Below are positions 1 to 64,000 of a DNA stretch of 64,000 nucleotides, one piece after another (positions within the stretch are counted from its first letter, which is position 1; every line of letters begins with the position of its first letter). Source of the DNA: Scenedesmus sp. ARA3 (Eukaryota; Chlorophyta; Chlorophyceae; Sphaeropleales; Scenedesmaceae); contig RWJK01000108.1 of the NCBI GenBank assembly GCA_004335835.1, positions 1-64,000 of the forward strand, written 5' to 3'. A program made the position numbers and the translations under genes. The notes below the pieces were generated by a model. It saw only the letters and a program-made list of their open reading frames with translations. It was not told the origin of the DNA and did not search any database.

Positions 1-954
1 TGGTCAATAGGACAGTCAACTTTGAATGACAGCGGTATGAAGCAGTACAGCAGGCATACACACGCCCCAATACATGAAATTTACACTACTGCCCCTCCTG
101 CTTCTTGCGAGGAAAATATAAACCACACACAACTGTGTGTGTTCAGGTTGACAACCATGGAGTCGCTGACAAGGTGTCACTACCAGGACTACGGCTGACT
201 ACAAGAGCGCTGAAGACCGTCAGTGCCGTTGCCCCCAAAAGGCATCATGGCCTTTTGGGACGGCGCTGACCAGGTGTTGTTATGAATGCAGGTGATGCAA
301 AAGACACGTAGGAGCAGAAGCAGGAGCTGCACATGCTTGCAATCTGAGGTTCAGCAGCCATGGTGGCCTTTTGGGGGACCACTTCTAGCCATGTGAGTAC
401 TCATTATGCTGCATCTACTTGAAATGATTGACCTGCTTGCACGCTGTACCAATGTTATACATACAGACCCCCTGCCAGGGGCCTGCAGTGCATGCAGTGC
501 AGCCCTGCAGGAGTTTGTGCCGCCGTGGCCCTGGTGAATGTCGCTCAAACATGTCTGTCTCGTTCGTGAAAGACAAACAAACACTGCATACCTTTGGTCC
601 CGCAGCAACGCTGTGCGTGGGGCGCGCACTGGGTACGGTCGAGTGTGACATCGAGTCACCGGTGGGTACCCCTGCCGAGTGAGCGGAACCAAAACTTGGG
701 TCCGTCCTCACTCCGAGCGCTTAACGTGCCAGAAAATTGTTAAAAGTGTACAAATAGGAACCGAGTGGCATTGGAACAGCAACCCGAGCTCACAAGCCAC
801 TTTTGACCACCTTAAAGTGACCTGCAGGTCACTTGCAGCTGCAAGGACAGCCCAGTGCCTAGTGATCTCTCTCTTAACCTTTAGACATCGTGCCTTAGCT
901 GCCAACGTTCTGCACCACAACAAAATCAGCGTATAAAACATAGATATCATACCA
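1..954. other. upstream region of the lipase gene, no gene seen
   Basis: I see no convincing coding exon here. Short open frames on both strands around 350-710 overlap one another and have no recognisable domain. A TATAAAA string lies at 932-938, only 17 bases before the lipase start codon. That is too close for an ordinary TATA box unless the leader is extremely short, so I do not call it a promoter element. Confidence 0.5.
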
Positions 955-3444
955 ATGGCACCTGCCAAGGCATCGCGGCCATTGCTGGCTACCTTTGCCA
1001 GCTGCCTGCTGCTGCTGCAGCTGGCCATTCCTGCAGTGCAAGGCGCCCGCCTTGCCCCTGCTGCCGCCCTGGGCAGGCGTGCTCTGCTGCAATCCCCGCC
1101 CAGCGATGACATCCCCATGGCTCCACTTGATGTGCTGCAGCAGTCGCTAGTTGCTGCCAACCTGTCAGCCTGGGCGTATCCAGGCACGCTGCTGACCAGC
1201 AGCTGGGACGTGGAAAACACCTACACCAAGCCATACGTGTTCCAACAGTGAGTGCTCTGGTGAAGTTTGTTGTGCCTTACTTGCAATATTGAGTGCAGCT
1301 GACAGCCCGTGCACTGCAGTGCTTGGCGCAACAGGGCCCTCTCCAGCCGCAGTTGCATAGTGGCACACACTACACATCAAAGCACCCGCTTGCTCAGCAG
1401 TCTAGCACATGCTGCTGCACTCTGCATGTGACCAGAAATGTGCCCATAGCATTGCAGACGCCGACTGTCTGCACATGACACTGTAATGGCTGGCAGCATG
1501 TTTATGTGACATTGCGACACTGTAATGGCTGGCAGCATGTTTATGAACTGAATGTGCTGCTGCACGCATCAGCAGCACTCCTGATCATGACTCACCCCGC
1601 GCCTCCCTGTCCACTGCCTCATGCTCTCTGCAGGTATGCCACTGCCCTGGCAGCAGCCACAGCCAGCCTCAGCAGCCACGCCCCCACCTTTGTGCAGCGC
1701 CTCTCAAGGAACCTCACCCACCCCGAGGCCAGTGCCCGCTTCCTGTACGCGTTTGTGCTGCCAACGAATGATGCCATCTATGTGGCGTTCCGCGGCACAG
1801 ACCTCACAGGCAGCATCTTCGTGAATGCGGCAACCTCCACTGGAGAGGACTTCAACAGCGTGTGAGTGCTGCACAGATAGATAAGTTTGCTGGCATGTAG
1901 TGCTGCGTTGAGTAGTGTTGGGTGCTGACTGTTGCTCAAGCTTGCCAGCATGAAGAACATGACACCATGCAAGCTTTGACTGCAGATGAGTGCACGATCT
2001 GCAGCCACCAGACTGCAGCTCTGCGCTAAACAAACTGCAATCTGCTGGCTCGGCCACTGAACCTGTTTTCCTGCTCTGTGCTGTGTGTGTGCTTTTGCTG
2101 CTGTGCTGCAGTCAGACTCCCTTCAGCTACAGCGGCGCTGCTGCAGGCAACGTGCACAGCGGCTTCCTGCTGAGCCTGACTGATGCTACTGTTGACAGCT
2201 ATGACAGCGACTCCTACCCCAACAGCATCAGCGCATACGCAGAGCTGGTGGCAGCAATCAAGGCAGCACAGGCGGCAGTGGGTGCCAGCGTGCCTATCGT
2301 GCTGACAGGCCACTCCCTGGTGAGTGTGTTGATTGATTTACCAAACAGGATGTCTGCATAATACAGAGTATAGAAGCATGCAAGCAGCATGTGCTTGGGA
2401 TGTGCAGGCAGCTGCTGGCAGCAGCAGCATGATGTTTGTTTTTGCGTGTACTTTGGTGCTCTCTTCATCCATACTTTGGTGCTCTCTTCATCCATAGGCA
2501 CTTTGGTGCTCGCTTCATCCATACTTTGGTGCTCGCTTCATCCATACTTTGGTGCTCGCTTCATCCATAGGCACTTGGCAGCGGCTGCCGTGCCATAAGC
2601 TGTAGCAGGCATTGGACAGGCAACCCAACTCCTCCACAACCGCACCAGCAGCAGCCCATATCCCCTGCTGCACCTTGCCTGCCAAGCCCGGCAACTAGAG
2701 CTCAATCTGTTGCTTCTACCCCTGCTGCTGCTGCTGCTGCTGCTTCAGGGTGCTGCCCAGGCCACCCTTGCAGGCTTCATGCTGTCCCGTGACGGCTTCA
2801 GCAACCTGCGCCTGGCCACATTCGGCTGCCCACAGATTGGTGATGCTGACTGGGCTGCAGCCTATAACGCCACGCTGGGCAGCAGCACCATGGCCTGGTG
2901 GAACATGGCAGTGAGTGCGGCACTGCCTGCCTGATGTAGCACCAGTTTAGTTAGACGCACCAGCTCGGTTGAGGTGGTGATCGCATGGTTTCAGGTGCTG
3001 TAGTGCCTGCACAGTGTTGGGAGTAATGCTGTCAGCCCTGGTGTGAGCACAGTAGTCACCTTCTTGATGCATGGTATGTCCAGTTGTTGACATTGCTTCA
3101 TCTGCTGCTGCTGCTGCCACTGCTGCTGCCAGGACCCTGTGGTGCAGCTCCCTAACATTGATGAGGACCCAGGCTGCGACAACTTTGGCAGCCACAGCAG
3201 CAGCAGCAGCTGCGTGCAGGCCTGGTTCACTGCCGGCTCCCGCTACCGCATTGACACCGTTAACAACAACCTGCGCTGCGGGCAGCCCTCTGGTAGCTTT
3301 GCTGTATGTGACAGCAGCAGCGGCTCGACACAGTCGTGTTATACTGACGTGGATTGGAAGACAGCTATGACTGTTGAGGATCATTACATCAGCAACTACG
3401 TTGCACACCTGCAGGCATGCGTGACTGCAGCTGGTGGCAACTGA
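955..3444 (+). CDS. secreted class-3 (fungal-type) lipase, 5 exons, 400 aa
   Basis: Exons by GT-AG inspection: 955-1247, 1634-1861, 2112-2319, 2749-2910, 3133-3444; the sum is 1203 bases. The protein starts with a hydrophobic signal-peptide-like segment (about residues 8-29, ending in AVQGA), so it is probably secreted or vacuolar. The body matches the Lipase_3 alpha/beta hydrolase fold: IYVAFRGTD, then the nucleophile elbow GHSLGAA (Ser about 242, split by intron 3), then DPVVQLP with the expected acid Asp about 298, then EDHYISNY with the expected catalytic His about 381. Paired Cys residues in the last exon would suit disulfides. The likely reaction is triacylglycerol or galactolipid hydrolysis; the substrate cannot be read from sequence. 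The start codon is the first ATG before the signal peptide. Intron 3 holds a minisatellite. The family call is firm; exon edges are hand-placed. Confidence 0.9.
2449..2573. repeat. minisatellite in lipase intron 3
   Basis: Five head-to-tail units of about 23-28 bases built on the core CTTTGGTGCTCKCTTCATCC. Some units carry an additional TAGGCA spacer. The array lies wholly in the intron between the exons that encode GHSL and GAAQ. It has no protein-coding meaning that I can see. Confidence 0.85.
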
Positions 3445-4875
3445 GGTGTTTGTTTGGAGACGAGCAACGGTTCTAGGTCGCGTGTATCATGTAGTGCTGG
3501 CAGCTTATCGTGATGCTAAGCTGTATGTTGTTTTAGTTGCTGCAGGGTTCATAATGCACACGCATTTGTACATCAGAAGAGGCAGAAGCATTGCTTGTGC
3601 AACAGGCTCAACATAATAAACCGTGACAGGTGCCACCTGTGATATACAGTGTATCATAGCATGGGCTGCAGCTGACGGCTAATAACAGACACCCTTGCAC
3701 GGGCTCATGTGCAGCAATGCACAGGGTACTGTGACGGCAGCCTGTGCTGCTGGGATGATTACCGTGTGCCGCATTGAGCATGTGACACCTATACACTGAT
3801 GTGATACAGCATAGGTGCGTGCAACTTGTGCAATGCAGCAGTTTCCTGCTCTGAGGCTTATTGGACTCCAGCGCATTGCTGGGTATTTTCCTCTGCTGAA
3901 ACAAGGAGGGATGTGAGCTGCATTTGAAGCTGATGGATTGCCATGGCGTTATCAAAAGCATCTGCCAGGCAGCAGCCGATGCAGCTCTGGCAGCATGTTC
4001 CTGGCTGTGTTAACAAGTCATTCTGCCTCCACATTGTTGCTAGCTGGCAAGCGTCAGCACCGCACGCTGCGCAACGGCTGTGTTTGCAGACACGTTGTCA
4101 TCTGCCCGGCTTTCTGCATGTTCAGCAAGCACTCAACTGTTCTTTGCAGTCGTATGTTCAATAAAGACCCTAGATCATACTCCAAGTCTATGCTGTGTCT
4201 GACCTGTGCGGAAGTGCTGTGTGTAGCTGATCCTTTGATGCCCCTTACACCTTCATGGCATGTTCTTGCTTTCTGAATAATCAGCATGACAGCATGTCGA
4301 CTGTTTGTTACTCATGCTTGCAGCACCTGGCTGAAGGCAACAGCAGGCAGTCCAGTGGAATGCCGAGTAGCCTGGGCTAGCACTGCTGCAGCACCTGGCA
4401 GGTGCTTGAATCTTCTGGGCTCACAGCCAGCAGCAATGCTGCAAACTGTATGCGGTGCAACTGTCAGTTACACTGTAACAATGCGAAGCACTGTTGGTGG
4501 CCATGCTGCAAGATTGTTCAAAGCTGCAGCCGGCTGCTGGCACTGCCATCTGGCACTTCACAAGTCATTTATTAGCCACGGAATATACAGTACTGTGCAA
4601 GCTCATTGACTACATGCACAGTAGTACTATGCAAGCTCATTTGCTATGCAAGCTGAGGTAGCTGGTGCCCTGCCATTCTGCATCATGCCCGGCCCTACAT
4701 GCAACCACCTCTGTCTTGTCACTCCCTAGCCTAGCCAAAAGCCGCCAGTGAGAAACTTTGAGCATTCTGCAGCCCCCCAAAGCGTGCACGTGTGCAACAA
4801 ACAAGCAATACACCGCCAACTGCCACAGCTACAAGGCATCCTCATCCTCCAAACAAGCTTCCAGATGCCGCCACA
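3445..4875. other. convergent intergenic region, lipase/ZIP, no gene seen
   Basis: Between the 3' ends of the lipase (+) and ZIP (-) genes. Open frames such as those near 3938-4276 lack domains and overlap frames on the other strand. It probably holds the two 3' untranslated regions. A TTACA (minus-strand TGTAA) at about 4474 could serve the ZIP transcript, but it is 400 bases past the stop codon. Confidence 0.4.
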
Positions 4876-6824
4876 TCACCCCCAGATGCCAATCACAGCC
4901 ATGCTGCCAACACCCGCCACCACAGCCGCTGCCAGCAGTGCCGCAACACCGGGCCGGTAGATCAGATCTGTCTTGCTAAACTCCTCAGCCAGCAACGAAT
5001 ACATCGACACATACAGCAGCATGCCACCTGACACTCCATTCAGCACACCCTGCGCTGCTAGCCATGGCAGCGAATCCGCATCGTGCCCGCCTGCAATCGC
5101 CAGGCCCACAGCGATTCCAAACGGCATGCACAGCGCAAACGCAGCAGCCATGGAAAGCTTCTTCAACATTGACAGCTGAGTCAGTGCCAGCACACTGCCG
5201 AGAGCTAGGCCCTCCAGTGCCTGGTGGAATATCATGACAGCTGTCAATGTAACAAGCAGCGGTGCATTTGTTGTGACACCAATGCTAATGCCGATGATCA
5301 CGCTGTGGAAGACACAGCCCACCTCCATGGAATAACATGTTACAAGGTGCTTGATGGTGGTGATTGCGCAGGCTGGCAGGTGGTGGTGGCTGTGCGCAAA
5401 CGGGGAGATGCCGGTTGCTGCTGTGCCGATCGCTGCTTCACCTGGCAGGGGTGCTGCTGCTGTGCCCTGCTCAAGATCTGATGCCTTGCTGCCGGTAGCA
5501 CTGCCAGCAGCAGAAGCAGCAGCGCTGCTGGAGGTGCCGCTGACAGGGCAGCATGCGTGCAGGTTGTTCGCCTGGCTGTGGGCTGCTGCCTTCCTTTGCT
5601 GCTGCTGCTGCTGCTGCTGCTTCAGCAGCTGACGACCTGCCAGGAGGTAGGTTGCCAGGTAGTCGATGAACAGCAGCAGCAGCAAGCCTGCAGCACACAT
5701 GGTGGTAAGAATTTCGGCGGAAACATGGCAGCAGTTGTATTAGCAGCAAAGCAGGGCGACTGCAGACTTCCCACTTGAGCTGTTAGCTGCAAAAGCACAA
5801 TGTTGTCAAACGGGCAATGCGCAGAGCTGACACACTGTGCTGTAGCACATTTCATTGTGCAAGGAAAGGTTCTGCTGATCACAAGATTTCAAAATGTAGC
5901 ATCAACGCTGATTAGAGTTATTCTGCAGCGGCATCCTGTTGGCTGCATCAACTGCTGCTACCTGCAGTCCCCTGCAGAAAAGTTGTCGGAGTCAACCACA
6001 CACACTGGATGTTGAACAACTGCTGCACATGTAGGTGAACCACATCCTGGCTGTTCAAGGGCCACCACTCAACGACTGCTGTAGCTGTAAAACAACAGGT
6101 TTAGCTGCTGCTCACCTGCCGCCACTGGCAGGCCTCCTGCGCCGTGGTAGCTGCCTGCCACGTCACACATCAGCTCCATGCCCTCAGGGATGATGTGGAT
6201 CTGCAGCCAATAGAGTGGTAACACCTTATCACATGGTTGTTGATGTCAACATGTGATCTATACAATGATTCACAATGTCATAGTTGTGGCAAGCCAATCA
6301 TTCATATGCACGGGCAGGTGCATTCAAAGGGGCAGAGGAGATGCAGCAGCATGAGCAGCAACAAACAAGATGGCCAGCCTGGCCCCAGCCGCAAGTTGTC
6401 AGCACCAGCATTGCTCGCACACATACTGGCTGGATCTCACACCATCACAGCTCAAAGGCTTTTGCACACTAAACAGGCTTGTCGGTGTCCACTGCTGCTG
6501 CAAGGCACCCACCAGGGCCACGCCAAGGATGGCACCGCCTGAGAAGGCCCTCACTGCCCGGCCAGTCACACTGTCAGGGGAGGCCAGCCACTTGCCCAGA
6601 AGTGGAAGCAGCACGCCAGCTAAACCACCCACGAGGATAACTGCCATGGCTAGCAGCCTTAGGTCGAGAGATGACAAGCCTCCTGCTGCTGCTGCCTGGT
6701 CATGGCCGTGGTCGTGGTCGTGGGCGTGGCCATGATGCGGGTCGTGATCTGCGAGGGATGGGACAGCAGGTCGTGCGGAATGCTGAAGCACCCGCATTGA
6801 GGCGGCTTGCATCAGCGGGTGCAT
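4876..6824 (-). CDS. ZIP-family divalent metal transporter, 3 exons, 402 aa
   Basis: Exons on the minus strand: 6824-6513, 6200-6116, 5687-4876 (1209 bases). The protein opens with a His/Asp-rich stretch (DHDPHHGHAHDHDHGHD). TM1 follows, then TM2, whose AFSGGAILGVAL continues across intron 1 into IHIIPEGMEL, the ZIP-type TM2 end. A long variable loop has a Gln run (about 156-163), Ala/Ser-rich sequence and a His cluster HSHHH (about 231-235). TM4 carries VFHSVIIG (His about 260) and TM5 HQALEGLALG (His about 287, Glu about 291), the metal-binding pair of ZIP proteins. The C terminus ends in GIWG just after the last helix, typical of the family. It probably moves Zn, Fe or Mn into the cytosol; metal and membrane are unknown. 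The ATG at 6824 could be replaced by the one at 6797, or preceded by an unseen exon. Confidence 0.88.
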
Positions 6825-8645
6825 CGAAGCGGGTGCACAAGCGTAGTGCTGCGAGTGCTGCTGAAGTTTTGATCTGGGTGCTGCTCGATGTGTTCAGAAA
6901 CGCAAGATCAACGTAGCAGATCACTTTACATAGCGTCATGTACAGTATTCTTATGTACAACCTCAGGCCAGCATTGTATGTCAGCAGTCACTGGCCACAC
7001 GCACCCGCATGCGGGTCCTGCGCAGGACGCCGGCAGGTACACGAGCGGTACATCACATGACACTCACTCGCACCTGTAGGAGTCTTGTGCATGCAGCCAA
7101 TATAATGAGAAGACTAATAAAATCGAAGCAAGTCCTGAACAGTGAAACGTGACGGGCTGCCACAACCTCCTACATTTTCCCTGTTCTCGCAGCCTGGAGC
7201 AGGTGGTTGGGCTTCTGCAATTGTGCACGGTTCGAAGAAAGTGGTGAAGAGCGGCAGCATACGAAATGCCCTGTAACCGAGCAGCACTGTCCACCTTGCG
7301 CAGTGCAGACTTCATCACTTGCTTCTTAGAACTGCTGAGGCTGCCAGGCCCCACTGCTACTACTGCCGCACCTTGAACAGCGAACATGCCATGATGGTAC
7401 ACAGCAGGCGGACAAATGAGCAAATCGTGAGCTTCAGAATCGTGACAAATCGTGAGCTTCAGAGATACAGAGACGTGACACCAATGCTGCGCATCACCTT
7501 GACTGTCATCATGAAAGCGTGTAGGGAGAGCTGGTTACAGATAGGCCCTGCCACCATTCACAAACCCACCCCGAGCAGCACCACAAAGCAAGCACACATC
7601 ATGTCCCGAGCAGTGACAGCATGCTGTCTTGCGCAATGCTGTACAAACCAGACTGCAGCATACAAGAACGCTGCTTCCCACGTCTACATCACAATGTACA
7701 TGGAGCATGTTGCAAACAGGTCAGTACAGCAGTACAACCTAGCTTGGGTCGATCGAAAGTACAGATGTTCCTGTGCTATCCACCAACCCTGACGCCGATC
7801 AACGGTGCGCACAAGCCCACACACGCATGCATGCAAACACACACAAGCAGCCAATTGCTGTTGCAACAGCAGCACATGCTGCGGTATCTGCTGTCGTACG
7901 GTTGGTGCTGAAACGGTCAGGTCAAAGTCAAGACCAAACATGACTCAGCAGTCAAAATGCAACCACAAAACAGCATGTGGGTTTGCTACGTACAGGTAAA
8001 GTAATATGCGTAACACGTCAGTTGGCACTTTCAAGTCCAAATTTGGAAAGGTCATCCACATACGCATAAGAACCAACAGCTAACCCACGCGTGTGTATCT
8101 GCAGCGCACATCTACATGTAACCGGACAAACCCATGCGAGAAGCAGCAAGCTGGTTGGGCAGCTTGCAGAGCAACATGTGGCTCTATCAGCGCTGACACG
8201 GTGATACTAGCGTCATATGCTGCTGCTGCTGCTGCCAGCAGGTGATACTGGCGTCATATGCATGCACCAGGCTGCCACCGCAACTGCACTGCAGTAAGAA
8301 AGCCAAGCCAAACAGCTGTGCAGCAGCTGCATGTACCGTGTTGATGACAGGCTGATGCCAGAACAAAAGAGGAGGAGGTACACCTTACACAGCATGCCAA
8401 AAGCTGCGGGGATCAAGCTTCTGAACTAAACGCACCGATAGCTTGGCGGTCATAGTCAGCCAACATCCGCCCTGCAGTTTGGCGGGTTGCTTGCATGATA
8501 CGCACACAAGCTGTCGTCAACCATGGTCCGATAGTGCAAAATTGCAGCGCCCCCAACAGCGCAGCAGTGCACAGCCCGGTGCCCTGCAGCACACAGCCCA
8601 TAAAGCAGCACACCACGCACAGCAGCCACACCCTTGCTCCCTCAA
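6825..8645. other. intergenic, ZIP promoter side, no confident gene
   Basis: Upstream of ZIP and downstream of the coiled-coil gene. A minus-strand open frame at 7064-7423 has some protein-like composition (SSSKKQVMKSALRKVD) and could be an additional 5' exon or nothing; I could not join it to ZIP in frame with confidence. TTACA at 8385-8389 (TGTAA on the minus strand) lies about 260 bases past the coiled-coil gene stop codon and is a plausible polyadenylation signal for it. Confidence 0.35.
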
Positions 8646-11600
8646 TCAATCAAAGTACAGCAGGTTCTCTGCCACCTTCCACTCCTGACTTGTAGCCAGA
8701 TCCACTGCCAGCAGCAGTCCATCTCCCTCAACAGCCCCAGCGCCGCTGCCTACAGCCGCAGCGGCAGCAGCAGCAGCAGCAGCCACCGCTGCCACCAGTC
8801 GGCTGCTGCCCGGGCTCATGACAGCGCTGCCGCCAGACACTGCCGGCAGCGGCTCCGAAGCAGCAGCCAGCGAGTCAGACAGCGCACGCCACTGCACGCT
8901 GCTCCGGTACAGCGCCCGCTCAGCAGAGCCCCGCAGCACCCCACCCTGCTCGCTGCTGCTGCTGGCCCCGACAGTCTCATCCACCTCCCCAGCAATAGTA
9001 CCAGCTGCTGCACCTAGCCCTGGCTGGCTATCCCACCGCGCCCTGCGCCTGCCGCCGTACCCGCCGCCACTCAACAGCGCAGCTGCAGCGTCAGCCGTAG
9101 CAACAGCATCACTGCCACCCCCAGCGCCAGCCACGCTGCCGCTGCTGCTGCCCCAGCCAGGCAGGCCTTGGTCCGATGCACGCTGCCTGCTGCTGTCGCC
9201 CTGGCCGGCTGAGAAGCTGCCACTGCCAGCATTCAAAATCTTGAGCGGACTCAGCAACTCACCGCTGCTGCTCACAGCCAGACCTGCAGCAGCACCATCC
9301 GGGCTGCCGCCTGGCGAGCCGACAGCAGCATGCTTTGCTCGGAAGCGCTGCGGGCTGCCGCTCGCGCTGCCGTAGCTGCCACTGCCGCTGCTGCGCAGCG
9401 CGCCGCCTGCCGCTGCATCCCGTAGCCTGCTCTGCTGCGCCTGCACCAAGTTCTTGATGCTGGAGCAGCTGCTGCGGGTGGGGCTGCCAAAGCGCGGGCT
9501 GGCAGTAGCACGAGGGCTGCTGCTGCCCAGCCGGCTGGCAACCGCTGCCACACCAGGCAGCCGCACCTGCTGCTGCTGCTGCTGCTGCGCTGAGGCCACA
9601 GCACCAGGGCTGAGAGGCGCTCCAGCCGCCGCAGGGCTGGATGACAGCGGGCTAGTTGCTGCTGCTGCAGCAGGTCGTGGCCGCATCGGGCTGCTGCTGT
9701 ACCTGCCGCTGGTGCCGGCAGAGCTGCCGCTGGATGCAGCAGCAGCAGCAGCCAGGCCTGCTGCAGCCATGAGCATCATGCCCTTGGGTGGGCTGTCCAG
9801 CAGGTCGCGTGTGCCAGGCACATCTTCCCTGCTCTCTTCAGCCTCCAGCAGAGACAGCGAGTCATAGTTCCCGCCGTGAACACTAACGTCAAGCCCAGCT
9901 GCAGGAACCCTTTCATCGTGAACAACAAACGAGTCCTCCTGAGAGGGCTCCTGCAGCAGCCAGCTGTCCTGCAGGTGCTGCTGCTGCTGCTGCTGCGGGG
10001 CCGCAGCTGCAATGCTGCTGTCAACAGAGGCGTCAACACTTGAGTACATGCCATGCTCGTGGCTGCTGCATATGTCAAGGCTAGCCTGCTGCTGCAGCGT
10101 GGCTGTTGCCTGCTTCTTCTGCCGCATGCGCTGTTTCTTCTTCTGATTCTTGCTCAGCTTCTGCTGCTGCTGCTGTGCCTGCAGTTTCTGCAGTTCTGGT
10201 GCTGCTTCAGAGGCTGCTGCTGCTGCTGCTGCAGGCGGCTGCAAAGCACCTGCACCTCCGCTGCGCCTGGCCGCCACTGCTGCTGCCTGCGCTGCCAATG
10301 CGCCCTGCGGCTGCCGGTGCCGCTGCTGCTGCTGCCGCACGGCGCTGCTGCTGCCGCCCGCCAGGATGCTGCCGCCGCTGTCTGCCACGCTAGCACCCAT
10401 CATTGCTGCTGCGCCTGGCGAGGCTGGCCGCGGCATGCTCATCCGTGCAAACTCCGATTCAGTGATGCTGCCATACAGCACATCTGCCTCATCATCTGCT
10501 AGGTCACTGTGTGTGCCACGGAAGCTGCGCACACTCGGCCCAGGCGAGGAAGCTGCACTGCTGCCAGACCCTGCTGCTGCTGCTGCCAGACTTCCTGCTG
10601 CATTACTGCTGCCACTGCCTGCAGGCCTCGGTGTGAAGTACGGCGTAGCGGCAGCAGCAGCAGCCGGCGTGCCGCTGCCTTGCAGCCTCGGCGTGCTGGC
10701 GCCACTGCCTTCTGCCTCCATAGCAGCAGCAGCAGCAGCTGCTGCAGCAGGTGCAGAGCTGTTGGAGCCGCAGCTTGACCAGGGGCTGTCTCTGCTGCCT
10801 AGCTGAGGCAGCAGAGGGGTGAAGAACACATCCTGCTCTTGCGCAGGGCCTTGTTCATCTGCTGCTGCTGCTTGCGCCGCAGCTGCAGGATGCTTGGCCG
10901 ATGCTGCGACTGGTGTGGCGGGCAGCAGCTGCTGCTGATCATGAGCCACCGCCAAATCAGCAGCACTGCTCTCCAGCATGAGGCCCGCGCCATCGCCATC
11001 ACCATCACGAGGAGCAGCAGCAGAAGTGACATCCTTGCTCGTAGCAGAGCGCGGTGTGCTGCCTGCTGCCAGTGACGAGTTGAGGTCTGAGCTGCAGTTC
11101 ACATCAAAGGGCACTGGTGACAGCGCCAGCGGCCTGCGGTCGCTGCGGCCAGTTTTGCTGCCGCTGCTGCGGATGCTGGGCGATTGTGACGACTCCAGGG
11201 GCGGCTCCCGCTGAGGACTGCCCTGCTGCTGCTGCTGCTGCTGAGTTGCCTGTGCTTGCTGAGCCTTGCGCGGTGGGCTCCCCGCCGTGCCGGCAGAACT
11301 CTGCTGCTGCTGCTGCAAGCCCTTAGCAGCAGCTGCTGCTGCAGCTGCCGGGGATCCAGTAGCCAGAGGTCCAGCGCTGAAGTTGCGCCGCAAGCCCTCC
11401 TCAGCAGCAGCCACGTCAGCGCCACCCTGCTGCTGCTGCTGTCCAGCTTGCGCTGACCGGCTGGCGAAATCATCTCGCTGCTGCTGCTGCTGCACCACGG
11501 CCAGCTGCTGCTCCAGAGCCCTTGTCCTCAGAGCAGGCAGGCTTGCTGACTTCCTTAGCGCGCTGCCGCTGCTGCTGCTGCTGCCTGGCACTGCTTCGCC

Positions 11601-14600
11601 AGCTGCCGCTGCAGCCTCAAACGCCGCTGCCACTGCTTCTGAGGGCGTCGCTGCAGCCGCCGCTGCTGCTGCGATGCTCTGACCCTTCCCGAGCTGCTGC
11701 TGCTGCTGTGGCGACGATGGCACCGCAGGGCTGATTGCGGCGCTGATTGCTGCCTCCTGTGCCTCTGCTGCAGCGCTGCGCGGGGTGCAGGGTGCAGAGC
11801 TGGACTTGCTGGCATAGCCCAGAGGGCTCAAGCTGCCTGCAGCTGCTGCTGCAGTGGGGCTGGCTGCTGAGGCAGTGGGGCTGCGTGGGCTGTTGTTGGT
11901 GCTTGAGGTGCGTGGAGGGCGGTCAGCAATGTTCTGGTGCAGGTAGCCAGCCACAACAGATGGCCTGCAGCAGGACATACGGCATGAGAATGAAAGTTAT
12001 GATGCGATTTTGCACAACAGTCTGCTGGTCAGATGCACTGCCCACATTGCCACTGCTGCTGCTGGGCTATACTGCCAAGTATAACAGGTCTGCCGGGTGC
12101 TGCAGTGCTGCATGCGCAGCCGCTGCGGCACACCAGCTGGCAGCACAACTAGCCATCCAAAGTGGTAGCCATCTACAAAGCAACCGTCTCATGGTAGTGC
12201 GCTTTGTTTCACAAGTACATCTCTGCTGGCAGCCAGCACTCACCACTTGCCCTTGCTGCTGGTGCTGCTGTTGTTGCGCAGCAGCTGCCGCTGCGCATCC
12301 CCGGCGGATGGCGTGCTGCTGCCGTCCTTGCCATCTGCTGCAGCGCCCTCCTTGCCGCTTGCTGCCCCACCAGGGCTGGGTGTTGCTTGCCTGCACACGA
12401 ATGACAACACACAGGCAGGCAGCACCACACATAACGTCAGTGCAAGCCAGCCCAAGGCAGAGTGCATGCTTCGTACCCTTACTACAGGACTGCCGGCAGC
12501 AGCACAGCGTGCTATGCCATGGTACCAGTACTGCAAGCAGCCCAGGACCTCGCCGCACACACAAAACGCCCTCAACGTCCGCATTAGCGGAGCAGCACAC
12601 GCACCGCCGCAGCAGCTTTTCCTCTGTCAGCGCCTGCCGCGCCGCGATGGCGTCCTGCGTGGCCAGCGCCTTGGCTGCGCCGTGCTGGTCGCGCGCCACC
12701 TCCGCCCAGTACAGCTTCTTGGCCAGCTCGTCGCGCTCAGTGGTGACCGCAGCAAGGCCCGCCTGCAGCAGTACGATCAATCAAGGGCAGGTTGTGGTGA
12801 GGCTAGGTATGTATTGCTTTCCCAATTTCACCAACACAGTACAGCTTCTTGGCCAGCTCGTCGCGCTCAGTGGTCACCGCAGCCAGCCCAGCCTGCGGCA
12901 GTACGAACCAAAGCAGGCAGAAGGCAGTGCAGTGGATAGACACACTTTGGAATGGCGTTGTCCACATTACAGCTCCTTGGCCAGCTCATTGCGCTCAGCA
13001 GGCACCGCAGCCAGCCCGGCCTGCGGCAGAGCGCACATTTATAACTATCACAGTGTGCGCAGAGCGCGGCGTAGAGCTGAGTTGCTGCTGCGTGCGCGTA
13101 GCACCGACTTGTCCCTGAACAGCAACCGCAGTGTGAAGCTTGCTGCGCTCAGCCAACTGTGCACCAAGCATACACTGCCCAGCGCCATGCAAGCACAACC
13201 TGACATTTGCCCACCTGTGCCGCGGTGAGCTGCCCGCCCAGCTCCACCAGGCTGTGCCCAAGTTCTGCGCCAGCAGCCCCTCCATCCGGACACCATGACG
13301 CAAGCACAAGAACAAGACAGCAAAGCCGCCCACCTTTGCTGCCGTGAGCTGCCCGCCCAGCTCCACCAGGCTGTCCAGGTTCTGTGCCAGCAGCCCCTCT
13401 GTGCGCGCGTGCATGTCGCCGGCCTCCTGCTCCAGCCGCGTGTGCGCCTCCAGCAGCTCGGCCAGCTCCTCCGCCAGCACTTCACGCGAGGCTTGCACCT
13501 CCTCCAGGAACTGCAGCAACACGCAGCAGGACACAGCAGCAGCAAATATGAGGAAATGCCTGCCGCTTTGTTTTGCCCAGCATGTCATAGAGAACTTTTT
13601 TGCAGCAAAGCAAAGCAAGCAAGGTGTGCAGCTACGCAGGCAGGGCACACTGTTGCTCAGACAACCCAAAAACACACGCACAAGCCACATCCCCAACTGC
13701 ACGCAAGCAAACAGCATCACACCGCACCTTGTCGCTCTGGCGCAGCTCCTCCTGCAGCCGCGTCATGACACAACCTTCTGCGCATCTCCCTCTGCAGGTC
13801 ATGCTGTCGTGCTTACACACCCCGCAACACACACCGGCCACACCCCACCTTGTCGCTCTGGCGCAGCCGCATCATCACGCAGCAAGCTGCCGCAAACCAC
13901 CGGTTGCAGGCCATGCTGCCGCGCGCACACACCCCACAACATGTGCTGTCGCGCTTACACACCAACCACATCCCCTCTTCACCTTGTCGCTCTGGCGCAG
14001 CTCCTCCTGCAGCCGCTCCAGCTGCGCCGCCAGGCCCATGTTCTCGCGGCTCAGCTCGCTGTTCTTGTCGTACTCCTCGTGCAGCTTGCCCTCCGTCTCG
14101 CTCAGGCTGTCCTGCGCCTCGCGCAGCGTGGCGCCCTTGCTGGCCAGGTTGGCCTTCAGCGCCGTCACGTGGCGCTCCAGATCCTGCAGGGCGAAAGTGC
14201 ACAACCGCAAGTAAGCCGGCGGGTTAAAGACAGTTATTAGTGATAGTGGGCACTGACAATGCTTGAGTACAATGTAGAGCAGCGTGGCGCCCTTGCTGGC
14301 CAGGTGGGCCTTGAGCGCAGTCACGTGGCGCTCCAGGTCCTGCAAGGCAGCGGAACACAGCAAGACAGCCGCTTGATCAAATGTTCAGTCACGGTTGGTC
14401 ATGTACAAGCAGCATGGTACCCCTGCTGGCCAGGTTGGCTTTGAGGGCCGTCATGTGGTGGCCCAGATCCTGTGTGGCCATGGCACGGCATGGCATCACA
14501 CGGCCGCAACACAGCTGCTTGGTAAGAGGCCAATGCTGAGTGAACACTGAACGATTGGTCACTTACAAGTAGCGCCTGCTGGTGGTTGCTGCAGCGGCCG

Positions 14601-17600
14601 GGCCTTTGCGCTGCCCATCACGAAGCCCTCCGCGCTGCCCAACACGCAGCCCTCTACGCTGCCCATCACGCAGCCCTCTGCGCTGCCCAACACGCAGCCA
14701 CAACTTGGGATTAACTGTGCGGCGGGCACAGGCAGTGCTGCTGCTTGCTGCCTTGTTGCGTGTTGCACTCAACAAGGTTCAGTCCCTGTACGCTGAGCAG
14801 GGTGCTGTTGAACCTGGACACCACCAGGCGAACCCCTACCACCAAAATACACAGCAACAGCTACAACACACAGCCAGCCGAGCCAGCGCCTCACCGCCTT
14901 CTCCGCCTGCAGCTCCTGCAGCATGGCCTCGCGCTCCTCCAGCAGCTGCGTGCTCTCCATGAGGTGCTGGTCCAGCAGCTCACACCTGTCCACCACCTCC
15001 TCGTGCGTGGAGGTGAGCACCTGCAGCGCCAATCATGCAGCCACAGCAGCAGCCACAGGACCAGCAGCACAGCAGCGTAAGTCAGCCATCTCGAAGCGCT
15101 GAATAGGTCCAGCAGCTCACACGTGTCTACCACCTCCTCGAGCGTAGACGTCAGCACCTGCAGCAACAACAGCAGCCACAGGACCAGCAACGCAACAGTG
15201 TAAGTCGGCCGCCACACAGCGCTGAACAGGTTTGGCAGCTCACACGTGTCCACCGTTCTTGGAGGTGAGCACCTGCAGCGCCAACAATGCAGCCACAACA
15301 GCAGCCAGAGGACCAGCACCACAACCGCGTAAGTCAGCCGCCACACAGCGCTGAACAGGTTTGGCAGCTCACACTTGTCCACCATTTGTGGAGGTAAGCA
15401 CCTGCAGCGCCAACAATGCAGCCACAACAGCAGCCAGAGGACCAGCACCACAACCGCGTAAGTCAGCCGCCACACAGCGCTGAACAGGTTTGGCAGCTCA
15501 CACTTGTCCACCATTTGTGGAGGTAAGCACCTGCAGCGCCAACAATGCAGCCACAACGGAAGCACAGGGCCAGCGGCACAGCAGGATGAGTTAGCCATGT
15601 CAGGCAGGGCAAAGCAGGCACTACGCTGGCAGCACCATATGCTGCGCACGATGGTGGACGTGTGCTTGCCACACACGCCTCGCTGTGCGACACGCTGCGC
15701 GCAATCCATCACATGTACAGTCGCACAGTGCATCGCACAGTGCAGGGCAGACCACGGCTGGCGACACCACACAACGCTGCCATGTCCATATGCATGATGC
15801 AGAAGATACACATGAACCAGCTTGACAAGCTGCACCCCAGAATAAGTCGGACTTGTGGCCGTTCTCCTCTATACAGTAGCAGCATGTCATGCTGCCGCAA
15901 GCCCACCTTGTGTTGCTTCACCACATCTGCCAGCGTGGCCTGCTCCTGCTGCAAGCTGCTGGTCAGCTGCTGCACAGTGCTCTCATGCGCTGCCAGCTGC
16001 GCCTGCTGCTCCTGCACCTCCTGCTGCAGCTGCTGCCTAGCCGCCGTCAGCTGCGCAACGGCATCCTGCGAGTGCGCAAGCTCCTGCTGCTCATGCTGCA
16101 GCTGCTGCTTCAGCGACGCCAGCTCGCTGCTCTGCTGCTTGCTCTTCGCCTTGGCTGCTGCCAGCTGCTCCTGCAATGTCTGATTAGCCTCCTGGTGCTG
16201 CTGCAGCTGGGCCAGCGTGGTAGCTTGCTGGCTCTGCAGCTCAGCCTTCTCAGCAGTTGTTGCTGTCAGCTGCTGCTGCAGGCCGTCTGCCTTCGCTGCA
16301 AACTCCGCCTTCTCCTGCCGCAGCTCAGCAATGCTTGCTTCTGCTGCCGCATGCGTGGTCTGCAGGTGCTGCAGGTCGCTGCGCAGCTGTGCAGCGCTGC
16401 TGTTTGAAGCTGCCAGGTCAGCCCGCAGATCTGCTGTCTGCTCCTCAGACTGCCGCAGGTGCACCTGCAGCTCAGCGATGCTCGCCCGGCTGTCTGCCAC
16501 CTGCGCATCTGAAGCAGTCAGCTTGGACTGCAGCTGCGCAATGCTTGCCTCTGCTGCTGTGTACAGTCCCCGCAGCTGCTGCAGCTGCGACGACAGGTCA
16601 CTGTTGCATGCCTGCAGTGTCACCAGCTGCTCTTGCTGGCCCTGGCTGCGGTCCTCCAGCTGCTGCAGCTTGCTAGAGTAGTCTGCATAGGCAGCACGTG
16701 CCTCGCCCAGCTGCTCCTTGCTGGCAGACAGCTGCTGCTGCAGCTGCTCGCCCTTCTCCTGCAAGGCAATCCTCTCCTGCCGCAGCTCTGCGATGCTTGC
16801 CTCTGCTGCTGCATGTGTTGCCTGCAGGTGCTGCAGGTCACTGCTGAGCTGCGCATTGCTGCTGCGCGCCTCACTGAGCTGCTGCTGCAGCACGTCCACC
16901 TTAGTGCTCACAGTCTGCGCCTGGCCCTTGACCTGCAAGCAGCACACAGCAGAGACAGGAGCAGGCAATTGTCATGAGCAACATGCATGCACGGTTGTCG
17001 GATGACAAATAGCAAAATGGCATTGCGCGGGGCCGTAAGCACAAACAAGGCAATCCTGCAACCAGACAGACTGAGAGGTCTGCACATAGACCACTGCGCC
17101 ATGCAAGTTTGCCTTCAGCAATAATGACTTCCACGCACAACAGCACGGCAGCACCACAGCAGCGGCACCAGCCGCAATGCACACATCACCAGCGCTCACC
17201 TGCTTCTCCTCATGCATCATCACCTCCACCCTGCCGCGCTCCTTGGCCAGCAGCTCCCGCGCCTCACGCAGCTCATGGCTCAAGCTGGCCTTCTCACTCT
17301 TCACCTCCACTAGCTGCTTCTCCAAGCTGTTCACATTTGCGCGCTGCTCTGCCAGCACATCTGCCTTGGCCCTCGCGTCTGTCACCAGCTCCTTCTCCCT
17401 TGCCAGCAGGTCCCTGATCTGCCCCTGCTGCTCGTCCCGCAGCTTCTGTACCGCCTCCAGCTCTTGCTGCAGCAGCGCCTGCTGCTCAGCATGCTGCTGC
17501 GCCTGCTCCTGCAGCAGCTGCTGTGAATCCTGCTTTGCCTGCTGCAGCAGCTGCTGCAGCGCTGCATCATGCGCATCCTGCTGCCGCTGCAGCCGGTTGC

Positions 17601-19737
17601 GCACATACCGCCGCGCGAAGCGGGCTGCGCCAGCAGCCCTTGCAGCTGCTGCTGCTTTTGCCTGATCTGATTTGTCAGCCACTGCTACTGCTGCGCCGGC
17701 AACGCCCAACAGCCTGAACCACATGTGCTGCTGGCTGGACATGCGGCGCAGTGTGAAGTATGCGTCAATCTTACGAGGGTCTCTGCGCGCTGTCAGCGGC
17801 AGCAGCCCTGGTGGCACCTGCAGGAAGAGGTAAAAGCACAGGCCTCAGCAGCAACAACAGCATAGTGGACTTCAAGAACCAGTGCAAGCAAGCAGAAAGT
17901 TGCATCGTGCAGCAAAGCGAACGCACACAGGGTGGCTGTGTCAACACGGTCTGCCAAATTGTGTGCACTAACAGTCAGGGCTGGCAGGCAAGGCCAAGGC
18001 AACTTCAATAAAAGGCAGGCACTGCTTCAAGTCTACCTCACCTTGCTTGCCACCAAGTTCAGCAGCCAGCTAGCGACAACGTGCAGCGCACACCCTGCGG
18101 CAAGCGCTGCTAGCAGCAGCCATAGGCCTGCAAGCAGCAGCAGCAGCAGCAGCATGAATTGTGTTTGAGCGACAAATTTATGCATGTGACGCAGCAGCCA
18201 CTGCTTGAAAACCGAAAGAGGCAGAGAGGTTGCCTGCAATGCAAGAGGAGTCACCGCTGCAATGCGTGCTGTGGTGCATCTAGTGCCAGCACCAGCTGCT
18301 GCAACTCACCCTGCTCGTTCAGCAGCTGAGCCATCTGCGGGGTGAGGTACACGCCAGCCGGCCACACAGGCGGCACAGGTGCTTCTACTTGCACTGCTGT
18401 TGCTGCTGCTGCTGTCATTGCAGCGGCCTCTACCGCAGCGCGTGCAGGGCCCGCTGGCACCAGCTGCGCAACCTGCTGCTGCACACCAGACATGAAGCCG
18501 CCAGCAAGGTCACACAGCTCAGGTGCCTCCCAGCCTGCCTGCTGCTGCTGCTGCTGCTGTGACACATCTGCCAGCAGGGCTTCCTCAAGCTCCTGCTCAG
18601 GGGCTGTGGCTGACCCTGACTCCACTGCTGCAGGGCTGTCAGCAGCCGGAGACGCCAAAGCTGCAGCTTGCACAGCAGCCTCAGCAGCTTCAGCCACATC
18701 TGGAGATATCTCATCAGCAGCTTGCTGTGTGTCGTCGGCTAGTTTCAGTGCTGCTGCTGCTGCTGACCCTGCCTCGGATGCAGGGCTATCTGCCACGTCA
18801 ACACCTGCTGCTGCTGCTGGCTGCAGCTCCGACCCCAGAGGCTGCAGCGCTTCTGGCTGTGCTGCCACTTCAGCATGACTGGTGTGCACGTCCATTTCAC
18901 GGCTTTCTGCTGCCGAGCATCCGTCTCCAGTGCAAGCACTGGTGTCGCCAAAAGCACCAGAATCTGCTGTACTCTGGTCCACCTCTGCAGGTGTCAGCAG
19001 TGCTTTGGTGCCTGCTGCCACTGCATCTGCTTCTAGGTTTGTAGCTGGTGGTGCTGCCACTCCTATGTTTGATGCAGCTGCTGCAAGTCCGGCACCCTCC
19101 ACAACTGGTGAGGTATCCTCATCGCCCTGGACAACTGCTTCAGCAGCAGATATACTATCACTGAGAGTGTCACTGCTCATTTCAGTGAAACGGCTAGCGT
19201 TGCTGGGAGCAAGCAGACGCTGTGCACTGCTACTGTAATCCAGCGTAGAGTGACGGTGCGAAGCTTCATGGCATGTGTCACACACCAGGGTGTTGCAGCC
19301 GCTGCAACTGTGGCTCACACAAGACCCCAGTGAAGCAGGCCCCACTCCTTGTGGTGCCAAGGGACAGCCCAGCATGGCGTTGCTGCTCATGCTGCTGTTT
19401 GCCCTGAGCACTGCAGCCCAAGGTTGCTGCAGCACATAGCATGCTGACCATGCTGGATCCTCCAGGCACAGCTGTGTTCCGTCAAAGGACGCAGTTGAGT
19501 TGAGGCTTTTTAATGACTGAGCGACGCCAGGGACCTGCAGAATGAAGTCGGTTTACTGGCAGCTTGACTAACAACAGCACAATCCCTGCCGGTCCTGTCT
19601 GCGCGTGTTGAGGTTGACAGCCTTACCGCATCGTATGGAGGCCAGATGTTGAGTATGATTTCATGGCACAGGAACAGCACCGCGCAGACGGCGATGACTG
19701 CCTGGCATGCCCGGACACAGTCGCTTCCAGTCACCAT
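8646..19737 (-). CDS. 2440-aa membrane/coiled-coil/low-complexity protein, 11 exons, function unknown
   Basis: Exons: 19737-19627, 19534-18310, 18256-18042, 17817-17200, 16932-15907, 15020-14895, 14183-13983, 13510-13334, 12762-12605, 12390-12244, 11964-8646; the sum is 7323 bases and all phases agree. Order of parts: an N-terminal hydrophobic helix (about 12-33); a compact Cys/His cluster (C109, H112, C114, C117, C122, C125, H130, H132) resembling a B-box zinc finger; an acidic Ala/Ser region; a strongly hydrophobic block (about 479-515); a basic patch; coiled coil from about 575 to 1300 with two near-identical repeats around HAAAEASIAELRQE; then about 1100 residues of Ser/Ala/Gln low complexity holding a Lys-rich patch NQKKKQRMRQKKQ, and the end VAENLLYFD. 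A tether or scaffold on a membrane is inference; I recognise no family. An in-frame TAG just before the first ATG supports the start. The 53-base intron 2 is the least certain junction. Confidence 0.72.
12839..14473 (-). repeat. partial copies of coiled-coil exons 7, 8 and 9 in flanking introns
   Basis: Exon 9 (AGLAAVTTERDELAKKLY) has truncated copies at about 12839-12905 and 12969-13026, both on its acceptor side. Exon 8 has a copy of its donor-side end (EGLLAQNL) at about 13213-13288, now out of frame. Exon 7 has acceptor-side copies at about 14280-14352 and 14410-14473 (ERHVTALKAHLASKGATL) and donor-side copies at about 13725-13768 and 13846-13880 (LRQSDK plus donor). Each keeps a splice site but lacks the other half of the exon. 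Confidence 0.8.
14971..15557 (-). repeat. array of decayed copies of coiled-coil exon 6
   Basis: The first end of exon 6 (VLTSTHEEVVDRCELLD, real copy ending at 15020) is repeated upstream in the same intron. The core CTGAAYAGG occurs at 15099, 15222, 15351 and 15480, so the spacing is 123, 129 and 129 bases. Each unit keeps the acceptor-like CACCTGCAG context and flanking intron. The two units nearest exon 5 are almost identical. The 129-base period is a multiple of three, which keeps a long but meaningless frame open across the array. Confidence 0.85.
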
Positions 19738-21430
19738 CTGGCTGAACTACGTCGCAATCGTTATCATTATGTTAATGTAGAATCGAAATCGTTTAAAAAC
19801 GCACGATGGTTGTACTGCACGCTCGTAGACTGTCCTCAATGTGGCAGAGGACCACCGCGTTTGAGTCCATCACTGCAACATGACGCGATATCACAACCCA
19901 TCAGTGCACCAGTGCAACTTCAGCGTATGAAAGCCGAGCTCACAGCCTGTGGCTAGCTGCGCTCGTGATGTCATTCTGCCATAACACACCTGGCAGCAGT
20001 TCAAATCAAGTGCAGCCTACAACAGCACTGGTCAACACTTCAGCTGAAGATCGCTGGCCCTTGCAAACATATGTGGTTCGTTGTGATGCATAACTGTGTG
20101 TTAACTCAGCATCAACTCCACATGATGGCAATGTTCGCAAGGGGCAAGCGTGCACTCAGTGACTGCACCATCATGATGTCCATTTATACAGTCGTTTTCG
20201 AGGAGTGCAATGTAGCAATACCGACCTGTGCTTAGCCGCTTGCTGCTTGGGATTGACAATCATCACCCAACGCTTGTGGGCAGGCACGTTAACGCTGGAG
20301 CCTCTAATTACTTAGTAAGTAGCACCCCGGGTGCCGCACTTGCGGTGCGGCAGGCTGCAGCAGTGCGGGGCATGTTGTGGCTCATGCTTCTGCACAAGCC
20401 GGCACACTCAGCTTGTCCATTGTCTATTAGACAACACGTATCGCCCAGAAGACAACGCATTCAAAGGTTGCACTCGTGTGTGGTAGCAGCAGTAGGTGCT
20501 GGACTCAAGTTGTCAGGTTCTGGTTCAGGTTGCCAGGTTCTCCGCAACACGGTAAAAGGTCCGACCTAAGCCACTGACTCAGTGAGTCAGTAAGTCACTG
20601 ACCTGCTCAGGTCTCCTGTGATCTCCTGGAGAGGTCAGAACCACTGGTTTATGACAATTGCAGCTGGTTCGAACCACTTGAATTTAATTCAGAGTCAAGT
20701 TTGCCTGCAAACATTCCACCGCGTGCCATATGTCACAAAAGGCAGCGTTCAAGCATCTCAACTTTAGTTTGTCCAACCTTGATTGGCAGTTTCACTGCAA
20801 GGATCTAGCATGGGGCATTTCTGCACTGCCTGGCAGGACCTGCCAGGCGGCCTGGCTGGTGACCAACAGCTGTGTGGCAGCTTGCCTGTTCTCTGCATGG
20901 ATGCCAGTTGATACACCAGTGGCACAGGGCCATTTTTGCTGCTTCATCGTGTAATTCGCTACGTTATGTCAAGTCGGCCTGCTTGGTGGCTCCACGGCGC
21001 CAAGGCCTAGCTAGGCCTGAGCTCGAGGGATGTCCGCCAATGCAGCGGCCAGCCCGGGAATTCCTAGAGGCAGCTACATACACTTGCACGCACACGTTTC
21101 ATCGTCGCTGCGAATTGCGCAGTTGTGCACCTGTTCCCAGTCTACAACGAAATCTAGCCACATATCTCGAGTTACGAGCAGCAGATCCAACGTACAAGCC
21201 CTGTACAACCTAGGCTGTGCAAAGGCGAGCACGTTGAAAGCATCGTGCGGTTAGAGAACAACGACTTCTGGGCTATTGCAAGCGCCTATGACGTGGTGGT
21301 TGTAGTAACAGGGTAACTGCCGCTTATCCGTGCCAGCGTCCGTGCCAAGATCAGAGTGTGAAGCGCCCCAACAGACCAGGAACCCGACCCGATCTGCAAG
21401 ATCCAGGTGTTCAAGTTACACCAGATCATC
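19738..21430. other. gene-poor promoter region with palindromes
   Basis: Lies between the divergent starts of the coiled-coil gene (-) and the amidoligase (+). No credible coding exon is visible. Perfect short inverted repeats cluster here: 20573-20591 (arms meet at G20582; contains TGACTCA), 20829-20847 (CCTGGCAGG, one base, CCTGCCAGG) and GGCCTAGCTAGGCC near 21003. They could be transcription-factor sites or hairpins. Confidence 0.45.
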
Positions 21431-23053
21431 ATGAACTCCAGCATCAGCTGTCTCCGTGCACCCCGACCTGCTCACGCTGTGCCTGCAGCTACAGCAGGTC
21501 GCAGAGCAGTGCTGGCACATGCTACCCGCCTCAGAAACGAGGGTATTGGTAGTGCCAGGCTGCAGGATGCTCAAGTGCCCAGCGGTTTCACGTTTGGAGT
21601 AGAGCTTGAGACGTTCATGCCTTCTTCTGTCAGCAGCGCAGATGTGCAGTCTGCCATGGCAGGCGCAGGCCTCTCAAGCTGGCGCATCAAGTCGGACAAC
21701 AGCATTGTTTGCAACCCCAACCAGCCATCATGCTACCGTGTGGAGCTCGTGAGCCCCCCATTGTCTGGCACTGCTGGGCTGCAGCAGATCTACAAGATCG
21801 CCAAAGCTGTCAAGCCCCTGAACCCCAGTGTCAACAAGTCATGCGGCCTGCACGTGCACGTAAGGCGCCTGGGAGAGAGGGGAGCGACACGCCTCGATAA
21901 ATCTGCGTAACTATTGATGTCCAATGTATGCTTCCAGGGAGCATCGTCAGCTGCTAGCCTGATGTGCGATGCTGGCCCACAAATGCAGCATCCAATGCAC
22001 TGCAGCGTGCTCAATGCATTGCAGCATCTAGTGCACAACGACTTGCACCTTTGTGCAGCGCTGTTGATGCCTGATGATGTAATAAATACTGCGCACGCAG
22101 GTCAAGCCTGCTCAGGGAAGCTGGGCCCTGCAGCAGCTGAAGACTCTCAGCTACAACTGGTGCCAGCTGGAGTCAGCAATGGACCTGCTGCTGCCAAACA
22201 GCAGGCGCTACAGCAACAACAGCTACTGCAAGAGCAACATTGCAGTGCTGAGGCAGAATGGAGCAGCAGCGGGCCAGCGCCGCAAGAAGTTTGAGGCCTT
22301 GAAAGACATCACAAGGGCGGTCAGCATCGCAGGCCTCACAGATCTGGTGTTCCCAACAGACAGGTGTGCTGCAAGCTGGCTCGGGGTGTGGGCTCTTGCA
22401 AGCAGGCCAGCGTCACAGATGGTGGTGTGCACAGCAGAAACAGGAGCAAGACAAGCCTAGGCTTGCGGCTTAGTGCTGCACAATCATTGATGGCTTTTGT
22501 GCATGTTGTCAGTGCTCGCATAGCCCATTGCACAGTCTGCTGCGCCCACGCGACAGGATCGCTGGCAGCTAATGTCTGCGGGTTACCTCTGAAAGTCTGT
22601 GCCACCCCTTTGCCTGCTGCCCGCAGGTATTACAAGCTCAACCTGCGTGCACTGGAGCGTCACGGCACTGTGGAGTTCCGGGCTGCAGGAGGCACCTCCA
22701 ACGCAGCAAAGGTGGCGGGCTATGTGCTGCTGTTCCTCAACCTGGCTGATGCGTCCTGCAGGGGCAGCACAGCACCACCCCCGAAGCACAAGGAGTATGT
22801 GTTTGAGAACATGGTGAAGTTCTTGGCCAAGCACACCGGCTGCATGGTGCTGCTGCACTGGCTGCCTCGCAGGAAGCTGGAGCTGAACAACCGCAACAGC
22901 AGCGGCAGCAGCACTCGTGCCGGTGGTGGCAGCAGCAGTGCTGGTGCTGGGCCTGTAAATGTGACAGGCGGCGGTCGTGGCATGCGTGCACACGCTGCTT
23001 CTGGCAGCTGCGGCTGTGCTGAGTGCAGGCAGCGCACCGGCAGCCAGCGTTGA
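21431..23053 (+). CDS. putative amidoligase (COOH-NH2 ligase superfamily), 3 exons, 372 aa
   Basis: Exons 21431-21859, 22101-22363, 22627-23053 (1119 bases). The first 40 or so residues are Arg/Ala/Ser-rich without acids, resembling an organelle transit peptide. The core matches the Amidoligase_2 family: FGVELETF (about 55-62), KSDNSIVCN, VELVSPPLSG (about 104-113), CGLHVH (about 138-143) and, after introns, HGTVEFRAAGGT (about 243-254). Those acidic, His and Arg residues are the ones expected to bind ATP/metal and the carboxylate. Family members join a carboxylate to an amine, often on peptides or glutamate-like substrates; the substrate here is unknown. The tail is Gly/Ser-rich and ends with CGCAECRQ, a small Cys cluster not part of the core. 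A GTG eight codons upstream is in frame but the ATG is preferred. Confidence 0.82.
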
Positions 23054-24650
23054 GAGTAGGGCCAGCCAGGAGTCTGTAACTTTACATCACAATCAAGCAA
23101 GTGCTTGAAGTAGGGCCCATAAGGGCATAGACGGTGATAGACTGCCTGTGTGCGTCCTGCAGTGTGGATGCCGAACCATTGCCGAAACCATTGCCGCAAC
23201 TGCGGCACTGTACAGCACCACCTGACAGGTTGCGAACAACCAGAGTTTTTGTTGAAGGATATGCGCGGCAACAGCGCAATGTACAGTCTGTGCTGAGACG
23301 TGTCCTGAGGATGTGTCTGTCACGCACACCAACCGTCACAAGTGTGGTATGCTGCTGTGACTAGTGCTCTGGTTGTCAGCACGCTGCGAATGTGTGCATT
23401 GCTTTGCATGGCATGGCCAGGCCACGTGCACACAGCTACTTCTGCTCAGCAACCAGCATTACATGCATGTCAGTTACACAAATCGCGCTGGCTGCATCTT
23501 TTTCAGTGTGTCTATGGCACTTGCGAGCAGCGCATCTTGCAAAAGGAGGGAATTTTGCTATCCAAGTTGATGTCTGCAATGATCAGGGGTAAAACCGCAC
23601 AAATCAGGATGGGTCGTGCTTGAACTTGATGGCAGTGGTGCTTGTGATGAGATGTGGGTTGTGTGACAGCCTGTGCATTGCAGGTGTGCTTGCTGTTACC
23701 TGGGGAGTGTCGATGTATGTAACCTCAAGTTGCCCCCCAACCACTGCTTTTGCATGTAGGTGTTGCAGACACCAGGCTGGCATTTTGAACGACAGGAGCG
23801 GCATGTTGGTATGCCGCAAGTGCCTTCTTTTCTGACTAGAACGCCAAGCGCAGTGAACACACAAGGAACAGGCATGATCTTTGTAGCAGCAACTGCTGGT
23901 TACCCATGCACGATGTTGCACGCCCGTGCAGCGCAGTACGATGCGCAGTGTGCAGTATTGCTGCCAACAACGGGAGCACACACCAAATGTTAAAGCGCAT
24001 GCTGTGCCTGGCAGCATTGCACTCTGCAAGATGCTGCAGAAGCCACACAGCGGGTTGGTTCCCTCCATCTGGATGGCAGTGTTTGCACAGGTTGTTTGTG
24101 CCTTGAAAGCTCAGCCGCGTCAACATAACCTCCTGACAAACAGCAGCAAGCGTGGCCACTGACACAATGTTGCATTGACTGCCAGGCGAATAGAGGCGTC
24201 ACCAACTCATCTGCCACAGCGTGGCAGCCTCAGCCAGGAGCTAATTTGCAATCAGCAGCAAAGAACGGCAACCACTGAGTGTCAGCAGCCATGCACCAAC
24301 CGCCCAGAACTGTTCCGTAACACCCATAGAGCAAGTACGTTGACTCAAGCAGCACGAAGTAATGTACACGCTACTAATGTACAAACCACCCAGAGCAGCA
24401 CTTCAAACAACTGCGACACGTGCTGCTTACCAGAAAATCCGACTGCACGGGCCATTGCGCAAGGTGCACGCATGCTTGCAGGCAACAACCAGTGTGACCT
24501 GCTGAGCAGCGCAGCACACGGGGGGCCTACTGTGCATGGAGCATCTCCAACTGCATGCCTGCTCAACACAGGCAAACACACACGGACAACTGCTCTTTAG
24601 TATTCACCCTCGCATATCATTGAACGCTCCCTTTCCTCGAGCAACATCCG
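23054..24650. other. convergent intergenic region, no gene seen
   Basis: Between the 3' ends of the amidoligase (+) and the AlgH-type gene (-). Many short open frames overlap on both strands without domain signatures. I see nothing else to annotate. Confidence 0.4.
23075..23079 (+). terminator. TGTAA polyadenylation-type signal
   Basis: TGTAA is the usual green-algal nuclear polyadenylation signal. Here it lies 22 bases after the amidoligase stop codon. Assignment is by motif and position only. Confidence 0.5.
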
Positions 24651-24724
24651 TCACTCGTCAAAATCATCCTCCTTTGCCATGCTGGCATAATCACCGCCCA
24701 TGAGCCCCAGCACCTGCGCACGCG

Positions 24725-24767
<43 letters not shown>

Positions 24768-27700
24768 TCAGTTTGTCATCTCTGACGCCACCAGAGCTCA
24801 ACCTCAGAGCCCCACTGTGACGCAGCCTCCAGCCAGTTGTACAGTACACCTTGCATGCCTCAACCAATCAACTCAATTAACAACAGTATACACCATTCAA
24901 GCATCTCTCATGCACAGCGTGGCAGATTCGGCTGAGCCAAACAAAGGTCATTGAAGCGAAGGTGATGCATTGCGTGGCAGTGCACGTGGTCCAGAGCATG
25001 GTGTGCACGACATGATCCAGTAGGCCAGCAACACCCTCTCCTCACCTCCCTCCAGAGGGGCTTGGGTAACTGCAGGACCTGCTTCAAGCACAAGTTGCGC
25101 GACCCAGCAGCAGTGTACCTGCACGGCAGAGCAAACACAACCGTGCCAAGTCGTGACGTGTGCATCAAGGCTTATGCAGCTGGCAGCATGTGCATGCAGG
25201 CAACAGCTGGGCAAGGCATAGCATACTGCAGCGCGCAACAAACATGCACCAGGTTTATCCCAGCCGCACCAGCTTGAGGCCAATCACAGCAGGGCATGTG
25301 CAAGTAATATTGCACAACGGATGCAAATGCATGCACGACATCACTGCACTCAGTCGCTCACCATTTGCCCTTGTCAATCTCCTGCTGCAGCTCATTGCCC
25401 TCCCACACCATCGCCCCACAGAAGAACTTGAAGTTGTCCGCAGCAATGAGCCCGCCAGCAGCCTGCAGCAGGTATGAGCAACACAAGCAGGAAGAGGGGC
25501 AACTTTGCAAGTACAGCCCATCCCCAAGTTAGGCACACAGCTGCTGGCAGCAACAAACAAGAGGGCTGTGCACCCCAAAGGGCCATCCTGCAGTCAAGCT
25601 AGCGAATCAAACAAACAGCAGCACTGTTTTCATGATCCACTGCTCAACATCACCGCGCATGCAGTGCATGCAACAGTTGCTTCCTCAGTGCTGGTAGCCG
25701 TGGCGTGCTGTGCTACCCACCGCCTTGACTGCAGCTGCCTCGCCACCCACATACACGCCAGGGGCAAGCGCCACCGACCCTTCCAAGTTATGGCCGTGCA
25801 GAATGTGGAAAACCTGCAGGGCACAGGCAGCAAAGAGCCAAGCAGCACAGACCTCTGTGTCGACGACGGCATTACAGCGATATAACACGCCTGCATTCGG
25901 CTGTTACAGGTGCCGCTGGTGGCATGCTGTGATACAGAACAACCTGCTGCCGCGCTGCTGACAAAGTAATTGTGATCACCCGAGCTTTCAACACAAGCGA
26001 CTTGCGCATACATGCAGCTGATACCCACCCCCAGCTGTGCCGAACATTCCAAGCAGATGACTGCTGCAACCCTGTAGCCGTCCATCTGTCAGCACCCTGC
26101 TGCCACCTCCCTTCAAGTTCCTCTCCCCACACTCTCCTTCACCCACGCCACGCTAGCTCACTCACGTCTTGCCGCACCATGCCGCCACAGTACACGCGGC
26201 TCTCCGCAAACGTGTCCTGCATGCCTGCAGGCGCCCCTATGATGGCAAACTTGAGCCCTCCCCGCCCTACGCCCAGCTTGAGGCTGCTGGGCCTGTTGAG
26301 GATGAGGCCCACGCTGCCTGCAGGGGAGTGCTGCACCAGTAGCACCACAGCCTGCGGACAGGCATTGCAGCAGCATAAATGCAGCCAGCAGGAGAATCAG
26401 TGTGCTGGACTATCAGTACACCAGCAGCACCACAACCTGCATAAGGTGGCCAGCAGGCACGTATAATGAGTACAATTGCGCTGGATGTATGAAAACACGC
26501 GGAGGCTGCTGGGCCTGTTGAGGATGAGGCCCACGCTGCCTGCAGGGGAGTGCTGACCCAGCAGCACCACTGCCTGCAGGACAGGCAATGCAGCAACATT
26601 GAGGCATATATCAACTGAGTATGCTGGATGTACCAATCTACATGGGTTGAGAATCACTTTTCTTTTGCCCAACTCAGCCCCCATGTTGGAAATGCAGCCA
26701 GCACAGATAAGTCAGATAAAAGGGACCCGCCACATCAGTGTGTGCACAGCAACAACGCCTGCCAGCCTAGCTGCTGAGCTGCCGGGAGCACTGCCAGCCA
26801 TCACACTCGACTGCAGCCTGCTGCCATCATCTCCTGTGTGCTGCGCGCTACCCGTCAAGTTGCACAGCTGCTGTACTGCACTGCCACACCTGTTCATACT
26901 GACCCTCCAATGCTGCATAACCCTGTCACTGCCCTGACGGCACACTGAACTGGCACATTCCATGCGCTGCTGGCACAGGTACTGTTTGATGTATAGGCAT
27001 GCCATTTCCACACCTGCCAGTACTTGTCTGTATCAGGCACATCCCGTGAGGCCAGCAGCAGGCCGCCCACTTCCGGCTGCGCTGTGGCATGCGCCCACGT
27101 CTCCTCGCCAGCCAGCGAGGGGTTCTGCACCTGCAGCAGCCTGCTGTTCTCCTCAGACACGCGGCTGGCCCAGTTCACCTTGCCTGCAAAGGTCAGCACA
27201 CCGCAGGGCAAAGGAGAGCAGAGCAAAGTAGAGAGGGCAAGCAGGGCGGCATTACTCAAGCGTTTGAGTGGATGAGCAATGCTTCCAGTCCTCTGGGCAG
27301 TAGCTTACAACCACATGAAACAAATGAAAAGGGACAGCTGGTATGTATACAATGTCTAATTGATGCTTCTGCTTGTTGGCAGTGTGCTGTTATGCAGGAA
27401 ACAGTGCCGGTGCTTGCAGGAACAGTGCTGCACATAGCTACGGCCTGAGCTGTGCTTCATTTGCACAGATGCAGCCTGTTGCTGGTGGTGCAGATGCACC
27501 ACCCACCTGCATCAGCAACAAGCTTTGCCCTGAACTCTCTCCAGTCGCCTGCACAGCAGCAGGAGCAGTTGCAAACCATGTGCAGCAGCATGTGTTGAGC
27601 GCTGTACAGCCTGCAGCTACACCTACATGGTGCACCGCATTGTATGCGGCAGAGCCTGCAAGCAGCTTGACCTGGCGAACAGATACACTTGTTTCACAGC

Positions 27701-27886
27701 ATTGGAGAGCATCGGTTGACATTTGCTGCATCTCTACCCACCATAGAGGGTAGGTGTCTCTGCTGCTTCCCCAGTGTCGTCTGCTGCTGCTCTAGTGTGG
27801 TGCCGCAGTGCCGATCTCGGGGACTGCTGCACACGACGTGCTACTTTGCAACTACGACACGGTTGCACCTGCTGGAGCGCCAGCAT
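24651..27886 (-). CDS. AlgH/YqgE (UPF0301) family protein, plastid-type, 7 exons, 276 aa
   Basis: Exons: 27886-27742, 27183-27014, 26351-26166, 25813-25721, 25462-25362, 25118-25046, 24713-24651; the sum is 831 bases with all phases agreeing. The first exon encodes MLALQQVQPCRSCKVARRVQ and on, Arg/Ser-rich and acid-free, like a chloroplast transit peptide. The mature part shows the family landmarks: VGGLLLAS, VVLLVQHSPAGSVGLILNRP (about 107-126), YCGGMVRQD, VFHILHG, VYVGGE, FFCGAMVWEGNELQQEI, then QLPKPLWREVLGLMGGDYASMA near the end. UPF0301 proteins occur in bacteria and in plant plastids; their biochemical role is unsettled, so I give none. The last intron carries a (CAG)n tract at about 24735-24767. 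Confidence 0.88.
26419..26605 (-). repeat. two partial copies of AlgH exon 3 start
   Basis: A copy at about 26502-26605 repeats the acceptor, AVVLLGQHSPAGSVGLILNRPS and the adjacent intron bases of the real exon at 26351-26166, then runs into unrelated sequence. A shorter one at about 26419-26443 repeats only the acceptor plus about 19 coding bases. Because intron bases are copied too, these are DNA duplications. Confidence 0.8.
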
Positions 27887-28930
27887 GTTCAGTGAACTGC
27901 TCTACAGCATGCCCAAGCACGTAAGCTCCAATGGCACAGGCCAGGACTCGCCGCAGCAGATATTAACTCATACAAAAGGTACAGTCCGATAATTGCCGCG
28001 AAGTGTAAGTAATTAGACCATTGTACTTGCCCTTGCGTATACCCGTGCCAATTCACCTCACTAAGCGGGTGGTCAAGACGGTGCACCACAGCAGGGCCCT
28101 AGCGTCTGCTCATGTAACTTGCGATGTACAGCAGCACAACTGTCGGGTGCACGACATGTTACCGTCATACTCAAATCGCGCCTACACATCGGCTTTCTGT
28201 GCTGTGCTGCTCGGCAGAAGATAAACCCTGGACAACAGTGGGGCAGAATGCTACTGCTGTGGCACACTGCGCTGCTACCGGTGGACGCCTTCCCTTGCGT
28301 GCTGAGCTGTGCATAGGAATTGCGCTGAATTATACTGCCCTAGTGTTCTGCCTGCATGCTACATGTTTTACGTCCATGCGACAGCCTTGCTCAGCTTGAT
28401 CCATCCATTGCTGCACATCAGCAACATTGAACACATCAGATGCACTGAAGAACAGATGTGTTTGCAGATGTGCGAATCCACTTTAGTTACCCCAGTCTTC
28501 CAGCAATGGTCACTACACATGGCTGCAACCAAAGACAGGCGAGCAACCCTTCCGTTCCACACTTCCAAACTGTTGAGGACTGAGCGCTGTGTCATCTGTG
28601 CAAGATGCGCTGCGCAAACTACTCAACGCTACACCAGCAGCACAAACGGCTGGTTGCAAACACTTGAACCGGAGTAATCAACGCTGGCTTATTCTGCTGC
28701 CAGCCCATGCAGGAAACGCCCAAACAAACAAGCTTACTTCTAATTGCTGCAATAAGAAAAACAGCTGAAGCCACAGGGCTCCAGCCTCAACATGCTACCC
28801 GCCTACATGCAATGCAATGCACACACAGAAGCTCTGCAGCTTCGCGTTTCATACTGCAAACTGCAGCAAGTGCAACATGCTGCACATCACAACTCTGCTT
28901 GTGTTACTCAGCAAGGACCTGGTGTGTCCT
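27887..28930. other. intergenic, AlgH promoter and fasciclin 3' side
   Basis: No convincing exon. A plus-strand open frame at 27774-27992 runs antisense over the AlgH first exon. Nothing else stands out. Confidence 0.4.
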
Positions 28931-30953
28931 TCAAGGGGTGTTGGCAACAGTGTTGCCAGCTGCATTGCCAGCGTTGTTGGCGGCGTTGGCAGTGTTGTTG
29001 GCAGCGTTGTTGGCGGCGTTGGCAACATTGTTGGCAGCGTTGTTGCCAGCGTTGTTGCCGGCATTGTTGGCAGCATTGTTGCCAGCATTGTTGCCTGCAT
29101 TGGTGCCAGCGTTGGTGCCAGCGTTGTTGCCAGCGTTGGTGCCAGCGTTGGTGCCTGCTGGCTCTGCGTTGGGTGCGACCGTTGTGTTTGCTCCAACTGC
29201 GGGGGACGTCTCAGTGGGTGGCGTGCCGGCGGTGTTGGCAGCTGGGGCGGTAGGGGTGGTGGCGGCTGGGGTGGTGGTCTGCGTGCCTTCAGGGCCAGTG
29301 GCGTTGGCGGTTGTGTTGGCGGCGTTGGCAGCGTCCATTCCTGCAGCGGGTGCAGCTGGCGCTGCTGCTGTTCCATTCTCAGCGGGTGCAGGGCTGGTGG
29401 CGTTCACGACGACAACAGTCACGTTGGTGGCGTTGGCAGCGAAGGCGTTGGCAGCGCCAGTACCAGGCAGGGTGGCGTTTGCTGGTGGCAGCAGCACGCT
29501 GTCGATCACGTGGATGGTGGAGTTCCCGGCAATGATGTCGGGCACGACAACGCTTGCGTTGTTGCTGTCGCCAATGAAGGTGATGTTTGGCGTGCCGGTG
29601 GTGTTGTCAACGTTGACAGTCAGGTTGGCACCTGGCAGCGCAGTCTCGACGCTGGCGCCGGTGGTGAGGTTGCTGCTGTTGAGGGCACCGGATGGGATGA
29701 CGTGGTAGGCGAGGATGGTGGTCAGCTGGGTCTGTGTGGCAGTAGAGACAACAGGGAGAGGCAAGCAGCAATAAGGAAGGCAGGACGCAGCAGGCAGACA
29801 GCAAGAAGATGAGGTTAGGTGTCAGCTGTAAAGGCAGATGCAGAAAGTGAGCATGGGCATGTACTTGCATGCAACGACAAGCAGCCAGCAACAGCAGCAA
29901 GGGCGCTGGCATGCCGGGGTTTCCGTCTGTTGGGAGTCTGATGCATGCGCAATGTTCTTGCAGTGTCGCCATTTGCATGCGCTGCTGAGGACCCGTGTGC
30001 ACTGCAGATTGCCAAGGTGCTGCTGTAGCACTGGATTTGTTACCTTGTGACATTCGACGGCCACATCGTCTGCACACGCTTGACAGCGTTGCAACATACT
30101 TCCTTTNNNNNNNNNNNNNNNNNNNNNNNNNNNNNNNNNNNNNNNNNNNNNNNNNNNNNNNNNNNNNNNNNNNNNNNNNNNNNNNNNNNNNNNNNNNNNN
30201 NNNNNNNNNNNNNNTCTTCTTCACACCTGCCAACTCACGGCATTTCATAACCTGTAGCTGTAACTGTTACGCTGACTAAGCATAACACTGTTATAACAGC
30301 TGAACCTAGAAGCGCAGTGCCTCAGGCTGACTCTTTTATCACAGAAGGTGTACACACAGGAGCTGCAACACCTTTCCATCCTTACTCTGGCTGTGGTAGA
30401 TCACACCACAAAGCTTCAGTGAAGTCTATCAGTCAGCGCTGTGTGTAGCCTACACCTTCACCCCCTCCCAAAAGAGAAGACTGAGGCACAAGCAAGCCAT
30501 CACAAGCCAACACTAGCACCAAACAACCGACAGGCAATGCAAACAAAGCGTGCCAACACAAACAATCCCGAACAAATCACAGACTACACTGCTGCTTGTA
30601 CGGCGACACCAAGCAGTGGCCAATGCAGCAACACATTTTTCTTCACCTGGTTGTCCAGCAGCTGCTCGTCTGTGCATGCATCACACACCCTGCCCACACG
30701 GACGGACAAATACATGCAATGCATGCTGGTGGCCTCCAGAAGGACTCTTGTGGCATGCGGCAGCATAGCACGAACTCTCACCTGGTTGGCCAGCAGCTGC
30801 TCAGCCGTGAGGTTTGCGGCTGCGAGGGTCTTGTTGAAGGCAGCATCGTTGGGCGCCAGGATGGTCCAGGAGGTCTCGTTGGTGAGAGCAGAGCCCACGC
30901 CAGAGGCGTTGACAGCAGCCATCAGGGTGGTCAGGTTGGCTGCACAGCAAGAC

Positions 30954-30987
<34 letters not shown>

Positions 30988-31769
30988 GCAGCAGCAGCGG
31001 AGTGCGGCTGTGTGAGAGGTATGAATTAGCAGTAGATACTAAGCAGCAGTTGAGCATCATGCCAGCACATGCGGGATCAGCAGAATCAGATCTGCAGCAC
31101 AGCATGATGCCAACAGATGCCAGATCAACAGGGATCTTATCCAACATGAACAAAGGATCTTCAAACTTGCCATCACAATGCCTGGCTGTGATTGTTACCT
31201 GCTGCTGTGGTGTTGGCAGCGTTGATGGCATCTGCCAGAGACGGGAAGGTAGCAGTGGCATTGCCTGTGGTGTTAGCGGCTTCAGCACCAGGGGCTGCAG
31301 CACCAGCTGCTGGTGCAGTTGCATTGGTTGCGTTGGCAGCAGTGTCGTTCGCAACAATCACAGCAGCAGGCACCACCACAGCATTGGCAACTGCAGGGCT
31401 GGGGGATGCCTCAGTTGGTGCGGCGCTTGTCTCATTGGCTGCAGGCGCTGGGGATGCTGCTGCTGTGTTGGCTGCTGCTGCGTTGGGTGCAGTGCCGTTT
31501 GCTGTGGCGTTGTCGGGGACTACCGCTGCATTGGGAACCACCACAGCAACTACTGGGCTAGGAGAGACTTCGTTTGCTGCCGGTACTACGGGGCTTGGGC
31601 TGACCTCCGTGGCTGCAGGGCTAGCGGGCGCTGTTGTTGATGGGGGCACCTCGTTTGCTGCCGGAGAGGGTGGCGTGTTGGCTTCCTGCCTCAGCTGCCT
31701 TGCGGAAGCTGAGGATGCTACCAGGCACAGCAATACGCTGGCAGCGAGGCACAGAGCGATCGCACGCAT
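28931..31769 (-). CDS. secreted fasciclin (FAS1) domain protein with Asn/Ala/Gly repeat tail, 3 exons, 509 aa
   Basis: Exons 31769-31199, 30939-30782, 29731-28931 (1530 bases). A clear signal peptide (ALCLAASVLLCLVASSASA) is followed by a Pro/Ser/Thr/Ala-rich, Asn-rich linker with several SPSP-type motifs, resembling glycosylated algal wall proteins. The FAS1 domain spans introns 1 and 2: DAINAANTT, NLTTLMAAVNASGVGSAL, WTILAPNDAAFNKTL (the H1 box), then TQLTTILAYHVIPSGAL and STIHVIDSVLLPP (the H2 box). The tail alternates NAG, NNA and TNA triplets over about 75 residues and stops without a hydrophobic GPI-anchor signal. Many N-x-T/S sites suggest N-glycosylation. A cell-wall or matrix adhesion role is the family expectation. 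Intron 2 contains the N gap, so an additional exon hidden there cannot be excluded, although the phase is continuous without one. Confidence 0.88.
30107..30214. other. assembly gap (108 N)
   Basis: A run of N inside intron 2 of the fasciclin gene. Its true length may differ from 108. Confidence 0.99.
30651..30679 (-). repeat. ghost of fasciclin exon 2 donor end
   Basis: Encodes DEQLLDNQ followed by a GTGA donor, echoing AEQLLANQ and its donor at the real exon end (30782). Only about 25-30 bases survive. Confidence 0.6.
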
Positions 31770-33023
31770 GTTTGCAACTCGGGGGTTTCAGATGCGCCCA
31801 GCGCGTAGATGTACTGCTGCTGTGTGCTGAATAATGGAAAAGGAAACAAAGCGATAGATCACGCAATTTGAGAGTGTAGGAGGCTTTATGCTGGTGGATC
31901 GACCTGTCATGCATGGCTCCAAGGTTTCCGCGTAACGGCCGTTACATGTGCGTGGAGTTGAGCTGCCGACAGGTGCCGCCCATCCGTCAGCACGAATCAT
32001 GCTCGAACGGCTGTCTGGCACCTCGATGCCAGTAAAACCACGCAAAACAACATTAATACCACATCAAGTCACGTACCGCAGAACACCAACATGCTTGCTG
32101 CCTTGGCAGTCGACCTGCGCACGCATCGTCCGACATGCCAGCCTGGCAGGTCACACGCAGTTGGCAGAGCATCATGTCAGTTTCATGATGGGGTGAGCCA
32201 CCGATCAGCATGAGATCACCAGGAATCCGTAGAGTTCATTTGTATCACAGCTTTGCACTTGCAGCCTGTTAAACTGTAAAACAGAAGGCACTCAACACCA
32301 ATGTTCTGAAACAATGAAACTGCGCAAGCTGCACCAATCAGAAATTTGGGTGGAAAGCGCATGAGCAGTCTTTGAAATAAGACTTGTATATCTGCCTGTC
32401 CTTTGCTGGCCAGCAGCACCCATAAACCACCCAATAACCACAAAGTAGGCGCAAAGTCAACGTCAGTGGCTGACCTCAGCACCAGAACATTGGACCAACA
32501 GTTGTATATCAGAAGTAAGGCATGCCGTGCCGGCATTGACAGCTGCACAAAAGTATGTACAGTGTACATTATTATCAACAAGCTGCGCGAGACTTAAGTT
32601 GCAATTGGTGCTTCAGTGACAGCCTGCACACCCTCCACCCCTGCCCACGCACGATGCATGAACTGTAGCTGGCTGCAGCAACCATTGCGTCAAGCTGAAT
32701 CTCGACAGCACTGCCAGCTGCGGCAGCGTCAGCACCCATCATGCTGTACACTCCTTTGCCTGCTCCTCCTGCTGCTGCTGCTGCGGTCACAATGATGCTG
32801 CATTCAGCTGTGCGTGCATTTTCCTGGAGTCACACATGTGCTGGGTCGCTTGCCCTGTGCAGAGCTGTGAGCTTTGAGAACAGACTTTGCCAACAGAAAG
32901 CAGCACCACTGCCAAAGAACACAGCACTGCATGCATGCACATCACCGCACACATGTACTACAGCATGCTGCTGCCCAAATGATCACACATTGAGTTGCCA
33001 GGCTCTCTCCACTTGCCCAAGCA
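31770..33023. other. intergenic, fasciclin promoter / amine oxidase 3' side
   Basis: No supported coding exon. A minus-strand frame at 32575-32790 lacks a domain and a clear ATG context. The region should contain the amine oxidase 3' untranslated region; I found no TGTAA close to its stop codon. Confidence 0.4.
31932..31945. promoter_or_regulatory. perfect 14-base palindrome upstream of fasciclin gene
   Basis: GTAACGGCCGTTAC is self-complementary and contains two opposed AACGG/CCGTT cores, a Myb-type recognition sequence in plants. It lies 163 bases upstream of the fasciclin start codon. Function is inferred from motif and position only. Confidence 0.35.
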
Positions 33024-36000
33024 TCACAGCTTTGACCTGATGTTGCTGGTGACAACCTGCACCCCTGCAGCCCCACCACTGGCAGCACCAGGTGCGACAG
33101 CACAGCAGCTGCCATCGCCGGCAACGCTAGCGCCAGCCCCACTGCTGCTGCTGCTGCTGCTGCTGCTGTGCTTAGTGTCCTCAGGCGGCACATCCAGTGC
33201 TGGGTTGCTTTCAAAAAAGCCAAATGGCTTCATGAGGAACCCAACCTGCGTTGGCACAAGCACAGCAACAGCACGAGAACAAAGAGAACAGGCAGCCGCT
33301 GTTAGGGTAGATTACCACCATGCCATGTCCTTTCTACACTCCTAAAATTCCTGATGCAAGCACCATTGTGTCATGCAGCAGCTAAGGCATGACAATGCAG
33401 CTGCCGCCACCTGTGGCAGCATTTAAAAGCTGCCATCCATCACACCTGGTCGCAGGGCATCACTGGCGCGTCCTCGGGCCGCACGAAGTGGGTCACGCCA
33501 AAGGTCAGCCAGATGACGGGGTCGGCTCCCAGCAGCGAGCGGTCCTGCAGCAGCAGCGGCAGCAGCAGCAGCAGCAGCCAATGTAGGCAGCCGTATTCAA
33601 CAAAGCAGCAGACAAAACCACACACAGCATACATGGGTAGACGGCATGCCTGATGGATCGAGCTGCTGTTGCGTGGTTGAGTCAGGACTTGCATGCTGCA
33701 GCATCCACGTGCTTTGCAATGCCACACCAGCAGGCAACACCCCGCATTCAGCCAGCGCACCCGCTGTAGCTGCTGCTGTTGCTGCATCAGTGCAACCGTG
33801 CAGTGCTTGTACTACTGCCATCAAATACTTGTCCAAGCAACAGCTGATGCAAGGCCCCACGCCCGCCCACCTGCTGCGTCCACCGGCGCAGCCCTGCGTC
33901 CTGCCAGCTCTGGAACACATACTTGCCAGCAGGGTACAGCTGGCCCTCCTCATACGGCGTCACCCCGATGGTTCTTCGTGGTGAACAGCATGCACACAAG
34001 ACACACCAACAGCTACAGCTGCTGATGCAGCGCCCCAACATAGAATAGCGCTGTGGCTGTTCACTGCTGCTAGCCATAACCTAACCTCCGGCGCTATAAC
34101 CCCAGGCGCACCCACCTGCTGCGTCCACTGGCGCAGCCCAGAATCCTGCCAGCTCTGGAAGACATATTTGCCAGCAGGGTACAGTTGCCCTTCCTGGTAG
34201 GGCGTCACCCAAAGGTTCTTGGTGGTGAACAGCGCACGCCGCGCCACTGCGCTGTCAGGCTGCGCCAGCAGGCACGGCCCTGGGGCCGGGTAGATGTGGT
34301 AGGCCACCGGCTGGCCGCTGTTTATTTGCAGCAGCAGCAGCAGGGGACAGGCGGCAGCAGTGGTTATGAGCATGACATGTGAGGCTCATCATGAGCCTGC
34401 CAGCAGGCAGGGGCCAGGGGCAGGGCAGATGTGGCAGGCCACCTGCTGGCCGCTGTTGGCAGCAGTGGGCAGGTTGCAGCAGCAGAAACAGCACAGCAGA
34501 GGGTTTATAGAGGGTACAGTACAGCTGTGCTGCTTGCCCTAGAAGATCACAGGCATTTCCGAAGCCGTGCACATGTGAGTGCTGCAAGCAGTGCGCGCCA
34601 CAGCGCTGTCCGGCTGCGCCAGCAGGCAGGGGCCTGGGGCTGGGTAGATGTGATATGCCACCGGCTGACCACTGTTGTTGTTTGCAGCACGATCAACGGG
34701 AGGCAGGCGGCAGCAGTAGTTATGAGCACGACATGTGAGGCTCATGAAGAGCCTGCCAGCAGGCAGGGGCCTGGGGCTGGGTAGATATGGTAGGCCTCTG
34801 GCTGGCCGCTGTTGGCAGCAGTGGGCGGGTTGCAGCAGCAGCCGCAGCAACAGCAGGGCAGAGGGCTGTTATATATAACTACAGTACAGGGCTGCTGCCT
34901 TGCAATCAGTGCATGCCACTGCGCTGTCGGTCTGCGCCAGCAGCACGGCCCTGGGGCCGGGTAGATGTGGCAGCAGGGGGCAGGCTGCAGCAGTGATGAC
35001 CAACATAGCAGGTTTGTGTGAAGGCTGCCAGCAAGCAGACATCAGCGCCCTCACCTGTGCGGGTGCAGCTTTGCCGGGTTCTTGACGCGCCACACGCGGT
35101 TGAGGTCGTGCGCTGCGTTGCGCTGCGCGGCGTGCACGCGCGTGAGGTCTGTCTCTGTGCAGCTGAAGGCATTGCCTTCTGGATTTGAGGCACTGGAGGG
35201 CTGCTGCACTGCATTGAGCTGCACGGCAGGAGAGAGCACCACAGCACAAGCATTGCATTGCTGTTTTGCTGCACTGAAGGGATCTCCTGAACATGTTGCT
35301 GCCAAAGCAGGTAGCAGTCAACGGACATGGAGACGTGCGCGTGCTTAGGTATGACTGTCTGTCTAGTGTGCGCATACCCTGTTGCTAGGGGTTATGCTAC
35401 GCCGCAGGGACATTGTGGTAGCCTGGGTGGCTGCAGAGCACACCAGCACCCTCAAAAGTACTGCAGCTGTAGATGCAGCAGCAGCATTGAGCTATTTATT
35501 TTCACTGCATCAGGCTTGTTGCAGTGAATTTCCCACCTCGCTGACGATGAGGTTCCTGCCGCCGTTTTCATCATCCACAGCCATGTCCAGCCTCGCACTG
35601 AACAGGTGCTGGTGGTGTGCCGCATTCACGCCTGCGGAAAGACAAAAGAAAGGTAAGCTTGTCTTTGCAACATGCCCACTACAGCTCGGCAGACTTGAGC
35701 ACAGTGCCACTGGCAGCAGGCTATGGATGATTAGCGAAATACTAACTGACAAGTCAAACTTTAATGATAATCATCACCTGCTTGAATCAAAAACCTGATC
35801 TAAAAATCGGGTATCAGGTAAAAATACAAACTGATTTTATTACTTTTTACAATGGTCCAAATTCAAATGTAAATCACCTGCGCCCACCAGGATGCCGTGG
35901 CTGGGCTGCTCCTCCCCTGGTGACAGCAGGCTGGTGGACAGGATGCCCGTGAGCTTGATGTCCATGCCGATGGTGCCGTCCTGCAGAAAATAACACAACA

Positions 36001-38974
36001 AATGACAACAAATGACAAGTTGACAACAGGTGACAGCAGGCTTGTGGACAGGATGCATGAGCGATGGTTTGATGGTGCCGTCTCACTCAGTGTCCATGCC
36101 GATAGTACCGTGTTGCACGGCATAGATGACAAGATGACATAACGACAACATGAAAACATGACAACAGCAACTTGAAACTAACAGCTCAGCTAGCAAGCTG
36201 GAATGCGAGCAGCCAGTGGCTGCATACGGTACCGCACAACCAAAAATGCTGTGGGCATGGCAGGTGCCGGGCGCAAAAGGCAGTTCCCAGCTGCTTGCTA
36301 TCATCCAAAGGTCACTGAAGTGAGCCTGCACCACACAGGCACAGCAGCACACCTGGTACAGCAGCCAGTAGAAGCAGTACTCGTAACTGCAGCAGCAGCA
36401 GCACAGCAACTGGTGAGTAGTGCAGAGACAGCTACCATTGAAGTTCCGCAACACTGCCTGTCAAGCACGCACCAGTTCACCAACTATAGGGACTTTGAAC
36501 CAACATCCATCAGCACCAGCAGGCAACACACAGAATGTGTCCTGCCTCTAGCCCTGCAACCCTGCACGTGTTCATGGCATGTACCAACTGCTGCGCTGAT
36601 CTGCCTGCAGCCACATTGATGTTCACGATCAGCTGAAGAAGGCTCGCGCGTGCACATGCTGGCCCAACACACACTGCAGTCAGTGCACTGCTGCCAGGTC
36701 GCTGCCGTGTTGCTGCTGGCCAAGCAGTCGGAATATATCCCGAGTACCGACGTCAACACCCAAATTCCGACAGTGTCTGGTGCCGCTCACTTGACTGCAG
36801 TCCTGACGAAGCTGACCACCAGGCAGAGCCCTTTACACACCTACACACCTAAACCATAACACCTGGAGCCTACACCCTGAGACCTAAAACCTAGCATGCC
36901 GCTCACTTGACTGCAGTCATGATGAAGCTGATCACCAGCCGGCGGCCACGCCGCACCTCAGCATAGCCAGTCCTGCAGGCACAGCAGCACGGCAGGTGGG
37001 GATGGCGCCACACCCATCACACCCAACACACACTGCAGCAACAGCAGCGCTGCCTTGTCGTGTCGCATGTGTGTATGCAAGTGCTTGCGGCGTGACCAGG
37101 CGTCAACGGGGCAAGCCACTGTGCCGTGGCACACTACACCAGGCAGCACTGAAGCAGCACAGTACACCGTGCAGGCCGCCCCACATGTAGTCCAGGATGG
37201 CTGGCTGGCTAGCTGGCTGCCTGGCTGCTGCATTTGTGTGTTGTTGGTGTCATCATCATGGATATGTTACAGTTGTGTTATGATTTGTGTGGCCGCCCCA
37301 CATGTAGTCTAGGCTGACTGGCTGGCTGGCTGCCTGGCTGCTGCATTTGTGTGTTGTTGTCATCATCACGGATATGTTACCGTTATGTTATGATTCGTGT
37401 GGCGGCCCCACCTGTAGTCCAGGTGCTTCCACAGCAGCATAAGTGCTGCCTTGCATGTTGATGTCTACGCTGTGAGACAGGCTCTACTAATGCAGCACAG
37501 TGCATGAAGGTACGCTGCATGGGACACATATCAGGAGTTTGTTCTCACAGTACAGTATCAAGCAGGGTGCTCCCACCTGTAGTCCAGGTGCTTCCACAGC
37601 AGGCCGTGGTCCTCCTCATGCAGGCATACCGCATTCTTGATCACCACAGGCTCGCCTGCAGCAGGCAGCAGACACCCACAGTATACAAAAACCATCAGCA
37701 TCAAGAAACCAGGCACACAGGTCAAGCCAATGTCTGTTTTGCGTGTGCAGGATGTGTGCAGGGAGATGCAGGGGAGACAAGTTACAGGACCGCTAGCCGC
37801 AAGCCCCCAACATCAAGCGGCTGATCTCTTGATGACATGCACAGCAACACAGCTGTAAGAGACCCTCAGACTAAGGTTGTACAGCATGTCTCTGCCGTGT
37901 TGCAGCCTCTGCATTCTCACCCGCTGCGTTGTTGACGACAGCGTCAAAGTATGTCACGTCTCCCAGGCAGTCGCAGCCCAGCTCCAAGCTGTTTGCGGCA
38001 AAGCCCAGCCCATAGTCACCCGCATCCAGCGCTGCCTTGCGGTTGTACGGAGGCCTGCATGTTCAATTTAGAAAGCAGCCGCAGGTGACAGATGTTGAGA
38101 GCATGCCCGGAGTGCTTGGCTGCAAAGCCCAGCCCGTAGTCACCCGCATTCAGCGCCGCCTTGCGGATGTATGGGGGCCTGGCCATGATCACAATCAGCA
38201 GCAGCAGCAGCAGCAGCACTTGAGCGCTAGGCATGCACATAAAGCAGTCTGACGCCGTGCTGCAAACACACAGGCGTGCACATGCACACACATACATACA
38301 CACCTTACAACACAATGGCCATGACATCATGTGCATGATTGCATACAGCCCAGCGCCACCCACTTGAGGTCAGCGCAGTGCACACACATCAACACCGTTC
38401 ACAACAGAACGACTGCACCACGCCTAGCTCAAATACTTGACATGTGTAACACTGCACTCGTGTGCCTACAGCCCACCGCCTCCCACCTGGGGTCCGCATA
38501 GGGCACGCACGTCAAGATATAGCAACGTAACGACTGCACCACACACAGCTCTGTTACTGATTGTGTAACACTACACACATGTGCCAACACCTCGCAGCCT
38601 CCCACCTGGGGTCGGCGTAGGGCACACATATCTCCCCAATGCTGGCGCGGTGCACACAACTACTGCAAGCTGTGATCAACTCACGTTATTCCTCAAGATG
38701 CGAGTTGTCTGAGGTGTGTGCAAAGCACCACTCCAAGCGTGATGCTGCGCACACACAGCCAAGCACACAGCAACCCATCGTGGTAACAACCAACATGCCA
38801 AGCATGTGCATACTCTTTTTGAATGCCCACCTGGGGTCAGCGTAGGGCACGCACATCTCGCCGATGCTGGCGCGGTGCAGCACCGGCCGCCGCCGCCCCG
38901 CCTGGTCCCCGTCAGCATAGCCCAGGTCGTACAGCACCAGCCCCTCCCTGCCATTGAAGCCTGAGGCAAGTACC

Positions 38975-39006
<32 letters not shown>

Positions 39007-39282
39007 TGGTCAAGACATTACGTTGCGCAACATCAGAGTGCAGCAGGTTGTAGAGCACCAGCCCCTCTCTGCTTTTAAATCCTGCGGCGGCAGCAGCAGC
39101 AGCCCCCTTGTACGCTAAGCACAGCCACCATGTGCCCCAAAGCAGTAGCCTAGCACAAATGTGCAGCTGCTGCAGGCTGCAGGTGCCTGGCAGGCTGGCG
39201 CCTGCTGTGCTGGCCGCACCTATCCTGAAGTCCCACTTCTGCCAGCTGATGTGCCAGCCATCCACCTTGAAGCTGGGGCCCT

Positions 39283-39326
<44 letters not shown>

Positions 39327-42278
39327 TATGATGATGGCAGGAAGCAAGGCATACATTAAAGGCAAGGTGCCACCTGATGGGATGCATCCCGCAGCACTCA
39401 AACACCGGGCAATGCGGCGGGCTGCTGCTGCACGCTTACATGTCAGCACAAGGAGTGATGCATGTGCCGGCACAGACGAAGCCGCCTTACATTCAGCAGC
39501 AAGCAGCTGCCGCACATTAGCGGTGTACAGTTGTGGGGTGTACGTCATCGTAATCTGGGCCACTCACACCCATTGTGGCTCATACCATCAAAGATGGTGC
39601 CAGGGCCCACATGTAACTATCCTCTCTCAACAAAAGTAGCAGCAGACAGCCCTGTCACCTGTGGCTGGCTGATGTGCACGAGTTGTACAGAAGTGAGGCC
39701 AACACGGACAACGCCGTCTCACAAACAGCAGCAAGCAGCTGCCGCACCCTCAGCTGTGTGCAAAGTTTGGGTATGTGCCGACACAACAAGAGCCAATTCA
39801 GAAGTAGCAGCTGCCTTACCTGCGGCTGGCTGATGTGCAGCGGTGCCGGCGCCTCCCTGAACGGCTTCTCCAGCAGTGACCTGCAGCAGCCACAGCAGCC
39901 ACCACACCAGTGTTGTTGCATGCTGTATCATTGCACCGCTCACCACCAGCTTCAGCCTGCCGACACAGCATTTACATTGCGGCTGCCGCACTCAACACAT
40001 CAGCCTGTTGCAAGCACTTTGTGCTGTTTGTTTGCTTGCAAAAGCGAAATAAACCCTTGTGCATCAGATTGTTATTGCGCACCTGTGGTAGTTGGCGCTA
40101 CGCATGGGGATAGCTGGCGGCTGTGGGTAGGCATCAATGTGTATCACTATGCCTGCGTACAGGTCTACCACCGGGCACAAGTCCATAGGGTGTGCGTACT
40201 CGTTGTCATCTGGGCAAGCCTTGTAGTACATGAATACCTGCAGACGCATGTAACACACGACGGCGTTATGCTTTCACCCTTGACGGACCCTTGACGTACG
40301 TTAGCACAGCGCAAGAGCCATGTGAAGGCGTATTTGTCATATGGCTAGTACTGAACATGCTAAGCTGCACGTCAGTGGCTACCGCATTTTACTACGCTGC
40401 ACAGGGCAACAGCATACCGGACAGGCTCAGCTGCGCAGCAGCCAGTGCTGAATAGAGGCGCAACAAAAGCCTTAGTTTCCGCCTCCTCAGAGGGTGAAGC
40501 GCGGTGGCGACGCCGGAAGGTATACTGTATGGCTTACAAAGCGACTATCTATAATAGCAGCCCGCACCCACCTGCATCAGGCGCCGTCCCAGCCACTCCT
40601 TGGGGCAGGCGTGGATGGCCCAGGGGTCACAGGCCACCCTGTCTAGGCCGATGCCCCGCGCAGCAACCAGCGCCTGCACCTGCAGGCCGCACATTATAGC
40701 CAGATATAGGCATGCAGACAAGCGTCAAAAAGGGTTGATGTGTCACCCTGCCGCCCTGTCTAGCCCGATGCCCCGCGCGCCAACCAGCGCCTGCATCTGC
40801 AGGCACATTCATGCAGGCATTTATGGAAATATACATGTCAGCGTGCGGGCTGGCGGGACAGGCAGCGCAAGTGTTAAAGTCAAAGCAAGGCATGCCGCTC
40901 TGAAAACAGCGCACGGCAGCCTGTGATGATGGTGATGGTGCTGCGGATGTTTTTGGTGGTTAGGTGCTGGATTACCTGGGGGTCCTTGCGTGCGATGGCT
41001 TCTGCCAGCAGGCAGTCGTCAGGTGTGGCCAAGGGCTGGCCCTCCAGCTGGCTTCCATCCAGCTGCATGTCAGTCACATGGCAGACAATGGGAATGGGGG
41101 TTGGCGAGTATGGCTAGTTGCGTTGGGGAGCGGAAGCAGCTGTCAGCCCACAAACAAACAAGAGAAAGGCCATCTGCGAAGATGCAGGTGCTGCTTGCAG
41201 CGCATCAGGCACTGGCAGCGTTGTGACGTGGATGCCAGCCAGACATTTCTTTAGTGCAGTCCTGAAGCGCAGGCAGCTTGCTATGCTGATGCCGCCATCA
41301 CTAGGCCCCTGGAGTATGCAGACACTTCACACTGTAAGGACTGCAACTGCTGCTGCTGCTGCTGCTTCATCGCGTCCGCAGGGACAGCAGGGACATTTGA
41401 CACCACAGCGATAGTGCTGCATACCACTGCATCAAGTGCTGCAGCTGCTACCTGCTCGGCGTTTGTGCACACTTGCTTCCTGCTTTCCTCACCCCACCTT
41501 GACCCATGACACCACTGCTGCGGCTGCTGCATGGCTTCGCATGTCCACCAGTGCTTCAATAACTGCCAGCTCTGGGGGTATCTGCAGGATGCAGAAAGCT
41601 AGCCGGGGCAGGCTGTGCAGCCGGCCTGACCTGAACAGCAGCTGCTGCTCTTTCGGGGGCTCCTGCAAGCTCAGTTTGCAGTCGGGAGACGTGCGTAAGC
41701 AGTGGGACTGTGGCAGGCGCATGGTTTCCTGCAAGGACGCGGCTTGCTGGCACATGCTGCTGCAAGTGATGCAGCACAAACCCACTGCCGGCTCCTCATG
41801 AATACCTGACATGCAAGACGGATGTTGAGCTGTTACTACAGGAACTCTTGCTGCACAATCAGCATGATAAATAGGCCAAGCACAATTGGCTCTGCTGCCA
41901 GCACCGCCGCTGCTGCACCTGCAGGGTGATGGTGTTGAAGCGCAGCGGAGGTAGCCCCAGGCTGGCTGCATGCTGCCTGCAGGACTCTGCAGCAACCTTC
42001 ACTTCCTCTTCTGTGAGAGGGTCGAGCGGGTGGATACCTGGCAGAGCGAATGGGACGGTAGATGGAGAGCTTGTGGAGGGTGCAAATGTGTGCAAGCACT
42101 AGGGAAAGCTGCACTGAAAGCTGTAGAAGCAGGGTTGTTTCGGCAGTGCCGTCATGCCCGCTGCAGGGCTACGTCAGTTGAGCAAGCTAGCTGGTGTCGT
42201 TTTCTGACACCTGCAACGCACTGAGCACGCGGGAGCGAAAGTGGCAGCACCGATCAGGTTCAAAGCCCTACCTCGCAT
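33024..42278 (-). CDS. peroxisomal copper amine oxidase, 19 exons, 696 aa
   Basis: Exons: 42278-42272, 42037-41919, 41662-41498, 41062-40976, 40679-40572, 40237-40083, 39880-39820, 39280-39220, 38960-38831, 38054-37921, 37655-37577, 36972-36907, 36386-36353, 35980-35878, 35631-35537, 35218-35055, 34317-34116, 33544-33446, 33245-33024; the sum is 2091 bases in one frame. N2/N3 domains open with [11 protein letters not shown]; the catalytic domain has [21 protein letters not shown], the expected catalytic base Asp308 in [20 protein letters not shown], the cofactor-forming Tyr392 in N-Y-E (a 34-base exon), copper ligands His443 and His445 in HHQHLF and His609 in FGVTHF, and ALDVPP. The enzyme oxidises primary amines (probably polyamines or monoamines) to aldehyde, NH3 and H2O2. 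The last residues are SKL, a canonical PTS1, so peroxisomal import is expected. A Ser/Ala-rich tail separates SKL from the core. The 7-base first exon (M-R-G) is the weakest part. Confidence 0.9.
34396..34990 (-). repeat. four partial copies of amine oxidase exon 17 start
   Basis: The real exon begins at 34317 with [26 protein letters not shown]. Truncated versions follow at about 34396-34500, 34590-34740, 34757-34870 and 34917-34990. The copy at 34590-34690 still reads [20 protein letters not shown] then breaks. The copies share the intron flank (GTTATGAGCAYGACATGTGAGGCTCAT) that lies next to the real exon, so each unit is exon start plus upstream intron. A fifth, opposite-end copy ([20 protein letters not shown] to the donor) lies at about 33868-33985. 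Confidence 0.85.
36784..40806 (-). repeat. scattered exon ghosts of the amine oxidase gene
   Basis: Partial copies seen by eye: exon 5 start at about 40748-40806; exon 7 end (HISQPQ plus donor) at about 39651-39680; exon 9 start (REGLVLYNL) at about 39048-39085 and exon 9 end (CVPYADPR plus donor) at about 38602-38654 and 38487-38517; exon 10 start ([21 protein letters not shown]) at about 38109-38183; exon 11 end at about 37405-37438 and shorter ones near 37287 and 37172; exon 12 end (TAVK plus donor) at about 36784-36830. Exon 14 also has a broken copy at about 36030-36116. Each keeps one splice site and loses the rest. Confidence 0.75.
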
Positions 42279-42759
42279 GATGCCAGCCAAACGCCCAAAA
42301 ACAATAGCTGGTCACGATCGTGGCTGATTGGAGTGCGTGCACGCTTCAGAGTTCGTGTATAAGAGCTTGCGGTGACCACAGCAGTTGCGCAGTTACACTA
42401 CTGAACATACAAAGCAAAGTCACTGACCAGCAGGCAGCTAAAAGACTTAGGTAAGGACAGCAATTACATCTTGCTACGTCCGGAATGCAGGCATGCACCT
42501 GTCAACACACTGTCAGTGACAAGTGTGACCATTGTAGACATGTTGACGCGTCAACACGCGTGTCCCACACATACTCCACGCCATATTGGACGTAGCTTGA
42601 CACACAACCAAGATACTGTATTTAACCTGCTTCAACACTGTCCCTTGCTTGGACAAGCTCGTGGTCTGCGTTGCCAGTGGCGCCCTGCTGTCCAATCTTT
42701 CCCATTCACGAGCAGTATACTTAACTAAAAGACTTTTGGGCTTCACCAAGGGGCCAAGG
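42279..42759. promoter_or_regulatory. divergent promoter, amine oxidase (-) and PTOX (+)
   Basis: About 480 bases separate the two start codons. A TATA-like GTGTATAAGA lies near 42354-42363. Repeated GTCAACA/GTCACTG-type short words occur at 42476-42560. No protein-coding exon is seen. Co-regulation is possible from the arrangement but unproven. Confidence 0.4.
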
Positions 42760-45700
42760 ATGCTCGCTCACCGGTTGCAGCTGCTCAGCCAGGGTCGTCC
42801 TTCCCGGCAATCGCAGGTGGCAGCCCGCCCCTTGCGTGTGCGCACCAGGTGAGATTACTACGTCCAGACGTACTTTGAGCATTATCTGCGCAGATAAATA
42901 ATAGGGTTCACGCTCTCCATCTCGCCCAACGTTCTTTTTACAGTACATGGCAACCCTGCTTGCAACGCAAACCATGCAGGCCGTGTCCTGTGCAGCAGCG
43001 GGGTCGTGCTGTACTCGCTCGTGTCTCCACTGTCAAGAGGCCTGAGAGGTGAGCAGTGCGCTCCCAGCAGCAGTTGAAGCATGGCAGTGCAGTATGCTGC
43101 TGTTTCCAGATGCTTCATGGCAGCATCAGCATCTTCAACAGCAGCTGCATCAACAATCAGCACAACGGCACTACCTCACCGCTGCATCAGCCTAACCAGC
43201 TCAACCGTCAGCCCACACATGGCATGATTCTGTGTTCACGCGTCCGCGCTCTGGCGGTCTTCCTGCAGCTTTGCGCCAGACTCTATCAGCTGGGATGAGG
43301 ATGTCGCTGGCTACAACTTCCTGTCAAAGGAGGAGGAGTACGTGAACAGCGTGGATGAGGAGGACGGCAACTGCCCAGTGTACATCGACAGGGAGGGCAA
43401 CATCATCAATGTGGGTGGCTCCTGCAAGCAGTAGCAGCAGCAGCAGCAGTGAGGAGCTCCCCGCAAGCGCGCACCCCATGTTGTAGACAGTGGGTGGTGG
43501 CTCCTGCAAGCAGCAGCAGCAGCAGCAGTGAGGAGCTTGCCGCCAGCTCACACCATGCAGCCAATTGCTTGGCGAAGTGGCAGCTTCACTGGCTCGCTGC
43601 CTCATGTCAGCAGCCGCAAGTAAACGGCAGCAGTACATCCGCATCCTGGAGAGACACTTTGCCGACGCTGCAGTATCCTTGCACGATAGCAGAAGCACTC
43701 CTAGTCAGCTGTTTTGATATGCATGGCCGCCTGGCTATGCTCTCCTATGCTTGCTTTTCTTTCCTCCGCAGGTGATGTGCTGCGACTATGGCTTCAGGTC
43801 AAATTCGGGCAGGCTGTACCAGGAGGGCTACGGCAAGATCCCACACAGCATGTGGCACCTGGTGAGCAGCAGCAGCAGCGGCAGCAGCAGCATCCACCGT
43901 AGCTGTAGTGGCAGCAGATCAGCAGTGGCTGCTGCCATAGCAGCAGTAGGTGGCAGCAGCATCTGCAGCGGCAAGCGAGGCTGGCGGCACCAGCAGTGCA
44001 CATGTCAGCAAAAGCCAAAGCAGGAGGCGCAGGCAGCAGCACGGATAGCGTGACAAGTAGTAGCAGTCGGTGTGTGGCTGCTGCGGGGGCAGGACAACAT
44101 AGGTAGTTGCGTCCTGCATGGCGCGACAACGCTTTGGGGGATGCCGACATGTATGTGGACAGCAATGTCGCGTGGTGGCAAGCAGACGCCGCCAGCAATG
44201 CACCTGCGTCATGCTGACCATCATGCCACGTCGCAAACATCATGGGTTTTGCTTACTCTGGCTGCATGCTGACCGGCGCCTTTTGCTTGTGCCGCCGCTG
44301 TTGACTGCCGCTGTGCAGGCGTGGGCAAACTTTGCACAGGTGCGGGCTGTGGTGGCTTCTGCTTTGGTTACAACTGCCTTGATGCCGCAGCAGCAGCGGC
44401 AGCAGCAGCCAGCAACAGCAGCCAGCAGCATCCATGCAACGTTCAGGCACGTTGATCGCCCTCCAACTTGTCCCTCACTGCGTCACACCATCCCCTGCAA
44501 GGTGCCAGCTGCATCCGTGCACACCACATACACATACACATGTAGCGCCCCTCACACACGTTGCTGACGGCTGTACACCCCTGCTGCCGCTGCTGCTCTC
44601 TGCCCACTGTAGGAATGGACGCAGCTGCGCCGCAGCTTCAGGTATGATGAGTATGGCAAGATCGCGGCAGTCAACCCGCCACAGGGACCGCTGGGGAAGG
44701 TGAGCCGGCAGCAGCAGCAGCAGCAGCTTATAGGTGGCAGTTTCGCGATGCTTCATCTGCATGCGGCTGTCCGCCTGCTGGCCTTGCGACATCCTGCAGG
44801 CGCGCCTGGCTGTGTGCATGTTTGTGCTTATCAATGTACAGGCCAGCATCAATCTCTACATCACCCTTTGCAAGCCGCAACTGACTCTGCTGCTGAGGAC
44901 TCAAACACATAGCCGTGCACGTCGTGCCGCTGCTGCTGTGATGTCTGACACACATCCATGCGCATCGTCCCTCTGCTGCTGTTCAGGCATCGTATGCTGC
45001 CGGCAGCGCGGTGGTGCGGCTGTTCTCACGGCTGGACCGCTGGCTGGAGGAGCGGCGCCTGTTCAGCGCGCTGCTGCCCGAGGCACTGCCCAAGGAGGTG
45101 TTTGACACCAAGACGGGCAGCATGACCGAGTCGTGCAAGCAGGTGGGCAGCTTGCTGGGGTCGCGGTTGGATAGTTGGGTGTCGGGTTGAGTGTGTGCAG
45201 CTGCTGGTTAGTGTGCTTGCAGTTGCTGGCAGGCTTGCAGTGTGAGTGCTGCTGCCCGAGGCGCTGCCCAAGCAGGTGCTTACACCAAGACGGGCAGCAT
45301 GACCGAGTCGTGCAAGCAGGTGGCCAGTCGGCTAATGCGACAGATCTAGATTGGGCATCATTTTGAGCGTGCAGCCTCACAGAGTAAGCGTTGCTGCCCG
45401 AGGCGCTGCCCAAACAAAGTGTTTGACACCCAGACGGGCAGCATGAGCGAGTCGTGCAAGCAGGTGGGAAGGCTGCTAGCACTAGCTGCTAGCACATGCA
45501 CATGGTGTGAGTTGAAGGTGCAGCTGGCATTGCCGTGGGCAGCCTCGCTGTTGACAGAGAGAAATCTAATGTAAGCAATTAAGTATCCTGAGTGCGTTGG
45601 ATCAAAATGCGCTATGTTGTGAAGCAAGGGAGGCGGTGCTTGCAGCCATATTGTGCAGCAGCACGCGAAGATGTAGCTGCACCCATGAGGTAGGCGTACT

Positions 45701-46613
45701 TTGATATGAAGTCATGCTGCAGCATGCATACTCTCTGTGTGCGTTGCAGCAATGTGTCTTTGGTCTGACAGTCTGTCACAAAGCGCTAGCTACCAATCAA
45801 GCCTTCTTACGTTCAACCACGACCCGCTGCCGCCTGCCCCGCAGATCTGCAGCAAGCTAGCGCAGCTCAAGCTGTCCAACAAGGCCGTGTGGGACCCAAT
45901 GTAACTCCGTCTCCATTTTTCTCCCATGCTTGATTTTGCCGTGCAGATCCGCAGCAAGCTGGCGCAGCTGAAGCTCTCCAACAAGGCCGTGTGGGACCGC
46001 GAGCACGCGCGCGAGGCTGCGGGCGGCGGCGTAGACACGCCATGGTTTGTCAAGGGCATCTACCTCTCGCTGTGCGTGTTCTTGGATGTGGCGTATGACA
46101 ACCGGCCGCTGCAGCGCTTCTGGTTCCTGGAGACCGTGGCGCGCATGCCCTACTTCAGCTACATCACCATGCTGCACCTGTACGAGAGCTTCGGCTGGTG
46201 GCGCGCAGGTGCTGAGCTGCGCAAGGTGCACTTTGCTGAGGAGTGGAACGAGCTGCACCACCTGCAGGTGAGGAGTGACACAGCTGCTTGTCTCTTGGAA
46301 TTGAGCGGCAGCTACATGCATGTGTGCTGCGCATGGCGCAGAATTGAAACGAGCTGCTTACTTTTTGTGGTGACACATCAAGGCAGCTTTGCTTGTGCAT
46401 TGCGCACCCAGCATTGTCAGCCAGCAGCATCACAGCACCTGGCAGCTGCACAGCCCCATTTCACACCACAGTGCAGCATGCTGGAGCGCAAACAAAGTAA
46501 GCCTCCTCCTGCTGCTGCTGCTGCTGCTGCCAGATCATGGAGTCTCTGGGTGGCGACCAGCTGTGGGTGGACCGCTTCAAGGCGCAGCACACCGCCACTG
46601 TTCATTACATAAA

Positions 46614-46652
<39 letters not shown>

Positions 46653-47781
46653 GCTGCTGCTGCTGCCAGATCATGGAGTCGCTGGGTGGTGACCAGCTGT
46701 GGGTGGACCGCTTCATGGCGCAGCACGCCGCCATCGTGTACTACGTGATCCTGGTGGGCCTGTTCACGCTCAGCCCGCAGCTGGCCTACAACTTCAGCGA
46801 GCTCATTGAGGCACATGCAGTGGACACCTACGGTGAGGCTTTGATAACATTGCGTTGCCAGAGTTTGACTCGGTTGTTGAGCTGGTGAACTTGAGTGACC
46901 GTCTGTGCGGCTGCACTTTCTTGTCGTCTTTATCCCTGAGAGGGTCTTGTAGCGCAGCTGGCGGTTAAGGGTGACCCACCAAGCTTGCGATTGTCAGGGC
47001 GTGCTACCACGCATGGCTGCTGCTGCTGGTGCTGCTGCTGCTGGTGCTGGTGCTGCTGCAGGCGAGTTTGCTGACGCCAATGAGGAGCTGCTCAAGACGC
47101 TGCCACCGCCGCTAGTGGCCGCGCAGTACTACCTGAGGTGCGCTGCAGCAGTAATTGGGTTTTCTTTTAGCCAGGGGCTGCGCAGCAATGGACCTGTAGC
47201 AGTAGCAGCATGCAGCAACACGCTTCAGCAGGGCTGAGCAGTGTGCAATAATGCGCCTGGCTGCTGTGCGCAGGCGGCTCCTGACGTGATGCGTGTCCTG
47301 CATCTGAAATGCTGTTATGCTGCCAAAAGTAGCAAGTTCAGGTACCACTGGCATCAATATCTTCAGCTTGTTTTGTTCATTTGCCGACCCCTCGTGCCAA
47401 TACCCGCCCTACAAACTTGCTTGCTGTGTGTTGCTTACCGTGCTTGATCACCTACCCGCAGCTGCGACTACTACCTGTTTGATGAGTTCCAGACTAGCCT
47501 GGCAGGCGGCACGCCGCGCACAGACCACTATAGCACTGCATGCTGCTCTGCTCACCACACTTGCATCTGCTGCCTGCAGCGGGGACTACTACCTGTTTGA
47601 TGAGTTCCAGACCAGCCTCTCAGGCGGCACGCTGCGCACCCCAAAGTGTGACACCCTGTATGACGTCTTCATCAACATCCGTGACGATGAAGGCGAGCAC
47701 GTGAAGACCATGGCGGCCTGCCAGGACTTCAGCATCATGGACGACCTGGAGGTTCGCCGTGAAACTGAGCGCCGCATCTAG
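42760..47781 (+). CDS. PTOX: plastid terminal oxidase (PTOX, alternative-oxidase family), 11 exons, 483 aa
   Basis: Exons: 42760-42848, 42944-43048, 43269-43410, 43772-43861, 44319-44339, 44613-44699, 44987-45142, 45947-46267, 46670-46832, 47062-47137, 47580-47781 (1452 bases, all phases agree). Residues 1 to about 65 are Arg/Ser/Gln-rich, a likely chloroplast transit peptide. The diiron ligands expected for the family are visible: Glu292 in FWFLET, Glu332 and His335 in NELHHL, Glu384 in LIEAHA, Glu454 and His457 in [17 protein letters not shown] and [13 protein letters not shown] are PTOX-like, separating it from mitochondrial AOX. The enzyme oxidises plastoquinol and reduces O2 to water in chlororespiration and carotenoid synthesis, on the thylakoid surface. 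A 21-base exon (AWANFAQ) is conspicuous. The N-terminal 110-residue extension before the core is less certain. Confidence 0.92.
43491..47522 (+). repeat. exon ghosts inside PTOX introns
   Basis: Copies of one exon end plus its splice site: exon 3 donor region at about 43491-43547; exon 7 donor end at about 45248-45322 and 45390-45470 (GSMSESCKQ then donor); exon 8 start at about 45842-45905 ([15 protein letters not shown], then a stop codon); exon 9 start at about 46532-46600 ([19 protein letters not shown]); exon 11 start at about 47459-47522 ([15 protein letters not shown]). They are close to the real exon but truncated or frameshifted. Confidence 0.82.
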
Positions 47782-47947
47782 ATATGTGACAGCTGCAGAT
47801 GCTGCAGTGTTGTGAGTGACCTGGGTGCGCGCCCTGAGGCGTGCGGTGATGCGCATGTGATGCGCAGCTGCAATCGAGTCCCTGCACGTAAGCAGCTGCA
47901 GCTGCTGCAGCATCACGGACGCCCTGCAGCTGCGTCGCACGGCCTGT

Positions 47948-48026
47948 GCAGACGATGGCCGCCTGCCAGGATTTCAGCATCATGGACGACCTGCAAGTGC
48001 GCAGCGAGACGGAGCGCCGCATGTGA
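47948..48026 (+). pseudogene. duplicated PTOX 3' coding end after the stop codon
   Basis: Beginning 167 bases past the PTOX stop codon the sequence reads [19 protein letters not shown] then TERRM and a stop codon, a near copy of the real C terminus. There is no splice acceptor needed for the real gene here, so this is a duplicate of the coding end lying in the 3' untranslated region. Confidence 0.85.
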
Positions 48027-50109
48027 TTCTGCAGCTGCTGCATTGCTAGGTTGAACAAATGTCAGCTGGGCAGCTCCAATTTGTGTTGCCAGTGGAGCAT
48101 GCATTGAGACAGATGCATGGCCGCATTCACCCTGCTGCTGTGGGGCAGGTGCTGCAAAGAGTTGTGATGTGCCAGGTGTATTTGACAGCATGGGTGAGTG
48201 CCTGCTGTGTATAGTTGCGTGGCGTTCGTAGTGTTGTGCAGAAGCAGAGGGATTGCTGCTGTATTGGCAGATGCCCTGCAATTCCTCGAGCACCCAGCAG
48301 CTGTGTATTTTGGTGCAGCATAGCCAGCCAGATGGCTTGAAACAGTCGTATATTCCTACGGTGCCCTGTTGAGCTTGGAGATTGGTGGCTTGGTGGCAAC
48401 GCTATAGGGCGTTGGGCATGCAATGTGCTGTCTGCAAAGTGTTCGTAACATTCACGACATCATTCGAGTGACTTGTGGGGTGTGTGACGTCATAACATGG
48501 ACAGGGCAGCCATAAGTTTTTTTGGAGAGCTTCAGCAACGGGGCCAGGGGTGCATTTTCTCCCGGCAGAGAAATGTGCTTTATTGATTTGGGCAAGCTGT
48601 GTGGCTGTCTGCCCTGTCTGTTTGTGGGGTGCATGTCTTATCATTGGTGCAATCACACCGCCACTGCACAATGTACTTCATCTTTGATACGGTCACGCAG
48701 CTTGGGTTACAGGGTGGTGATGGTCTGTGATTGAGCAGGGTTTGGATGCTCTCATGCAGCAACATGGGTGCACAGTTGGTGAGGATGTGCAGCCTCTTGT
48801 TGCAGCCTTGTCAGCAGCAGTTTGGTACGATGCAAGTACATTGGGAGGTTTGGTTTGCAGGGAACACAACAACTGGGTTAGTGTGCTGTGGAGTCTGGTG
48901 CATGGCATTCATGTGCAGCAGCAGTATTTGAGAGTGTGAAGCGGCGAGCATTGTCGCTGGTGCAGCTGACTGGCTGATGTTGCTGTAGATTTCCCCCTGA
49001 GCCGTATGCTTGAGTGACATCAGCAATGTTTGCTGCAACGCCTGCTGAGGCGGCTGCCTAATATACTGCACAGGCAGCTGCCCCGGTGTGGACGGTTGTC
49101 CTGCCTGTGCTTTCCAGTGTGCTAGATGGTTGGTGCACTGATCAAACAAAGGCAGCATAACACTGTTGATTGCCGGCAGATCTGGATGCGGCAGTGTCTG
49201 ATGGTGTGCTGGTGTGTCTGCCAGCAGTACATTATGCGGCATAGTCTATGCCTGGCTGGAGGCATGCGCAAGGCACTAGATGCCTCTTTGTGCCAGGCTA
49301 CTGCCAGCAATGCATGCAGCAGGTCGTGTTTGTGCCGCACCCGGCATGTTCAGTACTGTGTGCGAGTTGAATGGCAGATCAGCAGCATGACCTGCACTTT
49401 GATGTGTGCGCTTGCGACACGCGCAGGGTGACGACGATTGCATTGTCAGTTCTCGGGAGACGCGAAGAATGAGGTTGTAGTACAACAATTTAAAGCACAG
49501 GCTCATGCACAATTTAAAAGCAGGTCAGTTTTGTGGTGAAATGTACGCGGTCGCATTTGGATTTTTCAGATGCTGTACACCACATGGTGTGGTGGAGCTG
49601 CATTGAGCTTGCACCATGCCATGCTCAGGCTGGCATGCGTGCCATTGGGTTGGTCATGATTTTGTGCTCGGAAAGTACCCGAATTCTAAGTTCACCAGCG
49701 GAACGCTGGGTTGCGTTGGTGCCGTTGAGAACAGAACTGTGAACTCCACACCGCCACCGCAAGTCACCCAGCCTGGGCGCAGCACCGAGAACTGCACATG
49801 CAAAAGAACGGCATTTTTTTCAATTACAATAAAAACGTTTGCTACATCACTGGCTGAGCTCGCCTCCCATTTGATACACTTCAGTCAAGCGATCAGGTGC
49901 GCACGTGTACTGCTCACATTTTTGGATGGCTGCGCAGGACACTGAAGCGCGCGCAGAGCACATCGCTGCAAGGATCATATAGTTCTTCAAGGAAAACCTC
50001 CGTTTTGTGCTGGTAGACTTCCTCCCGTAGCAAATGCTTATCATCGTAATCAATTCACAGGGAAGTCCTCGGGCTCCAGCAATAGCTGATAACAAGAACT
50101 TGCGACATC
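48027..50109. other. long gene-poor stretch
   Basis: T/G-rich on the plus strand compared with the flanks. Open frames of 60-140 codons on either strand (for example 48727-48939 plus, 48811-49242 minus) start at non-ATG codons or lack any domain. An AT-rich segment runs from about 49810 to 50150. I see no supported gene. Confidence 0.4.
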
Positions 50110-50698
50110 TTAATACGTAAAAAAATAAAATTTTACTAAAGTTTTGGCTGCGGACAGCTGCACACGTACGTGCCTATATCGCAGCAGGTACAGCACCACC
50201 AGCTGCTTGCTGTTGGCTGCAGGTGAATTACACACATTGCCTGGGACGTTGCAATAGTCGCTCTTGCCAGTAATCTCTCTTGCATCAAATGCAGTGCATA
50301 CCATGTCTTGCTACCCAGGAGCGTCGGACACTGATGATGTCTGAACCTTATGGTACTGTCCGTGCTTATGTAGGTAGCATGTGCCAGGCACAAACCATGC
50401 ACGACATGCAGCTGCAGGCAAATCAACCACATACATTTACAGCATCCTACTGCAGAGCCCTCAGTGCCTCAAATGCATCTTTCAGCTTCAGTGCACACAA
50501 CACTGGATCGAATCCTGACCTACGACGCCAGCCCAGCGCCATGTCAGAACAGCAGCAGCTAGCGCCAGCAGCACAGTTCAGCACCTCTGGCAGCATCACT
50601 TCTGCCTGCTGCAGCTTCAGCAGCTGCAGCAGCAGCTCCCTTACACGCTGTGGCTCTGGCGCCTTCGTCAGCCCCTTTGCAGGAGCATTCAGCAGCAT
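50110..50698 (-). CDS. possible small gene or terminal exons, unrecognised
   Basis: Two minus-strand stretches look protein-like. One at 50698-50447 reads MLLNAPAKGLTKAPEPQRVR with helical Leu/Gln sequence after it, and ends FEALRALQ. The other, within 50304-50110, includes NSKQLVVLYLLRYRH followed by a GTACGT donor. I could not join them with consistent phase, and I recognise no family. It may be two exons of one gene, or one exon plus chance. Confidence 0.3.
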
Positions 50699-51071
50699 CC
50701 TCAGCCGCGGCAGAGACCAAACGAGGGTGAGCGTGTACAGACAACCAGCAGATTTTCATGGAAGCCCCATGCTGCTGCATCTTAATGGTGTGAGCTGACA
50801 GCTCTGGGCTTTGCTATGCACTGATACATGTCCAAGCCCAGTCAGCACGGCAGGAGCCTCCTAGTGCGGCCCTGCAGCCATCAATGTTTGTGGCTTGTAT
50901 GTAACAGTGGGATGTCTACTAGTATGGCATAGTATGGCATTGATGCAACCGTGCAATGATTGGGGCAGTGCAGCAGGTGCTGCTGGTCCCAATGTACCCT
51001 TCCAGACCCCCAGCTACAAAACCTGTGTACACCCGCACACTGCACACGACCCATAATCTCCCACCCTGCAG

Positions 51072-51096
51072 GAACCTAGCTCCAGCCAAAGGGTCA

Positions 51097-51130
<34 letters not shown>

Positions 51131-52127
51131 CCCTGCCAGCTTCTTGGCCCACCTGGCCCATGCAGACACAAGCCGCAGCCGCGGTAAAACCCATGCAGTG
51201 CTCATCCCAGCACCCTCCAAGCAGCAGCAGCAGCAGTGGCAGCAGCAGCAGCTGCCTAGCTCATTCCCGAGCAGTGACATCGTGTATGGTGCAAGCCCAG
51301 AGGAGTGGGGCAACAGCTGTGGCAGTACCACTGGCTTGTGGGGTCCTCCTCAAATTGGGTTGATACTTCCTGCAAGAGCTCCTGCAGGCCTGCACCATCT
51401 GCAACTGGCAGGCAGCAGCAGCCTTGCGCCTAGTGCCTGGCCCGGCAGCGCTGTGCACACCAGTAGTGTATGTAACAGCATGGGACAGGCAGCAACCTTC
51501 TCTGCCTCGAAGCAGCAGCAGTGGCGGCAGCAGCAGCAGCAGCAGCAGCAACAGAAGGTGGAGGCAGCCCAGCTGCGAGCAATGCACCCCGGCAACTGCA
51601 ACAGCAGCAGCCTAGGCGTTGCAGGTGACCGTCCGGCGGCTTGCACTGCCGTTGATGCACCTGCACTGCCTGCTGCAGGGCTACACAGGGCCATCAGTGC
51701 TGTGGAGTTGAACGACTCAGTGCAGTGCCGCCTGGGGCCTGCAGCTCCTGCTGCTGCTGCTGCTGCTGTATATGTCTGTAGTGGACAGCCGCCTGCTAGT
51801 GGCCCGTGCATTGCCGCCTTGCTGGAGCGCTTTGAAGCGCGCCGCTGCACACCAGAGGAGAGAGCCGTCAAGCTTGCGCGCTACGAAGCAAAGCGTGTCA
51901 GGCGCAACTACGTGCACACTGTGCAGTACCAGTGCAGGAAGAGCTTAGCTGACTCACGGCCCCGGGTCAGGGGCAGTTTTGCGAGAGACGGCGAGCCTGG
52001 GAGCGTGCTGCCACACCAGACAAAGAAAGCACAGCAGCAGCAGCAGCAGCAGCAGCAGGGTCAGGTGGCTATCCAACCACAGCTGCCTTGGCTGGGCGCA
52101 AGCAGCAGCATAGCTGGGCCTCCCGTG

Positions 52128-52224
<97 letters not shown>

Positions 52225-52580
52225 CGGCTCCCCTGCTGAAGCTGCTGCCAACACAGCAGCCGCCACTAGATGCACTGCAGCAGCATCTGGGACCCTCAGC
52301 TCCTGCTGAGGCCGGCCTGCTGGAGCTTGGCAGCAGCGCATTTGGCAGCGGCAGCGGCAGCAGCAGTGGCAGTGGCGGCTGCACCCTGCATGCTGCTGTG
52401 CCCCCAGCAGGTCCAGCTGGTCACAGTGCACCAGCTGCTGCTTCAGGGACAGCAGCAGCAGCAGCAGCAGTAGCAGTAGCAGCAGCAGCGGCGGCGGCGG
52501 CTGCAGCCGGGGAGGCTGACGAGGATGAAGAGGATGTGTTTGCTGGATTGGCTGCTACGCTGTTGGGCGATGATGTGTGA
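51072..52580 (+). CDS. CCT-motif transcriptional regulator, partial 5' end, at least 502 aa
   Basis: An open frame follows an acceptor (ACCCTGCAG) at 51071 and runs to the stop codon at 52580. The first in-frame ATG is far inside, so a short upstream exon is needed; 50956-50976 (MIGAVQQ then GTGCTG) fits the phase but is speculative. The diagnostic part, at about 51830-51990, is AVKLARYEAKRVRRNYVHTV followed by QYQCRKSLADSRPRVRGSFAR, a CCT motif as in CONSTANS-like and TOC1-type plant proteins, which contact DNA or NF-Y subunits in the nucleus. I see no B-box or response-regulator domain upstream. The motif sits mid-protein, followed by a Gln run, about 31 Ala in a row and an acidic end DEDEEDVFAGLAATLLGDDV. 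Light or clock regulation is the family context, not shown here. Confidence 0.8.
52129..52222 (+). repeat. (GCA)n tract encoding about 31 Ala
   Basis: An almost pure trinucleotide run inside the CCT-motif gene, read as poly-Ala. It is the longest uninterrupted triplet repeat that I see in the window. Length variation between strains is expected. Confidence 0.95.
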
Positions 52581-54773
52581 TGGTGCAAGCATCAGGTGTC
52601 CATAGAAAGCTGCTTCACAAAATCGCTGCACGCTCTTGAGTAACGTGCTTGCCTAGCACGTTGTGATGTACAATAGTCTTTTAGCAGGGTTCAAGGGGAT
52701 AGTGCGTCTAGAATGGCGTTCCTGCTGTCCACGGCTGGCCATGCTATCTGTTTATGAGTGACAAATGGGCGACAAATGAAAGCCGGAGCCACTGCTGATA
52801 CTTGAGCAGCGGGCGCCCAGATTGCATAGCTTTACACCAGGCCGTGATGTACTGAGCCTTCCCACACATTGGCAGCATGTCTTTGTCAATTTCCAGCAAC
52901 TTTACTGCAAAGCAGGGGGGTGTATTAGCGGTATACTAGTGGTGTGCATTTGCAACTGATTGCTTGTGAGCTGGCCGGCTCTTGTGCGCGGCTTGCAGCC
53001 GCAGGGCTGTGCGTCTATATGTGTGCAGCGGATTTTCCAGGTCGGCCGCTTATTTGCTCTGCAAGGTGCTCAGTATGTACCAAATGGACGCCTCTGCTAT
53101 AGTTCCCATTGTTTGACTGTGATCAGGAAGGCTGGCAGTGTCCTGATGTGCTCTGTTGCAGAAGTTCTGCTCTGTCCCAGCTAGTTACGTTGCAGGCCGT
53201 GATGTGTATGCCTCGCAGCAGATTGCTGAATGGTGTGACGCCTAATAGAAATTTGCCGACAGATCTGGTGCCCCAAAACACTTAGTATTGGCAGGTCCTG
53301 GCGGATAGCAGTTGCGGAGCTGTGATTTTTCTTCCATGCACTTGCTGCGACACTGCGCTTGCACCAGCACAACTATCTTGTACACTATTGTCGTTCACTT
53401 GGCTCAGCGCTGCACTTGTGTTTGCACAGTACAGCCTGTGCAGTGAGAGATTTTTTGTAGATCTGCTCACCGACTTGCCAGCCCGTAGTGCACAGCAGGA
53501 CTGACTGCTGCTGTGTTGTCTGGCCGACAGTGCAGCATCATGTCTAAATTGAGCAAGACACTGCTGCAGGATCTGCACTGGCATCGTTCCAAAAATAGAG
53601 TGTTGGGGTGCTGTGCAGTAATATCAGCAGCTGTCTGCTGCCAGTAGCCAGTGTTGCTTTGAGAAGTGCACACTAGCACTGGAGGCAGGTGTGCCAAGCT
53701 GCTGCACAGACATGATGCTCAGGTGGACTTCCTTTGCAGAGTGTGTCAGGGTGAGTTGGTGCTGTCCGGCACCGCACAGCATACTACTGTCAGTGAGCAC
53801 ATCTTTGAAGCGGCATCCACCCGTTAACGGGCCTGCTTGTTGCGTTACATGGCATTGCACCCTGCAAATAGCTTGTGTGGCATGAGCACGCACCAGCTGG
53901 TGGCTTGGCACATCATAGAGAGCCTCTCTTCGGAAGATTGTCGCTCAGCTGCCGCCCAAACAGCACATGTTTTTGCTGTGCATCAGCTGCAGCTATAAAT
54001 TGTCTTTTGTTGCTTGCATGTTGTGCCGCGGGTGGCCGACATGTGGCGGCTGCATGGCACAGACCTGCAGCTGCACTGCGTGGCTTGACCGCTGGTCACA
54101 GAGTGACTCTGTACATATGTTTGTGTGGCATACATGGGTTTGGTAGAGGAGCATGTCGTTTGCTGGAAGTACTACATTCCTGATGAGTCACTTTGAGAGT
54201 CTGTCGGCCCCTGGCCATTCAACTGGCAGTGCCAAGTCTGTGCTGCCTAGCAGCTTGGCACATCTGCCTGCAGTGCTAGTGTGCCATCATCACAGCTGCC
54301 TGCAGGTGCTACATGTTGGAAGAATTGGATCCAACAATGTACGGGAACTTCACATACTGGAATGCTCAGTCACTGAGTGACGTTGGCACTGTGCACATGG
54401 CTGGGCAGTTGACGCAGTTGCTGTGGCCCACATGCTGGCACTTCCTGCCATCGTCTGCTTGCTTTGAAGGTTGCGCATGTCTCGCAGCTCTATGACCCTT
54501 TGCAACGTCGTGCTTGTTGCATCGGGTGCAGTGGTTCCCATGTCGCAAGCTTCTGCTGGCAAGCAAGCTGAAGGTGGTTGTGAATTCACAACAATTCGAA
54601 TGCAGTGTAACACTGGAAATCAGGGTTTTCTGTTTCAGGCTCCCAGATCTACACAAGCCCGCCCTCTTCAAGAAGCGCAGACTTGTGCAATGTCGTATTA
54701 TTGGGGTGATCCAGTCCGTCGGGGCCGCACCAGGACGATTGTGCACGTCACCAAGCGTACAGTACAGGGAACG
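52581..54773. other. gene-poor stretch between CCT and PhzF genes
   Basis: No supported exon. A 38-codon frame starting at 53881 (MSTHQLVAWHIIESLSSEDC and on) has a good ATG but no partner or domain. Base composition resembles 48027-50109 (T/G-rich plus strand), so part may be 3' untranslated sequence. Confidence 0.4.
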
Positions 54774-57740
54774 ATGCCGAGGCTCACGCTGCGGAAGGTG
54801 TGTGAGCAAGGCAGCCCACGTATGAGTCTAAATAGCAGCAAAATGTTTTGAACCTGTAGTAGTGTCTGCGTTGAGGCTATGCATGAGAGCTGCTGACACT
54901 GCACGTGTGCTGCTGCTGCTGCTGTGGCGATATCACCACATGTTGCCACTCACCCTGCAGGTAAATGCGTTCACCACTGGTGGTGTGGCTGCCACAGGCA
55001 ACCCTGCAGCTGTGTGCCTGCTGGATGCAGCACTGCTGGGAAGCATGCCAGACAGCCTGCGGCAGAGCATCGCAGCAGACATTGGCCTGTCGGAAACAGC
55101 CTACGTGGAACCGGTGAGTGCAAACCTACAGCATGTTTGTATCCAAGTACCTGCAAGGCGTGTTTGCTGATTGGCAGGGCTCTTCTATGAATTGTTGACT
55201 GCCAGGGCTCTGTTATAGGATGCAATGCGCCAGCAGGTGGCACTGCATTTGTCAGTAAGGCTGATGTCAGGCACACATAACACAGCATGCGCTGTGACTC
55301 AAGAATAGCAGCAGTCACAACTTCAGCAACCGCTGCCAGCTGTGTCATGTACGTGTTGCACATACTTGATGCTGCGTCCTGCCTGCACGGCATGGCATTT
55401 TTGCATGTTCTTGGTGGAACCCTTCAGGTGCGGCTAGCGACACTTTTGACTGGCCGTGAAAGCCGGCACAGACCTTCAACAGTTATGAATCGACAATCAA
55501 AAGTGGGTTGCCTGCTCCTTGCTGTGTTTTGCTCCCACACAAACACTGCAGCTGGATCCTACCTCCAGCTCAGCGCCTGATGTCTTCAAGCAGCTCGACA
55601 CCTTCAGGCTGCGCTGGTTCACGCCCGCAGCAGAGGTGCCGCTGTGCGGCCATGCCACCCTGGCCTCTGCTGCCACCCTCTTCACAGGTGCGGCGCCTGC
55701 AGCTGAAGCAGCTCAAGTGCGGCTGCATGGTGTCCTAATTGATAGAGTGGGGGTCCCAGGCTAGGCAATGAGCAGGCACAGTGCTGGTATGCCGTAGGTG
55801 GCGGTCTCATGCAACGTCATGGAATACTGTGCAGGTCAAAAGCATGGGGAGCTCCACAGCAGCAGTAAGCAGCAGGGGCAATGGCACTGCATTGAACATC
55901 CAGGTATTTGACAACGGTCCGTAAGCCTCGTTGTTTTTGTCAACCGTAAGCCTCGTTGTTTTTGTCGACGCTGCACAGAATGCGGCAATCCAGCACCCAC
56001 GCTGCACTTTCACACCCTCAGTGGAATCCTGTCAGTCACCCGGCAGCAGCACGGCCAGCAGCAGCTGCTGCAGATGAGCCTGCCGCTGTCAGCAGCAGCA
56101 GACCCGCTGCCGCCGCAGCTGCAACCGCCGGCAAGCTGCTCACCCACAGCGGCGGCTGCAGCAGCAGGCAATGCAGCGCCAGCAGACCCCTCTGGCGGCA
56201 ATGCGGCCATGTTCTCACAGCTGTTTGCAGAGAGCGCTCGGCTAACAGAGCTGCTGTACACAGCCCTGAGCTCTTTACCATCAACAGCAGCAGCAGCAGC
56301 AGTGCCAGTTGCGCCGGGAGCTTCAGCAGCAGCAGCAGACAAGGCCGCGTGGCTCTCTCATGTTGTGCACCATGTGGGGTATGTGGCTCCCCTCAAATAC
56401 ATGCTGGTGGCCCTGCAGCCAGCGCTGCAGCTAGGCAGGCGGGGGCTGGAAGCGCTGGCACCTGATGCTGCTGCGCTGGAGGCGGCAGGGAGCTCCGACT
56501 TGATGGGCGGCCTTATTGTCAGCACACTGCCTAGTCCAGGTGAGAGATGGGCATTGGTGTGAAGTGCTAGCGGCGGCTGTGGCATTGGCCGCCTCCTACC
56601 TCATGCTGTGAGGTGTTGCATTCAGCAGGCTCTGTTGAAATTGCATTTGTGTTGGTCTGTGTTTGACAACCGGCGCTGCAGCTGGGCAGGCAGGGGCTGG
56701 AGGTGCTGACAGTTGATGCTGCTGCGCTGGATGCGGCAGGGAGTGCGGACTACATGGGGGGCCTGATTGTCAGCACACTGCCTAGCCTAGGTGGGAGATA
56801 GGCACTGCTGTGAACTGCTGGCACTGGCTGTGGCGGTTGCAGCCTCTGGCCTCACTCTGGGAGCTGCTGCATTCATCGAGCTCTCTCTTTCATATTTAAT
56901 AAGGGCCATTGCGTTTGTGCATGTTCGGCAGCCTATGGTCATAGACTTGGCAGGCAGGGCTAGAGGGGCTGGCACTGGATGCTGCAGCGCTGGAGGCGGC
57001 CGGGGGCACGGGGCTACTTGGGAGGTCTCATCGTCGGCAGGGTACCTAGCCCAGGTGCGCGGTAGCTACCTATGCCTCTAGGCCGCTAGGCTGGTGCAAA
57101 GTGCTGGCCGCTGGCTGGGCACTCTTTGACAGTTGCCTTGCAACCCCTCCCCCTCCCACTATATTCAATGTATGCATTGCTCAACTGCTGTGCCTTGAAT
57201 GGCAATGAAGTTCTTGATGATGTGCTCTGCTTGCTGCCACGCAGCGCAGGCGAGGAGGGAGAACACGGCCTCCACAGCCGCTTCTTTGGGCCCTGGCTGG
57301 GCGTGCCAGAGGACCCCGTCATTGCTATCTGTATGTTGCTTGATGACTGCCGGCACACCATGCTCTGCTGCTGCCTGCCAGCACGTCACCATATTTTCCC
57401 AGCATAACTGGTGCTTATTTGTTGCGGTGCCTGTCCTGCCCTGCTCTGCCCTGTCCTGTATCATTTCATTCATCCTTACTAAACAGGCGAGGAGGGTGGC
57501 TATGACTTTCACAGCCGCTTCTTTGGCCCCTGGCTGGGCGTCCCAGAAGACCCCGTCACTGGCTCAGCGCACGCAGTGCTGGCGCCATACTACGCAGCCG
57601 TGCTGCGCAAGCAGCAGCTGTTTGCGCGGCAGTGCTCTGCGCGTGGTGGTGATGTGTGGATGGATGCGGCAGCGCAGCCTGGCCGGGTGCTGGTTAGTGG
57701 CGAGGCGGCGATGGAGCAGACATGGGAAGCAGAGTACTAG
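54774..57740 (+). CDS. PhzF-family (phenazine biosynthesis-like) isomerase/epimerase protein, 5 exons, 375 aa
   Basis: Exons 54774-54797, 54961-55113, 55552-55687, 55979-56539, 57487-57740 (1128 bases). The fold's two halves are visible. N-terminal half: [20 protein letters not shown], then LSETAYV with the catalytic Glu of the family, then [21 protein letters not shown]-terminal half: [20 protein letters not shown], then [18 protein letters not shown] and GRVLVSG. Exon 4 carries [12 protein letters not shown] and then about 60 residues of Ala/Pro/Ser low complexity that lengthens the protein beyond the usual 260-300. Family members catalyse proton shifts on small acids; eukaryotic ones have no agreed substrate. 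The 24-base first exon (MPRLTLRK) was chosen because it matches the family's short N-terminal strand; an in-frame ATG further upstream is possible. Confidence 0.86.
55921..55966. repeat. short tandem repeat in PhzF intron 3
   Basis: Two copies of GTAAGCCTCGTTGTTTTTGTC, 25 bases apart, immediately before the exon 4 acceptor. Confidence 0.8.
56668..57340 (+). repeat. ghosts of PhzF exon 4 end and exon 5 start
   Basis: The end of exon 4 ([20 protein letters not shown] to the donor) recurs at about 56668-56800 and, more decayed, at about 56950-57052. The start of exon 5 recurs at about 57245-57340 with its acceptor ([15 protein letters not shown]) and then fails. So both sides of intron 4 are filled with copies of the neighbouring exon ends. 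Confidence 0.85.
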
Positions 57741-57855
57741 CCACTGATGGTATCAGCCTGCCCGTCTCGGCATTGCATGCAGCATCACCATGTTCTAGAG
57801 AGTCAAGGTCACGTGCGTGAAGCAAAGAGCGCATCCAACCTGCTGTTTGCATAGC

Positions 57856-58500
57856 AGCTGTTTGCGCGGCAGTGCTGGGCGCGTGGCAGTGACGTGTGGA
57901 TGGATGTGGCAGCACAACCGGGCCGGGTGCTGGTTAGTGGCGAGGCGGCGATGGAGCAGACATGGGAGGCGGAGTACTAGCCACTGATGGTATCAGCCTG
58001 CCCGTTTTGGCATTGCATGTATCATCATGCGATTTCAGAGAGTCGAGGTCACGTGCGTGAAGCAAAGAGCAGACCCAACCTGCCTTTTGCGCAGCAGCTG
58101 CTCCGCGCGGGGCGGTGACGAGTGGGTGTATGTAGCAGCGCCGCTGCGGCAGCGGGGGCGGGTGCTGGTTAGTGGCGAGGCGGCGATGGAGCAGACATGC
58201 GTGTGGGAAGCAGAGTACTAGGAGCCATGCGGAGCACAGTACCAGCATCTTGCATTCCGTCTAGCTGTGTGAGTACCCATTATGTTGGCTTGTGCTTGTT
58301 ATGTATGACCTGCATGCACGCTGTAACATTAGGCGGTCGCCAAAGCTCTGTCAAGTCCTTCTGAGGCCCGTGCTGGTTCTGTAATGGTCAGTGGGGAGGC
58401 GGCGATGGATTCAAAAAAAAGCTGGTTGCCTTGATTACAAGCACAAGCACAATGCAGCATGATGCGTACTCACATGGAGGAGACATGGGAGGAATAGTGC
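57856..58500 (+). repeat. tandem copies of PhzF 3' coding end after the stop codon
   Basis: The stretch [16 protein letters not shown] to the terminal WEAEY and stop codon is repeated at about 57856-57979 and 58097-58221, with weaker remnants at about 58383-58411 and 58478-58500. The units are about 240 bases apart and include the region after the stop codon (CCACTGATGGTATCAGCCTG). Only the first copy is joined in frame to the gene. Confidence 0.88.
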
Positions 58501-59400
58501 TAAGTAGTGTGCGAAGCACTCTGTGAAGCGCTAGCACCACATGTGCGGCTGTTGCCATAGCACCGTCGGGCCAGGGATGAAATCATGTAAGCCTGTCCCT
58601 TCTGTTACAGGTACTGTAGCACTGAACGGGCTCTTCCGATCTCCTGTTCTGTTGCTTTGGTATTTGAACCACCCCGGCTGCTTCTGCAGCAGCACAAGCA
58701 GCACACCCAGGTGCCTGGATACCTGGCACCCCCGACACGCTTGAAAGTTGAAGCAAGACCGGCCAATCCGGCATGCTGCCGTGGATGACTTGCAGTGAAT
58801 ACACCCCAAGCCACAATATCCAGAAACCGGTTCCTGGGTGTCCTGTGCAGAGAGCCCAGCAACAATGCAGCAGCACAAACAAGCATGTTGCATAAACCCG
58901 CAGCTGCGCATTTGCTGATCAGGATCATGTTGCTGATGATGATCATGGCAGCATGCCATCGGTGTGCCAACTGTCATATCCATGCCTTGTCAACGACTTA
59001 TGTACAACGTCTGCTGCGGCAAACATCCAGAACGCATGGCAGCCTTCAGCGCTCACTGCGATGCACCACACGCAAGGCAGCAAACCAGCAAGGCATTCAC
59101 TGCATTGCTCTTGTCATGGCACACGCCATGTAGCACAAGCCCAAAGTAGCAAAACACATGCCCATGACAACATTGCCATAGCACACGGTTGGCACTGTCC
59201 AATTGCAAGTGACTGTCCAAACACTGCTGTCTGTCCCTTGCGTATGCAGCCACGCAGCTACATTACAACAGTGCTGCTGCGTGCCACGGCTGTCATTGAC
59301 AGCACAAATACGCATTGCCGACACATTGCGCTGCCTGCACACACACCCATTTCACATGCAACCGTTGCCACTGTCACCGCTGCTGCCTCGACACCATCCT
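58501..59400. other. convergent intergenic region, no gene seen
   Basis: Between the PhzF copy array and MPP6 (-). No credible exon. TTACA at 59263-59267 gives TGTAA on the minus strand about 135 bases past the MPP6 stop codon, a possible polyadenylation signal. Confidence 0.4.
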
Positions 59401-60165
59401 TCAGTGTACGCGCTGCCGCTTCTGGTTGCGCTGCATGCGTAATGACGTCAGCACATTACGCCCCTTGCCCCAGCCCGCCATGTCATCATCTGTTACTGAC
59501 ACACCCTGCTGCCGCCCCTCACCCTCACCCCCACCAGCAGCAGCACCAGCAGCAGCAGCAGCACCTGCTCTAGCAGCAGCTGGTGGAGGCTTGCCGTTTG
59601 CTCGAGCTTCCGCGTGCTCCTGCAAACTTTCTGTGTCTGGGTTGAAGTGTCCAAATGACATGCGGCCAAACACACCATGAGGCAGTGGATCGCGCTCCTG
59701 TATCACTATGCAACCCTTGCTGCCGCTGCTGCTGCTGCTGGTTCCGGCTGCCCCACCACCTGCTGCTGCTGCTGCTGCTGGTGGTGCCACCCATTCAGCT
59801 TCCTGCTTTGCTGCATCTGGCTGGCCGATTGCTTCGTCAAAGCCTCGCTTCGCGCTGCGCCCCCGCTGCATGAACTTCATGCTCGTGAGCTTGTCTGAAA
59901 GCTCATACTTCTTTGTTTGCTGCTGCTTGCTGTCCCCTGCTGCTGCTTGGCCTCCAGGCTCCTGCTGCTGCTGTTGCTGCCGGTCATGCTGCCGCTGCCC
60001 ATCTCTGCCAGATGAGGATGCAGCTGCATGGCTGTGTGCACGCGCGGCATCTGCTGCTGCAGCTTGTGAGGGAGCTGCTGCTGCCTGCCCTCCTTGACCT
60101 CTCCGCATGAAGCCCATCGATTGCAGCCTACTGCTAAGGGCAGCCTTGCCTCCTTGGGCTGCCAT
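59401..60165 (-). CDS. MPP6: M-phase phosphoprotein 6 (MPP6) homologue, nuclear exosome cofactor, 254 aa
   Basis: A single uninterrupted frame from ATG to stop codon, the only clearly intronless gene here. Family landmarks: LSDKLTSMKFMQRGRSAKR (about 89-107), the N-terminal exosome-binding motif of MPP6, and FGRMSFGHFNPDTESL (about 166-181), the central signature. In known relatives MPP6 links the RNA exosome core to the MTR4 helicase and binds RNA in the nucleus. Unusually, a second version of the first motif, LSSRLQSMGFMRRG, stands at residues 10-23, ahead of a Gln/Ala/His linker. The rest is low complexity (Ala, Gly, Gln) with a basic end QRNQKRQRVH. Most MPP6 proteins are about 130-190 residues, so this one is expanded by the linkers. 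Confidence 0.85.
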   Translation of the reverse strand: MAAQGGKAALSSRLQSMGFMRRGQGGQAAAAPSQAAAADAARAHSHAAASSSGRDGQRQHDRQQQQQQEPGGQAAAGDSKQQQTKKYELSDKLTSMKFMQRGRSAKRGFDEAIGQPDAAKQEAEWVAPPAAAAAAGGGAAGTSSSSSGSKGCIVIQERDPLPHGVFGRMSFGHFNPDTESLQEHAEARANGKPPPAAARAGAAAAAGAAAGGGEGEGRQQGVSVTDDDMAGWGKGRNVLTSLRMQRNQKRQRVH

Positions 60166-60892
60166 GCTGCTTCTGCTGTTCTGCTGCTGCCTTGTGCTGC
60201 TGTTGCCTGCCTATAACGTAGAAATCCCTTATTGTATGTGGAGACTGTGATGCTTCCTTTGGTTGACGAAGAACCAGAACCAAACGAGCAGCCTACGAAA
60301 CGGGAAGATGGCTGTGCCGCTGCAGCTTGCAGGAGCTATTAGACGTTGCCGGATTCAAAACATTTTGACGGAAGTGACGAGCCTTGAATGAGCACGGGAT
60401 ACTTGGGACATCGTGCAAGCGATTGTGTTTCGAGGGCAAGCAAGGGCTTGTCATGACAGAGCCCCAAAATGACAAGGAGGATAGAAGCAGCACACAACGC
60501 TGGCGGAGCTCTTTCACCGCTCAAACCGCGGGATGAGCTGTGCAAACGTCACTCTGCACGCATTGCTGTCTGGCAATCGCTGCAGTGAACTACAGTGCTA
60601 CTTGCTGGTGTGCTGTTGCTGCTGTGCACACTGCTGCCACGCTCTTATCCCTTCCTGCAAGCTGTCCTTGACAAGACTGCACTCTGTACGTCTAACATAC
60701 CTGATCTGCTAGAATGGCAGCAGTGTGCTGTTAGCCTCACACCACCACGTGCCTGGTGCACACATGTAGAGCGCCCAGCACCAGCAGAACCGACAGCCCA
60801 GCTGCTAGTTCCATTGACACCTATTGTCATCAAATAGTTCAGCAGCTGTAGCATTAGAAATAGCAGGAGCTGCAGCAGCTGCAGGATTCAGC
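60166..60892. promoter_or_regulatory. divergent promoter region, MPP6 (-) and MED22 (+)
   Basis: About 730 bases between two start codons pointing away from each other. No exon with support. Two general RNA-synthesis/processing genes sharing a promoter region would be a natural arrangement, but nothing in the sequence proves shared control. Confidence 0.4.
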
Positions 60893-60992
60893 ATGTCTAC
60901 GGACCTGGCGCTGTATGAGCAGCTGAACAAGGAGCTGGTGTCACTAGTGGAGCACTTCACCACCCTGGTCAAGGCCACGCGCGAAGGTGCGC

Positions 60993-61037
<45 letters not shown>

Positions 61038-61368
61038 TAGTAGTGGTTTGGTTGCTTCAGCCTTCCTATCATTGTTGTTGGCGGACCTCAGTTTTGCAGG
61101 GGGTTCCATTCTGGAGCATTCATATGAGCTCCGCGTGCGTGAGATGTGGCAACCTGCACCACCAGCCTGCATGATGTCCAAGCAGCACAGACACAGCATG
61201 CGGCAGAGGCTTCAAGCAAGCATGCTTCAGCTGCAGCATGTGCGCCCGCCGGCACGCTGAATTGCTGCTGCGCAGAGCTGGCGGTTCACACAGACATGTG
61301 CAGGGCTGCTGCTGTCTCTCACTGAAACCGCCTGCTCTGCTGCGTTGCTGCTGCTGCTGCTGCTGCTC

Positions 61369-61402
<34 letters not shown>

Positions 61403-63314
61403 TACTGCTGCTACTGCTCAGGGCTAGAAGCTGACGAGTCGGCAGATCCGAAGGAGAAAGATGACAAAGGCGGCAGCACCGCCGCCGCTGCCGCCCCTGC
61501 TGCCGTTTCGCGCAGTGAGCGGCGCGTGCCAGGGGAGCTGCTGGAGGTGGTGGTGGAGAAGCTGCTGGCAGCAGGTGCGTTACATGTTATTGTTATTTGT
61601 TATTTTCCAATCTAACATGTGACATGTATTATTTTCAAGCAGTCCTCAGGGCCGGCGGCATTGGCGGCAGCTGTTGGTGCGTTGAGCCGTTGATGCGCAA
61701 GTTGAGCAGCCTAGCAGAGTATGCCACCGCCAATGCCGCAGATGCTTGCGAGCATGCTGGTGGCCGCTGACTCGCTGGTGCAGCAGCATTTATTGGTGGC
61801 GGCTGCTGTGATTCAACCAATCAACCAACCGCGCACCGCAGGCCAACAATGCATCCACAGAGTGTTGCAGGTCAAGAAGTCGGCCGTGATAAACAGTTGT
61901 GCCACATTGCCATGTTGCTGTCGTTCAAATCAACCTTCAGGCCACCAGTGCTTCCACACCGTTTGCAGCTGAAGATGTCAGCCATGGTCAGCGACTTGCC
62001 ATGCTCGTGCACACTAATGCTGCACATGTGTCTGTTGCCTTTGCGCCTGTTGCTGTATTTCAGCCCATTCCTCTGGCCACCAGTGCATCCACACCGTCTC
62101 GCAGCTCAAAGTCGCTGCCATTGCACACCAATGCTGCTCATGTTTCTGCTGTCCGTTCGGCTTGTGCTATGTTGCAACGCACCTTGAAGGCCACCAGTGC
62201 ATCCATACAGTGTCTCAGCTGAAGCAGTCTGCCATGGTCAGCGACTTTGCCACGCTCATGCACAGCAACGCGTCACATGTGTTTGCTGCCTCTGCGCCTC
62301 TTGCTGCAGGCCACCAGTGCATTTACACGGTCCCGCAGCTGAAGATGTCTGCCATGGTCAGCGAATTACCATGCTCATGCACACTAATGCGTGCACTGTC
62401 ACATTTGTCATGTTGTGGGTGTTGCAGGCCACCAGTGCATCCACACAGTTTCCCAGCTCAAGAAGTCAGCCATGGTCAGCGACTTTGCCACGCTGATGGG
62501 CAATTAATTCTGCCCTTCACCAGTATCTGCAGGCCGCCAGTGCATGCGCGCACGGCCTCAAGCAGAAGAAGGGGGCCATGGCACACCATTGCTACAAAAG
62601 TTCCTGATGTCTTTGCTGCTGTTGGTGTGTCTCCTCTCGCCTGCAGGCCACCAGTGCATCCACACAGTGTCCCAGCTCAAGAAGTCGGCCATGGTCAGCG
62701 ACTTTGCCACGCTCATGGGCAACGTGCACGCGGTGCAGCAGCGGCTCACCAGCGACACCTACCACACCACGCGCGGCCTGGAGCACATAAAGCGGGACGC
62801 AGGTGCGGAAGAAACAAAGACATTGGAGTTGCTGAAGCAGCCGTGCTGCATGCATTGGCGGTGCGTGCTGCTGCGTGGCACGCTTCAACTCCAAGGGGAA
62901 CATGACAGGCCTCCGAGCTGCAGCAGCAGCAGCAGCTGTCCACAGATCTGGATCTCCTCTTGCTACTTTGGCACATTATGAGTGAAGCGGCACATGTATG
63001 CAGAGCACAAGGTTCCATAAGCATTTGCCTCCGTCGTGCAGCCGCCGCCGTGTGCTCACTCCTCTCAGCTGCTGCCTGAGCGTCATTCTACTTCTTACAC
63101 ACGCACATGAGATGCAAATGCAACTGATCACACTCACCAAATGCGATGATGACTCTGCCAACATGCAGAGAACCTGCTAGCGGAGCTGGAGCAGCACTAC
63201 TACAGCAGCAGCCACAAGGGGCCCCTGCCCAGCACCCAGCAGCAGGGCGGCGAGGCGCAGCCGGGCAAGCTGGCAGAGCTCTGCGCACAGGCGCTGCAGA
63301 TGACGGGCGGATGA
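60893..63314 (+). CDS. MED22: Mediator complex subunit 22, 4 exons, 182 aa
   Basis: Exons 60893-60986, 61422-61574, 62647-62802, 63169-63314 (549 bases, phases 1/1/1). The order matches MED22 (Surf5 family): LYEQLNKELVSLVEHFTTLVKATRE, the first helix; then LLEVVVEKLLAAGHQCIHTV followed by SQLKKSAMVSDFATLMGNV, where plant relatives have a similar AADSLLKLVSELK stretch; then ENLLAELEQHYYSSSHK, the conserved ELExHYYSS end. MED22 sits in the Mediator head and helps connect activators with RNA polymerase II. The acidic Lys/Ala insert in exon 2 and a Gln-rich tail are local additions. The start is the first ATG in frame; a longer frame upstream begins with TTG. A (CAG)n tract follows the first donor at about 60995-61036. 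Confidence 0.84.
61846..62600 (+). repeat. about seven decayed copies of MED22 exon 3 start
   Basis: Copies beginning with GCCACCAGTGCATCCACAC-like sequence occur at about 61846, 61938, 62075, 62187, 62308, 62426 and 62530, in the intron just before the real exon at 62647. Most keep the CAG acceptor and the reading QLKKSAMVSDFATLM to varying length; the copy at 62426 keeps it to the last codons before a TAA. Spacing is about 90-140 bases. Divergence is greatest in the first and last copies. Confidence 0.88.
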
Positions 63315-64000
63315 GGCACGCTTAACGCTGTTACCAACAGCTCCGCAGGGGCCATGTCATGGACAACAGCGCTTGAGAGCAGAAATGTGGCGCCATGGTT
63401 TGTCCTGCCAGCTTGCAAGCACTTGCCTGCCTCTGGCAGAGCTGCGCGGGCAGTCGCTGCAGATGACCGGCTGAGGGCTGCACAGCAGACAGCGCCTGCG
63501 GATTGTGTGTTGTTACAGGCGCAGCCGGGCAAGCTGGAAGAGCTGTTCGTGCAGTTGTTTCTGCATAGCTCAGGGCAGCGCTTCTACATTGCCGAAGCAC
63601 TGCACAAGTGCCACGGCTGACAGACCAACGGTTTCAACAGTTTTTTTTTATCAGGGGGGACGGAATCCTACTGGCTCGCTACCACAGCACAATTGGGCAA
63701 GCCCAATTGTCGGGAGCGGGAGGCAGTGCCTCACCAGCAGAACACGTCACAACACCCTATACAGGAGGTGCCGACAGTTTGACAGCTATAGATCTGCGGC
63801 TGTTTGTTGCAGACATGCACAACTGAATGGGAGTCACAAGTGAAGAGGCATTGCGCCGCTCAAATGTAGCATCGATGCTTGTAAGTTACCTTGCTGAACC
63901 CTGCTGCAACAGCAGCCACCGCAGCTGGAGCGCAACCAAAACTGTCCACCACCTTTATGACTGCAACCACTGCCGTCAACCATAGCAGGGCCTCTAAAAC
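63315..64000. other. MED22 downstream region with 3'-end remnants
   Basis: Two fragments of the MED22 C-terminal coding end are repeated after the stop codon: about 63436-63474 (LAELRGQ, LQMTG, stop codon) and about 63518-63548 (AQPGKLEEL). TGTAA at about 63868-63872 could be a polyadenylation signal. No other gene is seen up to the window end. Confidence 0.6.

Follow-up and report, generated by a model that had tools for sequence, protein, structure and literature searches.

One named route to new introns is tandem genomic duplication (PMC3443670, PMC4974935), and the statement in the preliminary description that no named class fits the partial exon copies analysed here was therefore too strong. 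Local duplication is considered an important intron source, and recent cases are few (PMC4974935). Examples of intron gain by tandem duplication are ATP2A1 (Hellsten 2011) and the potato RdRp gene (Ma 2016, PMC4974935), where the duplicate is reported as a stretch of intron together with the exon and its acceptor. Within-gene duplication is frequent in eukaryotes according to a study cited in PMC3443670, and Rogers and Bendich (2025, PMC11782384) described direct repeats of 4–30 bp at the two borders of one intron. Our literature search turned up no report of introns that hold partial copies of exon edges, and the main texts of those Scenedesmus/Sphaeropleales papers that were checked did not contain the word "intron".

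The window, that is, the whole 64-kb stretch of DNA that was analysed, was searched for local direct repeats less than 1 kb apart after masking of short-period repeats. It held 60 direct copy pairs in 25 separate clusters, all of them at 12707–63544. They lie in the span of about 51 kb for which well over thirty copies had been claimed, and this count therefore holds; no pair ending before 12600 was found by the masked search. When the window was combined with 22 stretches (203 kb) from the same 87-Mb genome, which is predicted to belong to a Scenedesmus-like green alga, the total of 266.8 kb gave 224 direct and 9 inverted pairs, against 0 direct and 1 inverted pair in each of three order-2 Markov shuffles. 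Direct local duplicates within genes are what tandem genomic duplication leaves. At least one local direct pair was present in 18 of the 22 sampled stretches, which agreed with the earlier suggestion of a process reaching beyond the window. The other four had no pairs, and two of these (L006 and L007) have 13–14 predicted coding segments. The clusters were distributed patchily, as 21 of 52 five-kb bins were empty and 10.1 were expected. Duplication clusters and CAG content per 5-kb bin showed a weak correlation (rho 0.34, p 0.014). A scan of the 267 kb recorded 61 copies at 40 exon edges, and the presence of exon-edge copies in neighbouring non-coding DNA is confirmed.

On the minus strand, the gene labelled coiled-coil in the preliminary description has an exon-start array at 12707–13029, with the real start at 12707–12771 and copies at 12837–12901 and 12965–13029. 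Two exon-end edges follow, at 13209–13399 (real 13328–13399, copy 13209–13282) and at 13725–14016 (real 13980–14016, copy 13725–13761, identical at 37 of 37 positions), and then two further exon-start arrays. The array at 14123–14472 consists of the real edge at 14123–14186 and copies near 14279–14342 and 14409–14472, while that at 14969–15601 was resolved by TRF into 4.5 copies of a ~129-bp unit, with the real edge at 14969–15027. An AlgH-like gene carries an exon start at 26280–26376 and its copy at 26502–26599 (93%), with a degraded third copy seen between them by eye (26280–26599), and the fasciclin gene has a real exon end at 30778–30802 copied at 30643–30667 (30643–30802). At 33855–34973, an exon-end copy (33855–33989) of 34100–34233 is followed by a multi-copy exon-start array (34240–34973), and at 36781–36938 an exon end or stop, assigned by eye, lies at 36897–36938 with its copy at 36781–36822. 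The copper amine oxidase gene has three such edges: an exon start at 37992–38191 (real 37992–38065, copy 38116–38191), an exon end at 38340–38879 (real 38826–38879, copies at 38601–38654 and in an array to 38340), and an exon start at 38923–39088 (real 38923–38967, copy 39044–39088). The last minus-strand edge is an exon start at 40633–40804 (real 40633–40687, copy 40750–40804).

On the plus strand, the PTOX gene shows an exon end at 45068–45477 (real 45068–45156, copies 45248–45334 and 45388–45477) and three exon starts, at 45835–45998 (copy 45835–45896, real 45937–45998), at 46531–46733 (copy 46531–46597, real 46667–46733, with a CTG-rich spacer) and at 47432–47639 (copy 47432–47521, real 47549–47639). 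Its stop-codon edge, 47701–48038, has the real TAG end at 47701–47796 and a copy with TGA at 47946–48038 in the 3' flank. The original PTOX splice sites are those that agree with the proteins of relatives. The PhzF gene has an exon end at 56416–57065 (real 56416–56552, copies 56667–56803 and 56946–57057) and an exon start at 57247–57561 (copy 57247–57324, real 57484–57561), and a tandem array of 2.5 copies of a 240-bp unit occupies 57613–58221. In the gene called MED22, the exon-start array at 61838–62722 has its real edge at 62646 and seven earlier copies by eye, six by scan. A second stop-codon edge lies at 63253–63544, with the real edge at 63253–63311 and partial copies at 63433–63474 and 63517–63544. 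Pfam supported the earlier labels for fasciclin, copper amine oxidase, PhzF and PTOX (alternative oxidase); the AlgH-like score fell just under the cut-off (25.4 against 27 bits), and the so-called MED22 fragment matched no Pfam family.

The typical offset of the copies was ~110–120 bp with a second bump near double that value: 65 of 197 pairs with offsets below 2 kb lay at 100–139 bp and 11 below 100 bp, and in the edge scan 38 of 61 adjacent-copy spacings were at 100–139 bp and 9 at 220–259 bp. Gaps were below 30 bp, as might be expected of contiguous head-to-tail units, in 37 pairs, and at least 30 bp in 86 non-redundant pairs. No established mechanism accounts for the 120-bp step. When no geometry was imposed, 39 pairs with a coding score of at least 5 had the exon start copied upstream or the exon end copied downstream, 8 showed the reverse and 1 was ambiguous. 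The corresponding counts at the strictest coding score (≥15) were 9, 4 and 1. Judging by the protein of relatives, real edge and copy were interchanged in at least one of the "reverse" cases (46531/46667). Since stop codons (PTOX 47701/47946; 63253 with 63433 and 63517) are among the copied edges, splicing itself is not required. Intron or 3' flank bases are present in the copies, including intron bases beside the splice site, so they were made at the DNA level and, in line with the preliminary description, are not processed retrocopies. Tandem or mutually exclusive exons, in which a whole exon with both splice sites is duplicated, do not fit the pairs read by eye, whose copies stop inside the exon and continue into unrelated DNA. 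Among 12 spacers, the spacer-to-spacer scores equalled those of shuffled sequence, which does not fit introner elements, and no mobile element or local template was found as their source.

Exon edges are about 3.3-fold over-represented among the copies. An edge score of at least 8 was reached in 40 of the 86 non-redundant gapped pairs but in 13.9% of 331 random segments of the same genome. At scores of at least 12 and 16, the values were 30 and 17 of 86 pairs against 8.8% and 4.8% of the random segments. These counts are approximate because the exon calls came from a codon model trained on the analysed sequences themselves (822 seed codons), and some true edges score low, such as AlgH at 26280. 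The traits first ascribed to the copies, namely locality, one included exon boundary and loss of the far half, describe a large share of the pairs and not every pair. It could be argued that random tandem duplication followed by neutral decay is sufficient, and that exon-edge copies are conspicuous through survivorship and the reader's eye, the exon half seeming younger since one partner is frozen. Tandem units of similar size without a recognisable exon are indeed present (for example 37232, L011:3302 and L019:2086), and a frozen partner does slow the divergence of exon copies.

We consider this account quite unlikely, however, on the evidence of the intron halves. The copied exon part is 82–100% identical to its source, while 29 of 40 pairs had an intron score below the 5th percentile of a neutral tandem simulation, as had 25 of the 26 pairs with at least 88% identity, although that simulation included the frozen-partner asymmetry; it predicts far more intron similarity than was seen and disfavours plain tandem duplication with neutral decay. 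The equal divergence of both halves expected from whole-unit tandem duplication was thus absent from these 25 pairs, and was observed in some full-unit arrays. In 14 real-copy comparisons with exon divergence below 8%, the median intron divergence was 0.469, against 0.483 for unrelated flanks, and in none of these 14 young pairs was the intron divergence within twice the exon divergence plus 0.1.

Homology extending more than 10 bp into the intron was nevertheless retained in 12 of 40 pairs relative to local controls (2 expected, p 3.7e-7; with a splice-matched null, p 3.5e-9, and 1.4e-4 after an 8-bp skip), which suggests that the original unit likely included intron. In the remaining 28 pairs no intron homology was detected. 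Full-unit tandem arrays with homologous intron parts cross the edges at, for example, 12707, 14123, L015:2331, L017:2074 and in the 61838 array. At L017:2074, the first copy is one mismatch from the real exon and the second four, while their spacers differ by one. Exon and intron histories were discordant there, at L018:5051 and in the PTOX paralog on C1233, none of them significantly on its own; the discordance of identity with flanks that gene conversion would leave is seen in aggregate, and single arrays are no more than suggestive. No gradient of divergence away from the splice site was found in 24 pairs. In 12 arrays, the copies differ from one another like successive snapshots of the exon, and private changes at the three codon positions numbered 29/16/41 in copies and 1/1/9 in exons.

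Taken together, we tentatively favour, at somewhat short of an even chance, serial local tandem duplication of ~120-bp units that span an edge, with the exon part later probably copied afresh from the intact exon. Direct orientation, the size of the offset and weak homology between the intron parts suggest that a unit of ~100–140 bp across a splice site or stop codon would be tandemly duplicated, the outer edge remaining in use and the extra edge becoming stranded in the intron. Stranded copies persist, as was observed, in truncated form, one or more per edge and ~120 bp apart. The intron half would decay, whereas the exon half may occasionally receive the sequence of the live exon again, through short-tract gene conversion or renewed slippage, and exon halves would then appear younger than their units. 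Apart from this, most copies would be neutral passengers, adding to intron length and bringing cryptic splice sites with them. The earlier claim of repeated local DNA duplication around exon edges agreed with our results, the copies being local, direct, made at the DNA level, recurrent and enriched at edges over the same-genome control. CAG slippage as its trigger was not borne out: a CAG/CTG hexamer lay within 12 bp of 96 of 344 copy ends (28%) and of 25% of 1720 nearby random positions.

The re-copying step is suggested by the age mismatch, without a direct sign of conversion tracts. A one-step origin, in which repair of a break or of a replication error close to an exon edge re-inserts ~50 nt of exon and a few intron bases ~65 bp further into the intron, through filler at a staggered break or through a double template switch, would leave unrelated DNA between the copies directly. 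It is consistent with the sharp copy ends and unrelated flanks seen even at 93–98% identity, with the 28 pairs free of detectable intron homology, and with an intron part that, in 24 of 41 edge-bearing pairs, spans at most 20 bp from splice site to copy end, the opposite end lying inside the exon. In the PTOX paralog, an intron start resembling that of the window PTOX comes after the last copy, and the units of this one case look inserted at the donor. The residual homology in 12 of 40 pairs speaks against such pasting, as do the 12 spacers, which lack a local template or shared element, and the offset SD of 17.8 against 28.4 expected from independent core length and gap (43 pairs), to which the offset window and alignment trimming contribute. 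We regard this origin as doubtful. A genome-wide process specific to coding edges, copying ~50 nt of exon, splice site or stop codon included, repeatedly from the live exon into adjacent non-coding DNA, in ~120-nt steps and without the surrounding intron, is likewise rather improbable; if true, it would have seeded tens of thousands of spare exon ends in the introns of this alga.

The codon positions count against conversion and hint at copies evolving more slowly than neutral. The share of mismatches at codon position 3 was 0.587 (125/213, p 0.007), against at most ~0.5 expected under conversion from the exon and 0.45–0.49 simulated for neutral copies at equal rates. Selection may therefore keep the copies as decoy splice sites, alternative ends or for another nucleotide-level function, the exon part decaying more slowly than the surrounding intron. 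One stop in 191 differing codons (~2.6–3.4% in simulation), the frame and stop retained in the PTOX stop-codon copy, and 8 indels to 245 substitutions against 35 to 299 in low-coding pairs (p 6.6e-4, a comparison in which alignment length and some edge pairs among the controls are confounders) would agree with this. However, a looser count gave a share of 0.53–0.57 with 3–6 stops, simulation reaches 0.52–0.57 if exon synonymous sites evolve 1.5–2 times faster than the copies, and 46 nonsynonymous changes and 2 stops are among the 86 copy-private changes. Several copies have lost the splice site (L001:3433 and one copy of the 61838 array, for example), a second one is missing from most of the copies inspected by eye, and divergence does not fall toward the splice site. 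We consider selection unlikely.

Coding-like differences together with unalignable introns could also arise if unequal exchange brought in copies from a haplotype or paralog that had strongly diverged, and several pairs show such differences (at L020:3358, codon position 3 accounts for 9 of 10 mismatches, or for 8 of 9 in a second count). This is very improbable, as a search with three loci found no closer source in the assembly, the best matches on other contigs being 81% over 66 bp and 83% over 54 bp (two edges), and 88% for the PTOX paralog. An assembly artefact is scarcely credible: the assembly contains gaps (N runs), but the copies differ by 0–30% from their source, single arrays contain as many as six or seven copies decayed in different ways, and on another contig the PTOX paralog carries its own.

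By rough extrapolation, the scan corresponds to ~20,000 exon-edge copies genome-wide. Repeated local duplication, the likely source of the copies, would lengthen introns and scatter spare splice sites in this genome, and the 61 copies at 40 edges in 267 kb would offer a chance to follow the birth, neglect, loss and recruitment of duplicated splice sites together with intron growth. In the nearest named relative, the PTOX model derived from the genome has an insert of 52 residues that falls exactly on one exon junction, and additional residues at a second junction; spare edges could provoke gene-prediction errors of this kind. Studies of replication and repair have two measurable targets here, the ~120-bp step and the mismatch in age of the exon and intron halves.

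Among known systems, close direct repeats and short local duplications (Achaz and co-workers; Thomas 2005) are reportedly direct, short-range and ageing duplicates; the copies here differ in being tied to coding edges above control, with unrelated DNA between them. Patch-mediated repair, in which staggered breaks receive filler, would yield a repeat with unrelated DNA between the copies, but it predicts neither a fixed step nor boundaries at coding edges. In vertebrates, decoy or cryptic exons regulate intron retention through non-productive splice sites inside introns; unlike the candidate decoys of this alga, they are not known to be local copies of the adjoining exon edge. The repeats of Rogers and Bendich (PMC11782384) are likewise direct and near splice sites, whereas the copies here are longer and derive from a single border. 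For the frequent within-gene duplications of eukaryotes, the passages of PMC3443670 describe neither a ~120-bp step nor truncated edge copies. The closest known system is tandem genomic duplication, although neither this step nor the combination of a young-looking exon half and an old-looking intron half is described in the tandem-duplication passages of PMC3443670 and PMC4974935. In ATP2A1 and potato RdRp, as those cases are outlined, a new intron arose inside coding sequence, whereas our copies lie in existing introns or the 3' flank, the original PTOX sites match those of relatives, and in most cases the intron half of the unit can no longer be recognised. Like the copies described here, those two cases are local direct duplicates of part of a gene, splice signals included.

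In the self-comparison of the unmasked window, the repeats other than CAG runs were almost all direct and close together. After masking of repeats with a period of up to 24 bp, 224 direct pairs and 9 inverted pairs were found in the window and 22 sampled stretches of the same assembly (266.8 kb in total), while shuffled sequences gave no direct pair. The count of well over thirty copies in about 51 kb given in the preliminary description was borne out, as the window holds 60 local direct pairs forming 25 clusters. Among the 197 direct pairs less than 2 kb apart, the offset was 100–139 bp in 65 and below 100 bp in 11. Local copies occupy a larger share of the window (11.0%) than of the sample (7.3%). 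Clusters were unevenly spread over 5-kb bins (variance 3.22 versus mean 1.63); positions 1–12600 of the window, unlike its remainder, had no local direct copies, and these were also absent from some gene-bearing sampled stretches. In one sampled stretch (L021), 25 of 28 direct pairs were more than 1 kb apart, unlike in the other stretches, and it may host a dispersed repeat family.

The assembly consists of 87.27 Mb in 1567 contigs, of which C58 contains the window as its positions 1–64000. A GC content of 0.57 agrees with that of Scenedesmaceae, for example Tetradesmus obliquus, which has 57% GC and, per gene, 7.8 introns with an average length of 462 bp (PMC5966456). From this value and the PTOX match given below, the source is predicted to be a Scenedesmus-like green alga. 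It contains more than 110,000 (CAG)6 matches per strand. In the window, an open frame with long poly-Ala/Gln runs (51057–52580) includes a perfect (CAG)31 tract (52129–52222), and a low-complexity open frame of 1116 aa, rich in Ala, Ser and Gln, lies at 8646–11996 on the minus strand. About five copies of a 23-bp unit stand in tandem at 2449–2569. The window has 108 N in total, with a run near the fasciclin gene at ~30.1–30.2 kb whose length may be arbitrary.

Most copies were exon edges, as seen in 15 pairs that were read and then in sorted lists. Either the acceptor and the first ~50 nt of an exon are duplicated upstream, or the final ~50 nt and the donor are duplicated downstream. By a test combining a codon score with splice motifs, an edge was present in 40 of 86 gapped pairs at a score of at least 8, compared with 13.9% of 331 random segments, and a four-fold excess was maintained at stricter cut-offs. 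The orientation agreed with this arrangement in 39 pairs but departed from it in 8 (9 versus 4 at the strictest cut).

The edge-to-copy step is the tight quantity of this geometry, being 121.9 bp (SD 17.8, 43 pairs) at offsets of 60–165 bp and 245.7 bp (SD 21.7, 31 pairs) at 200–300 bp, both ranges picked by eye. Core length and gap were negatively correlated (-0.60 and -0.81, respectively), a relation inflated by alignment trimming. A directed scan of 40 edges returned 61 copies, with none at two edges, and 38 of the 61 spacings between neighbours measured 100–139 bp. By rough extrapolation from 61 per 266.8 kb, the genome would hold ~20,000 copies.

Neither a shared element nor a local template was found for the 12 spacers tested. 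The best match on another contig was 81% over 66 bp for the edge at 3330–3560 of stretch L020, which also matches its own contig nearby, and 83% over 54 bp for the window edge at 38590–38890. CAG runs were not in excess at copy ends, which gives no support to the CAG slippage suggested earlier as a possible trigger.

If a ~120-bp unit across the edge had been duplicated and then decayed neutrally, young pairs should keep alignable intron halves. However, in neutral simulations at the observed exon divergence, 29 of 40 pairs, and 25 of the 26 pairs at least 88% identical, fell under the 5th percentile of intron similarity. When real edges were compared with their copies, the 14 youngest comparisons had a median intron-flank divergence (6–56 bp) of 0.469, against 0.483 for unrelated flanks, and we regard plain decay as very unlikely. 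Nevertheless, 12 of the 40 pairs kept significant intron homology past 10 bp, where local controls would lead one to expect 2, and the homology was also significant overall against splice-matched flanks (p = 3.5e-9; 1.4e-4 when 8 bp were skipped). Homology on the far side of the exon was weak (p = 0.15 and 0.037), and some arrays span edges as full units. Because the diverged intron half is accompanied by residual homology and full-unit arrays, we read the copies as old tandem units with a renewed exon part. A ~120-bp unit straddling the edge would have been duplicated in tandem long ago, and the exon part of the stranded unit would have been renewed later, leaving the intron half diverged.

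Retention of the copies under selection would agree with the exon mismatches between real edge and copy, which fell 47/41/125 on codon positions 1/2/3 in 40 pairs, with one stop among 191 differing codons. The third-position share of 0.587 exceeds the 0.45–0.49 of simulated neutral copies at an equal exon synonymous rate, and 0.52–0.57 requires exon synonymous change 1.5–2 times faster. Looser counts gave 0.53–0.54 with 5–6 stops (46–57 pairs) and 0.57 with 3 stops (26 pairs). On the other hand, snapshots of an evolving exon likewise predict a synonymous excess, so it does not prove constraint. In 12 multi-copy arrays, copy-private changes were 29/16/41 by codon position (46 nonsynonymous, 38 synonymous, 2 stop) and exon-private changes 1/1/9. 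Divergence did not rise with distance from the splice site. Indels numbered 8/245 in edge pairs versus 35/299 in low-coding pairs, which differ in length and include some edges. We therefore consider selection unlikely and, despite the third-position excess, rank re-copying above it.

In the alternative oxidase gene PTOX, copies occur at five edges. Two copies belong to a single exon end, and the other four edges are the stop codon and three exon starts. The protein read from the window exons had its top match in Scenedesmus sp. NREL 46B-D3 (95% identity over aligned columns). Six of seven PTOX proteins of relatives have no insert at the exon junction compared, and the seventh, P0001, a genome-derived model from NREL 46B-D3, has a 52-residue insert there. 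Where present, the relatives' C-terminus matches the real exon rather than the copy. A diverged paralog on contig C1233 (26860–28710; stretches L024–L026, L029 and L030) carries two exon-end copies (27656–27708 and 27760–27834), whereas the corresponding exon end of the window gene has none, so the process acted independently in the paralog.

Tandem genomic duplication is among the seven intron-gain mechanisms of a 2012 review (PMC3443670), and in a potato case an intron-exon stretch including the acceptor was duplicated (PMC4974935). The present copies behave as such duplications do. However, they create no intron where this is checkable and do not show equal divergence along the unit, and for these two reasons we did not class them as tandem genomic duplication. 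Edge-specific copying, if true, would be more than a variation on known duplication.
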